NCBI RefSeq assembly: GCF_003991205.1
Contig: NZ_RXOZ01000011.1
Location: 62,001-126,000, forward strand
Length of the DNA: 64,000 nt
Direction of reading: 5' to 3'
DNA from: Georgenia sp. SYP-B2076
Lineage (GTDB): Bacteria > Actinomycetota > Actinomycetes > Actinomycetales > Actinomycetaceae
In this document: positions 1-64,000 of the stretch, one piece after another
Numbering within the stretch: position 1 is the first letter of the stretch
Layout: the number at the start of each line of letters is the position of its first letter
Notes under the pieces: generated by a model
The model's input: the letters and a program-made list of their open reading frames with translations, nothing else
What the model was told of the DNA's origin: nothing
The model's database searches: none
Program-made: the position numbers and the translations under genes

Positions 1-172
1 GAGCCGTTGCCGCGCAACGAAGTCGTGCCGTTCGTTGTGCGCTCCCTCTGGTTTCTTGCCCGAAGCCCACGACACGCCAGCCGAGGACTCCGCCGGGCGC
101 CGTCCGACCACCAGGAGTGCACTGGTCTCATGACTGACATCGTCGACAACTTGTTCGTGATCACGCCCGAGG
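1..172. other. Left edge, no gene recognised
   Basis: I see no convincing gene here. Open frames cross the stretch, but none has a ribosome site together with recognisable protein sequence. An ATG at 130 opens a frame that runs on without matching anything I know, while the homology that starts just downstream lies in the other two frames. The stretch is best read as decayed sequence at the edge of an acquired region. Confidence 0.4.
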
Positions 173-326
173 GTGCAGCAGGGACTGAAGCGCGTGCGCG
201 CATTCAGCTCAGGGGAGCTCGTTCGTGTGCTCCCGGGCACAGCTGCTGGTGTGGGAGGCCCCGTACGTTCCCGAATACTTCTTCCCCGAGGCGGACCTGG
301 AAGTGGACCTGCGGCCGGCCGGCGAG
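173..326 (+). pseudogene. DUF427-family gene remnant, frameshifted
   Basis: Two adjacent reading frames together resemble part of the small DUF427 family. The frame at 173 gives KRVRAFSSGELV, and from about 222 the next frame gives SRAQLLVWEAPYVPEYFFPE, the tryptophan- and proline-rich block typical of the family. The change of frame near 220-225 means no intact protein can be made, and the C-terminal half is missing because the sequence runs directly into integrase-like coding sequence. The family assignment rests on remembered motifs; the break itself is directly visible. Confidence 0.5.
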
Positions 327-332
327 GGACCG

Positions 333-482
333 CGGTACGACTACCTCCACCACGCCCAGGGCGACCACTCGCGCATGGTCTACTCCGAGATCCTCACCGA
401 CGAGACCAAGGAGACCGCGGCGGCGTTCACGACCCGCGCCCTGGACCACTTCGCCGCCCGCGGCATCAGGGTCGAGCGGGTC
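333..482 (+). mobile_element. IS481-type transposase (integrase core) fragment
   Basis: About 50 codons read RYDYLHHAQGDHSRMVYSEI and then a segment ending ALDHFAARGIRVERV. This is the start of the rve/integrase core of IS481-like transposases, including the first catalytic-aspartate strand and the helix before the second strand. The rest of the transposase, both inverted repeats and any target duplication are absent, and the fragment is fused in frame to the preceding DUF427 remnant. It ends eight bases before the stop codon of the neighbouring IclR gene. It is a dead relic, marking past insertion at the edge of the catabolic island. Confidence 0.6.
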
Positions 483-489
483 AGTACAG

Positions 490-1299
490 CTAGTCGACGC
501 CTTCGGTCGTCGTCGGCGTGATGTCCGCGAGGTTCGCCTGGATGTCGTCCCGTGCGGCCCGGAGCTCGGTAAGGACGTCGTCCTGGACGAGTTCCGCGTA
601 CCGCACGGACGGGGCGGCGATCGCGAGGGCTGCGATCACCCGGCCTGCCGGGTTGTGGATCGCCACCGCGACCGCGGCTACGCCGGACTCTGTCTCGCCG
701 TTCGACACCGCATACCCTTGCTGGCGGTAGACGCGGAGCTGAGAGATCAGCCGGTCCAGCTGACGATCGCTCAGTCCGTCACCCTGGGCCTGGACCATGG
801 GGCTCTGGTACATGGTCCTTACCCTGTCCTCCGGGATATGAGCGAGAAGTACCCGTCCGCCGGCCGCCGTTGCTGCCGGCACGACGGCCCCTGGGCGGGC
901 GACGATCCGAAGCATCTTGTCGCCCTCGAAGCTGTCGAGGAACCGCAGCTTGGTGCCGACGCGGATCTGAAGGTTGACCGTCTCGCCGGTGAGTTGTGAT
1001 AGCTCCTCGAGGGGAGTGGCTGCCGCGGTGCGCAGCAACTCTGTCCCCGGCATCCTGACCGGCACTGCTCCCACAGTGGGACCGGGCACGTAAACCCGCC
1101 TGTCGTCCTGCACCGCGAGGCCGTGGAAGACGAGCATCGACATCAGCCGGTGCACTGTCGACTCAGCAACCCCGAGCTCGATCGCCGCAGTCTTCAGTCG
1201 AACCTCGCCGCGGTCCCTCAGCATGTGCACCAGTCGTATGGCGTTGTCGACCGAGGCGATTGCGTACGCGGGGCGCTTGGGCGCCGGCAACTTCTGCAT
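490..1299 (-). CDS. IclR-family transcriptional regulator
   Basis: This 269-residue protein has the length and layout of IclR regulators. A winged helix-turn-helix (about residues 12-75, recognition segment AESTVHRLMSML) is followed by a GAF-like effector domain (about 90-255) that usually binds an aromatic acid or related metabolite. It is divergent from the aldehyde dehydrogenase gene, so it is the natural candidate regulator of the catabolic genes to its right. No Shine-Dalgarno sequence precedes the ATG. A TACTCT element lies six bases upstream, so the message may be leaderless. The family is secure; the effector and target genes are inferred from position. Confidence 0.9.
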   Translation of the reverse strand: MQKLPAPKRPAYAIASVDNAIRLVHMLRDRGEVRLKTAAIELGVAESTVHRLMSMLVFHGLAVQDDRRVYVPGPTVGAVPVRMPGTELLRTAAATPLEELSQLTGETVNLQIRVGTKLRFLDSFEGDKMLRIVARPGAVVPAATAAGGRVLLAHIPEDRVRTMYQSPMVQAQGDGLSDRQLDRLISQLRVYRQQGYAVSNGETESGVAAVAVAIHNPAGRVIAALAIAAPSVRYAELVQDDVLTELRAARDDIQANLADITPTTTEGVD

Positions 1300-1305
1300 G
1301 GCACA

Positions 1306-1311
1306 AGAGTA
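1306..1311 (-). promoter_or_regulatory. Possible -10 box of a leaderless IclR transcript
   Basis: On the minus strand TACTCT ends six bases before the ATG of the IclR gene and fits the actinobacterial TAnnnT pattern. Transcription would start at or next to the A of the start codon, which would explain the missing ribosome site. This is inference from spacing alone. Confidence 0.3.
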
Positions 1312-1390
1312 TTGCCCGCCGACGTACCGCCCTCGAATATGAGAGCGCTACCGACGGAAGACTGAGCCCCGCAGGCGGAGGAACGATCCA

Positions 1391-2872
1391 GTGAACGAGC
1401 GCGTACGACGCGAAGACGAGCTAGTGGCGGTACGAGAGCGGGACTGGACGTTCCTCATCGGCGGCGCCTTGCGCAGTGCAGAAGATGGCCGGACGTTCCC
1501 TGTGATCGATCCGTATACCGTCGGCCTGCTCGCCGACGTCCCTGACGCCTCGCCCTCCGACGCCGATGCAGCGGTCGATGCGGCGCGTGCGGCACTGCCT
1601 GCCTGGCGGAAGGTGCCGGTGCTCGAGCGTGCCAAGCACCTCTATCGGCTCGCCGACATCGTCGAGGCCAACGCTGAGGAGCTCGCCTTCCTCGAGATGG
1701 TCGACACGGGGTCACCGATCTCGAACGCTCGGGCGGACGTGACGCTCGCGGTCCAGCAGATCCGCATGTACGCCAACCTCGCGCTGGAACTTAAGGGCCA
1801 GACGATCCCAGCGAGCAGCGGTCTGCATTACTCCATCCGGCAGCCAGAGGGCGTGGTCGTCAAGATCAGCGCGTTCAACCACCCGCTGATGTTCGGCTGC
1901 CGCTTCGCTGCCCCCGTCCTCGCGGGCAACACGGTCGTCGTCAAGCCGTCAGAGCTGGCACCGCTGTCGATGCTGCGCCTCGGTGAGCTCATCGTGGACG
2001 AGTTCCCGCCCGGCGTCGTCAACATCGTCGTGGGGGCAGGCGCATCGGTCCCCGATCGCCTCGTACGCCATCCGGCGGTCCGGCGCATCTCGTTCATCGG
2101 CTCCGAGTCGACCGGACGAGCGATTCAGCGGGCTGCCGCCGAGTCGGGCGTCAAGCACGTCACCCTCGAGCTCGGCGGGAAGAATGCGATGGTCGTCTTC
2201 GAGGACGTCGACGTCGATGAGGCCGCGCTGGGGGCCGTTAAGGGAATGAACTTCACCTGGTCCGGCCAGTCGTGCGGGTCGAACTCGAGGGTCCTCGCGC
2301 ACAGCAGCATCGTCGAGGAGCTGACCGACAAGATCGTCGACCTGGTTCGGGCACGGAAGATCGGTGACCCGATGGACGAGGCCACCGAGCAGGGCACGAT
2401 GATCGACCGCGGCCAGTACGAGAAGTCTCTGGAGTACATCGAGATCGCCAAGCAGGAGGGCGCACGGGTCGTCGTCGGGGGAGGACGCCCGGAGGGTCCG
2501 GGGTTCGACGACAGGTTTTTCGTCGAGGCGACTGTGCTGACCGACGTGCGGCCCGAGTTCCGCATCGCGCAGGAAGAGGTGTTCGGACCGATCATGAGCG
2601 TCATCCCCTTCGACACCGAGGACGAAGCCATCCGCATCGCGAACGGCGTGGACTACGGGCTGACCGCGAGTGTGTGGACCAAGGACCTCAACCGGGCGCT
2701 GCGGGTGGTCGAGGAGTTCGAGGCCGGATACATCTGGGTTAACCACTCGTCCACCCACTTCCCCGGCACCCCGTACGGAGGGGTCAAGCGCTCCGGCGTC
2801 GGGGCCAAGGAAGAGTGCCTCGAGGAGCTCTTGTCCTACACCGAGGAAAAAGTCGTCAACGTCGTCTACTAG
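1391..2872 (+). CDS. NAD(P)-dependent aldehyde dehydrogenase
   Basis: A full-length 493-residue member of the aldehyde dehydrogenase superfamily, oxidising an aldehyde to its acid with NAD(P)+. The catalytic residues are visible: Asn163 in SAFNHP, Glu260 in LELGGK and nucleophile Cys295 in GQSCGSN. The GTG start follows a GGAGGAA ribosome site. It is the first rightward gene of the aromatic cluster and is followed after 66 bases by the decarboxylase-like gene. With a cupin dioxygenase and a NahE/PhdJ-like aldolase nearby, a role like PhdK (2-carboxybenzaldehyde dehydrogenase) is attractive. The substrate cannot be read from the sequence. Confidence 0.9.
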   Translation: MNERVRREDELVAVRERDWTFLIGGALRSAEDGRTFPVIDPYTVGLLADVPDASPSDADAAVDAARAALPAWRKVPVLERAKHLYRLADIVEANAEELAFLEMVDTGSPISNARADVTLAVQQIRMYANLALELKGQTIPASSGLHYSIRQPEGVVVKISAFNHPLMFGCRFAAPVLAGNTVVVKPSELAPLSMLRLGELIVDEFPPGVVNIVVGAGASVPDRLVRHPAVRRISFIGSESTGRAIQRAAAESGVKHVTLELGGKNAMVVFEDVDVDEAALGAVKGMNFTWSGQSCGSNSRVLAHSSIVEELTDKIVDLVRARKIGDPMDEATEQGTMIDRGQYEKSLEYIEIAKQEGARVVVGGGRPEGPGFDDRFFVEATVLTDVRPEFRIAQEEVFGPIMSVIPFDTEDEAIRIANGVDYGLTASVWTKDLNRALRVVEEFEAGYIWVNHSSTHFPGTPYGGVKRSGVGAKEECLEELLSYTEEKVVNVVY

Positions 2873-2938
2873 CCCCGGTCACCGGCCGGGGCTGATCCCG
2901 GTCGCGCCGCCGATCGATCCGCAACAGGAGCCAACAGC

Positions 2939-3928
2939 ATGAGCCTTCTTCCCCTGACCATGGCCGCCGTCGACTACGACCGCTTCCACGCCCTGAGTGG
3001 CGGGACGGTCCGCCCCGAGGGGATCGACCTCGAACTGGTCCCGCTCGAGGTCGAGGAGGTGTTCTACCGACAGGTGAAGTACGCCGAGTTCGACGTGAGT
3101 GAGATGAGCCTGTCGACCTATGTGCTCAACCTCGGCCGCGACGACTTCCCCTACGTCGCCCTTCCTGTCTTCCCGTCCCGGTACTTCCGGCACCAGTCCA
3201 TCTTCGTCAACGAACGGAGCGGCATCACCTCCCCGCAGGACCTGCGTGGGAAGAAGGTTGGCGTGCCCGAGTACCAGATCACCGCCAGCGTCTGGCAGCG
3301 CGGCATCCTCCGTGACGACTTCGGGGTCAGGCCCGAAGACATCGAGTGGTACACGGGCGGCGTCGACGAGCCCGGCCGCGAGGAGAAGTCCAGGATCTCG
3401 CTTCCTGACGACGTCCGGGTCCAGGCCATCGGACCGCGGGACACGCTCTCCCAGATGCTGGCCGGCGGCGAGCTTGACGCACTCTTCACCGCGCACGAAC
3501 CGTCCGCCTTCCGGGCGCACGAGCACGTCGTCCGCCTGTTTCCTGACTACAAGGCGATCGAGAAGGACTACTTCGCCCGCACCGGGATCTTCCCGATCAT
3601 GCACTGTGTCGTCGTCCGCCGGAGCGTTCTCGACGCACACCCCTGGGTCGCCCGCTCACTCGTCAAGGCGTTCGACGCCTCGCTGCAAGTCGCGATGCGC
3701 GGCCTGCTGTACCGCAGCTCGCTCAAGGTGGCCCTGCCGTGGCTCGCCGACCACGTCGAGGAGACGGTGGAGGCCCTCGGCCCGGACTACTGGACGTACG
3801 GCATCGAGGCGAACCGCACGGTTCTCGAGACCTTCCTGCGCTACTCCCACGAGCAGGGCCTCGCGGCCCGGCGCTATGCGCCGGAGGAGATCTTCGCGCC
3901 GAGCACGGCGAGCGCGTTCACCATCTGA
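2939..3928 (+). CDS. 4,5-dihydroxyphthalate decarboxylase-like protein
   Basis: This 329-residue protein has the fold of periplasmic NMT1/THI5-like binding proteins but no signal peptide or lipobox, so it should be cytoplasmic. Segments such as YDRFHAL near the start, FPSRYFRHQSIFVN, GVPEYQITASVWQRGIL, FARTGIFPIMH and TFLRYSHEQGLAARRY are characteristic of 4,5-dihydroxyphthalate decarboxylases, which make protocatechuate during phthalate breakdown. Length matches the family. It probably forms a unit with the upstream aldehyde dehydrogenase and ends at a strong bidirectional terminator. Many relatives are annotated as transport proteins; the lack of export signal and the catabolic neighbours argue for an enzyme, though the exact substrate may differ. 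Confidence 0.75.
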   Translation: MSLLPLTMAAVDYDRFHALSGGTVRPEGIDLELVPLEVEEVFYRQVKYAEFDVSEMSLSTYVLNLGRDDFPYVALPVFPSRYFRHQSIFVNERSGITSPQDLRGKKVGVPEYQITASVWQRGILRDDFGVRPEDIEWYTGGVDEPGREEKSRISLPDDVRVQAIGPRDTLSQMLAGGELDALFTAHEPSAFRAHEHVVRLFPDYKAIEKDYFARTGIFPIMHCVVVRRSVLDAHPWVARSLVKAFDASLQVAMRGLLYRSSLKVALPWLADHVEETVEALGPDYWTYGIEANRTVLETFLRYSHEQGLAARRYAPEEIFAPSTASAFTI

Positions 3929-3958
3929 TCGTCCCAGATTCGAGCTCACGACAAACCA

Positions 3959-3989
3959 GCGCCCCCTCCTGGTGACCAGGAGGGGGCGC
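3959..3989. terminator. Bidirectional terminator between convergent genes
   Basis: A perfect 14-base stem (3959-3972 with 3976-3989) closes over a three-base loop, between the rightward decarboxylase-like gene and the leftward dioxygenase operon. It is GC-rich without a clear T-tract, as is usual in this group, and can stop transcription from both sides. Confidence 0.8.
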
Positions 3990-4043
3990 GGTGTCGTGCC
4001 ACCAGGACCGCTGCGCTGGCACCTGCGAGCGCGACGTCCTGTG

Positions 4044-4994
4044 TCAGCGGGGAAACTCGCCGAGCGACGGTCCCCACTTGTTGAGCATGCCGAGGTCGAC
4101 CTCCCAGGTCTGGGGATACATCGGGTGCTGCTCGTGCCAGGGCCGCTCGTCGAAGTACCCGAGCTCCTCGTTCGTCATGACGTCCATCTGTGTGTACAGC
4201 TCGATGGTGTGGCCGTCGGGGTCGGTGTGGTAGGTGAAGACGTTGTGACCGGCGGTGTGGCGACCAGGCCCCCAGAACAGTGAGTAGTCGTCGCGAGCCA
4301 GCGTGTCGAGCATCGTCTGGAGGTGGTTCATGTCCCGGGCCTCGTAGGCGATGTGGTGCATCCCCGAGAAGTTGTCGCTCTGGATGAAGTTGGCCGAGTG
4401 GTGCATGGAGTTGCAGCGGAGGAAGACGAAGAAGTCGCCCACGGTGTCGGACCACCGGAAGCCCAGGGCCTCCTGGTAGAAGGCACGCATGTTGTCGGTC
4501 GAGGTCGTGTACGCCGCCACGTGACCCAGCTTGGTCGGACGCTGGTCGAACGTCGCGCCCACTCCGCTCGGAGTCTGCGACTCGTACAGGTGAACCGGCG
4601 TCCCGGTCTCGGCTTCGTCGAGGACGAGCACCTGGGGCGTGCCCGGACCGATGTCGCTGCGCAGCTCCGACTCCAGGCCGATCGCGGACAGACGACGCCG
4701 TGCGTCGCTCAGTGAGCCGGCGATCTCGTAACCGATGGATTGGCGGCCGGACGCGACGTCCGCCTTCTCGATCACCACGCAGTGGTGGTCGGACCCAGTC
4801 GTGAGGAACACCAGGTCGGGCGACTCCTCCACCAGGGCGAACCCGAGCGTCTTCGTGTAGTACTCCTTGAGCCGGTCGACGTCCGGCGTCGTGAAGGAGA
4901 CGTAGCCCAGCCGACCGACCTGGACGGCCGGGTCCTCAGCCTTCCCAGGCATCTGTGTGGTGGACGTGGCTGCTGTGTTCGTGGCGTCACTCAT
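4044..4994 (-). CDS. Type I extradiol (VOC) ring-cleavage dioxygenase
   Basis: A 316-residue two-domain vicinal-oxygen-chelate protein. The C-terminal half carries the Fe(II) ligand pattern of extradiol dioxygenases: His158 (LGHVAAY), His214 (MHHIAYE) and Glu265 (GHTIELY). It should open a catecholic ring next to the two hydroxyls. The start at 4994 is fixed by AGGAGGAACCG just upstream and by its overlap with the FMN reductase stop as ATGA. It is the last gene of a five-gene leftward operon. Family and metal site are clear. The substrate is unknown and could be a bicyclic or substituted catechol. Confidence 0.87.
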   Translation of the reverse strand: MSDATNTAATSTTQMPGKAEDPAVQVGRLGYVSFTTPDVDRLKEYYTKTLGFALVEESPDLVFLTTGSDHHCVVIEKADVASGRQSIGYEIAGSLSDARRRLSAIGLESELRSDIGPGTPQVLVLDEAETGTPVHLYESQTPSGVGATFDQRPTKLGHVAAYTTSTDNMRAFYQEALGFRWSDTVGDFFVFLRCNSMHHSANFIQSDNFSGMHHIAYEARDMNHLQTMLDTLARDDYSLFWGPGRHTAGHNVFTYHTDPDGHTIELYTQMDVMTNEELGYFDERPWHEQHPMYPQTWEVDLGMLNKWGPSLGEFPR

Positions 4995-5728
4995 CGATCG
5001 GTTCCTCCTGTTGACGATGTGGGGCCGGCGTGCGCCGGCACCGGTTCCTGGCGCGGCCTGCTGCCGCCGTAGCGTGTGGCGCGCAGAGCGTGGGACGCGA
5101 TCTGCACTCGGGACAGCTCGTCGAGCATCGCGACCGCGGCCGCGTCGAAGGCGTCGGTGCTCCGGAACGCGCCCGCGTCCAGGTGACGGTGCACGAACGG
5201 GATGTTCACCGACTCGTGCAGCACGAGCGCCTTGACGGCCACGAGGACTGCCCCGAAGGACTCGGCGGCGCGCGCCCCGGCGCCGACGTTGCTGCCGTAG
5301 CTGACCATCCCGGCCGGCTTGTCGGACCACTCGTGGAACAGGTAGTCGACGGCGTTCTTCAGGGCGGCGCTGTATCCGTGGTTGTACTCCGGCATGACGA
5401 ACACGAAGGCGTCAGCCCGCTGCACGCGCTCGCTCCATCGCCTGGAGTGTGCGTGCTCGTACCGGCCCATCTTTGCGCCGACCGGTTCGTCGAGCAGCGG
5501 GAGGTCGATCTCGGCGAGGTCGACCAGGTCGACGTCGAACCCGCCGTGCCCGGCTGCGATCCTGTGCACCCAGTGCGCGACCTCGGCGCCGACCCGACCG
5601 GGCCTGGTGGCTCCGATGATGATCTGGAGGGTCGGCCGGGCCGCGCCCTCGCCGTCGACGTGGGTCGGGACGAATGGCGCCGCGGGGTCGTCGTTCCGGG
5701 TGTGGACGCCGGTGCCGCTCATGCTCAT
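4991..5728 (-). CDS. NAD(P)H-dependent FMN reductase
   Basis: A 245-residue flavodoxin-fold reductase. The FMN-phosphate loop appears near residue 38 as IGATRPGRVG, and PEYNHGYSAALKNAVDYL is the signature strand and helix of the NADPH-dependent FMN reductase family. It overlaps both neighbours by ATGA, so it is translated as part of the catabolic operon. It probably supplies reduced flavin to the two acyl-CoA-dehydrogenase-like monooxygenases encoded to the right, or keeps quinone intermediates reduced. A second, unrelated flavin reductase at 10,555 offers an alternative partner, so the division of labour is open. Confidence 0.85.
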   Translation of the reverse strand: MSMSGTGVHTRNDDPAAPFVPTHVDGEGAARPTLQIIIGATRPGRVGAEVAHWVHRIAAGHGGFDVDLVDLAEIDLPLLDEPVGAKMGRYEHAHSRRWSERVQRADAFVFVMPEYNHGYSAALKNAVDYLFHEWSDKPAGMVSYGSNVGAGARAAESFGAVLVAVKALVLHESVNIPFVHRHLDAGAFRSTDAFDAAAVAMLDELSRVQIASHALRATRYGGSRPRQEPVPAHAGPTSSTGGTDR

Positions 5729-6633
5729 GCGCCCCTCGGTGGGGCGATGGTGGTGGTGAGCCGGCCGAGGAGCTCGATGTCGACCGTGACCGTGTCGCCC
5801 GGGCGCAGGAACTCACCACGCGGCATGCCGACGCCGGCGGGGGTGCCGGTGAGGATGACGTCGCCCGGCTCGAGGGTCACGTCGCGGCTCGCCGCCGCGA
5901 CGAGCTCCGCCACGCCCGCGATGAGACGGGAGGTGTTCGATCGCTGCTTCGTCACGCCGTTGACACGGCTCTCGATGGAGAGCGCCTCGGGGTCCGGGAC
6001 GAGCCACGCGGGCACCACCCCGGGACCGAGCGGGCAGAGGCCGTCGAGCGCCTTGTGGGCGTACCAGTCCGAGGCGAACGGGGGTGCGATGGCGTCGTCC
6101 CGGAAGAAGAGCCCGCGCGCCGACAGGTCGTTCGCCGCGACGTAACCCGCGACGTGGTCGAGTGCTGAGTCGACGGAGACGTTGACGCACCGGTCGGCGA
6201 TCACGACTCCCATCTCGGCCTCCCAGTCGAGGTTCGGGTCGGGCGCGCCCGGGAGCGGGACGTGGGCGTCGGGGCCGACGATCGTCGTTGTCGGAGGCTT
6301 GAGGAAGAACCAGGGCGCGGGACGGCCGACCACCTTGCCGTCGCTCATCTCCGCCAGGTGGTCGGAGTAGTTCGCGCCGGCGCAGATGAGCTTGCGCGGA
6401 TACGTGATCGGGGCTGCCAGCGTGGCACCGGGGACGACCACCAGGTCGGAGGGGTCGAGGTCGACGAGGGCGCCGCGCCACTCACCCCATCGGTCGAACA
6501 GCTCCGCCGATGTCGCGGGCCAGCCGGATGGCACCGCGTGCATCACGTCCCCGGCGAGGATTCCCAGGTGAGTTCCGTCGTCGTCGACGTACTGCGCGAT
6601 CGACCACGGTGCGGGCGAGGGAGAGGTCTTCAT
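5725..6633 (-). CDS. Fumarylacetoacetate hydrolase-family protein
   Basis: A 302-residue FAH-family protein with an N-terminal cap of about 80 residues and the catalytic beta-roll behind it. The family blocks CAGANYSDHLAEM, WFFLKPPTT and the acidic metal site DWEAEMGVVI are present, as is TGTPAGVG near the end. Members hydrolyse or decarboxylate the ring-fission products of aromatic catabolism using Mg or Mn. The ATG at 6633 makes an ATGA overlap with the upstream aldolase gene; a longer open frame upstream is only a shadow. In this operon it should act after ring cleavage by the cupin or extradiol enzyme. Confidence 0.88.
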   Translation of the reverse strand: MKTSPSPAPWSIAQYVDDDGTHLGILAGDVMHAVPSGWPATSAELFDRWGEWRGALVDLDPSDLVVVPGATLAAPITYPRKLICAGANYSDHLAEMSDGKVVGRPAPWFFLKPPTTTIVGPDAHVPLPGAPDPNLDWEAEMGVVIADRCVNVSVDSALDHVAGYVAANDLSARGLFFRDDAIAPPFASDWYAHKALDGLCPLGPGVVPAWLVPDPEALSIESRVNGVTKQRSNTSRLIAGVAELVAAASRDVTLEPGDVILTGTPAGVGMPRGEFLRPGDTVTVDIELLGRLTTTIAPPRGA

Positions 6634-7637
6634 ACGAGGGTCGCCCCCTCCGTCGCAGCACCGGCCACGTAGCGCGCCCGAATCGTGGCCCAGCGTCGGC
6701 CCGCCTCGGTGCCACCGGCGATGTACTCCTCGGGTGCGGTCGTGTACGGGTGACGGGTCGGCCCGGGGTTGCTGTATCCCGACCCGATGAACTTGGCGCG
6801 GTCGATCTGGATGCTGTAGGCCATGAACTTGGCGAGGTCGCCGTCCGGGAAGAGGGGCTCGAGGGCCCACTCCAGCTCTTCGTCGATCCGCTCGGCGACG
6901 TCCCAGTTCCTGGTGCGCAGCGCCTCGGAGAGCGCGACGAGCGGCTCGGGTCCGCAGGCCGCGTCGCCGGTCCAGGCTGCGTGGACCTGCCCCGGGAACG
7001 CCTTCACCATGCTCACCCAGTTCTCCACCAGGGGCAGGAGGGCGAACCGGCCGTCCAGGGCGGCGAGGTCGGCCCCGAATGTCTCGGTCGACTTTCCGCC
7101 CGTGTACTTCGCCGCCACGATCTGGGGGATCGTCGCCAGGCCCGCGTACGCCGTCGTGGAGATTTTTCCCTTGAAGACGCCAGGGTTGTCGTAGGCCACC
7201 AACGCGGCGTCGGGCAGAGCGTCGGCCACCGCACGGTAGTAGTCGACGATCTGGTGGTCGTCCAGGGGCAGCCAGCTCGGTCGTCCCACGAACAGGCCGT
7301 CGGCGCCGAGAGCCATCAGTGCCGCGCCGCGGCGGATGGTGTCGCGTGTGTTGGGTGCCGTGGGGCCCACCATCACCGGGATGCGCCCGTCGACGACCTT
7401 GACGACGGTGTCGGCGAACGCGAGGAGCTCGTCCTCGGTAAGAGTGGCCACCTCGCCGAAGGTGCCCGTCGTCATGAGGACATTGACCCCCGCGGTGACG
7501 ACGTTCTCCACGAGCCGGGCGGTCTCCTCCAGATCGACCGTCGACACTGCGGTGGGCGAGTCGGCACCGGGCAGCGCCGGCGTCGGGATGATGCCGACGA
7601 CGCCCCGGATGTCGTCGGCGGTGACCCGCCGGCTCAC
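6630..7637 (-). CDS. DHDPS-family hydratase-aldolase (NahE/PhdJ-like)
   Basis: A 335-residue class I aldolase of the dihydrodipicolinate synthase superfamily. The opening IRGVVGIIPTPA and the block TTGTFGEVATLTEDE resemble trans-o-hydroxybenzylidenepyruvate and trans-2-carboxybenzalpyruvate hydratase-aldolases rather than biosynthetic DapA. The Schiff-base lysine is Lys177 (AAKYTG), with Tyr149 in AYDNP. Such enzymes add water to an aryl-ylidene pyruvate and release pyruvate plus an aromatic aldehyde, which would feed the aldehyde dehydrogenase at 1391. The GTG start at 7637 forms a GTGA overlap with the cupin stop. The subfamily call is from motif memory. Confidence 0.8.
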   Translation of the reverse strand: MSRRVTADDIRGVVGIIPTPALPGADSPTAVSTVDLEETARLVENVVTAGVNVLMTTGTFGEVATLTEDELLAFADTVVKVVDGRIPVMVGPTAPNTRDTIRRGAALMALGADGLFVGRPSWLPLDDHQIVDYYRAVADALPDAALVAYDNPGVFKGKISTTAYAGLATIPQIVAAKYTGGKSTETFGADLAALDGRFALLPLVENWVSMVKAFPGQVHAAWTGDAACGPEPLVALSEALRTRNWDVAERIDEELEWALEPLFPDGDLAKFMAYSIQIDRAKFIGSGYSNPGPTRHPYTTAPEEYIAGGTEAGRRWATIRARYVAGAATEGATLV

Positions 7638-8785
7638 CGCTCGTCCTTGCCGTAGAACGCGCCCTGCGCGTACAGGGGCTTCAGCGGCGGCGTGGGGTTC
7701 GCCGGAGCCGGCGTCGCACCGATGATGGCCTCCGGCTCCTCGTAGAGCAGGCCGAGCCTCTGGTAGGCGGGGATGTCGTGCACCGAGAACAGCAGGACCT
7801 CGTCGCTGGCCGAGGCGTTGGTCCACCGGAAGTTCGTCCAGTTCGGCAGCGAGATGACGTCGCCGGCCTGGAAGGTGATCGTGCCGTTGTCGGTCTCGAG
7901 CGTGCCGTTGCCGGCTATCACGTAGACGACGGCGCTGGAGGTCCGGCGGTGGGTCTTGCCGGAGAAGCCGGGGACAAGCCGCTGGACCCAGCAGTCGATC
8001 GTGTCCATCGTCGGCCCGCCGGTGACCGGGTTCGCATACCGCAGCGCCAGCCCGTCGTAGGGCGATCCGACCTCGTTCCCGTACAGGGCGAGGCGCTCGC
8101 GGACGTCGCTCCATGCGTAGCGCAGGGGGAGTCGCGTGGTCCGCTCCTCCTCCCACGTCGGCCGCAGCCAGTGGCTGCGCGTGCCCACCCACTCGGACGT
8201 GCTTGGGCGGAGCTTCTGGCTGTCCTCGCCGTACGGCTCGTAGAACAGCGCCCCGAGCTTCTGGAGCAGGCCGACGTCGAGCGCGTCCAGCCAGTAGACG
8301 TCCTTGTCGGAGGGGTTGTGGTGGTCGTGCCAGGAGAAACGGGGAGTGAGGAGGAGGTCGAAGTCCTCCATCACGAGCTTCTCGCCGTCGACAGCGGTGT
8401 ACGCCTCGGGGTGTCCCTGGGTCACGAAGCGGAGCGCGCCGGGCGAGTGGCGGTGGGACCAGCAGATCTCACCCGACTTCACGAGCTGGAACCCGGCTGC
8501 GAGGTTGTGGGTCGTGATGGCGCCGCGGTCCTTCAGACCCGGGTTCACGCAGGTCAGGTGCCGACGGGCGGTGTCGACCGTGCCCAGGACGTCCGTTGCC
8601 TCGTCGAGCGCCTCCTTGGTCTCCGCCCAGCCCCAGCGGTGCGGGACGCCGGCGGGCTGAGGGCCGCCGATGGAGGCCATCAGGTACTTCTCCGCTTCCC
8701 ACTGGCCGCTCCAGTTCTTCCCGGCGAGCTTCTCGTTGAACGCCTCGAGCCTCGCGTTGCTGGTGTGGTTCTCCGTGGTGGTCAT
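7634..8785 (-). CDS. Gentisate/1-hydroxy-2-naphthoate-type cupin dioxygenase
   Basis: A 383-residue bicupin of gentisate 1,2-dioxygenase type. The N-terminal cupin has the His-x-His iron motif in CWSHRHSPGALRFV, and a second cupin lies at about residues 265-350 (HRRTSSAVVYVIAGNG). These Fe(II) enzymes cleave the ring of salicylate-, gentisate- or 1-hydroxy-2-naphthoate-like acids. It is the first gene of the five-gene leftward operon, and its promoter lies in the 549-base divergent region. Direct coupling to a PhdJ-like aldolase makes a PhdI-like role (1-hydroxy-2-naphthoate dioxygenase) more likely than gentisate cleavage, but this is inferred. Confidence 0.82.
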   Translation of the reverse strand: MTTTENHTSNARLEAFNEKLAGKNWSGQWEAEKYLMASIGGPQPAGVPHRWGWAETKEALDEATDVLGTVDTARRHLTCVNPGLKDRGAITTHNLAAGFQLVKSGEICWSHRHSPGALRFVTQGHPEAYTAVDGEKLVMEDFDLLLTPRFSWHDHHNPSDKDVYWLDALDVGLLQKLGALFYEPYGEDSQKLRPSTSEWVGTRSHWLRPTWEEERTTRLPLRYAWSDVRERLALYGNEVGSPYDGLALRYANPVTGGPTMDTIDCWVQRLVPGFSGKTHRRTSSAVVYVIAGNGTLETDNGTITFQAGDVISLPNWTNFRWTNASASDEVLLFSVHDIPAYQRLGLLYEEPEAIIGATPAPANPTPPLKPLYAQGAFYGKDER

Positions 8786-9061
8786 GAAGACTCCTTCCTC
8801 ACTTTTCGAGCGCCCGGCACTCTCTGTAAGCGCCCGGCATCCGGGCGAGCTGCCCTGGGTTGCTGGTGATGCTTGACGTGGTCTCGGGGGCTCAACGCCG
8901 AACCCTCGGTGGGACCGTGGCGCGGTCGGCGCCGGTCGTCACCTCGAAGGTCTCGATCGTCCTTCCGGGCGCTTGTCGCGACGGCACCAGGAGACAGGTG
9001 CTGTCAGTGGTGCTGATCACGTTTGCATCGTGACACAGGCCGATGGTGAATCCCTTTGGGA

Positions 9062-9076
9062 TTCTGACTGTCAGAA
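9062..9076. promoter_or_regulatory. Operator candidate TTCTG-N5-CAGAA, copy 1
   Basis: TTCTGACTGTCAGAA is a perfect inverted repeat of seven-base arms around one base. It lies 277 bases upstream of the cupin start and 259 bases upstream of the binding-protein start. The outer five bases recur exactly at 9187-9201. It may be the site of the IclR regulator at 490 or of an unseen regulator. Confidence 0.5.
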
Positions 9077-9186
9077 GTGAGCGCGCGGGCGTGTGGAGGT
9101 GGGTGCTGCATCGCCCTCCCGACGACCCGAAACAGTCGGTGTGAGCCCCGCCGCGAGTGCCGGTCGACCTCCACCGAGGCAGTGAC

Positions 9187-9201
9187 TTCTGGGACGCAGA
9201 A
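9187..9201. promoter_or_regulatory. Operator candidate TTCTG-N5-CAGAA, copy 2
   Basis: TTCTGGGACGCAGAA has the same outer pentamers and spacing as copy 1, 125 bases to its right (about twelve helical turns). It lies 134 bases before the start codon of the binding-protein gene. Repetition of pattern and spacing within one intergenic region supports a shared regulator. Confidence 0.5.
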
Positions 9202-9334
9202 TCTCGTGGAGGTGCCATGGGCGCGCGCATAGCGTCGCCAGGGAGGAAGCGTTCCTCACCGTCGGTGACGAACGCACGAGCCGGCCGGCTCGAGGACGAT
9301 GCCCGGTCCGTCGTCACCAAGAACAAGGAGTCCC

Positions 9335-10345
9335 ATGTCGAACATCCGCCGTGCACGGCCTCTTACGGGGCTGCTGCTCGCCGTACCCCTGGCGCTCGCC
9401 GCGTGCTCGTCGAGCGCGGGCGGCGACTCCGCCGGCGCGGCCGAGGCGCAGACCGCCGCCGCAGCCGGGGGCTCCGAAGAGCTGATTCCCGTCACCGTCG
9501 GCGCGCTCCCGATCGTGCCGACGGCAGCACTTCTGTACGGGGTCGACAACGGGATCTTCGAGGAGCACGGACTGGACGTCACCCTCGAGACCGGCGCCGG
9601 CGCGGAGAACTTCGTCGCCGCCCTCGTCGCCGGTGAGTTCGACTTCGCCTCGGTCAACACCGTCTCGGTGATGGTGGCGCTCGACAAGGACGTCCCGATC
9701 ACCGTGACCTCGGGCTACTCGCAGGCGTGGAGCGATGCCGACGGTGAGGACATCTCCGCCGTCCTCGCCAAGCCCGCCTCGGGCATCACGAGGCCCGCTG
9801 ACCTCGAGGGGCGCACGGTCGCGCTCAACCAGGTGAACTCCGCAGGGATGTTGAGCATCCGGGAAGCCGTGCGTCTGGACGGCGGTGACCCGGACGCCGT
9901 CAAGTTTGTCGAAATCAAGTTCCCGAACGCGATCGCGGCACTCGAGAGCGGGGACGTCGACGCGATCTGGGAGGTCGAGCCGTTCATCACCATCGCGCAG
10001 CGCGGTGGCGCGGAGGTGGTCTCGTGGAACTTCCTCGAGGCGTCGCCCGGCGTGAGCACCCAGATCATGGTGGCGGAAGCCGGCGTCGACCCTGCGCTCG
10101 TCGAGCAGTTCACCACGGCGCTCACCGACGTTCTCGAGCAGGCCGAGGGGGACGCCGAAGGCACGCGGCAGTCGCTGGTCAACCTGCTCGAGATGGATAC
10201 CGCGCTGGCGAAGAGCGCACGGATGGAGCACTTCACCACGGCCATCAACGTCGACGCGGTCGCGCGCTTCGCGGAGCTCGCGCTCGAGGAGAAGTTCATC
10301 GACGAAGCGGTCGACATGTCCGCGTTTCCTGCCGCCCCCGAGTGA
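9335..10345 (+). CDS. NMT1/THI5-like ABC substrate-binding lipoprotein
   Basis: A 336-residue exported binding protein. The N-terminus has basic residues, a hydrophobic stretch and the lipobox LAAC with lipidated Cys24, followed by a Ser/Gly/Ala-rich tether. The mature part (IPVTVGALPIVPTAALLYGV onward, with DFASVNTVS) is typical of NMT1/THI5-like and SsuA-like receptors for organic acids. ATG 9335 is chosen because AAGGAG sits four bases upstream and the signal peptide begins there. No ABC permease or ATPase gene lies in the window, so partners must be elsewhere. It probably captures the aromatic substrate of this cluster. Confidence 0.88.
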   Translation: MSNIRRARPLTGLLLAVPLALAACSSSAGGDSAGAAEAQTAAAAGGSEELIPVTVGALPIVPTAALLYGVDNGIFEEHGLDVTLETGAGAENFVAALVAGEFDFASVNTVSVMVALDKDVPITVTSGYSQAWSDADGEDISAVLAKPASGITRPADLEGRTVALNQVNSAGMLSIREAVRLDGGDPDAVKFVEIKFPNAIAALESGDVDAIWEVEPFITIAQRGGAEVVSWNFLEASPGVSTQIMVAEAGVDPALVEQFTTALTDVLEQAEGDAEGTRQSLVNLLEMDTALAKSARMEHFTTAINVDAVARFAELALEEKFIDEAVDMSAFPAAPE

Positions 10346-10424
10346 TATCGAAACGCTCGAGAACGCTGTGCTCATTGAAACCGCGCCGACCGCGCGAGCG
10401 CGCGGGGCTCGCATTTCTCGACGT

Positions 10425-10439
10425 TTCTTCAGATCAGAA
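10425..10439. promoter_or_regulatory. Imperfect copy of the TTCTG-N5-CAGAA palindrome
   Basis: TTCTTCAGATCAGAA differs from the pattern at 9062 and 9187 by one base. It lies 116 bases before the flavin reductase start, in the 209-base gap after the binding-protein gene, where a separate promoter for the monooxygenase genes would be expected. One mismatch makes chance occurrence possible. Confidence 0.35.
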
Positions 10440-10554
10440 GTTTATGGATCGCTCGGCGCGGATCGGGCAGGGTGAATCAATACCCGGCCAATGGCGAGAT
10501 CGATCGCCGAACCGAAATCGGCCGAAAGCATACGAAACAGAGAGGTTTCGGGTA

Positions 10555-11145
10555 ATGACACCCAGAACGTTTGCCTCGCCGTCGGGCGCCGGCGTCAGCC
10601 AGAACCTGACGCCTCGCAACGGCGACGGGCTGTCGCCCGACGAGTTCAAGGCCGCTTTCCGCAATCACCCCGCAGGCGTCGCGCTGATCACCGCCGACGA
10701 CGGCGAGAGGCCGGTCGCCCTCACCGCGACGTCCGTGATCTCTGTGAGCGCGGTCCCGCCGATGCTGGTCTTCTCGGTGACGGAGTTCTCGTCGAGCGCG
10801 CCGGTCCTGCGCGCAGCCGACACGGTCGTCGTGCACCTGCTCGGGGCCGAGCAGCTCGACCTGGCGAAGCTGGGTGCCACCAGCGGGATCGACAGGTTCG
10901 CCGACACCACCCTCTGGTCGCGACTGCCGACCGGTGAGCCGTTCTTCCCGTCGGCGTCCGTCTGGATCCGCGGTCGCGTCGTCGAGAAGGTCATCGTCGG
11001 CAACTCCATCGTCTTCGTCGTCCAGGGCCTCGAGGCGAAGATCGGCGACTCGGATGTCGACGCGGCGGAGCGCGAGTCCTCGGTTCCGCTCGTGTACCAC
11101 AACCGGACGTGGCACCACCTGGGCCAGGGCTCGAGGGTCGAGTAG
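10555..11145 (+). CDS. Flavin reductase (HpaC/HsaB-like)
   Basis: A 196-residue split-barrel flavin reductase. The family core is visible from FKAAFRNHPAGVALITA through ALTATSVISVSAVPPMLVFSV to the C-terminal VPLVYHNRTWHHL. Such proteins reduce free FMN or FAD with NAD(P)H and hand it to a partner oxygenase. It lies directly before two acyl-CoA-dehydrogenase-fold monooxygenase genes, the same pairing as HsaB with HsaA. ATG 10555 is chosen because AGAGG precedes it and homology begins soon after; the longer frame upstream overlaps the lipoprotein gene and is not real. Confidence 0.87.
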   Translation: MTPRTFASPSGAGVSQNLTPRNGDGLSPDEFKAAFRNHPAGVALITADDGERPVALTATSVISVSAVPPMLVFSVTEFSSSAPVLRAADTVVVHLLGAEQLDLAKLGATSGIDRFADTTLWSRLPTGEPFFPSASVWIRGRVVEKVIVGNSIVFVVQGLEAKIGDSDVDAAERESSVPLVYHNRTWHHLGQGSRVE

Positions 11146-11324
11146 GGCGGGTGCACCGGCAGGCGCTGAGCCGTCCCGCCGGCACATCACGGCCGTGATC
11201 GGCTGGTCACTTCTAGGCACCGGAAGAAATCGAAAGAACGGAACGGCCCTCTCACTCTGGTTCCGTCGAGAAGGCAAACACCCATCGCCGTGCCGGCATT
11301 GGTGCCGAAAACAAGGAGGTTCTC

Positions 11325-12500
11325 ATGAACGTTGACACTGCGACGATCCCGTCCACCGCCGGTCAGATCAAGCAGCGGGTCGCCGAGCTGGTCCCGGTTT
11401 TCCGCGCGCGGATCGAGGCGAGCAACCGCGATCGCAGCATCCCGCGAGAGTCGATCGACGACCTGGTCGACGCCGGGCTCGCACGGATGCTCGTCCCTGC
11501 CCGGTTCGGGGGCTCCGCCCTCACGACGCGGGACGCCGTCGAGGTGACCACCGCCGTCGCCCACGGGTGCCCGTCCACCGCGTGGCTGTCGTGGCTGATG
11601 ATCCACGACCCGCAGCTCGTCTCGATGTTCCCGCTCGAGGCGCAGGAGGCGGTGTGGGCCGACGGTCCCGACGTCGTGGTCGCGGGCTCTCACATGGGCA
11701 TGACCATCACTCCCGTCGAGGGCGGCTACCGCCTCTCCGGCCGCGGGGCGTTCACCAGCGGCTCCAACAACGCGGGGTGGGTCTACGTCGGCGGCATGCT
11801 CCCGCAGCCGGCCGGCCCGCCCCAGATCCGGTACTTCCTCCTGCGCGCAGGGCAGTACACGGTCGAGGACACGTGGGACACCGTCGGCATGCGTGGAACG
11901 GGGAGCAACACGGTCGTCGTCGACGACGTGTTCGTCCCGGAGAGCTTCAGCATGCTCCACGACGACGCCCGGGACGGCACCAGTCCCGGATCGAAGATCC
12001 ACGACACCCCCGCTCTGCGGCAGCCATGGGTGGCCATCGGGAGCCTCGGCTTCATCTCGACGATCGTCGGGGCGAGCCAGGCTGCCTACCAGGAGGTCGC
12101 AGCTGCGCTCGCCCAGAAGAGGACTCCCGCAGGGGCTCGCGTCGCCGAGAGCGAAGGCCTGCAGGTCGACGTCGGCCTGATCGCGGCCAAGCTCGACGCA
12201 GCCCTCGAGCTCCTCAACGGGCAGGCCGACCGAGCGGACGCCGGGGGTGACCTCACACTGGAGGAGCGCGCTGCACGCAGCCGGACCCAGACGTTCGCGG
12301 CGCAGCTGGCGCTGGAGGCCATCGACAAGCTGATGGAGATCGGCGGGACATCGATGTTCGCCTCGGGGGCGTTCGCGCAGCAGGTCTGGCGCGACGTCCA
12401 CTTCGCCGCAGCCCACATCTCGATCAGCAAGCGCGCCACCTATGCGCGCCATGCCCGGGCCGTCCTGGGCGTCGAGCCGCCCTTCGAGCTCTTCTACTGA
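11325..12500 (+). CDS. Flavin-dependent monooxygenase, acyl-CoA dehydrogenase fold (1)
   Basis: A 391-residue member of the class D flavoprotein monooxygenases, which have the acyl-CoA dehydrogenase fold but use reduced flavin and oxygen to hydroxylate aromatics (HsaA, HpaB- or DszC-like). The helical N-domain (about 10-120), central beta domain (SGRGAFTSGSNNAGW, then GMRGTGSNTVVVDDVFVPE) and C-terminal helical bundle (235-391) are in order. AAGGAGG is placed ideally before the ATG. It follows a flavin reductase and precedes a second enzyme of the same fold. The substrate is not known; hydroxylation of a phenolic or heteroaromatic acid would fit. Confidence 0.83.
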   Translation: MNVDTATIPSTAGQIKQRVAELVPVFRARIEASNRDRSIPRESIDDLVDAGLARMLVPARFGGSALTTRDAVEVTTAVAHGCPSTAWLSWLMIHDPQLVSMFPLEAQEAVWADGPDVVVAGSHMGMTITPVEGGYRLSGRGAFTSGSNNAGWVYVGGMLPQPAGPPQIRYFLLRAGQYTVEDTWDTVGMRGTGSNTVVVDDVFVPESFSMLHDDARDGTSPGSKIHDTPALRQPWVAIGSLGFISTIVGASQAAYQEVAAALAQKRTPAGARVAESEGLQVDVGLIAAKLDAALELLNGQADRADAGGDLTLEERAARSRTQTFAAQLALEAIDKLMEIGGTSMFASGAFAQQVWRDVHFAAAHISISKRATYARHARAVLGVEPPFELFY

Positions 12501-12593
12501 CCACAGCCGCCTGTCTCAACGGAGTGACGGGCCATCAAGGGAGTACCGGTGTGGCAGTGTGCTTCCCGGAGATCAAGAAAGGACGGCACCACG

Positions 12594-13766
12594 GTGACCG
12601 CAACGAACATCACCACCGGTCTCACCAAACAGGAGGCCATCAGGCGCGCCGAGGCGCTCGTCACGGTGCTCGCCGAGCGGGCGGCCGCGACGGAGCAGCT
12701 GCGACGGGTCCCGGACGAGTCGATATCCGACCTCAAGCAGGCCGGGCTCGTCTCGATCGCACGCCCTGAGCGGTTCGGCGGTCCGGGTCTGGACTACGAC
12801 GCCGCATTCGAGGTCGGCTACACCCTCGCGCAAGGCTGCGCCTCGACCGCGTGGATCACCGGGCTCACCCATATTCACGACTACGCCGCCGGTCGCGCGT
12901 CGGTGCAGGCGCAGGAGGCGTACTTCAGCGCGCCGGACACCATGAGCGCGTCGGCTTTCGCCCCCATGGGGAAGGTGACGCCCGTCGACGGAGGGTGGAT
13001 GTTCGAGGGGGCGTGGGCCACCTCGAGCGGTTGCGACCACGCCACATGGGTCCTGCTGGGTGGTGCGGTGGTCGAGGGTGACATGGTCCTCGCGATGGTG
13101 CCGCGCGACGCGGTGGAGATCGTCGATGACTGGCACGTCGCCGGGCTGCGCGGCACGGGGTCGAAGACGGTGAGGATCAGCGAGCCGGTCTTCGTGCCCG
13201 AGTGGCGGTGGATCCCGCGCTTCGGTGGCGATGCCAACCTCGAGATGCGTGACGAGTACGAGCGGCCTTCATACGGGGCGCCCGTCGCGGGCATGCTGCC
13301 CTTCCCCCAGATCTCGGTGCTGCTCGGCACGGCCCGCGCCGCGGTGGACACGTTCGCGAAGCAGGCGATGGAGCGCCGGATCCCCGGCGGCGCGCGGATC
13401 GCCGACCAGGTACCGATCCAGGTGCGTCTGGCCGAGTCCGAGGCCGAGGTTGATGCGGCACTGCTCCTCGCACGGTCGACCATCGCGGAGCTCATGAAGC
13501 GCGGTGCGGCGGGCGACACCTTCTCGGTCGAAGACCGTGTGACCTGGCGCCGGAACCACGCCTACGTCGCGAAACTCTGCGTCCAGGCAGTCAACAGGGT
13601 CTATGACGCAGCCGGCGGCGGCGCGATCTACGACCGCAACCCCATGCAGCGCTTCCACCGCGATGTCCACGCAGGCTCGCACCACATCGGCCTCAACTGG
13701 GACGACAACTCGGTTCTCTACGGGCGGGTCCGCTTGGGCCTGGAGCCCCAGGGGCTCTTCTGGTAG
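12594..13766 (+). CDS. Flavin-dependent monooxygenase, acyl-CoA dehydrogenase fold (2)
   Basis: A 390-residue paralogue of the preceding gene with the same domain order: helical N-domain, central beta domain (GLRGTGSKTVRISEPVFVPE) and helical C-domain. The two are clearly diverged, so they probably hydroxylate successive intermediates or form a hetero-oligomer rather than duplicate one activity. The GTG at 12594 is chosen over an upstream GTG because GAAAGGA lies about ten bases before it and the protein length then matches its neighbour. Gap to the upstream gene is 93 bases. Reduced flavin should come from one of the two reductases in the cluster. Confidence 0.82.
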   Translation: MTATNITTGLTKQEAIRRAEALVTVLAERAAATEQLRRVPDESISDLKQAGLVSIARPERFGGPGLDYDAAFEVGYTLAQGCASTAWITGLTHIHDYAAGRASVQAQEAYFSAPDTMSASAFAPMGKVTPVDGGWMFEGAWATSSGCDHATWVLLGGAVVEGDMVLAMVPRDAVEIVDDWHVAGLRGTGSKTVRISEPVFVPEWRWIPRFGGDANLEMRDEYERPSYGAPVAGMLPFPQISVLLGTARAAVDTFAKQAMERRIPGGARIADQVPIQVRLAESEAEVDAALLLARSTIAELMKRGAAGDTFSVEDRVTWRRNHAYVAKLCVQAVNRVYDAAGGGAIYDRNPMQRFHRDVHAGSHHIGLNWDDNSVLYGRVRLGLEPQGLFW

Positions 13767-13980
13767 TCACCAGAAGAGAGAGGGGGCCGGGCACTGGTAG
13801 CCAAGCGGCTCGTCGACAACCGAGTGCTCACGCGATCAGCCAGGCGGGCTCGATAAGACGGCTGGAGCTGGCGCGGGAGCACTCGCGTGTCGGGATGGGA
13901 GCCCGGTGAATCCGTGGATGCCCAACCGATTCCGCCTCTGACGTGTGTGGTGCTCGACTCGGCGCGCGACATCGAATCCC

Positions 13981-13995
13981 GGAGTCCAGGACTCC
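13981..13995. promoter_or_regulatory. Inverted repeat GGAGTCC-A-GGACTCC
   Basis: A perfect seven-base inverted repeat around a single base lies 146 bases before the MFS start codon. Size and symmetry suit a dimeric regulator, but no second copy was found in the window. Confidence 0.3.
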
Positions 13996-14052
13996 TGACA
14001 TGTTCGCTGGCGCCGTGCTGCACCCCAGGCAACTCGGGAATGGGGATGCTTC

Positions 14053-14067
14053 TTCTGGCTGACGGAA
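14053..14067. promoter_or_regulatory. Imperfect TTCTG-N5-CAGAA copy before the MFS gene
   Basis: TTCTGGCTGACGGAA matches the palindrome of 9062 and 9187 with one mismatch, 74 bases before the transporter start codon. If real, it would place the transporter in the same regulon as the dioxygenase operon. Confidence 0.3.
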
Positions 14068-14140
14068 GCTGATAACCGGATTCTGCGGTCGCCCCTACCT
14101 TGAAAATCGATGAAGCCGTGACCCGAGGCAAAGGAGCCCC

Positions 14141-15373
14141 ATGACCGACCTGACGCTTTCACCAGCTGCCCTACCCAGCAATCCCGCAGGCGTGGAGGAA
14201 TCCGTGGCGCGTCCGCGTGTCGGCGTGCTTCCTGTGGTGATCCTGATCGCCGCAGCCTGCATGCCTATACTCGGTTCCACGTCGATCGCGCCGCTGCAAC
14301 CGTCGATGATCGCAGCGTTCCCTGATCAGCCAGGAGCCGAAGTGCTTGTGGCCATGTCGCTGACCGTGCCAGCGCTGGTCATGGGGCTCACTGCGTTCAC
14401 GATCGGCCGTTTCATGGACGCGATCGGACGGAAGCGCGTGCTTGTGGCTGCGCTATTCCTGTACGCGTTCTTCGGGACGATGCCCCTGTATCTGCACGAC
14501 TTACCCCTGATTCTCGGCAGCCGAGTCGTCGTGGGCATCACCGAAGCGGCGATCTTCGCAGGAGTCACCACGATCCTCGCCGACTACTTCACTGGCGGCC
14601 GACGAGCGCGGTACTTCGGCATTCAAAACATCGCCACCTGCCTGTCTGCAGTGGTGTTCATCGCCCTGGCCGGCGTGCTCGGCAGCGGTAACTGGCGCAT
14701 CCCCTTCTGGATGTACACCATCGCCGTCGTGCTCGGAGTGCTCGCGTGGGCTTTCCTCCCCGTGACCGGCGGCGAGCGCGTGAAGCGCGTGAAGCTTTCC
14801 CCGGTGGATTGGAAGCTCTTGCGCAACCCGGTGCTGTTCACGATCGCAGCAGGCATCGCGTTCTACATCCCGGTCGGGCTGCTGTCCTTCAAGCTGGACA
14901 CGATCGGTGTCGTCTCGACAGCCGTTATCGGCGGCTTGAGCGCGATCGCTGCGTTCGCAACCGCGATCGGCGCTGGCTCGTACGCGTCCATCCTGAAGCG
15001 GCGACCTAACGTGCTGCTGCTCGCGGGCTTCGGGCTCTTGGGCATCGGGCTCCCGTTGCTCGGGCTCGGAGAGAGCATTCCGGTGGTGGCAACCGGCGCA
15101 GTCATCGCCAACATCGGTGGGGGCCTGCTCATTCCCACCCTGCAGAACTGGTCGGTTCAGAGCGTCCCGTTCGAGCAGCGCGGTCGCGCCGCAGGCTGGT
15201 TCACATCGAGCTTCTTCGCCGGGCACTTCATCGGCCCGGTGCTGATCGTGGGCCTGTCGACCACGATTCCGATCGGTGTACCGATTGCGATCTTTGGCGC
15301 TGCGGCACTCGTCATCGCCGTCATCGGTCGCCTGACTGTGCGACTCCGCCCGAACGAAGAGGTTGCCGCGTAG
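14141..15373 (+). CDS. MFS transporter
   Basis: A 410-residue integral membrane protein with about twelve hydrophobic segments and a loop between segments 2 and 3 (GRFMDAIGRKRV) matching the major facilitator signature. AAAGGAG precedes the ATG. It closes the catabolic island, so uptake of the aromatic substrate or export of an intermediate is likely. Base composition is clearly less GC-rich than in genes from 16,000 on, in keeping with the rest of the island. Substrate specificity cannot be judged from the sequence. Confidence 0.88.
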   Translation: MTDLTLSPAALPSNPAGVEESVARPRVGVLPVVILIAAACMPILGSTSIAPLQPSMIAAFPDQPGAEVLVAMSLTVPALVMGLTAFTIGRFMDAIGRKRVLVAALFLYAFFGTMPLYLHDLPLILGSRVVVGITEAAIFAGVTTILADYFTGGRRARYFGIQNIATCLSAVVFIALAGVLGSGNWRIPFWMYTIAVVLGVLAWAFLPVTGGERVKRVKLSPVDWKLLRNPVLFTIAAGIAFYIPVGLLSFKLDTIGVVSTAVIGGLSAIAAFATAIGAGSYASILKRRPNVLLLAGFGLLGIGLPLLGLGESIPVVATGAVIANIGGGLLIPTLQNWSVQSVPFEQRGRAAGWFTSSFFAGHFIGPVLIVGLSTTIPIGVPIAIFGAAALVIAVIGRLTVRLRPNEEVAA

Positions 15374-16012
15374 CATCCGCGTTCACTGTGAGGCGAGGGC
15401 GCGAGCAACATCCCTCACCTCACCGGCGGCACCGCCTTCGCGGTCGGTGCCGCCCACCAGCAACAGCTTCTCGAAGACAGAAGAACGTGGCAAACAGGTA
15501 CCGGTCAGCGATGGTCGAGGGCAGCTTCAGTCGCCGCCGGTCCGTCTCCGGCCAGGGGACGAGTCTCGCGTCGTGCCAGGTTGGTCGCTACCTACGGTTG
15601 AGCTTTGACTCTCTCGGGTTTCGCGACTGCTTTTTCTGGACCGGCGTCGCGCATGTTGACGCCCATGATGCCGACCCGCAGGGTGCGGTGCCCTGAATCG
15701 ATGACCCCGTCGTGCACGGTGGCTTCGAGTTGGAGGAAAGCCTGTACGTCGCGCAGCCGAGTCTCACAATGGGCGGACACACAGCCGGTGTGCGGCCGTC
15801 GCGCTGCGGTCGGCGGAATCGGGATTCGCCGTACCGACTCCCGGCCGGAGGCAGCTTGAGCTGCGCCAGCGGCGGCGTCCCCCGAGGCGTCGGCGTCATC
15901 CCGTAGTGCCATGCCACCGACCACGGCTCCTTGTACAGTTGTGCCCAGCGGGCCCTCTGCCGCCGCTCGCCGCGGATGCCGCCGTCGGCCCTGCACCCGT
16001 CAGGGAGCCACC
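15374..16012. other. Island boundary, no confident gene
   Basis: A 639-base stretch between the MFS gene and the transaldolase-like gene. A hairpin at 15425-15454 could end the island transcript. A leftward open frame at 15592-15996 could encode up to 134 residues and contains TRLRDVQAFLQLEATVHDGV, which looks more protein-like than most shadows. It has no ribosome site and I recognise no family, so I do not call it. Composition changes here from moderate to very high GC. Confidence 0.4.
15425..15454 (+). terminator. Hairpin after the MFS gene
   Basis: GGCGGCACCG pairs perfectly with CGGTGCCGCC over a ten-base loop, 52 bases past the MFS stop. No T-run follows. It is a plausible terminator of the transporter transcript. 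Confidence 0.5.
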
Positions 16013-17332
16013 ATGGCCGAGACACCGCTCATGCCCCTCACCTACCGGCTGCGCTCGCTGGCCCTGCCGATCGTGCCCGGCCAGGAGGAGCACGTCCACC
16101 GGGTGCTGGACCAGCCCCTGGGCGCCGAGACCTTCCGCGAGCTGCAGGGCCTCGCCCGGCACATCGGCGTGACCGCGGAGTTCAGAGAGGTCGTCGGCTA
16201 CTTCGGCACGCCGCCGGGGCACACGCCCCCGGGATTCCGGCTCGCCATGAACCTCGAGGCGGACGGGCTCCTCGCGGTCGACCTCGTCCGCGACATCTCC
16301 TACGACACCGACGGCGTGCTGCGCCCCACCAACGTCCTGTTCTCGGCCGACAGCGCCAACCCCTACGAGATCGAGCCGATCGCCGGGCTGATCGCGAACC
16401 TCACGTGCAACCCCGGCATCATCTACGACCTCTTCCTCAACAACCCCGCGGCCAACGTCGGCGGCACTTTCCGGACGCGCGAGGAGGTGATGGGGGAGAT
16501 CGGCCGCATCCTGGGCCCGGGCAGCGACGTGTGCGTGGAGCTGAACAACCCGTTCGAGCCGGACTTCGGCAGGATCCTGGAGGAGGCCGAGCGGTTCCGG
16601 CAGATCCTCTCGCGCTGGCGGGTGGTGATCAAGGTGCCGCACACGGGACCGGTCAACGAAGCCAACGTCGGCCAGCTCCTCAGCGGCGACAAGCACCTGG
16701 ACCGGCGGTGGTGGGAGCCGGCGACGGCGGACGCTCTCCGCGGGCACAACCTCGCCCTGAAGCTGCACGAGCACGGCTTCCGGGTGAACTTCACCCTGAT
16801 GTTCGAGCCATACCAGGCCCAGCTGGCGCTGCAGGCGCGGCCCTACTTCATCAACAGCTTCATCCGGCACCGCCTCATGCAGTCCACGAGGATGATCGAG
16901 CTGCTCGACGACTTCGCTCAGAGCCAGGACGACGGCGTGCTCGTGACGCTGCGCGACTACCTCATCCAAACCGACTACCTGGCCCGGACGGACACCGACT
17001 TCCCCCTGCAGGAGTGCCGGCGCCTGGCGGAGCAGGTGGTCACCTACCGCCGGACCCGCACGCCCGAGGGCTGCGACGGCCTGGACTCCGTGCGGCACAA
17101 CCTGCGGGTGCTGCGCGAGACGAACATGCCCGACACTCGCCTGATCGTGTGCTCCATGGAGGGTGAGCGGAACTACCCCGAGGTCGACAGGCTGCTGGCC
17201 AGCGACGAGTTCTGCGACATGAGCCGTCGCGTGGTCGTGACGGCGGAACCCGGGTATCTCGCGCGGTTCACGTCCACGAACCAGGTCATCAGCTACCAGC
17301 GGCGGTTCATGACCGCCGCCCAGGGGCACTGA
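16013..17332 (+). CDS. Transaldolase-like protein
   Basis: A 439-residue protein with the barrel motifs of transaldolases: SADSANPYEIEP and the strand leading to LTCNPGI, then VCVELNN, the Schiff-base lysine in VVIKVPHTG (about residue 205), and FRVNFTLMFEPYQAQLAL before FINSFI. It is longer and more diverged than housekeeping transaldolases, so it may use an unusual sugar phosphate. AGGGAG precedes the ATG at 16013. It converges on a leftward operon of class II aldolase, HAD phosphatase, DhaL and DhaK, suggesting a joint carbohydrate pathway in which it shuttles a dihydroxyacetone unit. The precise reaction is unknown. Confidence 0.72.
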   Translation: MAETPLMPLTYRLRSLALPIVPGQEEHVHRVLDQPLGAETFRELQGLARHIGVTAEFREVVGYFGTPPGHTPPGFRLAMNLEADGLLAVDLVRDISYDTDGVLRPTNVLFSADSANPYEIEPIAGLIANLTCNPGIIYDLFLNNPAANVGGTFRTREEVMGEIGRILGPGSDVCVELNNPFEPDFGRILEEAERFRQILSRWRVVIKVPHTGPVNEANVGQLLSGDKHLDRRWWEPATADALRGHNLALKLHEHGFRVNFTLMFEPYQAQLALQARPYFINSFIRHRLMQSTRMIELLDDFAQSQDDGVLVTLRDYLIQTDYLARTDTDFPLQECRRLAEQVVTYRRTRTPEGCDGLDSVRHNLRVLRETNMPDTRLIVCSMEGERNYPEVDRLLASDEFCDMSRRVVVTAEPGYLARFTSTNQVISYQRRFMTAAQGH

Positions 17333-17452
17333 CCACGGGCGACGCCGGACCGGGCCCTGGGCGAGGCCGCTGAGCACGGGCGACGCCGGACCGCGCCCGG
17401 GGCGAGGCCGCTGAGCACGGGCGACGCCGGACCGCGCCCGGGGCGGGCGGGG
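17330..17452. repeat. 41-bp tandem repeat, three copies
   Basis: A 41-base unit begins at 17330 (on the stop codon of the transaldolase-like gene), 17371 and 17412; the third copy is cut short near 17445. Copies 2 and 3 are almost identical and copy 1 differs at a few bases. Each carries GACGCCGGACC, the left arm of the hairpin completed once at 17451-17461. Confidence 0.9.
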
Positions 17453-17461
17453 TCCGGCGTC
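17423..17461. terminator. Bidirectional terminator made from the repeat
   Basis: GACGCCGGACC in the third repeat copy (17423-17433) pairs perfectly with GGTCCGGCGTC at 17451-17461, between two convergent transcripts. The two earlier repeats carry the same left arm and could compete for the single right arm. Confidence 0.7.
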
Positions 17462-17489
17462 GTCATGGTCAGGGCCGGCGGCCGGCGCC

Positions 17490-18485
17490 TCAGAACACGC
17501 GGATGGCGATCTCCGCGGGCGCCTCGAGGAGCTTCGTGATCTCGTCGTCGAGCCGGACGAGGGTGAGGGAGGCGCCGGCCATGTCGAGGGAGGTGCAGTA
17601 CTCCCCGACGTAGCTGCGCCGGACGTTGATGCCCTGCGCGGCGAGCTTCTCGTGGGCGATGCCGTAAAGCAGGTACAGCTCGCTGATCGGGGTGCCGCCG
17701 AGCCCGTTGACCATCAGGGCGACGTCGTCGCCGGAGGCGAAGGGCAGGTCGGGCACCACGGCGCCGAGGAACTCGTCGACGATCGCGTCCGCCGTCATGA
17801 TCTTCGCCCGGCGCCGCCCCGGCTCGCCGTGGATCCCGACGCCGATCTCGATCTCGTCGTCGCCGAGCTCGAACAGCGGCGCCCCCTTGGCCGGCGGCGT
17901 GCAGGCGGTCAGGGCGATGCCGAGGGTGCGGGTGACGGAGTTGACCTTCTCCCCGATGCGGACGACCTCGTCCAGGTCCGCCCCGGCCTCGGCGGCGGCG
18001 CCGACGGCCTTCATGACGAAGAAGTTGCCCGCGACCCCACGGCGACCGACGGTGTAGGTGGAGTCCTGCACGGCGACGTCGTCGTCGATGAAGAGGGTGC
18101 GCACGGTGAGCCCGTCGGCCTCGGCCAGCTCCTGGGCCATCTCGAAAGCCATCTTGTCGCCCGTGTAGTTGTTGACCAGCAGCAGCACGCCCTTGTCGGA
18201 GGCGAGCAGCTTGGCGCTCTCGTAGACGTAGTCCGACGGGGGCGCGGCGAAGACGTCCCCGGGGCAGGCGCCGTCGAGCATGCCCCTGCCCACGCTCATC
18301 ACGTGGGCGGGCTCGTGGCCCGACCCCGAGCCCTGGACGATGGAGACCTTGTCGTTGCGGGGGGCGTCGGCCCTCATGATGAGGTTGTAGTCGGGCACGT
18401 AGCGCAGGGTGTCCGGGTTGGCCAGCGCGATGCCCTTGAGCATCTGCGGGACGTAGTCCTTGGGGTCGTTGACGAACTTTTTCAC
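17490..18485 (-). CDS. dhaK: Dihydroxyacetone kinase subunit DhaK
   Basis: A 331-residue DhaK protein, which binds a small ketose covalently before phosphoryl transfer. The substrate histidine is His219 (GIHGEPG), and QGSGSGHEPAH at 51-61 is the other signature. Two GTG starts compete; 18485 is chosen because it gives the canonical MKKFVNDP beginning and GGAGGA lies just upstream, whereas 18497 has no ribosome site. It lies 87 bases after dhaL. No DhaM phosphotransferase gene is in the window, so the phosphoryl donor is uncertain. Such separate DhaK/DhaL pairs may act on dihydroxyacetone or on erythrulose-like sugars. Confidence 0.92.
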   Translation of the reverse strand: MKKFVNDPKDYVPQMLKGIALANPDTLRYVPDYNLIMRADAPRNDKVSIVQGSGSGHEPAHVMSVGRGMLDGACPGDVFAAPPSDYVYESAKLLASDKGVLLLVNNYTGDKMAFEMAQELAEADGLTVRTLFIDDDVAVQDSTYTVGRRGVAGNFFVMKAVGAAAEAGADLDEVVRIGEKVNSVTRTLGIALTACTPPAKGAPLFELGDDEIEIGVGIHGEPGRRRAKIMTADAIVDEFLGAVVPDLPFASGDDVALMVNGLGGTPISELYLLYGIAHEKLAAQGINVRRSYVGEYCTSLDMAGASLTLVRLDDEITKLLEAPAEIAIRVF

Positions 18486-18572
18486 GGCGTCCTCCACATC
18501 GTTGTGAGTGATCGGTGATGTTCGGTCCGGTCCCCCCGGCTCGGGGCTGGCGTCGGTGCCGGCGTGGCAGGC

Positions 18573-19220
18573 TCAGGAGGCGGCGGAACCGTCCTGCCAC
18601 CGGTGCGCGACCTCCTCCGCGAGCACGGCGATCGCGAGGGCCCCGGGGTCCGGCGAGCCGATGCTCCGCTCGCCGGTGTAGGAGGCCCTGCCGCGCCTGG
18701 CCTGCAGCGCGCTGGTGGCCTCGGCGCTCTCGCGCGCCCGGGCCGCGGCGGCCTCGAGGGCCACCTGGGTCTGGGCGCCCTGCTCGAGGAGGTCGGCCAG
18801 GGTGTCGGTCATCGGCACGAGCGCGTCAAGGAGGGTCTTCTCGCCGAGGTCGGCGCCGCCGCGGGCCTTGATGCCGGTGATCGCTGCCCGCAGCATCTCG
18901 ACGACGTCGGACCCGCCCAGCACCTCCTTCCCCTTGGCGGCCGCGCCCGCGCGCAGGAACGCCGTGCCCCAGATCGGCCCCGACGTCCCGCCCATGCGGC
19001 TGGAGATGACCATCGCGACCTTCTGAAGGAACCCCCCGGCGTCGGTGCGGTCCAGGTCGTCCCACTGCTCGAGCACCTTCTCGAAGCCGCGGGCGAGGGA
19101 GTACCCGAAGTCGCCGTCGCCGACGACGGAGTCGAGCTCGCCGAAGTACTTCTCGTTCGCGACGGTCGTCTCGGCGACGGTCCGCACGACGAGCTCTGTG
19201 CGGTCGAGCGCTGCGGTCAT
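18573..19220 (-). CDS. dhaL: Dihydroxyacetone kinase subunit DhaL
   Basis: A 215-residue nucleotide-binding subunit with the acidic Mg-site motif SVVGDGDFGYSLARG near residue 31 and MGGTSGPIWGTAFL near 76, both diagnostic for DhaL. Together with DhaK it phosphorylates dihydroxyacetone or a related ketose. Its ATG overlaps the HAD gene stop as ATGA. The length is that of a separate subunit. Whether it takes phosphate from ATP directly or from a PTS protein encoded elsewhere cannot be told from the sequence. Confidence 0.92.
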   Translation of the reverse strand: MTAALDRTELVVRTVAETTVANEKYFGELDSVVGDGDFGYSLARGFEKVLEQWDDLDRTDAGGFLQKVAMVISSRMGGTSGPIWGTAFLRAGAAAKGKEVLGGSDVVEMLRAAITGIKARGGADLGEKTLLDALVPMTDTLADLLEQGAQTQVALEAAAARARESAEATSALQARRGRASYTGERSIGSPDPGALAIAVLAEEVAHRWQDGSAAS

Positions 19221-20005
19221 CGGGGCGCCTCCCTTGTCCGGTCCAGGATCGTGCTGAGGTCCGTGAGGTGGACTCGGTCGCCCACCCCCAGGCCGAGGGG
19301 GTCGGCGAGCACCCGGGCGGGCTCGGCGTCGTCACCGAGACAGGTGAGGACCAGCGCGGCGCCGTCGAAGTTCTCCTCGGCGGTGTAGCTGCTCACCGTC
19401 ACGACGGTGGCCAGCCCCGCGGCGAGCGAGGCGCGGAGGCCGTTCTCGCTGTCCTCGACGACGACGGCGTCGGCGGGGTCGAGCCCGAGCTCGCGCAGGG
19501 CGTGCAGGTAGATGTCGGGGGCCGGCTTCTTGTGGGGCACGACGTCGCCGGCGAACACCGCGAAGTCCGCGGCCCGCGCGGCCCCGACGGCGTGCTCCAG
19601 CACGGCGCGCACGGACACCTCGGCGGAGGTGGAGGCGACCGCCAGGCCCCAGCCGGCGGCGGCCGCCTCCTCGACGATCCGGGCGATCCCGGGCCGTGGC
19701 GGCATGACGCCGGCGCCGATCCTGGCGGTGTAGTGGGCCGTCTTGCGCTTGTGCCAGTCGGCGATCATCGTCTGCTGCTCCGCGGCGTCGGTGGGCAGGT
19801 GCGCCGCCGTGACGAGCTCGGGGGTGAGCAGGCTCGCCATGCGCTCCTTGCCGCCGCCGATCTTGACGCGCTCGGCGTACTCCTGCTCGGACCACTGCAC
19901 CGGCAGGCCCACCTCGGCGAAGGTCTCGTTGAAGGCCGGCAGGTGGCCGAAGCGCTCCGTGTCGGCCAGGACGCCGTCGCAGTCGAAGACCAGGGTCGGG
20001 GCCAC
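19217..20005 (-). CDS. HAD-family phosphatase (CbbY/beta-PGM-like)
   Basis: A 262-residue HAD hydrolase with all four motifs: FDCDGVLAD (Asp9, Asp11), VASTS, the lysine of PHKKPAPD and VVEDSENG. The helical cap between motifs I and II places it with CbbY and phosphoglucomutase-type subfamily I proteins. It likely dephosphorylates a sugar phosphate or isomerises it. The GTG start shares one base with the stop of the aldolase gene (TAGTG), and the stop overlaps dhaL, so translation is coupled. Its product could be the free ketose acted on by DhaK/DhaL. Confidence 0.88.
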   Translation of the reverse strand: MAPTLVFDCDGVLADTERFGHLPAFNETFAEVGLPVQWSEQEYAERVKIGGGKERMASLLTPELVTAAHLPTDAAEQQTMIADWHKRKTAHYTARIGAGVMPPRPGIARIVEEAAAAGWGLAVASTSAEVSVRAVLEHAVGAARAADFAVFAGDVVPHKKPAPDIYLHALRELGLDPADAVVVEDSENGLRASLAAGLATVVTVSSYTAEENFDGAALVLTCLGDDAEPARVLADPLGLGVGDRVHLTDLSTILDRTREAPR

Positions 20006-20877
20006 TACTTCGCCCCCGCGCCGTCGGCGTGCCCGGCCGAGCCGAACACGTCGAAGTACCGGGCGACCTCGGTCGTCACGGCCGCGGAGATGTCCTTGAA
20101 CATCGACGGCGGGTCCCACTTGTCGCGCTCCTCCGCCCGGCGCAGGTGCTCGAGTGCGGCGCGCATGTAGGCCCGCTTCAGCCCGGTGGAGATGTTGATC
20201 TTGGAGACCCCGGCGTCGATGAACGTCCGGAAGTCCCCGTCGCTCAGGCCCGTGCCACCGTGCAGAACGATCGGCCGGTCGGTGAGCCGGGCGAGCTCGC
20301 GCACCCGGTCCGGGAGGAGCACGGGGGCCTTCGTGTACTGCCCGTGGGCCGTGCCGAGCTGGGGGGCGAGCAGGTCCGCGCCCGTGCGCTCGGCGACTTC
20401 GGCCAGCTGGTCCACGGAGTACGCGTGCACGGCGACGTCGGAGCCGACCCCGTCCTCGACCCCGACGATGTTCTCGATCTCCGACTCCACGTCGACGCCG
20501 GCCGCGTGCGCGAGGGCGACGACCTCGCCGGTCTCCTGCTCGGCCTGGGCGAGGTCGCGGTCCGAGGCGTCGAAGAGCACCGAGGACCACCCCGCCGCCA
20601 CGACGTCGTCGATGACCGACCGGTCGGGGCAGTGGTCCAGGTGCAGCGCGACCGGGACGGGGGCCGGCGACGCGGCGGCGGCGAAGGTCCTGGTCATCAG
20701 GTCGACGCCGATCGACCGCACGGTCTTGACCGAGACCTGCACGATCACCGGCGAGGCCTTCTCGACCGCGGCGTCGATCACCGCTCGCAGACTCAGGTCG
20801 TCGAGGATGTTCACCGCGGGGACGGCGTAGCCGCCGTCCTGCCCCTTGCGGGTGAGCTCCAGCGTGGACGTGATCAT
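20005..20877 (-). CDS. Class II ketose-bisphosphate aldolase family
   Basis: A 290-residue zinc aldolase of the fructose/tagatose-bisphosphate family (GatY/FbaA-like). The metal ligands lie in HLDHC at 79-83, GTAHGQY near 178 and LHGGTGL near 205, with KINISTGL near the end. It should split a ketose phosphate into dihydroxyacetone phosphate and an aldehyde or run in reverse. It is first in the leftward four-gene operon; AAGGG precedes the ATG. The operon partners suggest a dedicated catabolic route rather than glycolysis. Confidence 0.85.
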   Translation of the reverse strand: MITSTLELTRKGQDGGYAVPAVNILDDLSLRAVIDAAVEKASPVIVQVSVKTVRSIGVDLMTRTFAAAASPAPVPVALHLDHCPDRSVIDDVVAAGWSSVLFDASDRDLAQAEQETGEVVALAHAAGVDVESEIENIVGVEDGVGSDVAVHAYSVDQLAEVAERTGADLLAPQLGTAHGQYTKAPVLLPDRVRELARLTDRPIVLHGGTGLSDGDFRTFIDAGVSKINISTGLKRAYMRAALEHLRRAEERDKWDPPSMFKDISAAVTTEVARYFDVFGSAGHADGAGAK

Positions 20878-21155
20878 GGGGAACCCTTCGTGGTGCCAGG
20901 CGCGCCGGGCAGGCGGGTGCGGCTCCGGGCTCCTGAGGCGGACAGGTCCACCACGACGACTGTCCTCTCCGTCGACGGACATCGCGCGCGCCTGCACGGA
21001 GACGCGGTATGGCGACTCTAGGCAGGTAGGGCAGGCCCGTCCAGCGCTCGTCCGCACCGATGTCGAGGCGGCCCACCGGCGTGGACGGCGCGCGGACGAT
21101 TCGCCAGAGGAGCGGCGCGACGGCTCGCCGCCGGCCCGCCGGGAGGTGACGAGCG
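20878..21155. other. 278-base gap
   Basis: No gene supported. It must contain the promoter of the leftward aldolase operon and the end of the leftward hydrolase transcript. I see no clear operator or hairpin. Confidence 0.5.
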
Positions 21156-21947
21156 TCAGTTGGTGAAGAACTCCACCAGCACGGGCGCGAGCACCTCCGG
21201 GTCCGCGCGGTGGTGCTGCCCCTCGAGCGTGCGGCGCTGGCCGAGCGGCAGCGCGTTCGCCACCGCCTGGACCGCGTGCCGCGCCCACGCCGGGCTGGCC
21301 CCGCCGTCGAGCACGAGGGCTGGGACGTGGACGCTGGCGAACGTCCGCGGCGGGAAGCTCCCGCCGTGCATGTTCTCGCCCATGATGGCCGCGTCGTAGA
21401 TCAAGGTGTGCGCCACCTCCTCCGTGGCGGCCCACAGCGGCGCGTCGCGCATCTGCGCGACCTGCTCCGGCGTCATGCCCAGCGCCTCGACGAAGAACAG
21501 CGTCACGGCGTCGCCCTTGCGGCCGGCGCGGAGCAGGGCGGTGAGCCGGTCGAGGTAGTCGGCGGACACCGGGGCGCGCAGGTCGCCCACCACGAAGGGC
21601 GGCTCGTACAGCGCGAGCCGGCCGATCGCCAGGCCCTCGGCCGCCGCCTCCAGGGCCAGCGCCCCGCCCGAGGCGTGCCCGAGCACGAACGCCGAGCCGC
21701 CCACCGTCGCGATGAGGGCGGCGAGGTCCTCGATCTCGCGGGCGACGGCGTAGGGCGGCGTGTCACCGCTGGCGCCGCGGCCGCGGCGGTCGTAGGCGAC
21801 CACGCTCACGTGCGGCGCGAGGGCGGCGGCCAACGGGGCCGCGGACTCGCGCGTGCTGAGCGCCCCGCCGACGAGGATGACCACCGGCCCCTCCCCGGAG
21901 CGGTCGAACGCGATGACGGTGCCGTCCTCGGAGACCACCGTGTCCAT
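21156..21947 (-). CDS. Alpha/beta hydrolase
   Basis: A 263-residue alpha/beta-hydrolase. The oxyanion segment (VILVGGALSTRES), the strand VVAYDRRGRGAS and the nucleophile elbow GHASGG (Ser in G-x-S-x-G form) are present, with a late aspartate (VLDGG) and a histidine (GQHHRAD). ATG 21947 has GAAGGAG upstream. It stands alone between the aldolase operon and the sigma-factor operon. The family is common in Actinobacteria and its substrate cannot be predicted; an ester or lactone is usual. Confidence 0.85.
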   Translation of the reverse strand: MDTVVSEDGTVIAFDRSGEGPVVILVGGALSTRESAAPLAAALAPHVSVVAYDRRGRGASGDTPPYAVAREIEDLAALIATVGGSAFVLGHASGGALALEAAAEGLAIGRLALYEPPFVVGDLRAPVSADYLDRLTALLRAGRKGDAVTLFFVEALGMTPEQVAQMRDAPLWAATEEVAHTLIYDAAIMGENMHGGSFPPRTFASVHVPALVLDGGASPAWARHAVQAVANALPLGQRRTLEGQHHRADPEVLAPVLVEFFTN

Positions 21948-22253
21948 CTGAGTGCTCCTTCGGTGTGGGGAAGGTGGCGGCGCGGTGCTGCGCGGCCGGG
22001 GTGTGACGTGACCCCTCGGGCGTGCCTCGCGCAGCGGGAGTGCCCTCGCGGCTCGGGGCGCCCTCGCGGCTCGGGGGCCTTCGCGCCCCGAGGTGGTGCC
22101 GCGGGTGGCGCCGCACCTCAAGCGTGGCTTCGCCCCGCGGCGAGGTCAACAGGGCGAGGTCAACAGGTGGAGCGGGCCTCCGCGGCCGCGATGTCCGCCC
22201 CCGGAGCTACGGTCGAGACCTCACATCCACTCCCGTCAGGACGTCTTCCCATC
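21948..22253. other. Divergent gap with two short tandem duplications
   Basis: No gene. It separates the leftward hydrolase from the rightward sigma-factor operon, so both promoters lie here. Two direct duplications are visible: an 18-base unit at 22042-22059 and 22060-22077 (one mismatch), and a perfect 14-base unit at 22139-22152 and 22153-22166. Confidence 0.7.
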
Positions 22254-22724
22254 GTGAAGCCCTTCGAGCAGGTCGTCGGCGAGCACGGCGCCACGGTCCT
22301 GCGCGTGTGCCGCGCGGTGCTCGGTGTGGCCGACGCGGACGACGCCTGGTCGGAGACCTTCCTCGCCGCGCTGCGCGCCTACCCGGCGCTGGGGCCTGAG
22401 GCCAACGTGGAGGCGTGGCTCGTCACGATCGCCAGGCGCAAGGCGATCGACATCCACCGGGCGCGGCGGCGCCGCGCTGTCCCGGTCGACGACCTGCCCG
22501 AACACCCCTCGTCGCTCGGGAACCCGGCCGCCCCGCGCGAGGACCTGTGGCGCGCGCTCCGCGCCCTGACCGCACGCCAGCGCGAGGCGATCGCCTACCA
22601 CCACCTCGTCGGCATGCCGTATGCGGAGGTCGCGGGCCTCCTCGGCGGCACCGAGGCCGCGGCCCGTCGCGCCGCGGCCGACGGGATGAAGGCCCTGCGC
22701 GCCACCCTGGAGGAAGACCCGTGA
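22254..22724 (+). CDS. ECF-type RNA polymerase sigma factor
   Basis: A 156-residue sigma-70 protein with only regions 2 (about 10-75) and 4 (about 100-150), the layout of extracytoplasmic-function sigma factors. The region 4 helix-turn-helix reads YHHLVGMPYAEVAGLLGGTE. The GTG start has only a weak CAGGA upstream. The stop overlaps ogt as GTGA and two more alkylation-repair genes follow, so it probably directs, or is made with, DNA repair. No anti-sigma gene is adjacent. The link to an alkylation response is inferred from the operon. Confidence 0.87.
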   Translation: MKPFEQVVGEHGATVLRVCRAVLGVADADDAWSETFLAALRAYPALGPEANVEAWLVTIARRKAIDIHRARRRRAVPVDDLPEHPSSLGNPAAPREDLWRALRALTARQREAIAYHHLVGMPYAEVAGLLGGTEAAARRAAADGMKALRATLEEDP

Positions 22725-23323
22725 GCCCCACCGACCCCCTGAGCCCCCTGGCCGTCGTCGACGACGGCGACCTCGCGCGCCTGCACGCGCGCCTCGTCGC
22801 CGACGCCGCCGCCCACGGTGTCCTGGACATCGGCTACCGCACCCTCGAGACCCCGCTGGGAACGCTGCTGCTCGCCGCGACGGAGAAAGGCCTGCTCCGG
22901 GTCGCGTTCGCGCGTGAGGGCCACGACGCCGTCCTCGCGGCGCTCGCCGCGCGCGTCAGCCCCCGCATCCTGCACGCACCCGCCCGCCTCGACGCCGCCG
23001 CCCGCGAGATCGACGACTACCTCGCCGGCCGCATACGGGCGTTCGACCTGCCCGTGGACCTGCGCCTGGCGACGGGGTTTCGCCGCGAGGTGCTCGACCA
23101 CCTGCCCGAGATCCCATACGGGCGCACGGCCAGCTACACCCAGGTGGCCGCGGCCGCCGGTCGGCCGCGGGCGGTGCGGGCGGTCGGCACGGCGTGCGCC
23201 ACGAACCCGCTGCCGCTGGTCCTGCCGTGCCACCGGGTGCTGCGCTCGGACGGCTCGCTCGGCGGGTACCTCGGCGGTCCGGAGGCCAAGAAGCTGCTCC
23301 TCGACCTGGAGCGTGCCGCGTAG
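22721..23323 (+). CDS. ogt: Methylated-DNA--protein-cysteine methyltransferase
   Basis: A 200-residue suicide repair protein that takes methyl groups from O6-methylguanine or O4-methylthymine. The acceptor is Cys170 in LPCHRVL, and IPYGRTASYTQVA and GTACATNPLPL complete the DNA-binding site. There is no Ada-type N-terminal metal domain, so it is an Ogt repair enzyme rather than the Ada regulator. GTG 22721 overlaps the sigma-factor stop. The N-terminal extension of about 35 residues is slightly long for the family. Confidence 0.93.
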   Translation: MSPTDPLSPLAVVDDGDLARLHARLVADAAAHGVLDIGYRTLETPLGTLLLAATEKGLLRVAFAREGHDAVLAALAARVSPRILHAPARLDAAAREIDDYLAGRIRAFDLPVDLRLATGFRREVLDHLPEIPYGRTASYTQVAAAAGRPRAVRAVGTACATNPLPLVLPCHRVLRSDGSLGGYLGGPEAKKLLLDLERAA

Positions 23324-23402
23324 CCCCGGCGCGTGGAGCGTCGGCCCGCGCCCCGTGAGTGCCGCGAGGTGCGTCGCCCCCCGCGTGCGCGCCTCGGGCG
23401 CC

Positions 23403-23505
23403 GTCCACCGCGCGGGGCTGCCGGGCTGTCCACCGGGCGGCGCCTCGTGCGCCGTCCACCGGGCGGCGCTCGCGGAGCTGTCCACCGCGCGGCGCTGCCC
23501 GTCCG
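23403..23505 (+). repeat. 25-26 bp quasi-tandem repeat, four copies
   Basis: GTCCACCG followed by C or G and then GCGG recurs at 23403, 23428, 23454 and 23480, with spacing of 25, 26 and 26 bases. It lies between ogt and tag, where it lengthens the spacer of the repair operon. Confidence 0.8.
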
Positions 23506-23527
23506 CGGGCTCTGGAAGCATGGGCGC

Positions 23528-24181
23528 ATGAGCGCACCAGACACGACGCCCGCGGGCCGGGACGCCGCCGCCGGGCTCGCCGTGGGGCCCGACGGCCTCG
23601 CCCGCCCGGCCTGGGCCTCCGGGGACGATCTGCTGAGGGAGTACTACGACACCGAGTGGGGCGTGCCCGTCCACGGCGAGCAGGGACTGTACGAGCGGAT
23701 CAGCCTGGAGGGTTTCCAGGCCGGGCTGTCCTGGGTGACGGTCCTGCGCAAGCGTCCCGCCTTCCGGGAGGTCTTCCACGACTTCGAGCCCGACGTCGTC
23801 GCGGCCTTCACCGAGGACGACGTCGAGCGCCTGATGGCTGACGCGCGCATCATCCGCAACCGCGCGAAGATCCGCGCCGCGATCACGAACGCGCGCGCCA
23901 CGGTCGCGCTCCGCGAGGACGGTGGCCTCGACGCCCTGGTCTGGTCCTTCCAGCCCGAGGTGACCCCGGCGCCCCGCACCGTGGCGGACCTGGTGACGAC
24001 GAGCCCGGAGTCGATGGCGCTGTCGAAGGAGCTGCGCCGCCGGGGGTTCGCGTTCGTGGGGCCGACCACGATGCATGCGCTCATGGAGGCGATCGGCATG
24101 ATCGACGTCCACCTCGTCGGCTCGCACCGACGCGGCGTCTCGGGGCTGTGGGCGCCCGACGGCTCCCGGCGCCCGTCGTGA
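23528..24181 (+). CDS. tag: DNA-3-methyladenine glycosylase I
   Basis: A 217-residue Tag-family glycosylase removing 3-methyladenine from DNA. The conserved core (YYDTEWGVPVHGE, LEGFQAGLSWVTVL, FDFEPD-type block, RIIRNRAKIRA, KELRRRGFAFVGPTT) is clear. Two zinc-snap cysteines of E. coli Tag are absent: the N-terminal Cys-containing segment reads RPAWAS and the C-terminal one VHLVGSHR. The histidine of YHD is Tyr, so zinc binding is probably lost. The ATG is chosen because homology begins about 28 residues later. It overlaps the next gene as GTGA. Confidence 0.9.
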   Translation: MSAPDTTPAGRDAAAGLAVGPDGLARPAWASGDDLLREYYDTEWGVPVHGEQGLYERISLEGFQAGLSWVTVLRKRPAFREVFHDFEPDVVAAFTEDDVERLMADARIIRNRAKIRAAITNARATVALREDGGLDALVWSFQPEVTPAPRTVADLVTTSPESMALSKELRRRGFAFVGPTTMHALMEAIGMIDVHLVGSHRRGVSGLWAPDGSRRPS

Positions 24182-25155
24182 CCGGTGCGGGGCCCGTCGG
24201 CGCGGCCGCTCCGGCTCGCACCTCGGCGCCGGGCAGGCCGTCGTTGCCGGCGGCGACGTCGGCACCGGGCGCTGAATCGGGCGCCGGACCGGGCGTGGTC
24301 CGGCGGCGCGTGCGCCTTGCGCTGACGCCACCGTTCGACGTCGCCGCGGCCCTGGGCGGCCTGGCCGCGCACGCGGTCCCCGGCGCCGAGCGCACGGACC
24401 TCGCGGCCGCGAGCCACACCCGCACGGTCCCCGCGCCACACGGCACGGCCCTGGTCATCGTGCACCTCGCCGAGACGCACGCCGAGGCGACGCTCGACCT
24501 CGCGCACCCGGACGACGAGGCGGCCGTCCTCGCCGCGGTGCGGTTCTGGCTGGACCTGGACGCGGACCCCGCCGCCGTCGCCGAGCACCTGCGCACCGAC
24601 CTGGCGCTGGCTCCCCTCGTGGGCGCACGCCCGGGACTGCGCGTCCTCGGGCACGTGGACGGGTTCGAGGCGGCGGCGTCGACCGTGCTGGGCCAGCAGG
24701 TCTCGCTGGCGGCGGGCCGCACCTTCGTCGGGCGGCTCGTGGCCGCCTACGGCACCGCCGCCCCCGGGGGGTTCGCCGCGTTCCCGCGCCCCGAGCGCCT
24801 CGCCGCCGCCACGCCCGAGGAGCTGCAGCGAGCGGTCCGCATCACCGGGGCGCGCTCGCGGACCCTGCAGGCCCTGGCCGCCGCCTGCGCCGACGGGCTG
24901 ACCATCGGGCCCGGGGGAGACCTGGACCGGACCCGGCAGAAGCTCCGCGCGCTGCCCGGCATCGGCCCGTGGACCGTGGACTACCTCTCGCTGCGCGCCC
25001 TCGGGGACCGTGACGCCTTCCCGTCCGGAGACCTCGTCCTACGCCGGGCGCTCGGCGGTGTGGACGCAGCGGCCGCCGTCGCCCTGGCGGAGCGATGGCG
25101 GCCCTGGCGCGCCTACGCCGTCACCCACCTGTGGACGCGGGCGTCCTATCTCTGA
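24178..25155 (+). CDS. alkA: DNA-3-methyladenine glycosylase II (AlkA-like)
   Basis: A 325-residue base-excision glycosylase of the helix-hairpin-helix superfamily. After a low-complexity N-terminus (1-45), an AlkA N-terminal-like domain and the HhH domain follow. The hairpin reads LRALPGIGPWTVDYL (257-271) and the catalytic aspartate is Asp285 in FPSGDLVLRRAL. It should excise a broad range of alkylated bases. The GTG start overlaps tag. With ogt and tag it gives one operon three different alkylation-repair chemistries. No Ada-type regulatory domain is fused, unlike many actinobacterial AlkA proteins. Confidence 0.88.
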   Translation: MTGAGPVGAAAPARTSAPGRPSLPAATSAPGAESGAGPGVVRRRVRLALTPPFDVAAALGGLAAHAVPGAERTDLAAASHTRTVPAPHGTALVIVHLAETHAEATLDLAHPDDEAAVLAAVRFWLDLDADPAAVAEHLRTDLALAPLVGARPGLRVLGHVDGFEAAASTVLGQQVSLAAGRTFVGRLVAAYGTAAPGGFAAFPRPERLAAATPEELQRAVRITGARSRTLQALAAACADGLTIGPGGDLDRTRQKLRALPGIGPWTVDYLSLRALGDRDAFPSGDLVLRRALGGVDAAAAVALAERWRPWRAYAVTHLWTRASYL

Positions 25156-25172
25156 GCGGTGCCGGCGTCCTC

Positions 25173-25880
25173 TCAGGTGGTGGCACCGATGCCACGAAGC
25201 TGGATGTCCACGAGCTTCGTCACGTAACCGTCGATGCCCGCGCGGAGCTGCTCCTTGCTGGCGGGAGAGCCGAACAGGACGTGCACGAGCACCGCACCCT
25301 CGATGGCATCGAGGAGATGCATGACGGGGGTGTCCTTGGGGAGCTCGCCCTCCTCGATGGCCTTCTCGAGGCGATCCGTCAGGACGAGCAGGCCGCGGCT
25401 GATGCGCTCCTGACGGATCTCCTCGAACTCGAGCGGGTTGGCCTGCGCCGCGGAGTACAGATGGGACAGTGCCGGCCCATGCTCGCCGAGGTAGAGCTCG
25501 GCCCGGGCGCGCGCGTGCGCGACGAGGTGGTCACGCAGCGTCACGCCGGCGATGTCGGTCGGCACCGCGAGGTGGCTCTCCAGGTCGCGCAGCGCGTCGA
25601 GGAGGAGGTCGCGCTTGTCCTTCCACCTCAGGTAGATGGACGACTTCCCGATGCCGGCGTGGGTCGCCACGCCGTCGAGGCTGAGCCCGGCCCAGCCCCT
25701 CCGGCCGAACAGCTCGAGCACGGCGTGATACGCCCGTGCCTCGGTGTCGGCGTGCCTGGGTCGACCTGGACCACGGCGGACGGGGGGCTGCTCGGGCGCC
25801 GGCGCCACCTGGCCGACGGGGTCCTGCGGCTTCGACATGGGTACCTCTTGCTCGGACGCGGGGGATCGCTGTTCGGTCAT
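25173..25880 (-). CDS. TetR-family transcriptional regulator
   Basis: A 235-residue repressor. A flexible Pro-rich N-terminus (1-43) precedes the helix-turn-helix at about 65-90 (VATHAGIGKSSIYLRWKDKRDLL) and an all-helical ligand and dimer domain. ATG 25880 follows GGAG; ATG 25838 with AAGAGG upstream is an alternative start that only removes disordered residues. It converges on the alkylation-repair operon, 17 bases from alkA. The 452-base stretch upstream contains no target gene, so what it controls is unknown. Confidence 0.88.
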   Translation of the reverse strand: MTEQRSPASEQEVPMSKPQDPVGQVAPAPEQPPVRRGPGRPRHADTEARAYHAVLELFGRRGWAGLSLDGVATHAGIGKSSIYLRWKDKRDLLLDALRDLESHLAVPTDIAGVTLRDHLVAHARARAELYLGEHGPALSHLYSAAQANPLEFEEIRQERISRGLLVLTDRLEKAIEEGELPKDTPVMHLLDAIEGAVLVHVLFGSPASKEQLRAGIDGYVTKLVDIQLRGIGATT

Positions 25881-26332
25881 GTCTCCAGCCCTCTCCTCAA
25901 CACTTGCGCCCGAGATTACCGGCGTGCGAAGGGCCCGCGGGGTGATTTCGTCGGCATTTGATGACGAGTTTCCGGGGCCTGTCGGGGGCGCGGGGCGGGG
26001 TCGTCGCTGGCGGGGAACGGCGGTGTCGCCGCACGCGCGGCGGCTCCTTCCGTTCTTGCAGGTGGGCACGTCGGCGGCCCTTGCGGACACCGTCTGACGG
26101 GCGGCCGGAAGCGCTTTGGAGACGAGGCCGGACGGATCCGGGCGGTGCTCGAGCGGGTCACGGACAAGGGCTAGAGCGGGGGGCCGGGCACCGCAGAGGA
26201 CGCGCCCGCCGCCCCACGGTCGGGTGCGGGCAGCCGCAGGGTGCACCTGCGTGCGACCGCGCGCCCGGTCCCTGCGCGGTCACATGCGTGCGCCCGCGGG
26301 CCGTCGTGGCCCGCGGGCGCCTTCCCCGGTCC
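25881..26332. other. 452-base stretch without a gene
   Basis: No coding sequence is supported on either strand. Apart from the terminator hairpin at 26290-26320 I see nothing recognisable. The left part should carry the TetR promoter. Confidence 0.5.
26290..26320 (-). terminator. Terminator of the uncharacterised gene at 26333
   Basis: A perfect 13-base stem (26290-26302 with 26308-26320) over a five-base loop lies 12 bases past the stop of the leftward gene. Confidence 0.75.
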
Positions 26333-27040
26333 CTACCGCGCCAGGACGGGGGCGCAGACGTCGAGCCACCGGTCCGGCTCGAGCGACGGCGCGCTCACCC
26401 GCCGGTCCGGTGCGTCGTGCGCGGCAGCGAGGTCCTGGCACATCTGGATCGCCGAGCTCAGCAACGAGCGAAGGCGGTCGTCTGTGTCGGTCACGCAGGC
26501 CATCGCGATCCCCGGGACCGCGAAGTCCAGTATCACCGGCCCCGGGTGGTACCGCACCGGGCCCAGCACGCCGTGCGCGACGAAGTCCCGGGCCCACGCG
26601 GCCGCGAGGGGCACCTCGTCCAGGGCCGCCGCCGTGGTGGCCCGCGGCGTCCCCGGGTCACGCCCGTCGGTCTCGCCGAGCATCCGGTCCACGCTCAGCA
26701 CGCCGACCGCGAGCGCACGCTGCGTCTCCTCGGCGACGACGGGCAGGGCGGAGAGGGCCGCGAGGAGGGCAATCTCGTGGTTCCACCGCGGGTCGTTGCT
26801 GGTCAGGCCGATGACCGAGGGGATGAGCGGCGCGAGGCGCGGGCGCGCGGCGTCGGACGTGCAGTCGTTCACGAGACGGGCGAGATGGGCGAGCAGCGGG
26901 TGGGTGCACGCGGGCCGGTCGCTCCATCGCTCGCCCGCCAGGTAGGACGCGAGCTCCATGAAGCACGCGCCCCGCCGCGGATTGCGGTGCTTGCCGCGCG
27001 CGAGCATGGGGAGCATGTCTGGCTGATCGGTACCAAGCAT
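26333..27040 (-). CDS. Uncharacterised actinobacterial protein, copy A
   Basis: I do not recognise a functional family. The protein (235 residues from ATG 27040) is clearly paralogous to the one at 28236-28925; both have RRGACFMELAS, LAGERWSD, the Cys-Thr-His-Pro motif of CTHPLLAHLARLVND, and PRLAPLIPSVIGL. The conserved Cys, Glu, His and Asp could bind a metal or form an active site. The C-terminal half is variable. The start is chosen by alignment with the paralogue; ATG 27100 would add 20 residues. The two copies flank the purine nucleoside phosphorylase gene. No signal peptide or membrane segment is visible. Confidence 0.75.
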   Translation of the reverse strand: MLGTDQPDMLPMLARGKHRNPRRGACFMELASYLAGERWSDRPACTHPLLAHLARLVNDCTSDAARPRLAPLIPSVIGLTSNDPRWNHEIALLAALSALPVVAEETQRALAVGVLSVDRMLGETDGRDPGTPRATTAAALDEVPLAAAWARDFVAHGVLGPVRYHPGPVILDFAVPGIAMACVTDTDDRLRSLLSSAIQMCQDLAAAHDAPDRRVSAPSLEPDRWLDVCAPVLAR

Positions 27041-27205
27041 CACGATCTCACCGGCCTCGGCACTGGGTGACGTGGTTGACGTCACACCAGTCTGCGACAT
27101 ACCGGCACCCTGTGCAACGGGTGGCGCCCCCGCGCGCGCCCGGCATGGCAGCGCCGGGCCGGGCGCGTCCCCCGGTGAGGGGGCCGGCACGGCACCGGCC
27201 GCGTC

Positions 27206-27304
27206 GGCGCGGCCCGTTCCTGGGGCCCCCCGGGATCAGGCGCGGCCCGTCCCGGTGGGGCCCCGCGATCGGGCGCGAGCTGTCCCCGGGAGCCCCGGAT
27301 CAGC
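27206..27304. repeat. 33-bp tandem repeat, three copies
   Basis: Units starting at 27206, 27239 and 27272 all begin GGCGCG and end near GATC. Copies 1 and 2 share GGCGCGGCCCG; copy 3 is more diverged and its end overlaps the stop codon of deoD. Being GC-rich and just past the gene, the array may influence termination. Confidence 0.75.
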
Positions 27305-28007
27305 AGTGCGCGGCGGCGACGGCGAGCGCGAGGGCGCGGTCAAACGTGCGCTCGCGGTCGTCCGCGCTCATGTCCTGGGTGTGGTCGAGCAGGTGGTCGG
27401 AGATCGTGAGCACGGCGAGCGCCTGCCGGTCGTACTGCGCCGCGATGGCGTACAGGCCGGCGGCCTCCATCTCGACGGCGAGGGTGCCGTAGTCCGCGAG
27501 CGCCTGGATCTGCTCGGCGGGGTTGCCGTAGAAGTGGTCGCGGGAGACCACCGGGGCGACGTGGATGTCGGTGGCCTCGCCGGCGGCGGCCACGGCGGCC
27601 GCGACCAGTGGGTAGGAGGCGACGGCGGAGAAGTGGATCCCCGGGATGCGCGAGGCGTTCATCGCCGAGTCGGTGTGGGCGCCGAGCGCCACCACGACGT
27701 CGCCGACCCTGACCTTCGGCGAGAGCCCGCCGGCCGTCCCCACGCGGATGATGCGCTGGACGTCGTAGTGGTCGAAGAGCTCGTTGGCGTAGATGCCCAG
27801 CGACGGCATCCCCATGCCCGAGGCCATGACGCTGAGCGGCTTGCCGTCCACCGTGCCGGTGTACGCGCCGATGCCGCGCACGTCGGAGACCTTCCGGGCG
27901 TCGGGCATGAGCGCCGCGGCGATCCGCTCGGCACGCCGGGGGTCTCCCGGCATGAGCACTGCGGGGGCGAAGTCGCCCTTCTCGGCGGCGATGTGCGGGG
28001 TGGCCAT
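27300..28007 (-). CDS. deoD: Purine-nucleoside phosphorylase, DeoD type
   Basis: A 235-residue hexameric-type nucleoside phosphorylase that splits purine (deoxy)nucleosides with phosphate during salvage. Signatures include VLMPGDPRRAERIA, GMGMPSLGIYANEL, IIRVGTAGGL, VEMEAAGLYA and the acid ISDHLLDH with the catalytic aspartate. Length matches E. coli DeoD. GAAGGAG precedes the ATG at 28007. It stands between two copies of an uncharacterised gene and downstream of a strong terminator, so it probably has its own promoter. Confidence 0.95.
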   Translation of the reverse strand: MATPHIAAEKGDFAPAVLMPGDPRRAERIAAALMPDARKVSDVRGIGAYTGTVDGKPLSVMASGMGMPSLGIYANELFDHYDVQRIIRVGTAGGLSPKVRVGDVVVALGAHTDSAMNASRIPGIHFSAVASYPLVAAAVAAAGEATDIHVAPVVSRDHFYGNPAEQIQALADYGTLAVEMEAAGLYAIAAQYDRQALAVLTISDHLLDHTQDMSADDRERTFDRALALAVAAAHC

Positions 28008-28126
28008 GAGGCTCCTTCTGGTCGGCGCCCGCCCGGCGCGCGGCGGACGGGCTGTGCGGGGCCGGTCACGCGGGCCGGCACCGCCCATGCTCCCATCTCC
28101 GGGAACGAGGCCGCGCCCGTCCGCAC

Positions 28127-28183
28127 GCATGACGACGCCGGGGCCCGGCAGGTCTGGCCTGCCGGGCCCCGGCGTCGTCATGC
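28127..28183 (-). terminator. Perfect 26-bp stem terminator
   Basis: Bases 28127-28152 pair without mismatch to 28158-28183 around a five-base loop, about 50 bases past the stop of the leftward gene at 28236. It is one of the strongest hairpins in the window and separates that gene from deoD. Confidence 0.85.
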
Positions 28184-28235
28184 ACGCGGGGACCGCGTCC
28201 CCCCGCGGGTCAGCCGAGCGCCGCCGCGGTGTGGC

Positions 28236-28925
28236 TCACCGGCGTGCCGCGGGCGCGAACTGCTCGAGCCGGCGGTCGACGGCGAGGTCCGCCTCGGGCT
28301 TGACCTCGCGGCCGGCGAGGTCCTGGCACAGCGCGACGGCCGCGACGAGGAGGTCGAACAGGTACTGGTCCGCGTCGGACCCGCGGGCGTCGGCGATGGC
28401 GGGCACCGCGCACTCGAGGATCGCGGGCCCGGGGTGGTTCCTGGCGTGGCTGGAACCGATCCTGTCGGCGAACTCCCGCGCCCACCGCGCGGCCTCCGGC
28501 GCCTGCTCGAGCGCCTGCTGGCTCCCGGGTCGGAGGCTCCCGAGGGTGCGGCCCTCCTCCGCGGCGAGCAGCCGCTCGCAGGAGAGGATCCCGACCGCGA
28601 GGGTCGGCCGCCGGGGCTCGCGCGCGAGCGGCAGCGCCGTGGTGGCGGCGAGCAGGGCGATCTCGTGGCCCCACCGCGGGTCCGCGCTCCGCAGCCCGAT
28701 GACCGAGGGGATCAGCGGGGCCAGCCGCGGCCGGGCGGCGTCCGAGGTGAAGTCGTTGACCAGCCGCGCGAGGTGGGCCAACAGCGGATGGGTGCAGGAC
28801 GGGTGGTCGCTCCACCGCTCTCCCGCAAGGAACGAGGCGAGCTCCATGAAGCATGCGCCCCGTCTCGGGCTCCGGTGCCTGCCACGGCCCAGGACCGGGA
28901 GAATGTCTGTCTGGTCGTTACGCAT
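28236..28925 (-). CDS. Uncharacterised actinobacterial protein, copy B
   Basis: A 229-residue paralogue of the protein at 26333-27040 with the same N-terminal block (RRGACFMELAS, LAGERWSD, CTHPLLAHLARLVND, PRLAPLIPSVIGL) and a diverged C-terminus. Conservation is concentrated in the first 90 residues, so that part probably holds the function. GAGGTGAGG precedes the ATG. No transmembrane or export signals are seen. I assign no function. The near-identity of the N-terminal blocks against diverged tails suggests either strong constraint or partial gene conversion. Confidence 0.78.
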   Translation of the reverse strand: MRNDQTDILPVLGRGRHRSPRRGACFMELASFLAGERWSDHPSCTHPLLAHLARLVNDFTSDAARPRLAPLIPSVIGLRSADPRWGHEIALLAATTALPLAREPRRPTLAVGILSCERLLAAEEGRTLGSLRPGSQQALEQAPEAARWAREFADRIGSSHARNHPGPAILECAVPAIADARGSDADQYLFDLLVAAVALCQDLAGREVKPEADLAVDRRLEQFAPAARR

Positions 28926-29080
28926 TCGACCTCACCTCGCCTGCTGGTGTGTGCTCCGTACCCGCAGTGTGCTCTACATCACACCGGCGCACAACGGGGA
29001 ACGGGCCCCCGCCGTGCGGTCCCGCACGCCGCGCGGGCAGGCCCGCGGCGCGGGCCGCGCGGGCTGCCCCGGCTCCGCCG

Positions 29081-29848
29081 TCAGAACATCGCCTCGGGGG
29101 GCGCCACCTGCTCGGCCCGACGGCGCGCGTCCTCCATCGCGGCCAGGATCTCGGCCTCCCGGCCGGCGTCGAGGCGCGCCAGCGGCACGGAACAGCTGAA
29201 GGCGTCGCGCACCGGCGTGGTGTAGCGCAGCGCGACCCCGAAGCACCGCAGCCCGGGCGTGTTCTCCTCGTCGTCGACGGCGTACCCGCGCTCGCGGACG
29301 GCCGCGAGGTCGGCGAGGAGCGCCCCACGCTCCGTGATCGTGCGGGCGGTGACCCCGGGAAGGTCCGCGGGCACGTCGCCCGGCCGTTCGGCGAGGATCG
29401 CCTTGCCCAGCCCCGTGGCGTGGGCCGGCAGGCGCCGCCCCACCCGAGACACCGTTCGGAGGTACCGGTGCGACTCCTGGGTCGCGAGGTACACGACGTC
29501 GTCGCCGTCGAGGCGCGCGAGGTGGACCGTCTCGTTGAGCAGCTCGCTGAGCCCCACCATGACCGGGCGGACCGCGCGCACGTACGGGTCGGCGTCGAGG
29601 AACGAGGTGCCCACCAGCAGGGCGCGGATGCCGAGGGCGTAGCAGGTGCCGGTGCGGTCGGTGCGGACCCACCCGCGGCTCACGAGCGTGCGGAGCAGCG
29701 CATGGGTGCTCGAGCGCGGCGTGCCGAGCGCCTCCGTGATGTCGCGCAGCCGCACGGGCTGCCCGACCTGGGCGGCAAGGTGCTCGAGCAGCTCCATGGT
29801 GCGCGCCGCCGACTTCACCTCGGGCGCGCCGGTGCTCGTCTGGGTCAT
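29081..29848 (-). CDS. IclR-family regulator of the glucarate operon
   Basis: A 255-residue IclR regulator with an N-terminal winged helix (about 12-70, GTPRSSTHALLRTLVSRG) and the C-terminal effector domain (75-250, with GLGKAILAE and DDEENTPGLRCFGVAL). It is divergent from the glucarate genes, the classic arrangement for a local repressor responding to a sugar acid or its 2-keto-3-deoxy derivative. GGAGG lies nine bases before the ATG at 29848. A near-palindrome at 30006-30021 in the divergent region is a candidate binding site. Confidence 0.9.
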   Translation of the reverse strand: MTQTSTGAPEVKSAARTMELLEHLAAQVGQPVRLRDITEALGTPRSSTHALLRTLVSRGWVRTDRTGTCYALGIRALLVGTSFLDADPYVRAVRPVMVGLSELLNETVHLARLDGDDVVYLATQESHRYLRTVSRVGRRLPAHATGLGKAILAERPGDVPADLPGVTARTITERGALLADLAAVRERGYAVDDEENTPGLRCFGVALRYTTPVRDAFSCSVPLARLDAGREAEILAAMEDARRRAEQVAPPEAMF

Positions 29849-30005
29849 CGCTCGTGCCTCCCGGCTCTCGACGGGCGGAGCCTCGGGGCGCCCTGCCGCT
29901 GGGGATCCACGATCGCGGAAGTTCCGGACGGCTCGGGGGACCAACGTCCTCGGAAGGCCCCACACGCCGCCAGCAGACTCCTACTTGTTCACACACACGG
30001 ATGCC

Positions 30006-30021
30006 GTCCACATATGAGGAC
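30006..30021. promoter_or_regulatory. Operator candidate GTCC-A-CATATG-A-GGAC
   Basis: A 16-base element whose outer four bases and central CATATG are palindromic, with one non-pairing position on each side. It lies 79 bases before the DapA-family start and 158 bases before the IclR start. It may be the site of the adjacent IclR regulator. Confidence 0.4.
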
Positions 30022-30099
30022 AACGGCTCTCGAGCACCGCCCGGCGGTGGGACAGCGGCCACCACCCCAGGGCGAGCCGTACAAACGGAAGGAACGACG

Positions 30100-31032
30100 A
30101 TGTTCACACCAGAGGGGATCATTCCCGCACTGGTCACCCCGCTCGACCAGCAGGGCGAGCTGCTGGAGGACGGCCTCCGCGACGTCCTCGACTACGTGAT
30201 CGCCGGTGGCGTGCACGGGGTCTTCGTGCTGGGCAGCTCGGGCGAGATCTACGGCCTGAGCGACGCGCAGAAGCGCCGCGTCATCGAGATCACCGTCGAG
30301 CACGTCGCCGGGCGCGTCCCGGTCTACGCCGGGGCAAGCGAGATCACCACGCGCGACTGCATCAAGACCGCCCAGATGGTCCAGGAGATCGGCGGGGTCT
30401 CGGCGTTGTCCGTCCTCACCCCCTACTTCATGACGCCCACACAGTCCGAGCTCGTGGAGCACTACACGGCCATCGCCGGGGAGACGGACCTGCCGATCCT
30501 GCTCTACGGCAACCCGGGGCGCACCAAGGTCAGCCTGCCCCTGACGACCGTGCTCACCCTCGCCGAGGTGACGAACATCGTCGGCGTCAAGGACTCCAGC
30601 GGCGACCTGACCCTGACCACGGACTACCTGCGTGAGGTGCCCGAGGGCTTCTCCGTCCTGGTCGGCAAGGACACCCTCATCCACGCGGGCCTCTCCCACG
30701 GTGCCGCCGGGGCCATCGCCTCGACCGCCAACGTCGTGCCCCGCCTGGTCTCGGAGATCTACAACTCCTACCGCCGCGGCGACCTCGCCCGTTCCCTGGA
30801 GCTGCAGTACCGGCTCTCCCCGCTGCGGGGCCTCGTCGACAAGGCCACCTTCCCGGTGGCGCTCAAGGAGGGCCTGCGCTTCGCCGGCGTCGAGGCCGGC
30901 TACTGCTTCGCCCCCGCCCGTGACATGGCGGAGCCGTACCGCGCGCAGCTCGCCGCCGTCGTGCGGGACATCGTCGACGCGGACGACCTGTCCGTCGCGG
31001 CACCCACATTCGCCCTGGCCGGAACGGAGTAG
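30100..31032 (+). CDS. DapA-family lyase, probable 5-keto-4-deoxyglucarate aldolase or dehydratase
   Basis: A 310-residue class I aldolase of the dihydrodipicolinate synthase superfamily. The Schiff-base lysine is Lys164 (GVKDSSGD), the catalytic tyrosine Tyr136 (LLYGNPG) and GSSGEIYGLS is the substrate loop. Neighbouring garR, gudD and garK imply a step making tartronate semialdehyde and pyruvate from 5-keto-4-deoxyglucarate, done in E. coli by the unrelated GarL. An alternative is the decarboxylating dehydratase, but that would leave GarR and GarK unused. GGAAGGAACG precedes the ATG at 30100. Its stop lies five bases before the permease gene. Confidence 0.82.
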   Translation: MFTPEGIIPALVTPLDQQGELLEDGLRDVLDYVIAGGVHGVFVLGSSGEIYGLSDAQKRRVIEITVEHVAGRVPVYAGASEITTRDCIKTAQMVQEIGGVSALSVLTPYFMTPTQSELVEHYTAIAGETDLPILLYGNPGRTKVSLPLTTVLTLAEVTNIVGVKDSSGDLTLTTDYLREVPEGFSVLVGKDTLIHAGLSHGAAGAIASTANVVPRLVSEIYNSYRRGDLARSLELQYRLSPLRGLVDKATFPVALKEGLRFAGVEAGYCFAPARDMAEPYRAQLAAVVRDIVDADDLSVAAPTFALAGTE

Positions 31033-31037
31033 TCGCC

Positions 31038-32363
31038 ATGCCTCTCGTCGTCGTCGGCCTCGGGGTCGTCCTCCTGCTCTTCCTCATGACCAAGATGAAG
31101 CTCAACGGCTTCATCGCCCTCATCCTCGTCGCGATCCTCGTCGGCGCCGCCCAGGGGATGCCCCTGCCGGACATCATGGACTCGATGGCCGACGGCGTCG
31201 GCGGACAGCTCGACGACCTCATCCTCGTCATCGGCTTCGGCGCCATGATCGGCAAGATCATGGCCGACTGCGGCGCCGCCCAGCGCATCGCGATGAGCAT
31301 GATCAACAAGTTCGGCGTCAAGAACGTCCAGGTCGCCATGCTCGTGACGGCCTTCGCGCTCGGCGTCACCATGTTCTTCGAGGTCGCGTTCGTCATCCTC
31401 GTCCCGCTCGTCTTCACGATCGTGCGCGAGACCGGCGTCAAGCTGCTCTGGGTCGGCCTGCCCATGGCTGTGGGCCTGTCCACGATGCACAGCTTCCTGC
31501 CGCCGCACCCCGGCCCCACAGCCGTCGCCGGCATGTTCGAGGCCTCCACCGGCCTGACCCTGCTCTACGGCCTGTTCATCGCGATCCCCGCTGGCGGCCT
31601 CATCGCCCTGCTGTGGCCGCGCCTGCCCTTCATCCGCCGGATGGACCCGCAGATCCCCGCCGGCCTCGTCTCCGAGAAGACCTTCACGGACCGGGAGATG
31701 CCCAGCTTCGCCGTCTCCATCTTCTCGGCGCTGTTCCCCGTCGTCCTCATCGCCGGCGCGTCCATCACCGAGCTCGCCGTGGGCCCGGACCACCCCGTCA
31801 TGACCTACGTCGGCTTCTTCGGCGACGCCCCGATCGCCCTGCTCCTCTCGCTCCTGCTGTCCCTGTGGCTGCTCGGCACCCGGGTCGGCCGCTCGCTGGA
31901 CGACGTCATGAAGTCGGCCGGCAACTCCGTCAAGCCCATGGCGATGATCGTGCTCGTCATCGGCGCCGGCGGCGCCTTCAAGCAGGTGCTCGTCGACGGC
32001 GGCATCTCCGACTACATCACGAACCTCACCAGCGGCTGGTCCGTCTCCCCGATCGTCCTGGCCTGGGCCATCGCCGTGATCATGCGCGTGGCCCTCGGCT
32101 CGGCGTCCGTCGCCGTCGTCACCGCGGCGGGCATCGCCCTGCCGCTGGTCCAGGCGGCCGGCATCAGCCCCGAGGTCATGGTCCTCGCCGTCTCCTGCGG
32201 CTCGGTGGCCTTCTCCCATGTGAACGACCCCGGCTTCTGGATGTACAAGGAGTACTTCGGCCTCTCGGTCATGGACGCCATCAAGTCCCGGACCACCTAC
32301 ACCACCGCCCTGGCGATCCTCGGCCTCATCGGCTGCCTCGCCGTCAACGCGGTCATCTCCTGA
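31038..32363 (+). CDS. GntP-family sugar-acid permease
   Basis: A 441-residue membrane protein with about twelve to fourteen hydrophobic segments and the GntP signatures MTMFFEVAFVILVPL, HSFLPPHPGPTAVA and the late block FSHVNDPGFWMYKEYF. GntP permeases take up gluconate and related sugar acids with protons. Inside the glucarate operon it is the likely glucarate/galactarate importer. It starts five bases after the upstream gene, using GGAG within that gene as ribosome site. Confidence 0.92.
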   Translation: MPLVVVGLGVVLLLFLMTKMKLNGFIALILVAILVGAAQGMPLPDIMDSMADGVGGQLDDLILVIGFGAMIGKIMADCGAAQRIAMSMINKFGVKNVQVAMLVTAFALGVTMFFEVAFVILVPLVFTIVRETGVKLLWVGLPMAVGLSTMHSFLPPHPGPTAVAGMFEASTGLTLLYGLFIAIPAGGLIALLWPRLPFIRRMDPQIPAGLVSEKTFTDREMPSFAVSIFSALFPVVLIAGASITELAVGPDHPVMTYVGFFGDAPIALLLSLLLSLWLLGTRVGRSLDDVMKSAGNSVKPMAMIVLVIGAGGAFKQVLVDGGISDYITNLTSGWSVSPIVLAWAIAVIMRVALGSASVAVVTAAGIALPLVQAAGISPEVMVLAVSCGSVAFSHVNDPGFWMYKEYFGLSVMDAIKSRTTYTTALAILGLIGCLAVNAVIS

Positions 32364-32446
32364 TCCCTCCGCCGGCGGTGGCGGGCCACCCCCCACCGCC
32401 GGCGGACCAACTCCTCCCAACCGGACAAGAAAGAACGGGAAGAACA

Positions 32447-33346
32447 ATGAAGATCGGATTCATCGGACTCGGCATCATGGGCAAGCCCATGGCGAAGAAC
32501 CTCCTCGCAGCCGGCCACGAGCTCGTCGTGCGGGACAACAACGCCGACGCCGTCGCCGAGCTGGTCGCCGCTGGCGCCACGACCGGCGAGAACCCTCGGG
32601 CGGTCGCCGCCCAGGTCGAGCTCGTCCTGACCATGCTGCCCAACTCGCCCCACGTGAAGGAGGTCGTCCTCGGTGAGGGCGGCGTCATCGAGGGCGCCCA
32701 CGAGGGCCTGGCCTACATCGACATGAGCTCCATCGCCCCGCTCGTCTCCCGCGAGGTGTCGGGCGCGCTGGCCGCCACGGGCGTGCCCATGCTGGACGCC
32801 CCCGTCTCGGGCGGGGAGCCCGGCGCGATCGCCGGGACGCTGTCCTTCATGGTCGGCGGCCCCCAGGAGCTCTTCGACCGCTACCGGGACGTCCTCGACA
32901 TCATGGGCGGGTCCGTCGTGCGGGTCGGCGAGATCGGCGCGGGCAACATCGCCAAGCTGGCCAACCAGGCCATCGTCGCGATCAACATCGCCGCCGTCTC
33001 GGAGGCGCTGGTGCTCTCCCACAAGGCCGGCGTCGACCCGGAGGCCGTCTTCCAGGCCATCCGGGGCGGGCTGGCCGGCTCGAACGTCATGGAGGCCAAG
33101 GCCCCGATGATGCTCGAGCACAACTTCAAGCCCGGCTTCCGCATCAACCTGCACATCAAGGACCTCACCAACGTCCTGTCCACCTCGTCCGAGGTGGGCG
33201 TGCCGCTGCCGCTGACCGCCGCCGTCTTCCAGCAGATGACGGCCCTGAAAGCGGCAGGCCACGAGCTCGAGGACCACAGCGCCCTGCTGCGGAACTACGA
33301 GCGCGCCGCAAACACCCAGATCTCTCGAGGAGGAGAGCAGAAGTGA
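32447..33346 (+). CDS. garR: 2-hydroxy-3-oxopropionate (tartronate semialdehyde) reductase
   Basis: A 299-residue beta-hydroxyacid dehydrogenase. The Rossmann motif GFIGLGIMG opens the protein, DAPVSGG (118-124) is the substrate loop and Lys170 (IAKLANQ) is catalytic. It reduces tartronate semialdehyde to D-glycerate with NAD(P)H. It lies between the permease and glucarate dehydratase genes, and its stop overlaps the next start as GTGA. The combination with garK-like and gudD genes supports GarR over 3-hydroxyisobutyrate dehydrogenase. Confidence 0.9.
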
Positions 33347-34707
33347 CGACCACGCCCCTTACCAGCCAGAGTGTCGGCATGAACACCCCGACCATCGTCA
33401 AGGCGAACGTCTACCCCGTCGCCGGGCGCGACTGCATGGAGCTGAACCTCTCCGGCGCCCACGGCCCCTACTTCACCCGCAACATCGTGGTGCTGGAGGA
33501 CTCGGCCGGGAACACCGGCGTCGGCGAGGTGCCCGGCGGCCAGAAGATCACCAGCACCATCGAGGACTCGATCGGCCTGATCGTCGGCTCCTCCATCGGC
33601 GACTACAAGCGGATCCTCCGCGAGATCGGCGCCCGCTTCGCCGACCGGGACTCGGGCGGCCGCGGCCTGCAGACGTTCGACCTGCGCACCACCGTCCACG
33701 CCGTCACCGCCGTGGAGTCCGCGTACCTGGACCTGCTCGGCAAGCACCTCGGGGTGCCGGTCGCCGCCCTGCTCGGCGACGGGCAGCAGCGCGACTCCGT
33801 GCGCGCCCTGGGCTACCTGTTCTACGTCGGTGACCCCGACAAGACCACCCTCGACTACGTCCGCGAGCCCGGCTCGGACACCGACTGGTACCGCATCCGC
33901 CACGAGGAGGCCGTCACCCCCGAGGCGATCGTCCGCCAGGCGGAGGCGACGTACGAGAAGTACGGGTTCAAGGACTTCAAGCTCAAGGGTGGCGTGTTCG
34001 CCGGCGCGGAGGAGGTCAAGGCCATCAAGGCCCTCAAGGCCCGGTTCCCCGACGCGCGGGTCACCCTCGACCCGAACGGCGCCTGGTCGCTGCAGGAGGC
34101 CATCGAGCTGTGCACGCCGCTCGTGGGCACCCTCGCCTACGCCGAGGACCCGTGCGGGGCCGAGGACGGCTTCTCCGGCCGGGAGGTCCTCGCCGAGTTC
34201 CGGCGGGCCACCGGGCTGCCGACGGCGACGAACATGATCGCCACCGACTGGCGTCAGATGACGCACGCCCTGGCGCTGCAGTCCGTGTCGATCCCGCTGG
34301 CGGACCCGCACTTCTGGACGATGCAGGGGTCGGTGCGGGTGGCCCAGCTCTGCAACGACATGGGCCTGACGTGGGGCTGCCACTCCAACAACCACTTCGA
34401 CATCTCCCTGGCGATGATCGCCCACTGCGGCGCCGCGGCCCCCGGGGAGTACAACGCCCTGGACACGCACTGGATCTGGCAGGAGGGCATCGAGCGCCTC
34501 ACGGTCGAGCCGCCCCAGATCGTGGGCGGGGAGATCGCCATCTCGGACAAGCCGGGGCTGGGCGTCGACGTGGACATGGACCAGGTCCTGGCCGCGCACG
34601 AGCTCTACCTCGAGCACGCGCTGGGCGCGCGCGACGACGCCGAGGGCATGCAGTTCCTGATCCCCGGCTGGACCTTCGACAACAAGCGCCCGTCGATGGT
34701 CCGGTAA
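33343..34707 (+). CDS. gudD: Glucarate dehydratase
   Basis: A 454-residue enolase-superfamily enzyme removing water from D-glucarate to give 5-keto-4-deoxy-D-glucarate. The base motif FKLKGG, the metal ligands in LDPNG, AEDP and TATNM, and the catalytic histidine in CHSNNHFD are all in place. Length is close to E. coli GudD (446). The GTG start overlaps garR and is preceded by AGGAGGAG. The first 15 residues look like a short non-homologous extension. Related galactarate- or idarate-active enzymes cannot be excluded. Confidence 0.95.
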
Positions 34708-34721
34708 GGATCTGCTGATCC

Positions 34722-34768
34722 GGCCCGGGGCCCGGTCGTCGTGTCCGGCGACGGCGGGGCCCCGGGCC
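34722..34768 (+). terminator. Hairpin 1 between gudD and garK
   Basis: GGCCCGGGGCCC (34722-34733) pairs with GGGCCCCGGGCC (34757-34768), 15 bases past the gudD stop. It may end or attenuate the transcript before garK. Confidence 0.6.
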
Positions 34769-34792
34769 ACCGCGCCGCCCTCGGGCCGGCGC

Positions 34793-34832
34793 GGGCCCGC
34801 CCGGTGGCCGACCGACACCGCCGGGCGGGCCC
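34793..34832 (+). terminator. Hairpin 2 between gudD and garK
   Basis: GGGCCCGCCCGG (34793-34804) pairs perfectly with CCGGGCGGGCCC (34821-34832), 47 bases before the garK start. Two stacked hairpins suggest that garK is expressed at a lower level than gudD or from its own promoter. Confidence 0.6.
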
Positions 34833-34878
34833 ATCATCATGAGCCGCTCGAACAGCCCCACCAGCGAAAGGCGTACGG

Positions 34879-36012
34879 ATGAAGATCGTCCTGGCCCCCG
34901 ACTCCTTCAAGGAGTCCATGTCCGCCCACGAGGCGGCCCTGGCGATGGAGCGCGGGGTGCGGGCCGTCTTCCCCGACGCGCAGTGCGTGCGCGTGCCGAT
35001 GGCCGACGGCGGGGAGGGCACCACCGAGGCGCTCGTCGCCGCCACGGGCGGCGAGCTCGTGGAGGCCGACGTGCACGACGCCCTGGGCCGGCCGATCCGG
35101 GCCCGGTACGGGTACGTGGCCGCCGAACGGCTCGCGATCGTCGAGGTCGCCGCGGCGGCCGGCATCGACCTGGTCGCCCCGCACGAGCGCGACCCGCTGC
35201 GTGCCAGCTCCGCAGGGGTGGGGGAGCTCCTCCTCGACGCCCTCGACCGCGGCGCCACCCGCCTCGTGGTGGGGCTGGGCGGCTCCGTCACCAACGACGG
35301 CGGCGCCGGGATGATGCAGGCGCTGGGCGTGCGGCTCCGGGACGGCGACGGCGCCGACCTGCCCGGCGGGGGAGGGGCCCTGGCCCGGCTCGCCTCGCTG
35401 GACCTATCCGGCCTGGACCGGCGCGTCGCGGGCCTCACGGTCGAGATCGCCTCGGACGTCACCAACCCGCTGCTGGGCCCGGAGGGGGCGAGCGCCGTCT
35501 TCGGCCCGCAGAAGGGCGCCACCCCGCGGGTGGTCGACGAGCTCGACGCCGCCCTGCACACCTGGGCGCGGGCCATCGCGGACGCCACGGGGCGGGCCGT
35601 GGCGGACGAGCCCGGGGCGGGCGCCGCCGGCGGGCTGGGCGCGGCGTTCCTGGCCTTCTTCCCGGCCACGATGTCCAGCGGCGTGGACGTGGTCGTCCGC
35701 GCCGCGCACCTGGAGGAGAAGCTGGACGGCGCCGACCTCGTCCTCACGGGCGAGGGGGCCGTGGACTCCCAGACCCTCCGCGGCAAGACGCCCTTCGGCG
35801 TCGCCCGCGCCGCCCGCCGCCACGACGTGCCCGTGATCGCCTTCGCCGGCTACGTCGGGGACGGCGCCGAGGTCCTCTACGACCACGGCTTCGCCGCCCT
35901 GGTCCCGATCGTCCGGTCGGTCACCGACCTGCCGGCCGCGCTCGCCGACGGGCCCGCCAACCTCCGGCTCGCCGTCGAGACGGTGTGCCGGGTGCTCGCG
36001 CTGCGGAGCTGA
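34879..36012 (+). CDS. garK: Glycerate 2-kinase (GarK/GlxK type)
   Basis: A 377-residue glycerate kinase of the bacterial GarK/GlxK family. It starts with the diagnostic APDSFKESMSAHEAA and contains VGLGGSVTNDGGAGMMQALG and LTGEGAVDSQT. It phosphorylates D-glycerate with ATP, probably to 2-phosphoglycerate, completing glucarate breakdown into glycolysis. GAAAGG precedes the ATG. It is separated from gudD by two hairpins but faces the same way. Confidence 0.93.
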   Translation: MKIVLAPDSFKESMSAHEAALAMERGVRAVFPDAQCVRVPMADGGEGTTEALVAATGGELVEADVHDALGRPIRARYGYVAAERLAIVEVAAAAGIDLVAPHERDPLRASSAGVGELLLDALDRGATRLVVGLGGSVTNDGGAGMMQALGVRLRDGDGADLPGGGGALARLASLDLSGLDRRVAGLTVEIASDVTNPLLGPEGASAVFGPQKGATPRVVDELDAALHTWARAIADATGRAVADEPGAGAAGGLGAAFLAFFPATMSSGVDVVVRAAHLEEKLDGADLVLTGEGAVDSQTLRGKTPFGVARAARRHDVPVIAFAGYVGDGAEVLYDHGFAALVPIVRSVTDLPAALADGPANLRLAVETVCRVLALRS

Positions 36013-36285
36013 CCGCGTGCGCACCCCGCCTCGCCGCCTGGGGCGACAGTGCCCGTCGGCCCCGGCGACGGCTCCCCGGGCCACCGGCTGGCCAGGTCGT
36101 CTTTCTCACACCCGATTGCTGGAACTACGGGCCCCGCGTGCGGTATGGCGGCCGCGTCCGTGGCGGCTTCTCGCCGTTCGCGGTCCCGCCCGCCGCGGTG
36201 GTGCCCGGTCCGTTCCCGGCAGGTGCCGCGCGCCCGGCCGCGGCCCCGCATGCGCGCTCTTGCGCGGGTTCCGTAGCCTAAGGTC
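36013..36285. other. 273-base gap before the ole cluster
   Basis: No gene. It contains the candidate leaderless promoter of oleA at its right end; nothing else is recognisable. Confidence 0.5.
36274..36279 (+). promoter_or_regulatory. Possible -10 box for leaderless oleA
   Basis: TAGCCT fits the actinobacterial TAnnnT pattern and ends six bases before the GTG start of oleA, which has only a poorly spaced AAGG as ribosome site. Transcription could begin on the start codon itself. This is inferred from spacing. Confidence 0.35.
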
Positions 36286-37317
36286 GTGAATCTCAAGGGA
36301 AACGCGACGTTCCGGTACCGCGACAGCGCCATCGTCGGCCTGTCCCACATCGAGGCCCCGATCGTGGTGACGTCCGCGAACTTCGAGGAGCGCCTCGCGC
36401 CGACGCGTGAGCGGCTGCGTCTTCCCGCGAACCTCCTCGAGCGCGTGTCCGGGGTGCGGGAGCGTCGCTGGTGGGCGCCGGGCACCGAGTTCGAGGACAT
36501 GGCGGCCGACGCTGGCAGCAAGGCCCTCGCGGAGGCGGGCGTCGACCCCTCGCAGGTGGGTCTGCTCATCAACACCTCCGTCTCGCGCAGCAGCCTCGAG
36601 CCGTCCGTGGCGGTCCGCGTCCACGACCGCATGGGCCTGCCCTCCTCGGCGATGAACTTCGACATCACCAACGCCTGCCTCGGCTTCATCAACGGCATCC
36701 AGCTGGCGGCCACGATGGTCGACGCCGGCCAGATCGACTACGCCGTCATCGTCAACAGCGAGGACGTCCGCACCACGCAGGAGGGCACGCTCGCCCGCCT
36801 CCTGGCCGACGGCGTGACCCGCGAGGAGTACTCCGACCAGTTCGCCTCCCTCACCCTGGGCGACGGCGCGGCGGCCGCCGTCATCGGCCGCGCCTCGGAG
36901 CGGCCCGACGGTCACCGCGTCCTCGGCGGCGTCTCACGCGCCGGGTCGGAGCACCACGCCCTGTGCGTCGGCTCCTTCGGCAAGATGACGACCGACACCA
37001 AGAACCTGCTCCGCCACGGCCTCAAGCTCGTCACCGACGCGTGGCACGAGGCCGAGCGGGACGGCTGGGACTGGGCCGGGCTGGACCGCTACGTCACCCA
37101 CCAGATCTCCACGCCCTACACCAAGGCCATCGTCGACGCGGTCAACCTCGACCCCGACGTCGTCCCGATCACCTTCGACCGGTGGGGCAACGTGGGCCCC
37201 GCCGCCATCGCCATGACCCTGTCCGAGCAGTCGGACACCCTCACCGCGGGAGACCGGGTGATGTGCCTGGGTGTGGGCTCCGGGCTGAACACGACCATGC
37301 TCGAGCTGGCGTGGTGA
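36286..37317 (+). CDS. oleA: OleA, acyl-CoA head-to-head condensing enzyme
   Basis: A 343-residue thiolase-superfamily enzyme of the KAS III branch. The nucleophile is Cys131 in ITNACLGF; the histidine of VTHQIS and the asparagine of RWGNVGPAA complete the triad. OleA joins two fatty acyl-CoA molecules head to head into a beta-keto acid, the first step of long-chain olefin synthesis. The downstream oleBC fusion and oleD distinguish it from an ordinary FabH. Its stop overlaps oleBC as GTGA. Confidence 0.92.
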   Translation: MNLKGNATFRYRDSAIVGLSHIEAPIVVTSANFEERLAPTRERLRLPANLLERVSGVRERRWWAPGTEFEDMAADAGSKALAEAGVDPSQVGLLINTSVSRSSLEPSVAVRVHDRMGLPSSAMNFDITNACLGFINGIQLAATMVDAGQIDYAVIVNSEDVRTTQEGTLARLLADGVTREEYSDQFASLTLGDGAAAAVIGRASERPDGHRVLGGVSRAGSEHHALCVGSFGKMTTDTKNLLRHGLKLVTDAWHEAERDGWDWAGLDRYVTHQISTPYTKAIVDAVNLDPDVVPITFDRWGNVGPAAIAMTLSEQSDTLTAGDRVMCLGVGSGLNTTMLELAW

Positions 37318-40106
37318 CCGCGCCCGTCCCCGCTGCGCCGTCCGACGACGCCGCGGGAGGGGTCCGCGGGTCCGCCGGGCCCGTCCCCGACCCGACGACG
37401 TGGCCCGGGGTGGACCCGGAGTGGTCCCGCGACGCCGTCGTGGGCGGGCGCCGGTGGCACTACCTCGACAACGCCGCGTCCCTGCCGGCCGGGACGACGC
37501 CCCGCGGGACGCTGCTGTGCGTGCACGGCAACCCGACGTGGTCCTACCTGTGGCGTTCCGTGCTCGCCGCCGGCGCCGACGCCGGCTGGCGGGTGGTCGC
37601 CGTGGACCAGCTCGAGATGGGCTACTCCGAGCGCACCGGCGCCCACCACCGGCTGGCGGACCGGGTGCGCCAGCTGGGCGGGCTCACCGACGCCCTCGGC
37701 CTGTCCGGGCCGAGCTGGGACGGCCTGCCGGTCGTGACGGTCGGGCACGACTGGGGCGGCGTCGTCTCCATGGGTTGGGCCGTGGACCACCCGCGCGAGC
37801 TCGCCGGGCTGGTGCTGACCAACACCGCCGTCTTCCAGGCCGCGGGAACGAAGGTGCCCTACCTGCTGCGCCTGGCCCGGCACCGCGCCGTCCACGGCCC
37901 GGCGACGGAGCTGAGCCCGGCGTTCCTCGACGTGACGCTCTCGCTGGCCCGACCGCCGCTGCCGGCGGACGTGCGAGCCGCGTACAAGGCGCCCTACCGC
38001 AGCGTCCGCGACCGGCGCGGCATCGGCGCGTTCGTCGAGGACATCCCGGTCGACGCCGCGCACCCCAGCCACGCCGAGCTCGCGCGCCTCGCCGCCGGGG
38101 TTGGCGCGCTCGGCGTGCCCGCCCTCATCATGTGGGGCCCGAAGGACCCCGTCTTCTACGAGCGCTACCTGCGCGACCTCCTCACGCGCCTGCCGCACGC
38201 CGACGTGCACCGGTTCGAGGGCGCCGGGCACCTGGTCGTCGAGGACGCCGACGTGGCCGGGACGGTCGTCACGTGGCTCGACCGCCGCCGGCTCGGCCGC
38301 GACGCCTCGGGGGCGCCCGCCGCGGCGCGGGCTCCCGGGGGTGACCGGAGCGGCCCGCGCCCCGCGCCGGGGCCGCTGCCGACGGCCGCCACCGCCCCCT
38401 ACCGCCCGCTGTACGCCGCGCTGCTCGAGCAGGCCGGCTCGGCCGCGGCCGCCGTCGTCGCCATGGGCGCGGCGGGACCCTCCAGCCTGACCTGGGCCGA
38501 GCTCGCCACGCGCGTGCACCACCTGGCCCTCGGGCTGGCGGACTCGGGCGTTCGGCCGGGGGACCGTGTCAGCCTGCTCATCCCGCCGGGGGTCGACCTG
38601 ACCACCGCCCTGTTCGCCTGCCTGCGCGTCGGGGCGACCGTCGTGCTGGCCGACGCCGGCCTGGGGATCAAGGGCCTGACGCGGGCTGTGCGCGGCGCCG
38701 CGCCGGACCACATCATCGGCATCGAGCGCGCGCTGGTCGCGGCCCGCGTGTTCGGCTGGCCGGGCCGGAAGTTCATCGCCCGCCCCGCCGTCGCCGGCAT
38801 CGAGATGCTCCCCCCCCGGACGGTGCACTCGCGCCGACGGGTGTTCGGCATCCACGGCAGCGTGCCCGAGCTCCTGGTCCGGGGCGCCTCGCTCGCAGCG
38901 GCCGGAACCCAGCTGCCGCCCGAGCCGGGCCCGGACTCCGACGCGGCGATCCTGTTCACCTCCGGCTCGACCGGCCCGGCCAAGGGCGTGGTGTACACCC
39001 ACCGCCGCCTGGCGGGGATGCGCGACGTCGTGGCGGCGACCTACGGGCTCTCGCCCGAGCGCAGCTTCGTCGCCGGGTTCGCGCCCTTCGCGCTGCTGGG
39101 CACCGCCCTCGGCGCAACCAGCGCCACCCCGGACATGGACGTCACCGCCCCGGCGACCCTCACCGCCGGCGCCCTGGCGGACGCGGTCGCGGCCATCGAC
39201 GCCTACGCCGTCTTCGCCTCGCCCTCGGCGCTGGACAACGTGGTGCGCACCTCCGGAGACCTCACCGAGGCGCAGCGCCACGCGCTGGGCGAGGTGCGGC
39301 TGTTCCTCTCCGCCGGGGCGCCCATCTCCTCGGCGCGCCTCGCCCGGGTCACGGACGTGATGCCGGCCGCCGACGCGCACACGCCCTACGGGATGACCGA
39401 GGCGCTGCCGCTGACGGACATCTCGCTCGGCCAGATCCGCGCCGCGGAGGCCGACGCCGCGGCGGGCGCCGTCCCCGGCGCGGGCAACGGCACGTGCGTC
39501 GGCGCCCCCGTGCCCGGCGCGCACGTGCGGATCGTCCCGCTCGATGACGAGGGCCGCGCCACCGGCGAGCCGACCGACGAGGCCGGCGTGACCGGCGAGG
39601 TCCTGGCGACGGCCCCCAACCTGAAGGACCGCTACGACCGGCTCTGGGCCACCCAGGACCACTCGGCGACCTGGCCGGGCTGGCACCGCACCGGCGACGT
39701 CGGGCACCTCGACGCCGCGGGCCGCCTGTGGATCGAGGGCAGGGTCACGCACGTCATCGTCACGGCCGCCGGTGTGGTGACCCCGGTGCAGGTCGAGAAC
39801 GACTCCCTCGCGGTCCGCGGCGTGGTCCGCGCGGCCGCGGTCGGCGTCGGGCCCATCGGCGCCCAGCAGGTCGTCGTCGTCGTCGAGACGGACCCGGACG
39901 TGCACGCCGGCGCCCGCCACCCCGCCACGCTCGCGCCGGAGGGGCTGGCCCGGGCCGTGCGCGCGGCCGCCCGGGTCCCGGTGGCAGCCGTGCTGCGCGT
40001 GCCCGAGGTGCCCACCGACGTGCGGCACAACTCGAAGGTCGAGCGCGGGCGGCTGGCCGCCTGGGCGACCCGCATGCTCGCGGGGGAGCGGGCGGGCAAC
40101 CCGTGA
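37314..40106 (+). CDS. oleBC: OleBC fusion: beta-lactone decarboxylase plus beta-lactone synthetase
   Basis: A 930-residue two-enzyme fusion. Residues 1-330 form an alpha/beta-hydrolase of haloalkane-dehalogenase type with nucleophile Asp146 (GHDWGG), which is OleB and releases CO2 from the beta-lactone to leave a cis-alkene. A Pro/Ala/Gly linker (about 330-365) joins an AMP-binding OleC domain with the ATP loop FTSGSTGPAKG near residue 548 and YGMTE further on, which makes the beta-lactone from the beta-hydroxy acid. The fusion is the arrangement known from actinobacterial ole clusters such as that of Micrococcus. The GTG start is coupled to oleA. Confidence 0.93.
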   Translation: MTAPVPAAPSDDAAGGVRGSAGPVPDPTTWPGVDPEWSRDAVVGGRRWHYLDNAASLPAGTTPRGTLLCVHGNPTWSYLWRSVLAAGADAGWRVVAVDQLEMGYSERTGAHHRLADRVRQLGGLTDALGLSGPSWDGLPVVTVGHDWGGVVSMGWAVDHPRELAGLVLTNTAVFQAAGTKVPYLLRLARHRAVHGPATELSPAFLDVTLSLARPPLPADVRAAYKAPYRSVRDRRGIGAFVEDIPVDAAHPSHAELARLAAGVGALGVPALIMWGPKDPVFYERYLRDLLTRLPHADVHRFEGAGHLVVEDADVAGTVVTWLDRRRLGRDASGAPAAARAPGGDRSGPRPAPGPLPTAATAPYRPLYAALLEQAGSAAAAVVAMGAAGPSSLTWAELATRVHHLALGLADSGVRPGDRVSLLIPPGVDLTTALFACLRVGATVVLADAGLGIKGLTRAVRGAAPDHIIGIERALVAARVFGWPGRKFIARPAVAGIEMLPPRTVHSRRRVFGIHGSVPELLVRGASLAAAGTQLPPEPGPDSDAAILFTSGSTGPAKGVVYTHRRLAGMRDVVAATYGLSPERSFVAGFAPFALLGTALGATSATPDMDVTAPATLTAGALADAVAAIDAYAVFASPSALDNVVRTSGDLTEAQRHALGEVRLFLSAGAPISSARLARVTDVMPAADAHTPYGMTEALPLTDISLGQIRAAEADAAAGAVPGAGNGTCVGAPVPGAHVRIVPLDDEGRATGEPTDEAGVTGEVLATAPNLKDRYDRLWATQDHSATWPGWHRTGDVGHLDAAGRLWIEGRVTHVIVTAAGVVTPVQVENDSLAVRGVVRAAAVGVGPIGAQQVVVVVETDPDVHAGARHPATLAPEGLARAVRAAARVPVAAVLRVPEVPTDVRHNSKVERGRLAAWATRMLAGERAGNP

Positions 40107-40152
40107 CGGCCGCCCGGACCCGCGCCGGACGCGAGCCCGCCGGGGGGCGCGC

Positions 40153-41124
40153 GTGAAGGTCCTGGTCACCGGTGCCAGCGGAATGCTCGGGCGTGAGGTG
40201 GCCGTCGCGCTGCTCGCGCGCGGGGACGAGGTCACCACGCTGCAGCGGCGCCCCTCCGCGCTCGCCGGCGCACGGGACGTGCGTGGCGCCGTGGACGACC
40301 CCGGGGTGGTCGCGGAGGCCACGCGGGGCCAGGACGCCGTCGTCCACCTGGCCGCGAAGGTGTCCTTCGCGGGCGCGCTCGCCGAGTTCGAGCGCACCAA
40401 CGTCGACGGCACCCGGCTGCTGGTGGACGCGGCGCGCGAGGCCGGGGCGCGCCGGTTCGTCTTCGTGTCCTCGCCGTCGGTGGCGCACACCGGCACCTCG
40501 ATCGTGGGCGAGGCCGCCGGGGTGGCCCAGCCCGCGCGCGCCCGGGGGAACTACGCCCGGACCAAGGCCGCCGCCGAGCTGCTGGCGCTGGGGGCGGACG
40601 CGCTCGGCTTCGCCGTCCTGGCAGTGCGCCCGCACATCGTGTGGGGGCCGGGGGACACCCAGCTGGTCCAGCGCGTCGTGGAGCGCTCCGCCGCCGGGCG
40701 CCTGCCGAACCTCGACGCCGGGGCCGCGCTCATCGACACCACGTACATCGACAACGCGGTCAGCGCGATCGTCGCCGGCCTGGACCGGGCGGAGCAGGCG
40801 CACGGCGAGGCGTTCGTGGTCACCAACGGCGAGCCGCGGCCGGTGGCGGAGCTCCTCGCCGCGATGTGCCACGCGGGCGGCGTGCCCGCCCCGCGCTGGG
40901 CCGTCCCGGGCGCGGTGGCGCGGGCGGCCGGGGCCGTCGTCGAGAAGGTGTGGGCCGTCCGCCCGGGCCGGGACGAGCCGCCGATGACCCGGTTCCTCGC
41001 CGAGCAGCTCTCCACGGCGCACTGGTTCGACCTGCGCCGCACCCGCGAGGCGCTCGGCTGGGAACCGACCGTCAGCCTCGACGAGGGGTTCACCCGCCTG
41101 GCCGACTACTACCGCAACCACTAG
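40153..41124 (+). CDS. oleD: OleD, NADPH-dependent beta-keto acid reductase
   Basis: A 323-residue short-chain dehydrogenase of the extended NAD-dependent epimerase type. TGASGMLG at 6-13 binds the cofactor, and the Tyr-x-x-x-Lys pair appears as NYARTK. In the ole pathway OleD reduces the OleA product to a beta-hydroxy acid for OleC. It starts 46 bases after oleBC with GGGGGG as a poor ribosome site. Alone it could be taken for a 3-beta-hydroxysteroid dehydrogenase; the neighbours settle it. Confidence 0.9.
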   Translation: MKVLVTGASGMLGREVAVALLARGDEVTTLQRRPSALAGARDVRGAVDDPGVVAEATRGQDAVVHLAAKVSFAGALAEFERTNVDGTRLLVDAAREAGARRFVFVSSPSVAHTGTSIVGEAAGVAQPARARGNYARTKAAAELLALGADALGFAVLAVRPHIVWGPGDTQLVQRVVERSAAGRLPNLDAGAALIDTTYIDNAVSAIVAGLDRAEQAHGEAFVVTNGEPRPVAELLAAMCHAGGVPAPRWAVPGAVARAAGAVVEKVWAVRPGRDEPPMTRFLAEQLSTAHWFDLRRTREALGWEPTVSLDEGFTRLADYYRNH

Positions 41125-41268
41125 GGCCGAGCGGTCAAGTACTAGCGGGACTACCGGCGGGTCCTCTCGCAGGCGCCTCGGAGCTGGGCACGGCGCTCGC
41201 CCGCCCGCGGTGCCGGCGCCTCGGAGCTGCGCGGGGCCGGAGCGCGGACCGCTCGCGCGCGGCGCCGC

Positions 41269-42102
41269 TCAGAACTCCTCGTGAGACTCCGGGTCCCCGC
41301 CGTACCGGCTCCCCTCGAGCGCCGTGATGCGGTCCATCTCCCACGCGCGCAGCGCGAACCGGAAGATGTCGAAGTTCTCGCGCTGGCGCTCCGGGTCCGC
41401 GGACTTCGGCACGGGGATGACGCCGAGCTGGTGGTGCCAGCGCAGCACCACCTGCGCGGGGGTGACGCCGTGGAACCCGGCCGCCTCGACCACCGCGGGC
41501 GCGTCGAGCAGCCGCCCGCGCCCCAGCGGCGTGTAGGAGGAGGTGAGGACCCCGCGCTCGGCGTCCGCCGCCCGCATCTGACTCTGCGGGAACGCGGGAT
41601 GCATCTCGATCTGGTTCACCGCGGGCGTCACGCCCGTCTCGCCGATCACCCGGTCCAGGTGCTCCGCGGTGAAGTTCGAGACCCCGATGGAGCGGACCCG
41701 GCCGTCCTCCCGGAGGGCGACGAGCGCCTTCCAGGTCTCCACGTACTTCTCCAGGCGCGGCAGCGGCCAGTGGATGAGATAGAGGTCGAGGTACTCCAGG
41801 CCGAGTGCCCGGCGAGTGTCCTCGAAGGCCCGCATGGTCTCCTCGTAACCCTGGTCGTTGCCCCGGACCTTGCTCGTGACGAGGACCTCCTCGCGGGGCA
41901 CCCCCGACTCGGCGATGCCCCGGCCCACGCCCCTCTCGTTGCCGTACTTCGCGGCGGTGTCTATGAGGCGGTAGCCGATCCGGATGGCCTCGGCGACGGC
42001 GGTGCGGGCCTCGTCGTCGTCCATCGGCCAGGTCCCCAGGCCGATCGCGGGGAGGGAGTGGCCGTCGTTGAGCGTGAGCCGTGGCACAGTCATGGCGGAC
42101 AT
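41269..42102 (-). CDS. Aldo/keto reductase
   Basis: A 277-residue AKR-fold oxidoreductase (AKR5-like). The catalytic Asp, Tyr and Lys lie in IDTAAKYGNE and TSKVRG, and the histidine in LIHWPLP; IPVPKSADPERQREN is the NADPH-phosphate loop. Such enzymes reduce aldehydes or 2,5-diketogluconate-like ketones. Two ATG starts, 42102 and 42093, both have weak ribosome sites, and the choice changes only three residues. It converges on oleD. Role not predictable beyond carbonyl reduction. Confidence 0.9.
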   Translation of the reverse strand: MSAMTVPRLTLNDGHSLPAIGLGTWPMDDDEARTAVAEAIRIGYRLIDTAAKYGNERGVGRGIAESGVPREEVLVTSKVRGNDQGYEETMRAFEDTRRALGLEYLDLYLIHWPLPRLEKYVETWKALVALREDGRVRSIGVSNFTAEHLDRVIGETGVTPAVNQIEMHPAFPQSQMRAADAERGVLTSSYTPLGRGRLLDAPAVVEAAGFHGVTPAQVVLRWHHQLGVIPVPKSADPERQRENFDIFRFALRAWEMDRITALEGSRYGGDPESHEEF

Positions 42103-42303
42103 TGTGCCCGAGCGCCGGGTCCCCTGCCCTGGTCGTGGGCCAACGCAACGCCTCGTCGCCCGCCCGGGTGGTGCTCCCCACATCGGCGGGCCTATCCGCA
42201 CCCGCGCGGACCACGCCCGGGCATAATCGCCAGACGAGCACGCCGGACCCGGCGTGCACCCGCCAGTGTGTGCGGGCCATGCGAGGAGGAGACCCTGGAC
42301 ACC

Positions 42304-43074
42304 GTGACGGACCGCGTGCGACTGATCGCCTTCGACCTCGACGACACCCTGGCGCCCTCGAAGTCCCCGATGCCGGCGCCCATGGGGGCCGCCCTGACCG
42401 CGCTGCTGGACTCGCTGCCGGTGTGCATCATCTCCGGCGGTCATTTCGGCCAGTTCCGCGACCAGGTCCTCGCCCACCTGCCCGCCAGCGACGAGCAGCT
42501 CTCGCGCCTGCACCTCATGCCCACGTGCGGCACCCGCTACCTCCGCCACGAGAACGCGTCCTGGCGGCAGGTCTACGCCCACGACCTCAGCGACGCCGAG
42601 CGGCGGCAGGCACGCGCGGCCGTCGAGTCCGAGGCCAGGCGCCTCGGGTTCTGGGAGGAGCGGACCTGGGGGGAGATCCTCGAGGACCGCGGCTCCCAGA
42701 TCACGTTCTCCGCCCTCGGCCAGGAGGCGCCGCTCGAGGCGAAGAAGGCCTGGGACCCCACGGGGGAGAAGAAGGGCGCGCTCCGCGACGCCGTCGCGAG
42801 GCTGGTCCCCGACCTCGAGGTCCGCTCCGGCGGGTCCACGTCGGTCGACATCACCCGCGCCGGCGTCGACAAGGCCTACGGGATGACGCGGCTCAGCGAG
42901 CAGACCGGCATCGACGTCGCGGACATGCTCTTCGTCGGGGACCGCCTCGACGAGGGCGGCAACGACTATCCCGTCGTCCGCCTGGGCATGCCGACCTATG
43001 CCGTCGAGGGCTGGGAGCAGACCGTCGCGCTGGTCGAGGGGATCGTCGCCAAGCTGGTCGTCGCGCAGGCCTGA
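42304..43074 (+). CDS. HAD phosphatase resembling eukaryotic-type phosphomannomutase
   Basis: A 256-residue HAD-superfamily IIB protein. Motif I is FDLDDTLAPSK, the serine of IISGG is motif II, the lysine sits in GEKKGA-type sequence and motif IV is FVGDRLDEGGNDYPV. That last block resembles the C-terminus of eukaryotic phosphomannomutases (PMM2), so it may be a sugar-phosphate mutase or phosphatase. The GTG at 42304 is the first standard start; the GAGGAGGA ribosome site is about 13 bases upstream, rather far, and an in-frame CTG at 42295 has better spacing. Confidence 0.8.
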   Translation: MTDRVRLIAFDLDDTLAPSKSPMPAPMGAALTALLDSLPVCIISGGHFGQFRDQVLAHLPASDEQLSRLHLMPTCGTRYLRHENASWRQVYAHDLSDAERRQARAAVESEARRLGFWEERTWGEILEDRGSQITFSALGQEAPLEAKKAWDPTGEKKGALRDAVARLVPDLEVRSGGSTSVDITRAGVDKAYGMTRLSEQTGIDVADMLFVGDRLDEGGNDYPVVRLGMPTYAVEGWEQTVALVEGIVAKLVVAQA

Positions 43075-43112
43075 GCGACGCGGGCACAGCGACCACCCCG
43101 CTGAGCGGCGCG

Positions 43113-43526
43113 TCAGAGCGACGCGACGACCTGCCTGAGCCACGCCAGCCGGGGGACGCCCTCGAGCCGCTCCTGGACGTGCCCCGCCGCGTCCAGGACC
43201 AGGACCGTCGGCGTGCTCGTGATCTCGAGCGCTGCCGCCAGCTGCTCGTGCCCGGCCACGTCGACCTCGACGTGCGCGACGCCGTCGGACGTCTCCGCGA
43301 CGCGGGCGGCGACCGTGCGCGCGGCGCGGCAGGGGGCGCAGAAGGCGCTGGAGACCTGCACTACGGTCGCCCTCCGGCCGAGCGTGGTGCCCGCCGGCAG
43401 GCCGAGCTCGCGCGGGCCGAGCCGCGACGCCGCCCCCGGGCCGAGCCGCGAAGCCGCCCCCGCCGTCCTTGGTTCCTCAGCTTGCTGAACGGGCACAGCA
43501 TCTCCCGGCCGGACGGCGGCGCTCAT
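43113..43526 (-). CDS. Thioredoxin-family protein
   Basis: A 137-residue protein with a thioredoxin domain in the last 95 residues: active-site Cys63 and Cys66 (FCAPCRAAR) and the cis-proline region ITSTPTVLVL. The first 45 residues are low complexity and contain a direct repeat of GAASRLGP from a 24-base duplication near 43415-43462. No signal peptide is seen, so it acts in the cytoplasm on disulfides. It overlaps the upstream LLM gene as ATGA. Confidence 0.88.
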   Translation of the reverse strand: MSAAVRPGDAVPVQQAEEPRTAGAASRLGPGAASRLGPRELGLPAGTTLGRRATVVQVSSAFCAPCRAARTVAARVAETSDGVAHVEVDVAGHEQLAAALEITSTPTVLVLDAAGHVQERLEGVPRLAWLRQVVASL

Positions 43527-44449
43527 GCCCGGTCCCGGGGCGCCGGCGAGGTCTGGGCGGGGGCCGCCCGCTCGTCCGCCACGAGCTCGCGCACGGCGGG
43601 GGCGACCTCCGCGGCGAACCGCTCGATCGTCCCCGGGTCGTCCGTCATGAGGACGAACGTGCTCGTCCCCTCGGTGAGGGCGAGGTCGGTGAGCTGCTCG
43701 GCCCAGACGTGCGGCGGCCCCTGAAGGAAGCCCGCCCCGGAACCGTCGAAGGACCCGGCGAGGTTGTACAGGCGGCGCACGTCGGCGGGGGATCGGCCCG
43801 CCGCGCGGGCGGCGTCGTCGACGATGGCGTTGGCGGCGGCCAGCTGCTCCGGCGGCATCCCCGTGGAGCTGGGGAGCCAGCCGTCGGCGAGGCGCCCGGT
43901 CAGGCGCAGCATCCGGGGTCGGTAGGCGCCCAGCCAGATGCTCACGTCGTGCGCGGGCGCCGGCCCGGGCTTGGCGCCGTCGAGCCGGTAGAAGCTGCCA
44001 CCGGCGCGCACGTGGCGGCGGGTGGGGTCCCACAGCTCCCGCATGACGGTGATGGCGTCCTCGAGGGCCCCGACGGCCTCGCCAGGGGTGCGGCGGGGGC
44101 CGCCCATCGCCACGATGGCGTCCCAGAACCCGCCCGCGCCGAGCCCGAGCTCGACGCGGCCGCCGGTGAGCAGGTCCAGGCTCGCGACGGCGCGCGCCAG
44201 GACGGCCGGCGGGCGCAGCGGCAGGTTGGCGACATCTGGTGTGAGGCGGATGCGCTCGGTCGCCGCACCGAGGTAGGACAGCAGCGTCCACGTGTCCAGG
44301 AACGCGGGCTGGTACGGGTGGTCCTGCAGGGCGAGGATGTCGAGGCCCGCGCGCTCGGCGAGTCGCGCCAGGTCGACGACCTGCCGGGGCGAGCGGGAGC
44401 CGGGCGTGAGGAAGACCCCCATCTGCATCTCATGGCCGTAGTCGGGCAT
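43523..44449 (-). CDS. LLM-class F420/flavin-dependent oxidoreductase
   Basis: A 308-residue luciferase-like monooxygenase-fold protein. The barrel strands MQMGVFLTPG, ALQDHPYQPAFLDTWTLLSYLGAATERI and the block VELGLGAGGFWDAIVAMGG are typical of the F420-dependent branch common in Actinobacteria. ATG 44449 has AGGAGGACC upstream, so the longer open frame is not used. It is translationally coupled to the thioredoxin gene. The substrate is unknown. Confidence 0.88.
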   Translation of the reverse strand: MPDYGHEMQMGVFLTPGSRSPRQVVDLARLAERAGLDILALQDHPYQPAFLDTWTLLSYLGAATERIRLTPDVANLPLRPPAVLARAVASLDLLTGGRVELGLGAGGFWDAIVAMGGPRRTPGEAVGALEDAITVMRELWDPTRRHVRAGGSFYRLDGAKPGPAPAHDVSIWLGAYRPRMLRLTGRLADGWLPSSTGMPPEQLAAANAIVDDAARAAGRSPADVRRLYNLAGSFDGSGAGFLQGPPHVWAEQLTDLALTEGTSTFVLMTDDPGTIERFAAEVAPAVRELVADERAAPAQTSPAPRDRA

Positions 44450-44634
44450 GGTCCTCCTGTTCCGTGGCACGCCGCCCGGCGGCGTGCCGGTCGCGCGCTC
44501 TTCCTGTGCAACCCGCCTGCGGCCGGGTTCGTTCCCCGGCCGACGTGGGCGGCACCACGTCGGCGCCCCTGCGCCGTCGTGGGTGGGCGTGGCTACCGTT
44601 GGCCCTACCCATCCCCGAGCCCCAGGAGCCATCA

Positions 44635-46308
44635 GTGACCGAGCGGACAGTCGGCGGGCTGCAGGACCTCCGCGAATCTGTCCGCACCCTGGCGTGGCCG
44701 ACAGCCGCGCGGGCCAGCATGGCCATCGGCGTGCCGCTCGTCGCCCTGACGCTCGCCGGGCGCCATGACGTCGGCCTCATGGCGAGCACCGGGGCGTTCA
44801 CGGTGCTCTTCGGCCGCGGGCAGCCCCTGCGTTACCGGGTGCGCCTGCTCCTCGCCGTCGCCGTGGGGCTCGTGCTGTCCTCGGCGCTCGGGGCGCTGAC
44901 CGCCGGTGTCGGGTGGGCCGCGATCGTCCTGCTCACGCTCATCGGTGCAGTCTCCACCTTCCTGACCCTCGCCCTGCGGACCGGGCCGCCCGGCGGGTTC
45001 TTCTTCGTCATGGTCGCCGGCGTCGCCGGGTTCATCCCCGCCCAGGGCACGGTGTCCCCGGCGACGATGATCGCCGCGACGGCGATCGGCGCGGGCTGCG
45101 CGGTCCCGATCGCCCTCGCCGACCTCCTGCTCAACCCCGTCGGCCCGCAGCAGAGGGCAGTCGCGGCGGCGCGGTCCGCCGTCGAGCGCTACCTGCGTGC
45201 CGACCGCTACTCCGCCGAGGCGCCGGGCCTGTCTCGCGCGGCCGCGGCGGCCCTGCACCACGCGTGGGGTGTGCTCTGGGCCGCCGGCGACTCCACCTCG
45301 CGGCGCCCGGGCGCCCGGGCCAGGGTGGCGGAGCTCCAGGTCGCCCACCAGGAGTACGCCTCGCGCATGCTCCCCGGGACCTCCCCGGACCCGGACCTGG
45401 CCGCCGACCAGGCGGAGAGCCCGCTCGGGCTGCCCACCACAGGCCGGCTCGTCGACCGCGGCCTCCGCTACCCGACCGTGCCGCTCGACGCCGCCGCGCG
45501 GGTTTCGCTCGGCATCGTGGTGGCCGGCCTGATCGCCCTCGCCATCGGGACCGACCACATGTACTGGGCGATGATGATCGCCGCCCTGGTGCTGTACCAG
45601 GGCCTGGACCGCCGCCGTTCCCTGGCCCGCGCGCGCAACCGCCTCGTCGGCACGGTCATCGGCCTCGGGATCTTCGCCGTGATCAACCTCGCCGAGCCGA
45701 GCCAGTGGGTCACGGTCGCGATCCTCATCGTGCTGCAGGGTGGCATCGAGCTCGCGGTCCCGCGCAACTATGCCGTCGCCGTCTGCATGATCACCCCCCT
45801 CGCGCTGACCATCGGCACCGCCGGCGGCGGGGCGGACGTGCGGATGATCATCTCCGAGCGTCTCCTGGACACGCTCGTCGGCCTGGCGGTCGCGGTCCTC
45901 GTGCTCTTCACGGTCGGGCGGAACAGCTCCGTGCCCATCCTCGGCACCTACGTCAAGCGCGTGCTGCGCTCCTGCGGTGACGCGCTGGACCACATCGGTG
46001 CCGGCACGGTGGGGACGGCCGCCGGTCGCCGCGCGCAGCTGGAGCTCGCCCTGGACATGCAGGACCTCGCGCACGTGGCGGCCCGCGCGATCAGCGACGA
46101 CCCGCTGTGGGGGGCGCCCTGGGTGGAGTCGCGGCAGGCCACGGCGTGGCTGGGGCTCACGGTGCTGGCGCGGTGCGCCGCGGCCCGCGGCCCGGCCGAC
46201 GGCGTGGGCGGGGCGTCGTGGGCCTGCTGGGCCCTCGCCAGCCAGGCAAGTCACGGGACCCCGCCCGATCCCGTGTCGCTGCACACCGTGCGCGCCGTCA
46301 TCCACTGA
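44635..46308 (+). CDS. FUSC-family (aromatic acid exporter-like) membrane protein
   Basis: A 557-residue inner-membrane protein built as two bundles of about six hydrophobic segments (roughly residues 25-165 and 285-430) each followed by a hydrophilic domain. This repeated layout is that of FUSC/ArAE transporters, which export aromatic acids and other small hydrophobic compounds. AGGAG precedes the GTG start. It stands as a single gene. A link to the aromatic island 30 kb away is possible but unsupported. Confidence 0.8.
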   Translation: MTERTVGGLQDLRESVRTLAWPTAARASMAIGVPLVALTLAGRHDVGLMASTGAFTVLFGRGQPLRYRVRLLLAVAVGLVLSSALGALTAGVGWAAIVLLTLIGAVSTFLTLALRTGPPGGFFFVMVAGVAGFIPAQGTVSPATMIAATAIGAGCAVPIALADLLLNPVGPQQRAVAAARSAVERYLRADRYSAEAPGLSRAAAAALHHAWGVLWAAGDSTSRRPGARARVAELQVAHQEYASRMLPGTSPDPDLAADQAESPLGLPTTGRLVDRGLRYPTVPLDAAARVSLGIVVAGLIALAIGTDHMYWAMMIAALVLYQGLDRRRSLARARNRLVGTVIGLGIFAVINLAEPSQWVTVAILIVLQGGIELAVPRNYAVAVCMITPLALTIGTAGGGADVRMIISERLLDTLVGLAVAVLVLFTVGRNSSVPILGTYVKRVLRSCGDALDHIGAGTVGTAAGRRAQLELALDMQDLAHVAARAISDDPLWGAPWVESRQATAWLGLTVLARCAAARGPADGVGGASWACWALASQASHGTPPDPVSLHTVRAVIH

Positions 46309-46405
46309 CACCTCGCGGGGCCGCCACCTGCACGGGTGTCCCGCGGCGCGGGTCGGCACGTACCGTGTCAGGCTGGCCCGCCCCGCCCGCCGGAAGGAAG
46401 ACCAC

Positions 46406-48142
46406 GTGCGACGTCGTTCCCTGCTCGCCCCGTTGGCCGCCGCGCTGCTCCTCGTCGGCTGCACCGCCGACGACGGCTCCGCGCCGACGCTGACGCCGAC
46501 GCCAGAGCCCCTGTCGAGCGAGCCGACGACGCCCGCGGCTCCCGCCGTGCTGGCCACGGACGACCCCGCCGCCCTCGCCGTCGCGGCGAGCCAGACCCTC
46601 TTCGCCAGCGCGCCCGTCGTCGTCCTCGCGTCGCCGGATGCCGCCCTGCGTGCCGCGTCGGCGGCGACCGCACTGGGGGTCCCCGTGCTGCTGGACGGTG
46701 ACGACGCCGCGGTGGCGGCCGAGATCACCCGCCTCGCCGCCCGGGCGGTGCTCACCGTGGGTGACGCCGCCCCGCCGGAGGGCGTCGCGGACGTGGTCAG
46801 CGTGGCCGCGCCGGCGGACGACGACGCGCTCCGGTCCCTCCTCTCGGACCAGCTCGGCGAGACGACGCCGGTCGGCGCCGGGGGAGAGGTGGCGGCCGTC
46901 GCCGGGCTCGACGCCCAGCAGCCGGCGCTGCTGGCCCCGGAGTCCCCGGCGCCGGCTCCCGCGGCCGGGGAGCCGTCGGTGGCTCCGGAGGGCGCCGGCG
47001 CGTCCCCCGCTCCTTCCGACGCAGCCGCAGAGGTCCCGTCTCCCGAGGACGCCACGTCCGACGGCGGCGCCGGGGCCGACGGCACGTTGCCGTCGACCGC
47101 CCGGCCCGAGCCGGTCGCCGCCGGGACCGTCGTGATGAGCACCGGGGACCCCGCCCAGACCGCCGCCGTGGCCACCGCCCGCAGCGCCGGGGCGGCCGTC
47201 GAGGTTGTCCCCACGGGGGACCCGCGCGCGACCAGCGAGACCGTCCAGGCGACCGCCGCCAGCTCCCCGGACGTCGTCGTAGGGCTCGGCACGGCCTTCG
47301 GCGACGCCGAGACGCTGGCCTGGCGCACCGCTACGGCGGCCACGGGCACCGAGCTGCCCGGTGGCGGACAGCTCGTGCTGCCCGGCAAGACCTACGTGGC
47401 CCTGTACGGCAGCCCCGGGACCGCGGCGCTGGGGGTGCTCGGCGAGCAGGACGGGCCCGCGACCGTCCAGCGCGCCCGCGACCACGCCGACCAGTACCGG
47501 GCGCTGACCGATAACCAGGTGGTGCCCGCGCTGGAGATCATCGCCACGGTGGCCTCGGCGGGCCCCGGCGACGACGGCAACTACACGGCCGAGCGTCCCG
47601 TCGAGGAGCTGCGCCCGCTCGTCGACCTCGCGCACGAGCACGGCCAGTACGTGGTCCTGGACCTCCAGCCCGGCCGTACGGACTTCCTCACCCAGGCGAA
47701 GGCGTACGAGGAGCTGCTGCGCATGCCCAACGTCGGGCTCGCCCTCGACCCGGAGTGGCGCCTCGGCGCGGACCAGGTGCACCTGCGCCAGATCGGCCAG
47801 GTCGACGTCGCCGAGGTCAACCAGGTGGTCACCTGGCTCGCCGACCTCACCCGGGCCAACAACCTGCCCCAGAAAGTGCTCGTCCTCCACCAGTTCCAGG
47901 TCCGGATGATCCCCGGGGTCGACGGCGTCGACCAGTCACGCTCGGAGCTGGCGGTCCTCGTCCACGTCGACGGGCAGGGCTCCCAGCCCGCCAAGCAGGG
48001 GACGTGGGGCACCCTGCGCGCCAGCGCGCCCAGCATCGGATGGTGGGGCTGGAAGAACTTCTACGACGAGGACCGGCCGATGCTCACCCCGGAGCAGACC
48101 ATGCAGGTCCAGCCCACCCCGAACTTCATCAGCTACCAGTAG
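46406..48142 (+). CDS. Lipoprotein with cell-wall-binding-repeat-like N-domain
   Basis: A 578-residue exported lipoprotein; lipobox LLVGC with Cys19. After a Thr/Pro-rich tether, residues about 50-130 resemble one cell-wall-binding-repeat-2 unit (AASQTLFASAPVVVLAS, then GVPVLLDG and VLTVGDAA). A long Ala/Pro/Gly linker follows, and about residues 325-578 form a conserved domain with YVVLDLQPGR, GLALDPEWRLG and SIGWWGWKNFYDED that I do not recognise but that resembles a glycoside-hydrolase-like barrel. GGAAGGAAG precedes the GTG. It should be anchored on the outer face of the membrane. No function is assigned. Confidence 0.75.
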   Translation: MRRRSLLAPLAAALLLVGCTADDGSAPTLTPTPEPLSSEPTTPAAPAVLATDDPAALAVAASQTLFASAPVVVLASPDAALRAASAATALGVPVLLDGDDAAVAAEITRLAARAVLTVGDAAPPEGVADVVSVAAPADDDALRSLLSDQLGETTPVGAGGEVAAVAGLDAQQPALLAPESPAPAPAAGEPSVAPEGAGASPAPSDAAAEVPSPEDATSDGGAGADGTLPSTARPEPVAAGTVVMSTGDPAQTAAVATARSAGAAVEVVPTGDPRATSETVQATAASSPDVVVGLGTAFGDAETLAWRTATAATGTELPGGGQLVLPGKTYVALYGSPGTAALGVLGEQDGPATVQRARDHADQYRALTDNQVVPALEIIATVASAGPGDDGNYTAERPVEELRPLVDLAHEHGQYVVLDLQPGRTDFLTQAKAYEELLRMPNVGLALDPEWRLGADQVHLRQIGQVDVAEVNQVVTWLADLTRANNLPQKVLVLHQFQVRMIPGVDGVDQSRSELAVLVHVDGQGSQPAKQGTWGTLRASAPSIGWWGWKNFYDEDRPMLTPEQTMQVQPTPNFISYQ

Positions 48143-48481
48143 CGGCGCGCGCCTGAGGGAGGCGCACCTCGCGAGCGGGGGAGCGCATCCCGTCCGTGGG
48201 TGGGCTTAGGCGTATCGGGCGGCCTGCCCGGTGGGGCGGCCTGCCCAGCGAGGTGGCCCGCCCGGTGGAGTGCGTCGCCCACCGCGGATCAGCGCCCGGT
48301 CCGGCGGTTGCGGTGAGGATTTGCTGGTGTATGACCAGCAAATCCTCACCACAGTGAGGTGCCGGAAGCGACACCACCGCAAGGTGCCGCGTGGTGCCGC
48401 GAGTTCCCCGGAGCCGGTGGCGCTTCCGGCCCGGAACAGGCCTGAACCGCACCGGCTCAGCCGCGCAGATACCCGCCGGCC
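48143..48481. other. Convergent gap with nested inverted repeats
   Basis: A 339-base stretch between two convergent genes with no gene of its own. It holds a long perfect hairpin at 48312-48350 and a further inverted repeat (GCCGGAAGCG at 48361-48370 with CGCTTCCGGC at 48421-48430). Confidence 0.7.
48312..48350. terminator. Perfect 17-bp stem hairpin
   Basis: Bases 48312-48328 pair exactly with 48334-48350 over a five-base loop. The stem includes an AT-rich block (GGATTTGCTGG) unusual for this genome. Position between convergent genes suggests a terminator, though the composition leaves room for a mobile-element end. Confidence 0.6.
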
Positions 48482-49609
48482 TCAGCCGCGCATCTGTGCG
48501 GCGGTGTGCGCCGGGTCGACCTCCTCGCCGGGGCGCACCGGCCCCGGGGCGGTGCCGTCACCGAAGGGCCGACCCCCGAGCGCCTCGCGGCCGTGCGGCG
48601 TCAGCCAGCCGGACAGGTCCGGCCCCTTGGGCACGATCTGCGTCGGGTTGATGTCCGTGTGGACGATGTAGTAGTGCTCCTTGATCTGCTGGAAGTCGAC
48701 CGTGTCGCCGAAGCCCGGCGTCTGGAACAGGTCGCGGGCGTAGGCCCACAGCGCCGGCATCTCGGTGAGCTTGCTGCGGTTGCACTTGAAGTGACCGTGG
48801 TACACGGCGTCGAAGCGCACGAGGGTGGTGAAGAGCCGCACGTCCGCCTCGGTGATGGTCTCGCCCACGAGGTAGCGCTGGTGGGTCAGCCGCTCCTCCA
48901 GCCAGTCGAGCGCGACGAACAGCCGGTCGTAGGCCTTCTCGTAGGCCTCCTGCGAACCGGCGAACCCGCACCGGTAGACGCCGTTGTTGACCTCGGTGAA
49001 GACCCGCCTGTTCACGCTGTCGATCTCCGCGCGCAGCGCCTCCGGGTAGAGGTCCGGCGCCCCGGCGCGCTGGAACGCCGTCCACTCGGTGGAGAGGTCG
49101 AGCGTGATCTGCGCGAAGTCGTTGGTGACGACGGCGCCGGTGGGCACGTCCACGATGGCCGGGACGGTGATGCCACGCGGGTACTCAGGGTCGCGCTTGA
49201 AGTATGCCTCCTGCAGTCGTTCGATGCCGAGCACCGGGTCCTTGCCACCCTCGTCCAGGTCGAAGGTCCACGACCGGGCGTCGTGGGTGGGCCCCGGCGT
49301 GCCGAGGGAGAGCGCGTCCTCCAGGCCGAGCAGGCGCCGAACGATGATGGTGCGGTTGGCCCACGGGCAGGCGCGCGCCGCGACGAGCCGGTACCGCCCG
49401 GCCTCGACGGCGAAGCCGTCACGACCGTCTGCCGTGATGCGGGTGGTGATGTACCGGGTGTCCCGGGTGTACTCCTTGCCCTTGGTCGTGTACTTCCCGC
49501 CCTCGCGGTGCTCGGGATGCTCCTCCGCGCCCGTCCCGACGGCGGCGCCCCGTTCAGGCGCCGACGCCGATCCGGCGGTGCGGTCGGTGATGGCCTCGTT
49601 GGTGCTCAA
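48482..49609 (-). CDS. Thiol-dependent hydroquinone reductase (ECM4/YqjG family)
   Basis: A 375-residue glutathione-S-transferase-fold protein of the ECM4/YqjG family. The catalytic cysteine is Cys81 in ACPWANRT, TVPAIVDVPTG closes the thioredoxin domain, and the all-helical domain follows (YLVGETITEADVRLF). The family removes thiol adducts from hydroquinones. Because Actinobacteria use mycothiol, the adduct is probably S-mycothiolyl. No ATG or GTG start fits; TTG 49609 has GAGGGGA eight bases upstream and begins just before the low-complexity N-terminus. Confidence 0.85.
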   Translation of the reverse strand: MSTNEAITDRTAGSASAPERGAAVGTGAEEHPEHREGGKYTTKGKEYTRDTRYITTRITADGRDGFAVEAGRYRLVAARACPWANRTIIVRRLLGLEDALSLGTPGPTHDARSWTFDLDEGGKDPVLGIERLQEAYFKRDPEYPRGITVPAIVDVPTGAVVTNDFAQITLDLSTEWTAFQRAGAPDLYPEALRAEIDSVNRRVFTEVNNGVYRCGFAGSQEAYEKAYDRLFVALDWLEERLTHQRYLVGETITEADVRLFTTLVRFDAVYHGHFKCNRSKLTEMPALWAYARDLFQTPGFGDTVDFQQIKEHYYIVHTDINPTQIVPKGPDLSGWLTPHGREALGGRPFGDGTAPGPVRPGEEVDPAHTAAQMRG

Positions 49610-49775
49610 TGGACGTCCCCTCGTGTCTATAGTGCAATCTTCAACCAGTCTAGCGGGGTTGGGCTGTGGAGGCGGCTCGGCCGGGTCGGCGCCGGAGGGT
49701 CGGTGCCGCCGGGTGATGGTCGTGCCGCCGGGCCGTGGCCGTGCCGTCGCACGCTCGCGGCGTCTGCGCCACCGG

Positions 49776-51053
49776 TCAGAAGCGCTCCCCGCGCTCGCGC
49801 ACCCCACGTTCGCTGGAGTACACCTCGGTGCCGTCGATGAAGACCACCTCGGCGCGGGAGTACACGTCCAGCGGGTCCCCGGACCAGACGACCACGTCGC
49901 CGTCGAGCCCCTCCCGGAGCGCGCCGACCCGGTCGTCCAGCCCGAGCATCTGAGCGGGGTTGAGGGTCAGCGCCGCGATGGCGACGTCCCGGTCGAGCCC
50001 CTCCTTCACGGCGAAGGACGCCTGGTGCACGAGAAACTGGATCGGCACGACCGGGTGGTCCGTGGTGATGGCCACCTGGACGCCGGCCTGCGCGAGGCGC
50101 GCGAGGTTGGCGATGCCGCGGTCCCGCAGCTCGACCTTCGAGCGGTTGGAGATCATCGGGCCGAAGATGACCGGCACGTGCTTCTCAGCGAGGACGTCGG
50201 CGATCTTCGCGCCGTCGGTGCCGTGGTTGACGACCAGGCGATACCCGAACTCCTCCGACAGGCGGATGGCCGTGGCGATGTCGTCGTGGCGGTGCGTGTG
50301 CTGGTCCCAGACGAGCTCCCCGTCCAGGACGCGGGCGAGCGTCTCGAGGGCGAGGTCCCGTTCGAACGGCTTGCTCTCGGTCGCGGCGTGCGCGCGCGCG
50401 GCGGCGTAGTTGCGGGCCTTGACGAACGCCTCGCGAATGACCTGGGCGACGCCGAGCCGGGTCGAGGGCAGCTGCTTCTTCTCGCCGTAGACCCGCTTGG
50501 GGTTCTCGCCCAGCGCGGACTTCACCGACACCGAGGCGCGGATCACCTGCTCGTCCACCGTGCGGCCGCCCCAGGTCTTGATCGCGACGGTCTGACCGCC
50601 GATGGGGTTGCCCGAGCCCGGCTTGACGACGGCGGAGGTGACGCCGCCCTCGAGGGCGTCGCGGAAGCCGAGGTCCTCGATGTTGATCGCGTCGAGGGCG
50701 CGGACGGCGGCCGCGTTGGGGCTCGTCATCTCGTTCGTGTCCTCCCCGGCCCAGCCCTCGCCCTCCTCGGAGACGCCCAGGTGCGCGTGGGACTCGACGA
50801 GTCCCGGCAGCACCCAGCGGCCCGTCGCGTCCACCACGCGGACGCCGTCGGGGACGGCGACGTCGGTGCCGACCTCGCGGATCGTGCCGTCCACGACGAG
50901 GACGGTGCCGCCCTCCATGGGCTTCCCGGCGACCGGGACGACGTAGCCGCCGACGATGGCGACGCTGCCGCCCGAGGTCGTGGCACGGGGGCTCCTGCCG
51001 GTGGGGACGTCGGGGCCGTTGTCGGTGGGCGCTGCGTTCGCACTGGAAGTCAT
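49776..51053 (-). CDS. Amidohydrolase (imidazolonepropionase-like)
   Basis: A 425-residue metal-dependent amidohydrolase. The metal histidines His89 and His91 sit in ESHAHLG; further ligands are likely in VWDQHTHRHDD, VVNHGTD and TTDHPVVP, the last holding the metal aspartate. The composite beta-sandwich (IVGGYVVPVAG near the start, GDVVVWSGDPLD near the end) is typical. AGGA lies eight bases before ATG 51053, preferred over ATG 51062. It hydrolyses a cyclic amide or peptide-like substrate that cannot be named. Confidence 0.86.
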   Translation of the reverse strand: MTSSANAAPTDNGPDVPTGRSPRATTSGGSVAIVGGYVVPVAGKPMEGGTVLVVDGTIREVGTDVAVPDGVRVVDATGRWVLPGLVESHAHLGVSEEGEGWAGEDTNEMTSPNAAAVRALDAINIEDLGFRDALEGGVTSAVVKPGSGNPIGGQTVAIKTWGGRTVDEQVIRASVSVKSALGENPKRVYGEKKQLPSTRLGVAQVIREAFVKARNYAAARAHAATESKPFERDLALETLARVLDGELVWDQHTHRHDDIATAIRLSEEFGYRLVVNHGTDGAKIADVLAEKHVPVIFGPMISNRSKVELRDRGIANLARLAQAGVQVAITTDHPVVPIQFLVHQASFAVKEGLDRDVAIAALTLNPAQMLGLDDRVGALREGLDGDVVVWSGDPLDVYSRAEVVFIDGTEVYSSERGVRERGERF

Positions 51054-51187
51054 GGGGCCCATCCTGGGCCGATCGGGCGCCGGCCGCCCGGCGCGCGGGC
51101 GGGTTCGCGCAGCGGCCGTCCGGCTCGGGCGCCCGGACGGGCGGGCGTCAAGACGGGCGGAGGCCCTGGCGTGAGCGCGCGCCGTGG

Positions 51188-51606
51188 TCAGAAGCCGTAG
51201 TCGTCCCGGCTCGCCCAGCGCACGCCCTGGCGATGGCTGACGAGCACGGCGCGAACGTCCACCTTCTGCGCGCAGGCGTTGTGCGCGTGCGCAGCCAGAG
51301 CTGGTCCGCCGCGCTCAGCGAGGGGCCACCGTCACGCTCGAGTACCAGGATGACCGAACGGGCCTCCGCCAGCTCGGCGGCGTGGCCGACGAGTCTCGCG
51401 AACGCGCTTCCGTCCCCGGGTCCTGGTCGCGCCGGAAGGTCCTCGACGGGGATGACGAGGGGGCATGGACGCTGCGCCTCGTCGAGGAAGAACGTCCACA
51501 CCTGTCGGCGCAGGGCCGGGCCGATGCGGCCGGTGACGTGGCGCTCGACCGCCGCGTCGGTGGTCAGGGGCGCGCGGTGGGTCGCGTCGGGCGCGGGGCT
51601 GCTCAT
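51188..51606 (-). pseudogene. Uncharacterised actinobacterial protein, frameshifted
   Basis: The first two thirds read in one frame (DATHRAPLTTDAAVERHVTG, then TFFLDEAQRP and VILVLERDGGPSLSAADQLW). The natural continuation, AHNACAQKVDVRAVLVSHRQ followed by GVRWASRDDYGF and a stop at 51188, lies in another frame. The switch falls between about 51280 and 51305 and corresponds to one missing base. The uninterrupted frame instead runs into Arg/Thr-rich nonsense. I recall the restored protein as a small conserved family of unknown function in Actinobacteria. A sequencing error would explain it equally well. Confidence 0.6.
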
Positions 51607-51695
51607 GCCCTCACGATGACGGCGGCGGCGGGGTTGGTGCCGGCGACCTGGGGATGACCGCGGGCATCTGCGCCTGGGGACGGCGCGGGCACGCC

Positions 51696-53171
51696 CTACG
51701 GCACGGGCCAGGTGTGTACCGGTTCGTTGGCGTTCATGTGCTCCATGTACGCGCGGAGCATGGAGGTCAGGGCGTCCGGTCGGGCCTGCCCGCGGGCCTC
51801 GAACGACTCTGTGGCGGCGACCTGCCAGCTGGCGCCGTTCACCCGCAGCTTGGCGCGGGACTCGATGATGTCGAGGTAGCGGTCGGTGGCCTCGCCCGCC
51901 ACGCCGAGGCGTTCCAGGCCGCGCTGGGCCATCGGCAGGAGCGCGCGCAGGACGAGCTCGTCCCAGTCGACCTGCCCGACGCCCGGCCAGTACAGCCGCG
52001 CCGCCGCACCGTCGCGCGCGCCGGCGCGGAAGTTCTCACGCGCCGCCTCGAAGCTCATCCGCGACCAGACGGGCCGCTCGTCCACCACCATCTCGACGAC
52101 GACGCCGTAGAAGAAGGCCGCGTTGGCGACGACGTCGACGACGGTCGGGCCGGAGGGCAGCACCCGGTTCTCGACCCGGAGGTGCGGCTGGCCGTCCGAG
52201 ACGTCGTAGATCGGCCGGTTCCAGCGGTAGATGGTGCCGTTGTGCAGGCGGAGCTCGGCCAGCGTCGGCGTGCCGCCGCCGTCGAGGACGGCGAGCGGGT
52301 CCTCGTCGCCCACCTCCGGCAGCAGCGCGGGGTAGTAGCGCACGTTCTCCTCGAACAGGTCGAAGATCGAGTTGATCCACCGGTCACCGAACGGCACCAG
52401 GGGGCGCACGCCCTGGTTGCGCAGCTCAGGGGAGCGGGTGTCCGTGGCCTGGAGGAACAGCTCCGTGCGGGTCTCGGCCATGAGCTGGTGACCGAACAGG
52501 TACGGGGAGTTCGCGCCGAGGGCGAGCTGCGGGCCCGCGAGGACCTGCGCGGCGTTCCAGTACCGCGCGAAGCTGCCGGGGCGCACCTGCAGGTGCAGCT
52601 GGACCGACGTGCACGCGGCCTCGACGGCGATCGTGTCGGTGGACATCTCCAGGCGCTCGGGGCCCGGGATGTCCAGCATGATGTCCTCCCGGCGGGCCGC
52701 CAGGACCGCCTGGTCGAGCAGGCGGTAGCGGGCGTTGTCCGAGAACCAGGAGAAGCCGGGCTCCGGCCGCGGCAACGTCGGCAGGATGCCGATCATCACG
52801 ATGTCCGAGCCGACGTCGCCGGCACGGTCGCGGGCGTGGTTGAGGTTCTTGCGCAGGGCGCTCTCCAGCTGGAGCAGCGACTGCCCGTCGATGCGCCGCG
52901 GCTCGACGTTGAGCTCGATGTTGAACCGGCCCAGCTCGGTCTGGAAGCGCATGTCGTCGATGTGCTCGAGCACATCGGTGTTGTTCATCGCCGGGCCGAG
53001 GTCGCCGTCGACCAGGTCGAGCTCGATCTCCAGGCCGGTGCGCCACTCGTCCTCGACGAAGGACCCGGCGTCCAGCATCCGCTCGAGGGCGTCGAGGCAG
53101 CGCCGGACCGCGAGGCGGTACCGGGTGTGGTCGGCGCGGGTGTACACCTTCGCGCTGACGTCCTGGCCCAT
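51696..53171 (-). CDS. Glutamate-cysteine ligase-like (GCS2 family) protein
   Basis: A 491-residue ATP-grasp-like carboxylate-amine ligase of the glutamate-cysteine ligase superfamily. The acidic metal strand (GLEIELDLVDGD near residue 46), TELGRFNIELNVEP and LRVENRVLPSGPTVVDVVANAAF are characteristic. Such proteins ligate an amine to the gamma-carboxylate of glutamate. Actinobacteria rarely make glutathione, so gamma-glutamylcysteine for ergothioneine (EgtA-like) or another gamma-glutamyl amide is possible. GAAGGAGG precedes ATG 53171. No ergothioneine genes are adjacent, so the role stays open. Confidence 0.82.
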   Translation of the reverse strand: MGQDVSAKVYTRADHTRYRLAVRRCLDALERMLDAGSFVEDEWRTGLEIELDLVDGDLGPAMNNTDVLEHIDDMRFQTELGRFNIELNVEPRRIDGQSLLQLESALRKNLNHARDRAGDVGSDIVMIGILPTLPRPEPGFSWFSDNARYRLLDQAVLAARREDIMLDIPGPERLEMSTDTIAVEAACTSVQLHLQVRPGSFARYWNAAQVLAGPQLALGANSPYLFGHQLMAETRTELFLQATDTRSPELRNQGVRPLVPFGDRWINSIFDLFEENVRYYPALLPEVGDEDPLAVLDGGGTPTLAELRLHNGTIYRWNRPIYDVSDGQPHLRVENRVLPSGPTVVDVVANAAFFYGVVVEMVVDERPVWSRMSFEAARENFRAGARDGAAARLYWPGVGQVDWDELVLRALLPMAQRGLERLGVAGEATDRYLDIIESRAKLRVNGASWQVAATESFEARGQARPDALTSMLRAYMEHMNANEPVHTWPVP

Positions 53172-53295
53172 CTGGGCCTCCTTCGCTGATGGCGGGGCTG
53201 CGGCAAGGCCAGCATGAGCGGGCCGCGCCCGGCGCGCACGCCGGGCGCCAGGCAGGCCGGTCTGGCGGCGAGCACGCCAGGGGGAAGAATGGGCG

Positions 53296-55170
53296 GTGAT
53301 GAGCGCGGAGACACGGGCGCGGCACCGCTGGGAGTGGTGGCACCGCCAGACGACCACCACCCGGCGGGTGCTGCGAACCGTGGCGACCCTCCTCGTCACC
53401 GGGCTGGCCGCGCTCGTCTTCGGCGTCACCACCGCGAGTACCCACGCGTCGCTCGGCCCCCACGTGGCCGACTACCACGTCACCCTGGACCGGCAGGTCA
53501 CCATCGAGATGGGCCCCCTGGGTGCCCTGATCCTCGACTCGCCGCTCCCGTGGCCGCTCGGCGTCGACGTCGTCGTCGGGGAAATCCCCAGCGACCTTGA
53601 GAAGACCGTCTCGCCGGCGCCCGGCCTGGTCGCGGACCTGCACGCCTACGGCCAGCTCTTCAGCGAGCCGCGGGCGGCCGTCGCCGACGCCGTGCGCGGC
53701 CTGGTCGGCGACGCCCTCGGCCGCACGGTCGTGGCCTGGTCGGTCCTGCTCGTGCTCCTCGCCGCCGGCCGGCTCGCCTCCCACGGTCGCCTGCGCGAGG
53801 AGCTCAAGGCCGCGCTCGCCCGGCCCGGGGTCGGCGCGCTCGGGTCCGCGGCCACGCTCGCCATGGCGGCGGTCTTCGTCGTGCCCGCGATGGAGCAGGA
53901 CCAGGACCCCGGCTACAGCCCGGCGGTCCTCGACGGCACGCCCCTGGCGGGCGCGAGGATCACCGGGCGGCTGGCGGACCTCGTGAGCATCTACGGCGGG
54001 ACCGTCAAGGACGCGTACCTCGAGAACGAGGCGTTCTACAACGAGGCCTCCGCGAACCTCGCCGCGGCCTTCGACGCCGATCCCGCCCCCCGCGCGCCGG
54101 AGGACGCCGCTGCGCGGGACGCCGCGGGGGACGGTGCCGCCCCCGCGCCGGAGGGTGCCGCGCCCGCGCCGGACGGTGCCGCGCCCGCGCCGGACGGTGC
54201 CGCGCCCGCGCCGGACGGTGCCGCGCCCGCGCCGGACGGTGCCGCGCCCGCGCCGTCGGACGCCCCGCCCTCCCCGGCCGGCGCGCCCGGCCCGGGCTCG
54301 ACCACCACCTCGGCCGCCCCGAAGGGCGAGGCCCCCGATCCCGTCACCTTCGTGCTCGTCTCGGACCTGCACTGCAACGTCGGGATGGCGCGCGTGATCG
54401 CCGCCGCCGTGCACCACTCGGGGGCCGACGTGCTGCTCGACGCGGGTGACACCGTCATGAGCGGGACCTCCGCGGAGTCCTACTGTGTCGACGCCTTCGC
54501 CGGTGCGGTGCCCGACGGCGTCCCGGTGGTCGTCTCCTCCGGCAACCACGACTCCGTCACGACGGCGGAGCAGGAGCGGACGGTGGGGTGGACGGTCCTG
54601 TCCGGCAAGGTCGTCGACGTGGCCGGGATCAGCATCCTCGGCGACACGGACCCGACCCTGACCGCCGTCGGGGCCGGCACCCGGCCGGAGCGCCCCGAGT
54701 CCATCCCCGAGCTGGGGGAGCGGCTCGCGGGGGCCGCGTGCGCGGCGACCGACGCGGGCGCCCGGGTCGACCTGCTCCTCGTGCACAACCCCCGCGCCGG
54801 CACGGCCACAATGGACGCCGGGTGCGCCCGCCTGCAGCTGTCCGGGCACTGGCACCGCACCGAGGGACCGGAGGTCCTCGGCCGGGGGCTGCGCTACGTG
54901 AGCACGTCCACCGGCGGCGCGGCCGGGGGCGGGATGACCCTCGGCCCCCTTACCGGGGCTGCGGCGATCACGGTGCTGCGGGTGGACCGCACCACCGGCG
55001 CGCCGATGGACTACCGCATGATCGACGTCGGGACGGACGCCTCCGTGGCCCTCGGGCCGTGGCACACGTTCCCCGAGGTCCCGCAGGTCGGCGGTGACGG
55101 CGCGCCGCCGGTGCCCGACGGCGGCGCCGCGTCCCGGACGGCGACCGAGAAGCCGACGGACGTCCCGTGA
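53296..55170 (+). CDS. Membrane-anchored metallophosphoesterase
   Basis: A 624-residue protein with one hydrophobic segment near residues 25-47, two more at about 148-163 and 178-197, a low-complexity linker (270-345) and a calcineurin-like phosphoesterase domain. The two-metal motifs are SDLHC at 356, DAGD, GNHD at 416, VHNPRAG and GHWH at 517. The linker contains six copies of a seven-residue unit, listed separately. The catalytic domain probably faces outside. GTG 53296 and ATG 53299 are both possible starts after GGGGAAG. Substrate unknown. Confidence 0.87.
   Translation: MMSAETRARHRWEWWHRQTTTTRRVLRTVATLLVTGLAALVFGVTTASTHASLGPHVADYHVTLDRQVTIEMGPLGALILDSPLPWPLGVDVVVGEIPSDLEKTVSPAPGLVADLHAYGQLFSEPRAAVADAVRGLVGDALGRTVVAWSVLLVLLAAGRLASHGRLREELKAALARPGVGALGSAATLAMAAVFVVPAMEQDQDPGYSPAVLDGTPLAGARITGRLADLVSIYGGTVKDAYLENEAFYNEASANLAAAFDADPAPRAPEDAAARDAAGDGAAPAPEGAAPAPDGAAPAPDGAAPAPDGAAPAPDGAAPAPSDAPPSPAGAPGPGSTTTSAAPKGEAPDPVTFVLVSDLHCNVGMARVIAAAVHHSGADVLLDAGDTVMSGTSAESYCVDAFAGAVPDGVPVVVSSGNHDSVTTAEQERTVGWTVLSGKVVDVAGISILGDTDPTLTAVGAGTRPERPESIPELGERLAGAACAATDAGARVDLLLVHNPRAGTATMDAGCARLQLSGHWHRTEGPEVLGRGLRYVSTSTGGAAGGGMTLGPLTGAAAITVLRVDRTTGAPMDYRMIDVGTDASVALGPWHTFPEVPQVGGDGAPPVPDGGAASRTATEKPTDVP
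54133..54258 (+). repeat. 21-bp in-frame repeat, six copies (GAAPAPD)
   Basis: Six units of 21 bases begin at 54133, 54154, 54175, 54196, 54217 and 54238. The four central ones are nearly identical and encode GAAPAPD, and the outer ones end in E and S. The array extends the linker of the metallophosphoesterase and is likely to vary in copy number. Confidence 0.95.
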
Positions 55171-55227
55171 GCCGGGAGCGCCGGTGCCGCGGGTCGCATA
55201 CTTGAAGGCGCCAACCTGGGAGGTCTC

Positions 55228-56022
55228 GTGAGCCGGAAACGCATGTCGGCGGAGGTCGCGCGTCCGGGCGCGCCGGGCGCGCTGGGCGGGGAGCGCGACG
55301 GAACCGCCGGGATCCCGGACGCCGCCGTCGACGACCTCGACGTGAGCGACGAGGAGCTCGAGGCCCAGGTCGCCGCCCTCGACCCCGCGCGGCCCACCGA
55401 GCACCAGCTCGCCGGCGGGGCCCCGCGCGGGCTCGCCTGGCTGCTCACCATCGGCGGCGCCCTCGGCGCGTGGGCGGCCGTCATGCTCGTGCTCTCCGAG
55501 ATCGAGGTCGCCCGCGACCCCGATGCGGCCCTGGCCTGCGACTTCAACCCGTTGATCGGGTGTGGCACGTTCATCACCACCTGGCAGGCCCACCTCTTCG
55601 GCATCCCGAACGCGGTGGTGGGCACGGTCGCCTTCGCCGCGCTGACGGCCGTCGGCGTGATGCTGCTGGCGCGCGCCCGCCCGGCGCGGTGGTTCTGGGT
55701 CACGCTGACCGCCGCGGCCACGCTGGCGATCCTGTGGGTGTTCTGGTTCCAGTACCAGGCCCTCTTCAGCATCCGGGGGCTGTGCCCCTACTGCCTCGTG
55801 GTCTGGACCGTGATGATCCCGATCTTCGTCAACGTCTGGGCGCGCAGCCTTCAGGCGGGGCACGTCCGGGTCCCGGACCGCCTCCGCCGGACGCTGGTCC
55901 AGGACCGCCTCCGCCGGACGCTGGTCCAGGACCGCTGGATCATCGTCGCGGCCTGGTACGCGGCGGTCGTGCTGGCCGTCGCCTGGGTGTTCTGGGACCA
56001 GTGGCTCCTGCTGCTCGCCTGA
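55228..56022 (+). CDS. Vitamin K epoxide reductase (VKOR) family protein
   Basis: A 264-residue membrane protein with an acidic N-terminal cytoplasmic extension (1-65) and four to five transmembrane segments. The redox-active pair is CPYC at 186-189, and the loop cysteines are Cys104 and Cys112 (ACDFNPLIGCG). Bacterial VKOR reoxidises DsbA-like thiol oxidases using quinone and so drives disulfide formation in exported proteins. GGGAGG precedes the GTG start. A perfect 27-base duplication adds nine residues in the loop before the last segment. Confidence 0.92.
   Translation: MSRKRMSAEVARPGAPGALGGERDGTAGIPDAAVDDLDVSDEELEAQVAALDPARPTEHQLAGGAPRGLAWLLTIGGALGAWAAVMLVLSEIEVARDPDAALACDFNPLIGCGTFITTWQAHLFGIPNAVVGTVAFAALTAVGVMLLARARPARWFWVTLTAAATLAILWVFWFQYQALFSIRGLCPYCLVVWTVMIPIFVNVWARSLQAGHVRVPDRLRRTLVQDRLRRTLVQDRWIIVAAWYAAVVLAVAWVFWDQWLLLLA
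55876..55929 (+). repeat. Perfect 27-bp in-frame duplication in the VKOR gene
   Basis: The units 55876-55902 and 55903-55929 are identical and encode DRLRRTLVQ twice, followed by the DRW of what may be a third partial unit. The lack of any mismatch indicates a recent event. Confidence 0.95.
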
Positions 56023-56067
56023 GCCCGGCGCGGCCCTCGCGGGCGGTCACCCGCCCGGCGCCCGGTC

Positions 56068-56517
56068 TCAGGCGAGGGCGGGCGAGGCGAGCGCCGCTGG
56101 GACGTGGTCGCCGTGGCCCTCCTCGCGCAGGGCCTGGCGGACCTTCTCGGCCATCGCGTCGAGCTCGTGGCCGGGGACGTCGTGCCGGGCGTTGGCGAAG
56201 GTGAGCGACCGCTCGTCCCACGCCGGCAGCACGTGCAGGTGCAGGTGCTCCACCTCGAAGCCCGCCACGATGACGGCGGCGCGCGGCGCGCCGTAGGCGG
56301 ACTGCTGCGCCCGGCCGATCGTCTTGGCGACGACGGCGAGGTGCGCCACCACCTCGTCCGGGGCGTCGGTGTACTGGGCGAACTCCTCGCGCGGGACCAC
56401 GAGCATGTGACCGTCGGTGATCGGGGCGATGGTGCCGAAGACGGCGCACACGTCGTCCGCCCACACGAAGCGCCCGGGGATCTCGCCGGCGATGATCTTG
56501 CTGAAGACCGTGCTCAT
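56068..56517 (-). CDS. HIT-family protein
   Basis: A 149-residue histidine-triad protein, a nucleotide hydrolase or transferase acting on AMP-linked compounds. The triad is at His91, His93 and His95 (EHLHLHVLP), and the N-terminal FSKIIAGEIPGRFVW is typical of the Hint branch. AGGA precedes the ATG at 56517. It is separated from larB by 95 bases and faces the same way, so the two may be co-transcribed. Confidence 0.93.
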   Translation of the reverse strand: MSTVFSKIIAGEIPGRFVWADDVCAVFGTIAPITDGHMLVVPREEFAQYTDAPDEVVAHLAVVAKTIGRAQQSAYGAPRAAVIVAGFEVEHLHLHVLPAWDERSLTFANARHDVPGHELDAMAEKVRQALREEGHGDHVPAALASPALA

Positions 56518-56612
56518 GCCACCATCCTGGCACCGGCGGGGCCGGGCCCGGCCCACGAACGTCGGCGCGTCCACGGCCGGGACGTGCCGGCGGGCGGGCG
56601 CCTCCGATCTCT

Positions 56613-57380
56613 TCAGGGGCGGGGCGCCGCGATCTGGGCCGCGAGGTGGCCGCCGCCGTAGCCGTTGTCGATGTTGACCACGCCGACGCCGGGCGCGCAC
56701 GTGTTCAGCATCGTCAGCAGCGCCGCGAGACCCTGGAAGCTGGCGCCGTACCCGACGGACGTGGGCACGGCCACCACGGGTGCCGAGACGAGGCCGGCCA
56801 CGACGCCGGGCAGGGCGCCGTCCATGCCCGCGACGACGACGATCGCCGCCGCACGCCGCAGCGTGTCGACCCGGGCGAGGATGCGGTGCAGGCCCGCGAT
56901 GCCGACGTCGACGACCAGCTCGGTGCGCCGGCCCAGGTAGCGCGCGGTCAGCTCGGCCTCGCGCGCGACGGGCAGGTCGGACGTGCCGGCGCACGCCACG
57001 ACCACGAGTCCCCCCGTGGGCTCGGGCGGGGTCGGGGGCCAGGCCAGCAGACCGGCCTCGGGGACGTGGAGGGCGTCCGGGAGCACCTCGAGGACGGCGG
57101 CGGCGCGCTCGGCGTCGGCGCGGGTGAACAGCGTCCCGGTGGGATGGCCGGCGAGGTCCGCGTCCTGGCGGTGGCGCTCGGCGAGGGCGGCTGCGATGGC
57201 CCGCAGCTGCTCGGGGGTCTTGCCCTCGCAGTAGACGGCCTCGGGATAGCCGCGGCGGGCAGCGCGGTCGTGGTCGAGCTCGGCGACGCCGGGCACCTCG
57301 CCGCCCGGCTCGGGCGCTGCCGCGGGCCCGGGGGCGCCGTCGGCGGTGGCCTGGAGGGCGCCGGTGTGCGCGTCAGCCAC
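56613..57380 (-). CDS. larB: LarB, nickel-pincer cofactor carboxylase
   Basis: A 255-residue protein whose C-terminal half resembles PurE (VVVVACAGTSDLPVAREAE-type start, then VVVAGMDGALPGVVAGLV, VPTSVGYG and NIDNGYGGG). LarB carboxylates and hydrolyses nicotinic acid adenine dinucleotide in the first step of the lactate racemase cofactor. The N-terminal domain with AVYCEGKTPEQL is also characteristic. The GTG start at 57380 overlaps the larE stop by eight bases, so translation is coupled. No LarA racemase gene is in the window. Confidence 0.9.
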   Translation of the reverse strand: MADAHTGALQATADGAPGPAAAPEPGGEVPGVAELDHDRAARRGYPEAVYCEGKTPEQLRAIAAALAERHRQDADLAGHPTGTLFTRADAERAAAVLEVLPDALHVPEAGLLAWPPTPPEPTGGLVVVACAGTSDLPVAREAELTARYLGRRTELVVDVGIAGLHRILARVDTLRRAAAIVVVAGMDGALPGVVAGLVSAPVVAVPTSVGYGASFQGLAALLTMLNTCAPGVGVVNIDNGYGGGHLAAQIAAPRP

Positions 57381-58233
57381 GGGTGCCCACCTGGAGGAGG
57401 GGGAGGGTGAAGGCGCCGGACTGGATGCCCCGCAGGTCCACGACGACGTAGCGGAACCCGGCTGCCGTGACGCCGCGGTGGAGGGCCTCGCGCACCGGCT
57501 CCTCGGCGGCGCGCGGGATCTCCGCCGTCGGCAGCTCGATGCGGGCGATGTCGCCGTGGTGGCGGACTCGGCCATCGGAGAACCCGAGCTCGCGCAGGAC
57601 CTCCTCCGCGCGCTCGACCTGCCTGAGCTTCTCGGGGGTGACGTCCTGGCCGTGCGGGATCCGCGAGGCCAGGCACGGCGCGGCCGGCTTGTCGGCGACG
57701 GGCAGCTCGAGCACGCGCGCGACATCGCGGACCTGCGCCTTCGTCAGGCCGGCCACCGACAGGGGGCGCAGCACCCGGTGGTTGGTCGCCGCCTGGGAGC
57801 CGGGGCGGTCCGGGCGCTTCGCGTCGTCGGCGTTCTCGCCGTACGCGACGGCGGCCAGGCCGTGGGCGGCGACGAGGTCGTCGGAGATGCGGGTGAACAG
57901 CTCGTCCTTGCAGAAGAAGCAGCGGTCGACGCCGTTCTTGACGTACTGGGGGTTCTCGCCCTCGTGGGTCTCGATCTCGATCACCCGGGCGCCGATGAAG
58001 GCCGCCGTCTCGTGCGCCAGCGCACGTTCCGACCGGGCGAGCGAGGGGGAGACGCCGAGCAGCGCGACCACCTGCTCGGCCCCGAGCGTGCGCACGGCCA
58101 GCGCGAGGAGCAGCGCGGAGTCCACGCCCCCGGAGTACGCCACGCCCAGCGGGGCGGCGCCGGTGAGCTCGGCGCCCACGGCGTCGGCGAGGGCGAGTGT
58201 CTCCCCGCCCAGGTTGTCGAACCGTGCTGACAC
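57373..58233 (-). CDS. larE: LarE, ATP-dependent sulfur transferase
   Basis: A 286-residue PP-loop ATPase. The ATP motif is YSGGVDSA (33-40), and RCFFCKDELF and PCLASRIPHG are family signatures carrying cysteines. LarE adenylates the LarB product and inserts sulfur to form the thiocarboxylates of the nickel pincer cofactor. GGAGGAAGAC precedes the GTG. It is coupled to larB. LarC, which inserts nickel, is not encoded in this window. A role in other sulfur insertion is less likely given larB. Confidence 0.9.
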   Translation of the reverse strand: MSARFDNLGGETLALADAVGAELTGAAPLGVAYSGGVDSALLLALAVRTLGAEQVVALLGVSPSLARSERALAHETAAFIGARVIEIETHEGENPQYVKNGVDRCFFCKDELFTRISDDLVAAHGLAAVAYGENADDAKRPDRPGSQAATNHRVLRPLSVAGLTKAQVRDVARVLELPVADKPAAPCLASRIPHGQDVTPEKLRQVERAEEVLRELGFSDGRVRHHGDIARIELPTAEIPRAAEEPVREALHRGVTAAGFRYVVVDLRGIQSGAFTLPLLQVGTRG

Positions 58234-58385
58234 GTCTTCCTCCAGTTTTCGGTGCCTCCCGCAGTAGGACACCCTACGTCGGGTGCCCGGCCCTCCCGCG
58301 GGCGGTGGTGCGTGCGGGCGCCGGCGCCGCGGTGCTGCGACGTCGACGCCCGCCGGGGACTTCCGGGCACGTGCCCGGGGGTGAG

Positions 58386-59816
58386 TCAGCTCGCGGCGTC
58401 CTCCGGGTGGAGCTCGGCGTGACGCTTGGCGCGGTTGGCCTGGATGCCGACCATGATCTCCTGGAACTTGGCCTCGGTCAGCGGGTACCGGGACATGATC
58501 AGCAGGGCGACCAGGAAGAACGCCGCGGGCAGGATCGCCGCGGAGGTCTGGATGCCGTCGAGGACGGACTGGGGCTGGACGGCGAGCGTGCCGTCGTAGC
58601 CGACGATGCCCAGCGCGTAGGCTCCGATGGCCGCGCCGACCGCCTGGCCGACCTTGCGGATGAAGGAGAAGGCCGCGTAGGTCGCGCCCTCGGTGCGGAT
58701 GCCGGTCTTGAACTCGCCGTACTCGACGGTGTCGGCCTCCAGCGCCCACGTCATCGTGTTGAGCAGCGCCATCCCGAGCCCGATGAGGAACAGGCCGGCG
58801 AGGCTGACGAGCAGGCTGTTGGCCATGCCGAAGATCGCCGCGCCGACGACGGCGACGCCGGCCGCCGTCATGAAGCCGTGCTTCTTGCCCAGCTTGCGGG
58901 TCACGCCCGGGCCGAGCGGGCCGACGTACAGGACGGCACCGGTGGTGATGATGGTGACGACCGCGGCCAGCCAGTTGCCCGCCCCGGCGTACTGCGCGAG
59001 GGCGTGGTTGGCGATGTAGATGCCCAGGGCGGAGACGATGTTCTGGCCGATGAGGTAGAAGAGCGACGACGAGCACAGGCGCAGCAGCGGGCCGTTGTGC
59101 TTGAGGGTCTGGAGGGTCTCCTTGAAGCTGACCCGCTCGACCTCGCGGTAGACGGACTCCCTCGACGTGGCGAAGGTCGTCATGAACATGACCATGCCGA
59201 CCACGAGGAAGATCGCCGCGGTGACGAGGAAGGTCGTGGCCAGGTTGTCGGAGGCCTTGATCTGCGGGGCGAGGATCACCGAGAGCAGCAGGATCGTGGC
59301 GCCGGAGCCCACCATGCGGGCCGCGGACAGGCGCGAGCGGTCCACCGGGTTCTGGCTCATCGCGCCGGCGAGCGAGCCGTAGGGGATGTTCACCAGGGAG
59401 TACAGCAGCCCGAGGAGCGCGTAGGAGCCCACCGCCCAGACGATCTTCATCGAGTAGCTCTCGACGGGGATCCAGAACGCCAGGAGGTTCGAGGCGAGCA
59501 GGGGGAACGAGAACCACAGGATGAACGGCCGGAACTTCCCGAACCGGGTCATGGTGCGGTCGACCATGCGGCCGGCGAAGAGGTCGGCGAAGGCGTCCCA
59601 GATCTTGACGAAGAGGAAGATGCTCCCGGCGTGCGCCGGGCTGATCCCCACGACGTCGGTGTAGAAGACCAGCAGGAACAGGCCGGTCATCTGGAAGGCG
59701 ATGTTGCAGCCGGCGTCGCCCGCGCCGTAGCCCATGATCGTCTTGCGCGTGAGGTGGGGCCCCCCGGCGCTGGTAGCTGGCCGCCCCTGCACGGCGACAG
59801 ACGTTGCGGTGCTCAT
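58386..59816 (-). CDS. GPH-family sodium/proton:glycoside (hexuronide) symporter 1
   Basis: A 476-residue transporter of the glycoside-pentoside-hexuronide family with about twelve membrane segments. Diagnostic blocks are YGAGDAGCNIAFQM, the segment 2-3 loop with DLFAGRMVDRT, NIPYGSLAGAMSQNP and ALEADTVEYGEFKTGIRTEG. It is closely similar to the next gene. With a LacI regulator and uxaC nearby, a uronic-acid-containing substrate is likely. AGGAGAG precedes the ATG. It lies downstream of the second symporter but a terminator separates them. Confidence 0.9.
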   Translation of the reverse strand: MSTATSVAVQGRPATSAGGPHLTRKTIMGYGAGDAGCNIAFQMTGLFLLVFYTDVVGISPAHAGSIFLFVKIWDAFADLFAGRMVDRTMTRFGKFRPFILWFSFPLLASNLLAFWIPVESYSMKIVWAVGSYALLGLLYSLVNIPYGSLAGAMSQNPVDRSRLSAARMVGSGATILLLSVILAPQIKASDNLATTFLVTAAIFLVVGMVMFMTTFATSRESVYREVERVSFKETLQTLKHNGPLLRLCSSSLFYLIGQNIVSALGIYIANHALAQYAGAGNWLAAVVTIITTGAVLYVGPLGPGVTRKLGKKHGFMTAAGVAVVGAAIFGMANSLLVSLAGLFLIGLGMALLNTMTWALEADTVEYGEFKTGIRTEGATYAAFSFIRKVGQAVGAAIGAYALGIVGYDGTLAVQPQSVLDGIQTSAAILPAAFFLVALLIMSRYPLTEAKFQEIMVGIQANRAKRHAELHPEDAAS

Positions 59817-59888
59817 GTTCTCTCCTGAGTGGTGGGGCTCGGCTCCGGGCGTCGGTTGGCGCTGGGTCGGGGCTCGAGACGCGTTGCA

Positions 59889-59898
59889 CCATTTATCC
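59889..59898 (-). promoter_or_regulatory. Conserved promoter element before symporter 1
   Basis: On the minus strand GGATAAATGG matches GGGTAAATGG upstream of symporter 2 (61541-61550) at nine of ten bases. It is a likely -10 region. Just upstream, at about 59926-59953, TTGCC and TTGC half-sites recur, resembling the operator halves found before the LacI gene and uxaC. Confidence 0.4.
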
Positions 59899-59981
59899 GC
59901 CCCCGGGCCAGGCGCGCGCCAACACTTGCCGTCGGTTGCACGGTGGTTGCCGTTCGTTGTCCCGCAACCTGACGACGACGA

Positions 59982-60015
59982 GAGCCGTCCGCCGCACGGG
60001 TGCGGCGGACGGCTC
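59982..60015 (-). terminator. Terminator of symporter 2
   Basis: A perfect 15-base stem (59982-59996 with 60001-60015) over a four-base loop lies 12 bases past the stop codon. Confidence 0.85.
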
Positions 60016-60027
60016 GGTGCAGTCCTC

Positions 60028-61467
60028 TTAGCGGGGGGCCTGCGAGGGGTCCTCACCGTGGAGCGCGGCATGCCGCGCGGCACGGTTCGCCACGATCCCG
60101 CGCACGATCTCCTTGAACTTCTCCTCGGTCAGGGGGTACGTCGCCATGATGAGCAGGGCGACCAGGAAGAACGCCGCGGGCAGGAAGGCCGCGGCGGCCT
60201 GCATGCCGTTGAGGGTCTCGGTCGTCTGCGTGACCTGATGGCCCGCGGTGGACGCACGGAACCCCACGAAGGCCAGGGCGTATGAGGCGATGGCGGCACC
60301 GACCGCCTGGCCGACCTTGCGGGTGAAGGAGAAGGCGGCGTAGGTGGCGCCCTCGGTGCGGATGCCCGTCTGGTACTCGCCGTACTCGACGGTGTCGGCC
60401 TCCAGCGCCCACGTCATCGTGTTGAGCAGCGCCATCCCGAGGCCGATGAGGAACAGGGCGAGCAGCGCCACCCCGAGGTTGTGGCTGAAGGCGAACAGCA
60501 GGCCACCGACGATGGAGATCACGGCGGCCGTCATGAAGCCGCGCTTCTTGCCGAGCCGCCGGGTGACGGACGGCCCGAAGGGCCCGACATAGATGACGGC
60601 GCCGGTGGTGATGATCGTGACGACCGCGGCCAGCCACCCGGCGGTCCCGCTGACGTAGCGGGCCAGCACGTCGTTGGCGAGGTAGATCGCGAGCGCCGAG
60701 ACGATGTTCTGACCGGTGAGGTAGAAGAACGAGGAGAGGCACAGCCGCATGAGCGGGCCGTTCCTGCGCAGGGTGGAGAAGGTCTCCCGCAGGCTCACCC
60801 GTTCCACCTCGCGGTAGACGGTCTCCCGGGACGTGAGGAAGGTCGTCATGAACATGGCCATGCCCACGACCAGGAAGATCAGCGCCACGATGAGGAACGT
60901 CTGGTGGAGGTTCGCCGCCGTCTTGATCCGCGGGGCGAGGATGACGGCGAGCAGCAGGATCGTGGTGCCGGACCCGACCATGCGGGCCGAGGCGAGGCGG
61001 GAGCGGTCCACGGGGTTCTGGCTCATGGCGCCGGCGAGCGAGCCGTAGGGGATGTTCACCATCGAGTACAGCAGCCCCAGGAGCGCGTACGTGAGATAGG
61101 CCCACAGCAGCTTGTACCCGTAGCTGTCGAACTCCGGCATCGAGAACACGAGGAGGTTCGACGCCAGCAACGGTAGGGAGTACCAGAGGATGAACGGGCG
61201 GAACTTCCCCCACCTGGTCATCGTCCGGTCGACCATCCGCCCCGCGAAGACGTCCGCGAAGGCGTCCCACACCTTGACGACGAGGAAGAGCGTCCCGGCG
61301 TCGGAGGGCCGGATGCCCGCCACGTTCGTGTAGTACACGAGCAGGAACAGGCCGGTCATCTGGAAGGCGATGTTGCATCCCGCGTCACCGGCCCCGTAGC
61401 CGATGACGGTGGCCGGTCTCAGGTGCGGCTTCGCGGCGTTCTCGAGGGTGCTGGTCGTGGTCGACAT
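60028..61467 (-). CDS. GPH-family symporter 2
   Basis: A 479-residue paralogue of the preceding gene, sharing YGAGDAGCNIAFQM, NIPYGSLAGAMSQNP and ALEADTVEYGE. Differences cluster in the first external loops (NVAGIRPSDAG against DVVGISPAHAG) and in the C-terminal third, as expected if the two carry different sugars. AGAGG precedes the ATG at 61467. It is divergent from the LacI gene. Tandem duplication followed by divergence is the simplest history. Confidence 0.9.
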   Translation of the reverse strand: MSTTTSTLENAAKPHLRPATVIGYGAGDAGCNIAFQMTGLFLLVYYTNVAGIRPSDAGTLFLVVKVWDAFADVFAGRMVDRTMTRWGKFRPFILWYSLPLLASNLLVFSMPEFDSYGYKLLWAYLTYALLGLLYSMVNIPYGSLAGAMSQNPVDRSRLASARMVGSGTTILLLAVILAPRIKTAANLHQTFLIVALIFLVVGMAMFMTTFLTSRETVYREVERVSLRETFSTLRRNGPLMRLCLSSFFYLTGQNIVSALAIYLANDVLARYVSGTAGWLAAVVTIITTGAVIYVGPFGPSVTRRLGKKRGFMTAAVISIVGGLLFAFSHNLGVALLALFLIGLGMALLNTMTWALEADTVEYGEYQTGIRTEGATYAAFSFTRKVGQAVGAAIASYALAFVGFRASTAGHQVTQTTETLNGMQAAAAFLPAAFFLVALLIMATYPLTEEKFKEIVRGIVANRAARHAALHGEDPSQAPR

Positions 61468-61542
61468 GGCCTCTCCCTGATGGCTGGACCTGACGGCACA
61501 CGCGCGGCGGGTGCCGTTGTCTCGCTGCGAGATGGTGCGTCC

Positions 61543-61571
61543 ATTTACCCACCACGTGTCTGTCGCGGCAA
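61543..61571 (-). promoter_or_regulatory. Promoter of symporter 2
   Basis: On the minus strand TTGCCG (61571-61566) and GTAAAT (61548-61543) are separated by 17 bases, the ideal spacing for a vegetative promoter. The -10 region is conserved before symporter 1. Confidence 0.45.
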
Positions 61572-61810
61572 TGGTGTGAGCGGCCCCGCCGGGGGTGCGC
61601 CGGGACCAAGGTCGCGCTCGCGGCCGGGGGCGCGTGGTGGGATGGCACAGGTGCTCGAGCGGACGGCGACGGGTGCCCCAGCGGACGGCCGTGCGGGAGC
61701 GTGCCGGGCAGCGCGCGCAGGGCTGAACGCGCAGGACGGGCCCGGGAGAGGGCGCGTAGGAACCGGCGCGCAGGCGGCCGCGCGCACCCTAGGTGTGACG
61801 TCCGCGATAC

Positions 61811-61824
61811 GGCAATCGGTTGCC
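61811..61824. promoter_or_regulatory. LacI-type operator GGCAA-N4-TTGCC, copy 1
   Basis: GGCAATCGGTTGCC is palindromic in its outer five bases and lies 54 bases before the LacI start. The same pattern recurs before uxaC. It fits autoregulation by the LacI protein. Confidence 0.6.
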
Positions 61825-61878
61825 ATTTCTTGCCCCCGCTCCGTACGGTGGTGGCATCCGAACGGGAGGATCGCGCCG

Positions 61879-62970
61879 ATGGGGCACGACACAGACGAGG
61901 AACGCACGGGGCCGCCTCCGGGGCCGGCCCCGGAGGCGGAGACGTCGCCGGAGGAGCCGCCGTCGCCGGTGGTCCGTCGGCGCCGCGGCGCCCCCACGAT
62001 CTACGACGTCGCCCAGGCGGCGGGCGTGGCCCCGTCCACCGTCTCGCGCGCCTTCTCCCGTCCGGGGCGGGTCAACTCCGACACGGCCAACCGCATCCGC
62101 CAGGTCGCCGCCGAGCTGGGGTACCGCACCAACCCGATGGCCAGGGCGCTGGCGACCACGCACACGGGCCTGCTCGCACTCGTGGTGCCCGACATCACGA
62201 ACCCGGTGTACTTCGAGATCATCAACGGCGTCCAGGACGAGGCGGCCGAGGCGGGCTACACAGTCCTGCTGGTGGACTCGCGCGAGTCCGACACCCGCGA
62301 GCGGCAGGCGCTGGAACGGGCGCTGCCGATCGTGGACGGCATCGTGCTGGGCACCTCCCGCATGTCCGACGCCGCCATCCGGATGATCGCGAAGCAGAAG
62401 CCGATGGTCGCGCTCAACCGGGCGGTGCGCGAGATCCCCTCCGTCGTCCCCGACAACTCGCGGGGCGTGCGGCGCGCGCTCGAGCACCTCGGCGAGCTCG
62501 GTCACGACCCGGTGACCTACCTCGCCGGCCCCGAGGCCTCCTGGGCCGACGGCATGCGCTGGCGCGGGCTTCGCGAGGCGTCCCTCGAGCTGTCCGTGCA
62601 CGTGCGGCGCCTGGGCCCGCTCAGCCCCACCGTGGCCGGCGGGGTGGCGGCGGCGAAGGCGTGGCTCCAGACCCGGACCAGCGGGGTGATCGCCTACAAC
62701 GACCTCATCGCCATCGGGTTCATCCGCTCCGTCACGGCCCGCGGCGTCCGCGTCCCCGAGGACGTCTCCGTGGTGGGCTACGACAACATCTTCGCCTCGG
62801 ACCTCGTCACGCCGCCGCTGACGACGATCGCCACGCCGCGCCGGGCGCTCGGCGCGGCCGCCGTGCGCAACCTTGTCGCCCAGATCAGGGGTGCGCAGCC
62901 CCGGGTCGGGCCGCCGGTCGTCGTCCCGGTCAAGCTCGTCGAGCGGGAGAGCACCGGCCCGCGTCTCTAG
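61879..62970 (+). CDS. LacI-family transcriptional regulator
   Basis: A 363-residue repressor. After a Pro/Glu-rich extension (1-37) the helix-turn-helix IYDVAQAAGVAPSTVSRAFS (41-60) and hinge precede the sugar-binding core (LVVPDITNPVYFEIINGVQ onward, with VVGYDNIFASDLVTPPLTT). The C-terminus is complete. AGGA lies about nine bases before the ATG. It is flanked by hexuronide-type symporters and uxaC, and GGCAA-N4-TTGCC sites precede both itself and uxaC, so it probably controls hexuronate use in response to a uronate or its product. Confidence 0.92.
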   Translation: MGHDTDEERTGPPPGPAPEAETSPEEPPSPVVRRRRGAPTIYDVAQAAGVAPSTVSRAFSRPGRVNSDTANRIRQVAAELGYRTNPMARALATTHTGLLALVVPDITNPVYFEIINGVQDEAAEAGYTVLLVDSRESDTRERQALERALPIVDGIVLGTSRMSDAAIRMIAKQKPMVALNRAVREIPSVVPDNSRGVRRALEHLGELGHDPVTYLAGPEASWADGMRWRGLREASLELSVHVRRLGPLSPTVAGGVAAAKAWLQTRTSGVIAYNDLIAIGFIRSVTARGVRVPEDVSVVGYDNIFASDLVTPPLTTIATPRRALGAAAVRNLVAQIRGAQPRVGPPVVVPVKLVERESTGPRL

Positions 62971-63127
62971 CGGGCGCCGTCTCCGTCGGGCGCCGTCTCC
63001 AGCGCTCGCCGGCGGGCGCCCTCCCCAGCGAGCGCCCTCGGCCCGCCCGGGCGCCGTCCCCGCTGGTCGGCGGCCCGCCCGCGGCCCGTCGCCGTCGCCG
63101 AGCGGCCCCACCGCGTGGGCAACTGGC

Positions 63128-63141
63128 GGCAACAGATTGCC
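63128..63141. promoter_or_regulatory. LacI-type operator GGCAA-N4-TTGCC, copy 2
   Basis: GGCAACAGATTGCC lies 31 bases before the uxaC start codon, where a bound repressor would block the promoter. A further GGCAA at 63119-63123 overlaps the approach. It matches the copy before the LacI gene in all ten palindromic positions. Confidence 0.6.
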
Positions 63142-63172
63142 CTCGCAAGTCCGGGACCAGCACGATGGCGTC

Positions 63173-64000
63173 ATGACCAACTCTGACAACGACGTCCTGC
63201 ATGTCCATCCCGACCGGCTGCTGCCCTCGGAGCCCGGCCTGCGCAAGATCGCACGGGAGCTCTACGGCTCCGTCAAGGACCTGCCGATCATCTCGCCCCA
63301 CGGTCACGTCCCCGCCCAGTGGCTCGCCGACGACGTGCCCTTCGAGGACCCCACCTCCCTGCTCATCACCCCGGACCACTACGTCAACCGCCTCCTGCAC
63401 GCCAGCGGCGTCTCGCTCGCCGACCTGGGCGTGGGCCAGACCGACTTCAGCGACGAGCAGAAGCGCAACGCCTTCCGCCTGCTGTGCGCGAACTGGAAGG
63501 CCTACCGCGGCACGCCGGTGAAGTTCTGGTTCGAGTCCGAGCTGGCCGACATCTTCGGCATCGAGCTCGCGCCGACCGAGGCCAACGCGGACGCGATCTA
63601 CGACCAGATCGCCGCCGCCATCGCCACCCCCGAGTTCCGTCCCCGCGCCCTGTACAAGAAGTTCGGCATCGAGTTCATCGCGACGACGGACGACCCGGCC
63701 GACGACCTGCGCTTCCACGAGAAGCTCGCCTCCGACCCGACCTGGGACGGCAAGGTCGCGCCGACCTTCCGCCCCGACAAGTACCTCGAGCCCGCCACGC
63801 CCTCCTGGAACGGCCTGATCGACACGCTCGGCGAGGTCTCCGGCGTCGACACCGGCACGTACGCCGGGTGGGTCGCCGCCATGGAGAACCGCCGCGCGTT
63901 CTTCAAGGACCACGGCGCCGTGTCCTCGGACCACTCCCACCGCGACCCGGGCGCCGCCAAGCTCGACGCCGCCGAGGCCGAGCGGCTCTACGCCAAGGCC
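63173..64000 (+). CDS. uxaC: Glucuronate isomerase, N-terminal part (runs off the window)
   Basis: The first 276 residues of a protein usually about 470 long; the frame is open to the window end. ISPHGHVPAQW holds the metal-binding His-x-His, KFWFESEL and EFIATTDDPADDL are characteristic of UxaC. The enzyme converts D-glucuronate to D-fructuronate, or galacturonate to tagaturonate, at the head of the hexuronate pathway. The start codon at 63173 has no strong ribosome site. Expression is probably governed by the palindrome just upstream. Confidence 0.93.
   Translation, partial: MTNSDNDVLHVHPDRLLPSEPGLRKIARELYGSVKDLPIISPHGHVPAQWLADDVPFEDPTSLLITPDHYVNRLLHASGVSLADLGVGQTDFSDEQKRNAFRLLCANWKAYRGTPVKFWFESELADIFGIELAPTEANADAIYDQIAAAIATPEFRPRALYKKFGIEFIATTDDPADDLRFHEKLASDPTWDGKVAPTFRPDKYLEPATPSWNGLIDTLGEVSGVDTGTYAGWVAAMENRRAFFKDHGAVSSDHSHRDPGAAKLDAAEAERLYAKA

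Follow-up and report, generated by a model that had tools for sequence, protein, structure and literature searches.

The lower phenanthrene pathway converts a hydroxynaphthoate to a phthalate-type acid and pyruvate by the PhdI-PhdJ-PhdK route. Pseudarthrobacter phenanthrenivorans Sphe3 is reported to use phenanthrene via phthalate and protocatechuate, strain SF27 is also reported to be a phenanthrene degrader, and plasmid pASPHE301 of Sphe3 encodes a cupin dioxygenase that we take to be one of the two such enzymes of that strain that have been characterized. Characterization of two 1-hydroxy-2-naphthoate dioxygenases of Sphe3 is announced by a reference title in PMC8431788, and PMC12114333 assigns phdI, phdJ and phdF of Mycobacterium TJFP1 to the lower phenanthrene pathway. 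The HsaABC system of steroid degradation combines a monooxygenase of the acyl-CoA-dehydrogenase fold with a reductase and a type I extradiol dioxygenase. For 2-isopropylphenol, a single-ring substrate, PMC12442392 describes in Rhodococcus sp. D-6 an ipp cluster that combines an HsaA-like group D monooxygenase, a flavin reductase, an extradiol dioxygenase and a fumarylacetoacetate hydrolase (FAH) protein; cupin, aldolase and decarboxylase are not among the eight genes listed for it. The locus described here shares enzyme classes with the Phd, Hsa and Ipp systems, and no account of its gene set was found in the open-access literature searched.

The locus occupies positions 490-15373 of the 64,000-nucleotide window that was analyzed, and consists of 13 genes in three units. 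Every gene that the earlier note had named here proved to be real, with its family assigned by profile search. An IclR-family regulator (490-1299, minus strand; PF01614 at 110 bits, and PF09339) is followed on the plus strand by a PhdK-like aldehyde dehydrogenase (1391-2872) and a 4,5-dihydroxyphthalate decarboxylase-like protein (2939-3928). A hairpin with a 14-bp stem (3959-3989), the longest stem of seven terminator-like sites found (4.7 ± 1.8 were found in shuffled sequences), lies between two convergent units and is a probable terminator. The five-gene operon on the minus strand (4044-8785), with four 4-bp overlaps between adjoining genes, encodes a two-domain type I (VOC) extradiol dioxygenase (4044-4994; PF00903), an NADPH-dependent FMN/quinone reductase family protein (FMN_red, 4991-5728; PF03358 at 117 bits), an FAH-family protein (5725-6633; PF01557 at 208 bits), a PhdJ-like hydratase-aldolase (6630-7637) and a PhdI-like cupin ring-cleavage dioxygenase (7634-8785). 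In the divergent promoter gap, two abutting palindromes (9048-9076) that each occur once in the window, GAATCCCTTTGGGATTC (9048-9064) and TTCTGACTGTCAGAA (9062-9076), are a candidate operator that could be due to chance: matches with at most two mismatches appeared in 27 of 100 and 8 of 100 shuffles, respectively. The remaining genes, all on the plus strand, encode an SsuA/NMT1-like substrate-binding lipoprotein (9335-10345; PF09084), a flavin reductase of the HpaC/HsaB family (Flavin_Reduct, 10555-11145; PF01613 at 98 bits), group D flavin monooxygenases 1 (HsaA-like, 11325-12500) and 2 (HsaA/HPAH-like, 12594-13766), and an MFS transporter (14141-15373; PF07690 at 164 bits). The two flavin reductases, PF03358 and PF01613, belong to different families, and are unrelated as had been claimed.

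The cupin, the hydratase-aldolase and the aldehyde dehydrogenase are predicted to carry out the known conversion of hydroxynaphthoate into pyruvate and a phthalate-type acid, because the first two clade with the corresponding pair of phenanthrene degraders and the third has 49% sequence identity to the neighbor of that pair. On pASPHE301 the gene order is also cupin (68%), then aldolase (58%), again with a 4-bp overlap, and the related aldehyde dehydrogenase follows; in the island the dehydrogenase is linked but on the opposite strand. The cupin, which is 67.9% identical to the Sphe3 plasmid enzyme, falls in a clade of four with the Sphe3 and SF27 enzymes (support 100/100), apart from gentisate dioxygenases, and scores 250.6 bits against the NCBIfam gentisate dioxygenase model TIGR02272, under the curated cut-off of 442.1. 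The possibility that it is a gentisate 1,2-dioxygenase was rejected on these two grounds, and the "gentisate-type" label of the earlier note is corrected to the 1-hydroxy-2-naphthoate dioxygenase clade; the matching substrate activity is predicted from homology. Residues H111, H113, R119 and H153 are kept in all 13 aligned cupins, and we take the three histidines to be iron ligands from their role in the salicylate and gentisate dioxygenases with which they align. The aldolase matches the PDB structure of PhdJ (6dan) at 391 bits versus 247 and 239 bits for hydroxybenzylidenepyruvate enzymes, and clades with the Sphe3 and SF27 partners (support 100), apart from NahE; its branch is long, and the wider PhdJ group in the same tree is supported at 83/93 only. 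Of the earlier description as NahE/PhdJ-like, the PhdJ half stands and the NahE half was rejected on the structure scores and the tree. The Schiff-base residues Y149 and K177, which presumably are catalytic, are kept in all 14 aligned rows. The aldehyde dehydrogenase belongs to a large superfamily and reaches the cut-off of none of the 25 curated models listed; as a PhdK-like enzyme, it would oxidize 2-carboxybenzaldehyde-type products.

Compared to the phenanthrene pathway, the island lacks a Rieske dioxygenase, a second hydratase-aldolase and a PhdF-type extradiol dioxygenase, and carries instead a different extradiol dioxygenase, the FAH protein, the flavin monooxygenases and the dihydroxyphthalate decarboxylase-like protein. 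The extradiol dioxygenase, in which the iron residues H158, H214 and E265 are kept in 20 of 20 rows, is placed by its tree outside the PAH-type clade: a split with 100/100 support sets it apart from NahC and from the PhdF-position enzymes, and to the latter it is 25-27% identical. Its relatives with 65-67% identity are found in Streptomyces acidicola K1PN6 and S. carpinensis NRRL B-16921, alongside an FAH protein (49-51%), the aldolase (58%), the cupin (51%) and the aldehyde dehydrogenase (47%). These Streptomyces loci differ in that the five genes all run in one direction, preceded by genes that we interpret as a P450 with ferredoxin reductase, an amidohydrolase, a thiolase-like and a CaiB-like gene. 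We know of no characterization of the five-gene set. Its recurrence suggests that the extradiol dioxygenase and the FAH protein, the latter predicted to hydrolyze an acylpyruvate or meta-cleavage product, function in the same pathway as the core. Neither the group D monooxygenases nor the decarboxylase had a relative in the 19-21 kb searched around each match in Streptomyces, and therefore these enzymes may not serve the same step. Thus, the claim of an unfamiliar gene combination is not supported for the set in full, as the hydroxynaphthoate core is known and recurs with the extradiol dioxygenase and FAH in the two Streptomyces; what is new is the coupling of this core to a non-PAH-clade extradiol dioxygenase and FAH. 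That a single operon encodes iron dioxygenases of two kinds also fits the proposal that two rings are opened in turn by different chemistries.

Both monooxygenases possess a PF08028 domain and have HsaA/HPAH relatives in the PDB, which assigns them to the acyl-CoA-dehydrogenase-fold flavoproteins (group D). Against the NCBIfam HsaA model (cut-off 450) they score 250 and 267 bits, and against PDB structure 2rfq 177 and 208 bits, for monooxygenases 1 and 2, respectively. The proteins of the island are far under the cut-offs of HsaA, HsaB and HsaC and therefore are not their equivalogs. The HpaC/HsaB-family reductase, under the cut-offs of all eight NCBIfam models that it matched, would be the partner of both monooxygenases, which occupy the place of the Rieske enzymes in PAH pathways. 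The SsuA/NMT1-like lipoprotein, 58% identical to one in an aromatic cluster on another contig (C7) and 40% identical to one in the pca/pob locus, is probably for uptake of aromatic acids. The decarboxylase-like protein is similar over its full length (residues 2-328; E 5e-85, 289 bits) to the 4,5-dihydroxyphthalate decarboxylase 9jp7, the sole PDB entry that it matched with E no higher than 1, which is the basis for predicting its activity. It is 46% identical to an annotated 4,5-dihydroxyphthalate decarboxylase on a plasmid of Massilia sp. WG5, in one cluster with relatives of the aldolase (50%) and cupin (44%); that cluster differs in having Rieske oxygenase genes between cupin and decarboxylase, and the 16.9 kb searched there contain no match to the extradiol dioxygenase, FAH or flavin monooxygenases of the island. 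Together with chromosomal pcaG and pcaH, both over curated cut-offs, the decarboxylase-like gene suggests flow to protocatechuate.

The most probable interpretation (about 0.6) is that the island came by horizontal transfer and serves the breakdown of a hydroxylated two-ring aromatic acid of the hydroxynaphthoate type. The substrate may be taken up by the binding protein, the MFS transporter or both, and the HpaC/HsaB-like reductase may feed one group D monooxygenase, or both, in the addition of phenolic hydroxyls. From homology and clade, the cupin is predicted to cut the ring between the hydroxyl- and carboxyl-bearing carbons as PhdI does, and the PhdJ-like enzyme to hydrate the arylidene pyruvate and split off pyruvate, leaving a 2-carboxybenzaldehyde-type product that the PhdK-like dehydrogenase, judged by homology and linkage, would oxidize to a phthalate-type diacid. 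The decarboxylase, by homology, would remove one carboxylate from a dihydroxyphthalate, the hydroxyls of which might come without a Rieske enzyme from a second monooxygenation or from a substrate already hydroxylated. The resulting catechol-type acid may be opened by the extradiol dioxygenase and hydrolyzed by FAH, or, if it is protocatechuate, opened by the chromosomal pcaHG product, in which case the extradiol dioxygenase and FAH would be redundant, a point against this interpretation. A stronger version, tentative and with the odds somewhat against it, is a Rieske-free complete breakdown of a bicyclic hydroxy-acid, such as a hydroxylated 2-naphthoate, which might be a natural compound like 1,4-dihydroxy-2-naphthoate: the monooxygenases would supply the hydroxyls, the PhdI-type cupin would open the first ring, the extradiol dioxygenase of the FAH-associated clade would open the second to an acylpyruvate-type product for FAH to hydrolyze, and distant actinobacteria would share the core of five genes as a mobile module supplied by varied upstream oxygenases.

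Profile search found no Rieske gene among the 13 genes of the island, but the genome encodes an unlinked Rieske dioxygenase cluster on contig C7, and therefore the absence claimed by the earlier note is true of the island and not of the organism. The alpha subunit encoded there has close relatives in phthalate 3,4-dioxygenase, at 260 bits, and in naphthalene dioxygenase, at 269 bits, and the enzyme could supply phthalate hydroxylation, which counts against the hydroxynaphthoate island as described and in favor of two adjoining pathways: PhdI-PhdJ-PhdK and the decarboxylase for hydroxynaphthoate/phthalate, hydroxylated by the Rieske enzyme from elsewhere, next to a separate ipp-like phenol pathway of monooxygenases, reductases, extradiol dioxygenase and FAH. 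The ipp gene content agrees with such a division, as do an FAH gene within about 4 kb of a related extradiol dioxygenase in eight of ten plasmid loci read (out of 16 plasmid records matched) and a plasmid of Agrobacterium vitis on which a relative of monooxygenase 2 adjoins such an extradiol dioxygenase and FAH with no cupin or aldolase annotated nearby. This division is nevertheless unlikely, given that the extradiol dioxygenase and FAH genes are joined by overlaps to the cupin and aldolase genes in one operon and accompany them in two Streptomyces where the monooxygenase relatives were not found, that the Rieske gene is present in five of nine genomes of the genus versus one of nine for the island cupin, and that IppB, according to PMC12442392, has 211 amino acids rather than the 316 of the two-domain island enzyme. 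Quite improbable is a naphthol/naphthalene-type route in which the extradiol dioxygenase opens ring one, aldolase and dehydrogenase yield salicylate, a monooxygenase converts it to gentisate, and cupin and FAH finish; the island has most of the needed enzyme classes, and in some of the loci examined FAH genes adjoin genes annotated as gentisate dioxygenase, but the cupin, aldolase and extradiol dioxygenase do not belong with gentisate dioxygenases, NahE and NahC, respectively, and the dihydroxyphthalate decarboxylase would have no role. A complete phenanthrene-type PAH pathway is very improbable: the shared PhdI-PhdJ-PhdK core and the nearest relatives of the cupin in phenanthrene degraders are countered by the lack of a ring-hydroxylating Rieske gene in the island, by the extradiol dioxygenase of another clade, and by the absence of a second, PhdG-type hydratase-aldolase in the genome, where the next best match has 27% identity.

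The island presents the lower phenanthrene module PhdI-PhdJ-PhdK without an adjoining PAH-activating dioxygenase, and conserved linkage joins this module to another putative pair for ring opening, the extradiol dioxygenase and FAH. If the pathway is as proposed for the hydroxynaphthoate island, it assigns a function to the extradiol dioxygenase clade that travels with FAH hydrolases, and suggests that hydroxynaphthoate catabolism serves natural compounds and not tar pollutants alone.

Horizontal acquisition of the island, as proposed earlier, is well supported because the cupin is absent from the 199 other genomes of the family that were searched, including eight of the genus, the site is variable among relatives, the G+C content is lower (67.7% for 490-15373 versus 73.7% for 16001-64000), and the left edge bears the transposase relic that had been noticed there. 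This relic (324-488, plus strand), for which Pfam gave no match at E 0.01, is an IS481-family fragment by its match to NCBIfam NF033577 (42 bits, E 6e-11; curated cut-off 224), and by tblastn it matches annotated plasmid IS481 transposases, for example that of Arthrobacter sp. FB24 with 64% identity over 59 amino acids.

The aromatic-catabolism island (490-15373) contains 13 genes in three units, each of which we infer to be one transcript. Unit A, on the forward strand, consists of the aldehyde dehydrogenase and a 4,5-dihydroxyphthalate decarboxylase-like gene, with an IclR regulator divergent from it; unit B, on the reverse strand, of the cupin, the hydratase-aldolase, the FAH hydrolase, an FMN reductase family protein and the extradiol dioxygenase; and unit C, on the forward strand, of an SsuA-like binding protein, a flavin reductase, two acyl-CoA-dehydrogenase-fold monooxygenases and an MFS transporter. 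Neighbouring genes of unit B overlap by 4 bp at every junction, which suggests one translationally coupled operon. A hairpin with a 14-bp stem (3959-3989) separates the convergent ends of units A and B, and two perfect, abutting palindromes (9048-9076) in the gap between the divergent starts of units B and C are a candidate regulator site, each of which may also have arisen by chance. A scan of window 1-16020 found no sigma-70-like promoter, and the repeats in window 1-17000 were unremarkable.

By homology, the core of the island is an already known module, the cupin, hydratase-aldolase and aldehyde dehydrogenase (PhdI-PhdJ-PhdK) of phenanthrene degradation. Against the PDB, the hydratase-aldolase scored 391 bits to PhdJ versus 239-247 bits to NahE-type enzymes. 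The best match of the cupin among plasmid records was to Pseudarthrobacter phenanthrenivorans Sphe3 (69.5%), the runner-up having about 45% identity. In the Sphe3 locus the genes for cupin, aldolase and aldehyde dehydrogenase occur in that order, with a 4-bp cupin/aldolase overlap as in the window, and have 67.9%, 57.6% and 49% identity, respectively, to those of the island. The window proteins cluster with those of Sphe3 and Arthrobacter SF27 both in a 13-row cupin tree and in a 14-row aldolase tree (branch supports 100/100 and 100/99, respectively), several rows of which cover the matched stretch alone rather than the full gene; in the aldolase tree the wider PhdJ group stands apart from NahE at only 83/93, with the window aldolase and NahE both long-branched. 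The earlier note had described the cupin as gentisate-type, but its score and the 99/99 split between cupins of its kind and gentisate dioxygenases led us to reject a gentisate 1,2-dioxygenase. Two 1-hydroxy-2-naphthoate dioxygenases of Sphe3 have reportedly been characterised, one of which is presumably the gene on plasmid pASPHE301. Phenanthrene breakdown by Sphe3 is reported to run via phthalate and protocatechuate (PMC3111998, PMC8431788), and Arthrobacter SF27 is reported to degrade phenanthrene (PMC12728591). SF27 has two differing cupin-aldolase pairs (loci L020 and L021), with an aldehyde dehydrogenase near the L021 copy only in the stretches compared.

Homology and linkage together give a probability of about 0.8 that this is an acquired catabolic island based on the PhdI-PhdJ-PhdK module. 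Transfer had been proposed from a lower GC content and a transposase relic at the edge, and both features were confirmed: GC is 67.7% in the island versus 73.7% in 16001-64000, and a fragment of an IS481 transposase occupies 324-488. Mean GC3 is 0.891 for the 13 island genes versus 0.943 for 16 hand-chosen comparison frames (Mann-Whitney p 0.0007), although some left-flank genes are equally low or lower (GrpB 0.74, RibD-like 0.85). Transfer is also favoured by the distribution of the cupin, which at E 1e-60 was found in one of 200 family genomes, the host itself, and not in the 199 others, including 8 other members of the genus; at E 1e-70 it was found in 3 of 396 phylum genomes, counting the host. 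In the nearest relative as judged by a right-flank gene (G076), homology restarts at window 15908, the left flank stops about 0.95 kb to the left of the window, and 74.7 kb lie between the flanks versus 16.9 kb in the host; thus, the site is variable and nearly filled by the island. The true left edge of the island is outside the window. Within the 36.8 kb of the 74.7 kb that adjoin the right flank of G076, the sole match of at least 200 bases to the window side is one to the binding-protein gene of the island (71%).

What is unusual in the island is the presence of the extradiol dioxygenase and FAH hydrolase, neither of which belongs to the phenanthrene module. In a tree of 20 dioxygenases rooted by midpoint only, the window enzyme joins two Streptomyces enzymes (100/99), and a 100/100 split places these among 15 rows versus five that comprise NahC, PhdF-position enzymes and two from Prescottella; a closer tie to plasmid relatives has support of 93/94, with its forks open. 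H158, H214 and E265 are kept in all 20 rows. The plasmid relatives number 16 records at E 1e-30, with at most 41% identity; an FAH gene is annotated within about 4 kb of the dioxygenase at eight of ten plasmid loci examined, and none is annotated nearby at the other two, but the plasmid gene tables are incomplete and one of these two stretches stops at the end of the record. Plasmids of Agrobacterium (L069 4207-7795) and Salipiger (L066 4203-7766) share one run of genes for an NAD(P)-dependent oxidoreductase, FAH, VOC dioxygenase, small cupin and NTF2-like protein. A DNA match on host contig C32 to window 4044-6000 comes from a gene related to the FMN reductase (55%) rather than from a second extradiol dioxygenase. 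The hydrolysis of formylpyruvate in 4-hydroxypyridine breakdown has been proposed, though not demonstrated, to be carried out by an FAH-family protein (PMC7356986); by analogy, and in line with that proposal, the island FAH may act on an acylpyruvate.

At E 1e-60 the extradiol dioxygenase was found in one of 394 class genomes, the host itself, and in one of 392 genomes in the genus of G222, the match being the Streptomyces acidicola locus (100% identical genes). Scanning genome contigs with two strict peptide patterns, which yield a count that does not establish rarity, found four loci: two contigs of Arthrobacter SF27, S. acidicola and S. carpinensis. The dioxygenase was unmatched within the stretch compared on the SF27 contigs, and locus L009 gave no match in the comparison of loci. 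Both Streptomyces have genes for the aldehyde dehydrogenase, cupin and aldolase grouped with those for the extradiol dioxygenase (66-67%) and FAH (49-51%), a linkage that connects the second ring-opening pair with the first. Relatives of the flavin monooxygenases or decarboxylase were not found in the Streptomyces stretches compared; instead, genes read from sequence as a P450 and a ferredoxin reductase are upstream. Amidohydrolase, thiolase-like and CaiB-like genes (names likewise read from sequence) are also upstream of the five genes in S. acidicola K1PN6 (L022) and S. carpinensis NRRL B-16921 (L023), whose proteins are 87-96% identical except for a GntR regulator (71%); farther upstream in S. 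acidicola (L064) are genes resembling an FMN monooxygenase, a flavin reductase and an amine oxidase.

Less sure than acquisition of the island, though still somewhat favoured with its inferred steps included, is a single pathway in which flavin monooxygenases would replace Rieske chemistry and the second ring would be opened by the extradiol dioxygenase and FAH. A search of the open-access literature, with subscription papers mostly outside its scope, found no description of the gene set. Both monooxygenases are HsaA/HPAH-like, with scores far under the HsaA cut-off, and in a plasmid search at E 1e-60 each matched two records (36-38%). Among three loci examined, extradiol dioxygenases and FAH are near the relative in A. 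vitis, extradiol-type VOC genes plus two Rieske oxygenases in Prescottella, and a flavin reductase and an intradiol dioxygenase in Variovorax; thus, such monooxygenases are not bound to Rieske-free clusters. The ipp cluster for 2-isopropylphenol is reported to combine an HsaA-like monooxygenase, reductase, extradiol dioxygenase and FAH protein, but that dioxygenase is a 211-aa protein, unlike the one in the island (PMC12442392).

The organism itself is not Rieske-free: contig C7 encodes a Rieske alpha subunit that scores 260 bits against phthalate 3,4-dioxygenase and 269 bits against a naphthalene dioxygenase. This second aromatic cluster (L074 1730-13065) includes ferredoxin reductase-like and dihydrodiol dehydrogenase-like genes, both under curated cut-offs, a VOC dioxygenase, two LysR-like regulators (read from sequence) and a binding protein with 58% identity to that of the island, so the two clusters could cooperate. 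The Rieske gene is present in five of nine genus genomes, one copy having in-frame stops, versus one of nine for the island cupin; in G076 it is inside the variable region, the site that the island fills in the host.

Searched against the PDB with E up to 1, the decarboxylase-like protein matches a single entry, the 4,5-dihydroxyphthalate decarboxylase 9jp7, over residues 2-328 of 329 at E 5e-85, and it has 46% identity to the annotated decarboxylase of Massilia WG5. In that phenanthrene degrader the decarboxylase gene belongs to a cluster that also contains aldolase and cupin, although Rieske oxygenase genes lie in between. The host can probably use protocatechuate, judging by scores of pcaG and pcaH, which exceed curated cut-offs, and of a 4-hydroxybenzoate 3-monooxygenase, which is over the subfamily cut-off but under the stricter equivalog cut-off; formation of protocatechuate would make the extradiol dioxygenase and FAH of the island redundant. 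On contig C1 (462001-480000, locus L072 8758-15273), pcaG, pcaH and a pobA-like gene accompany SsuA-like binding proteins, one of which has 40% identity to that of the island, and such binding proteins seem to be paired with several aromatic-acid loci in the host genome.
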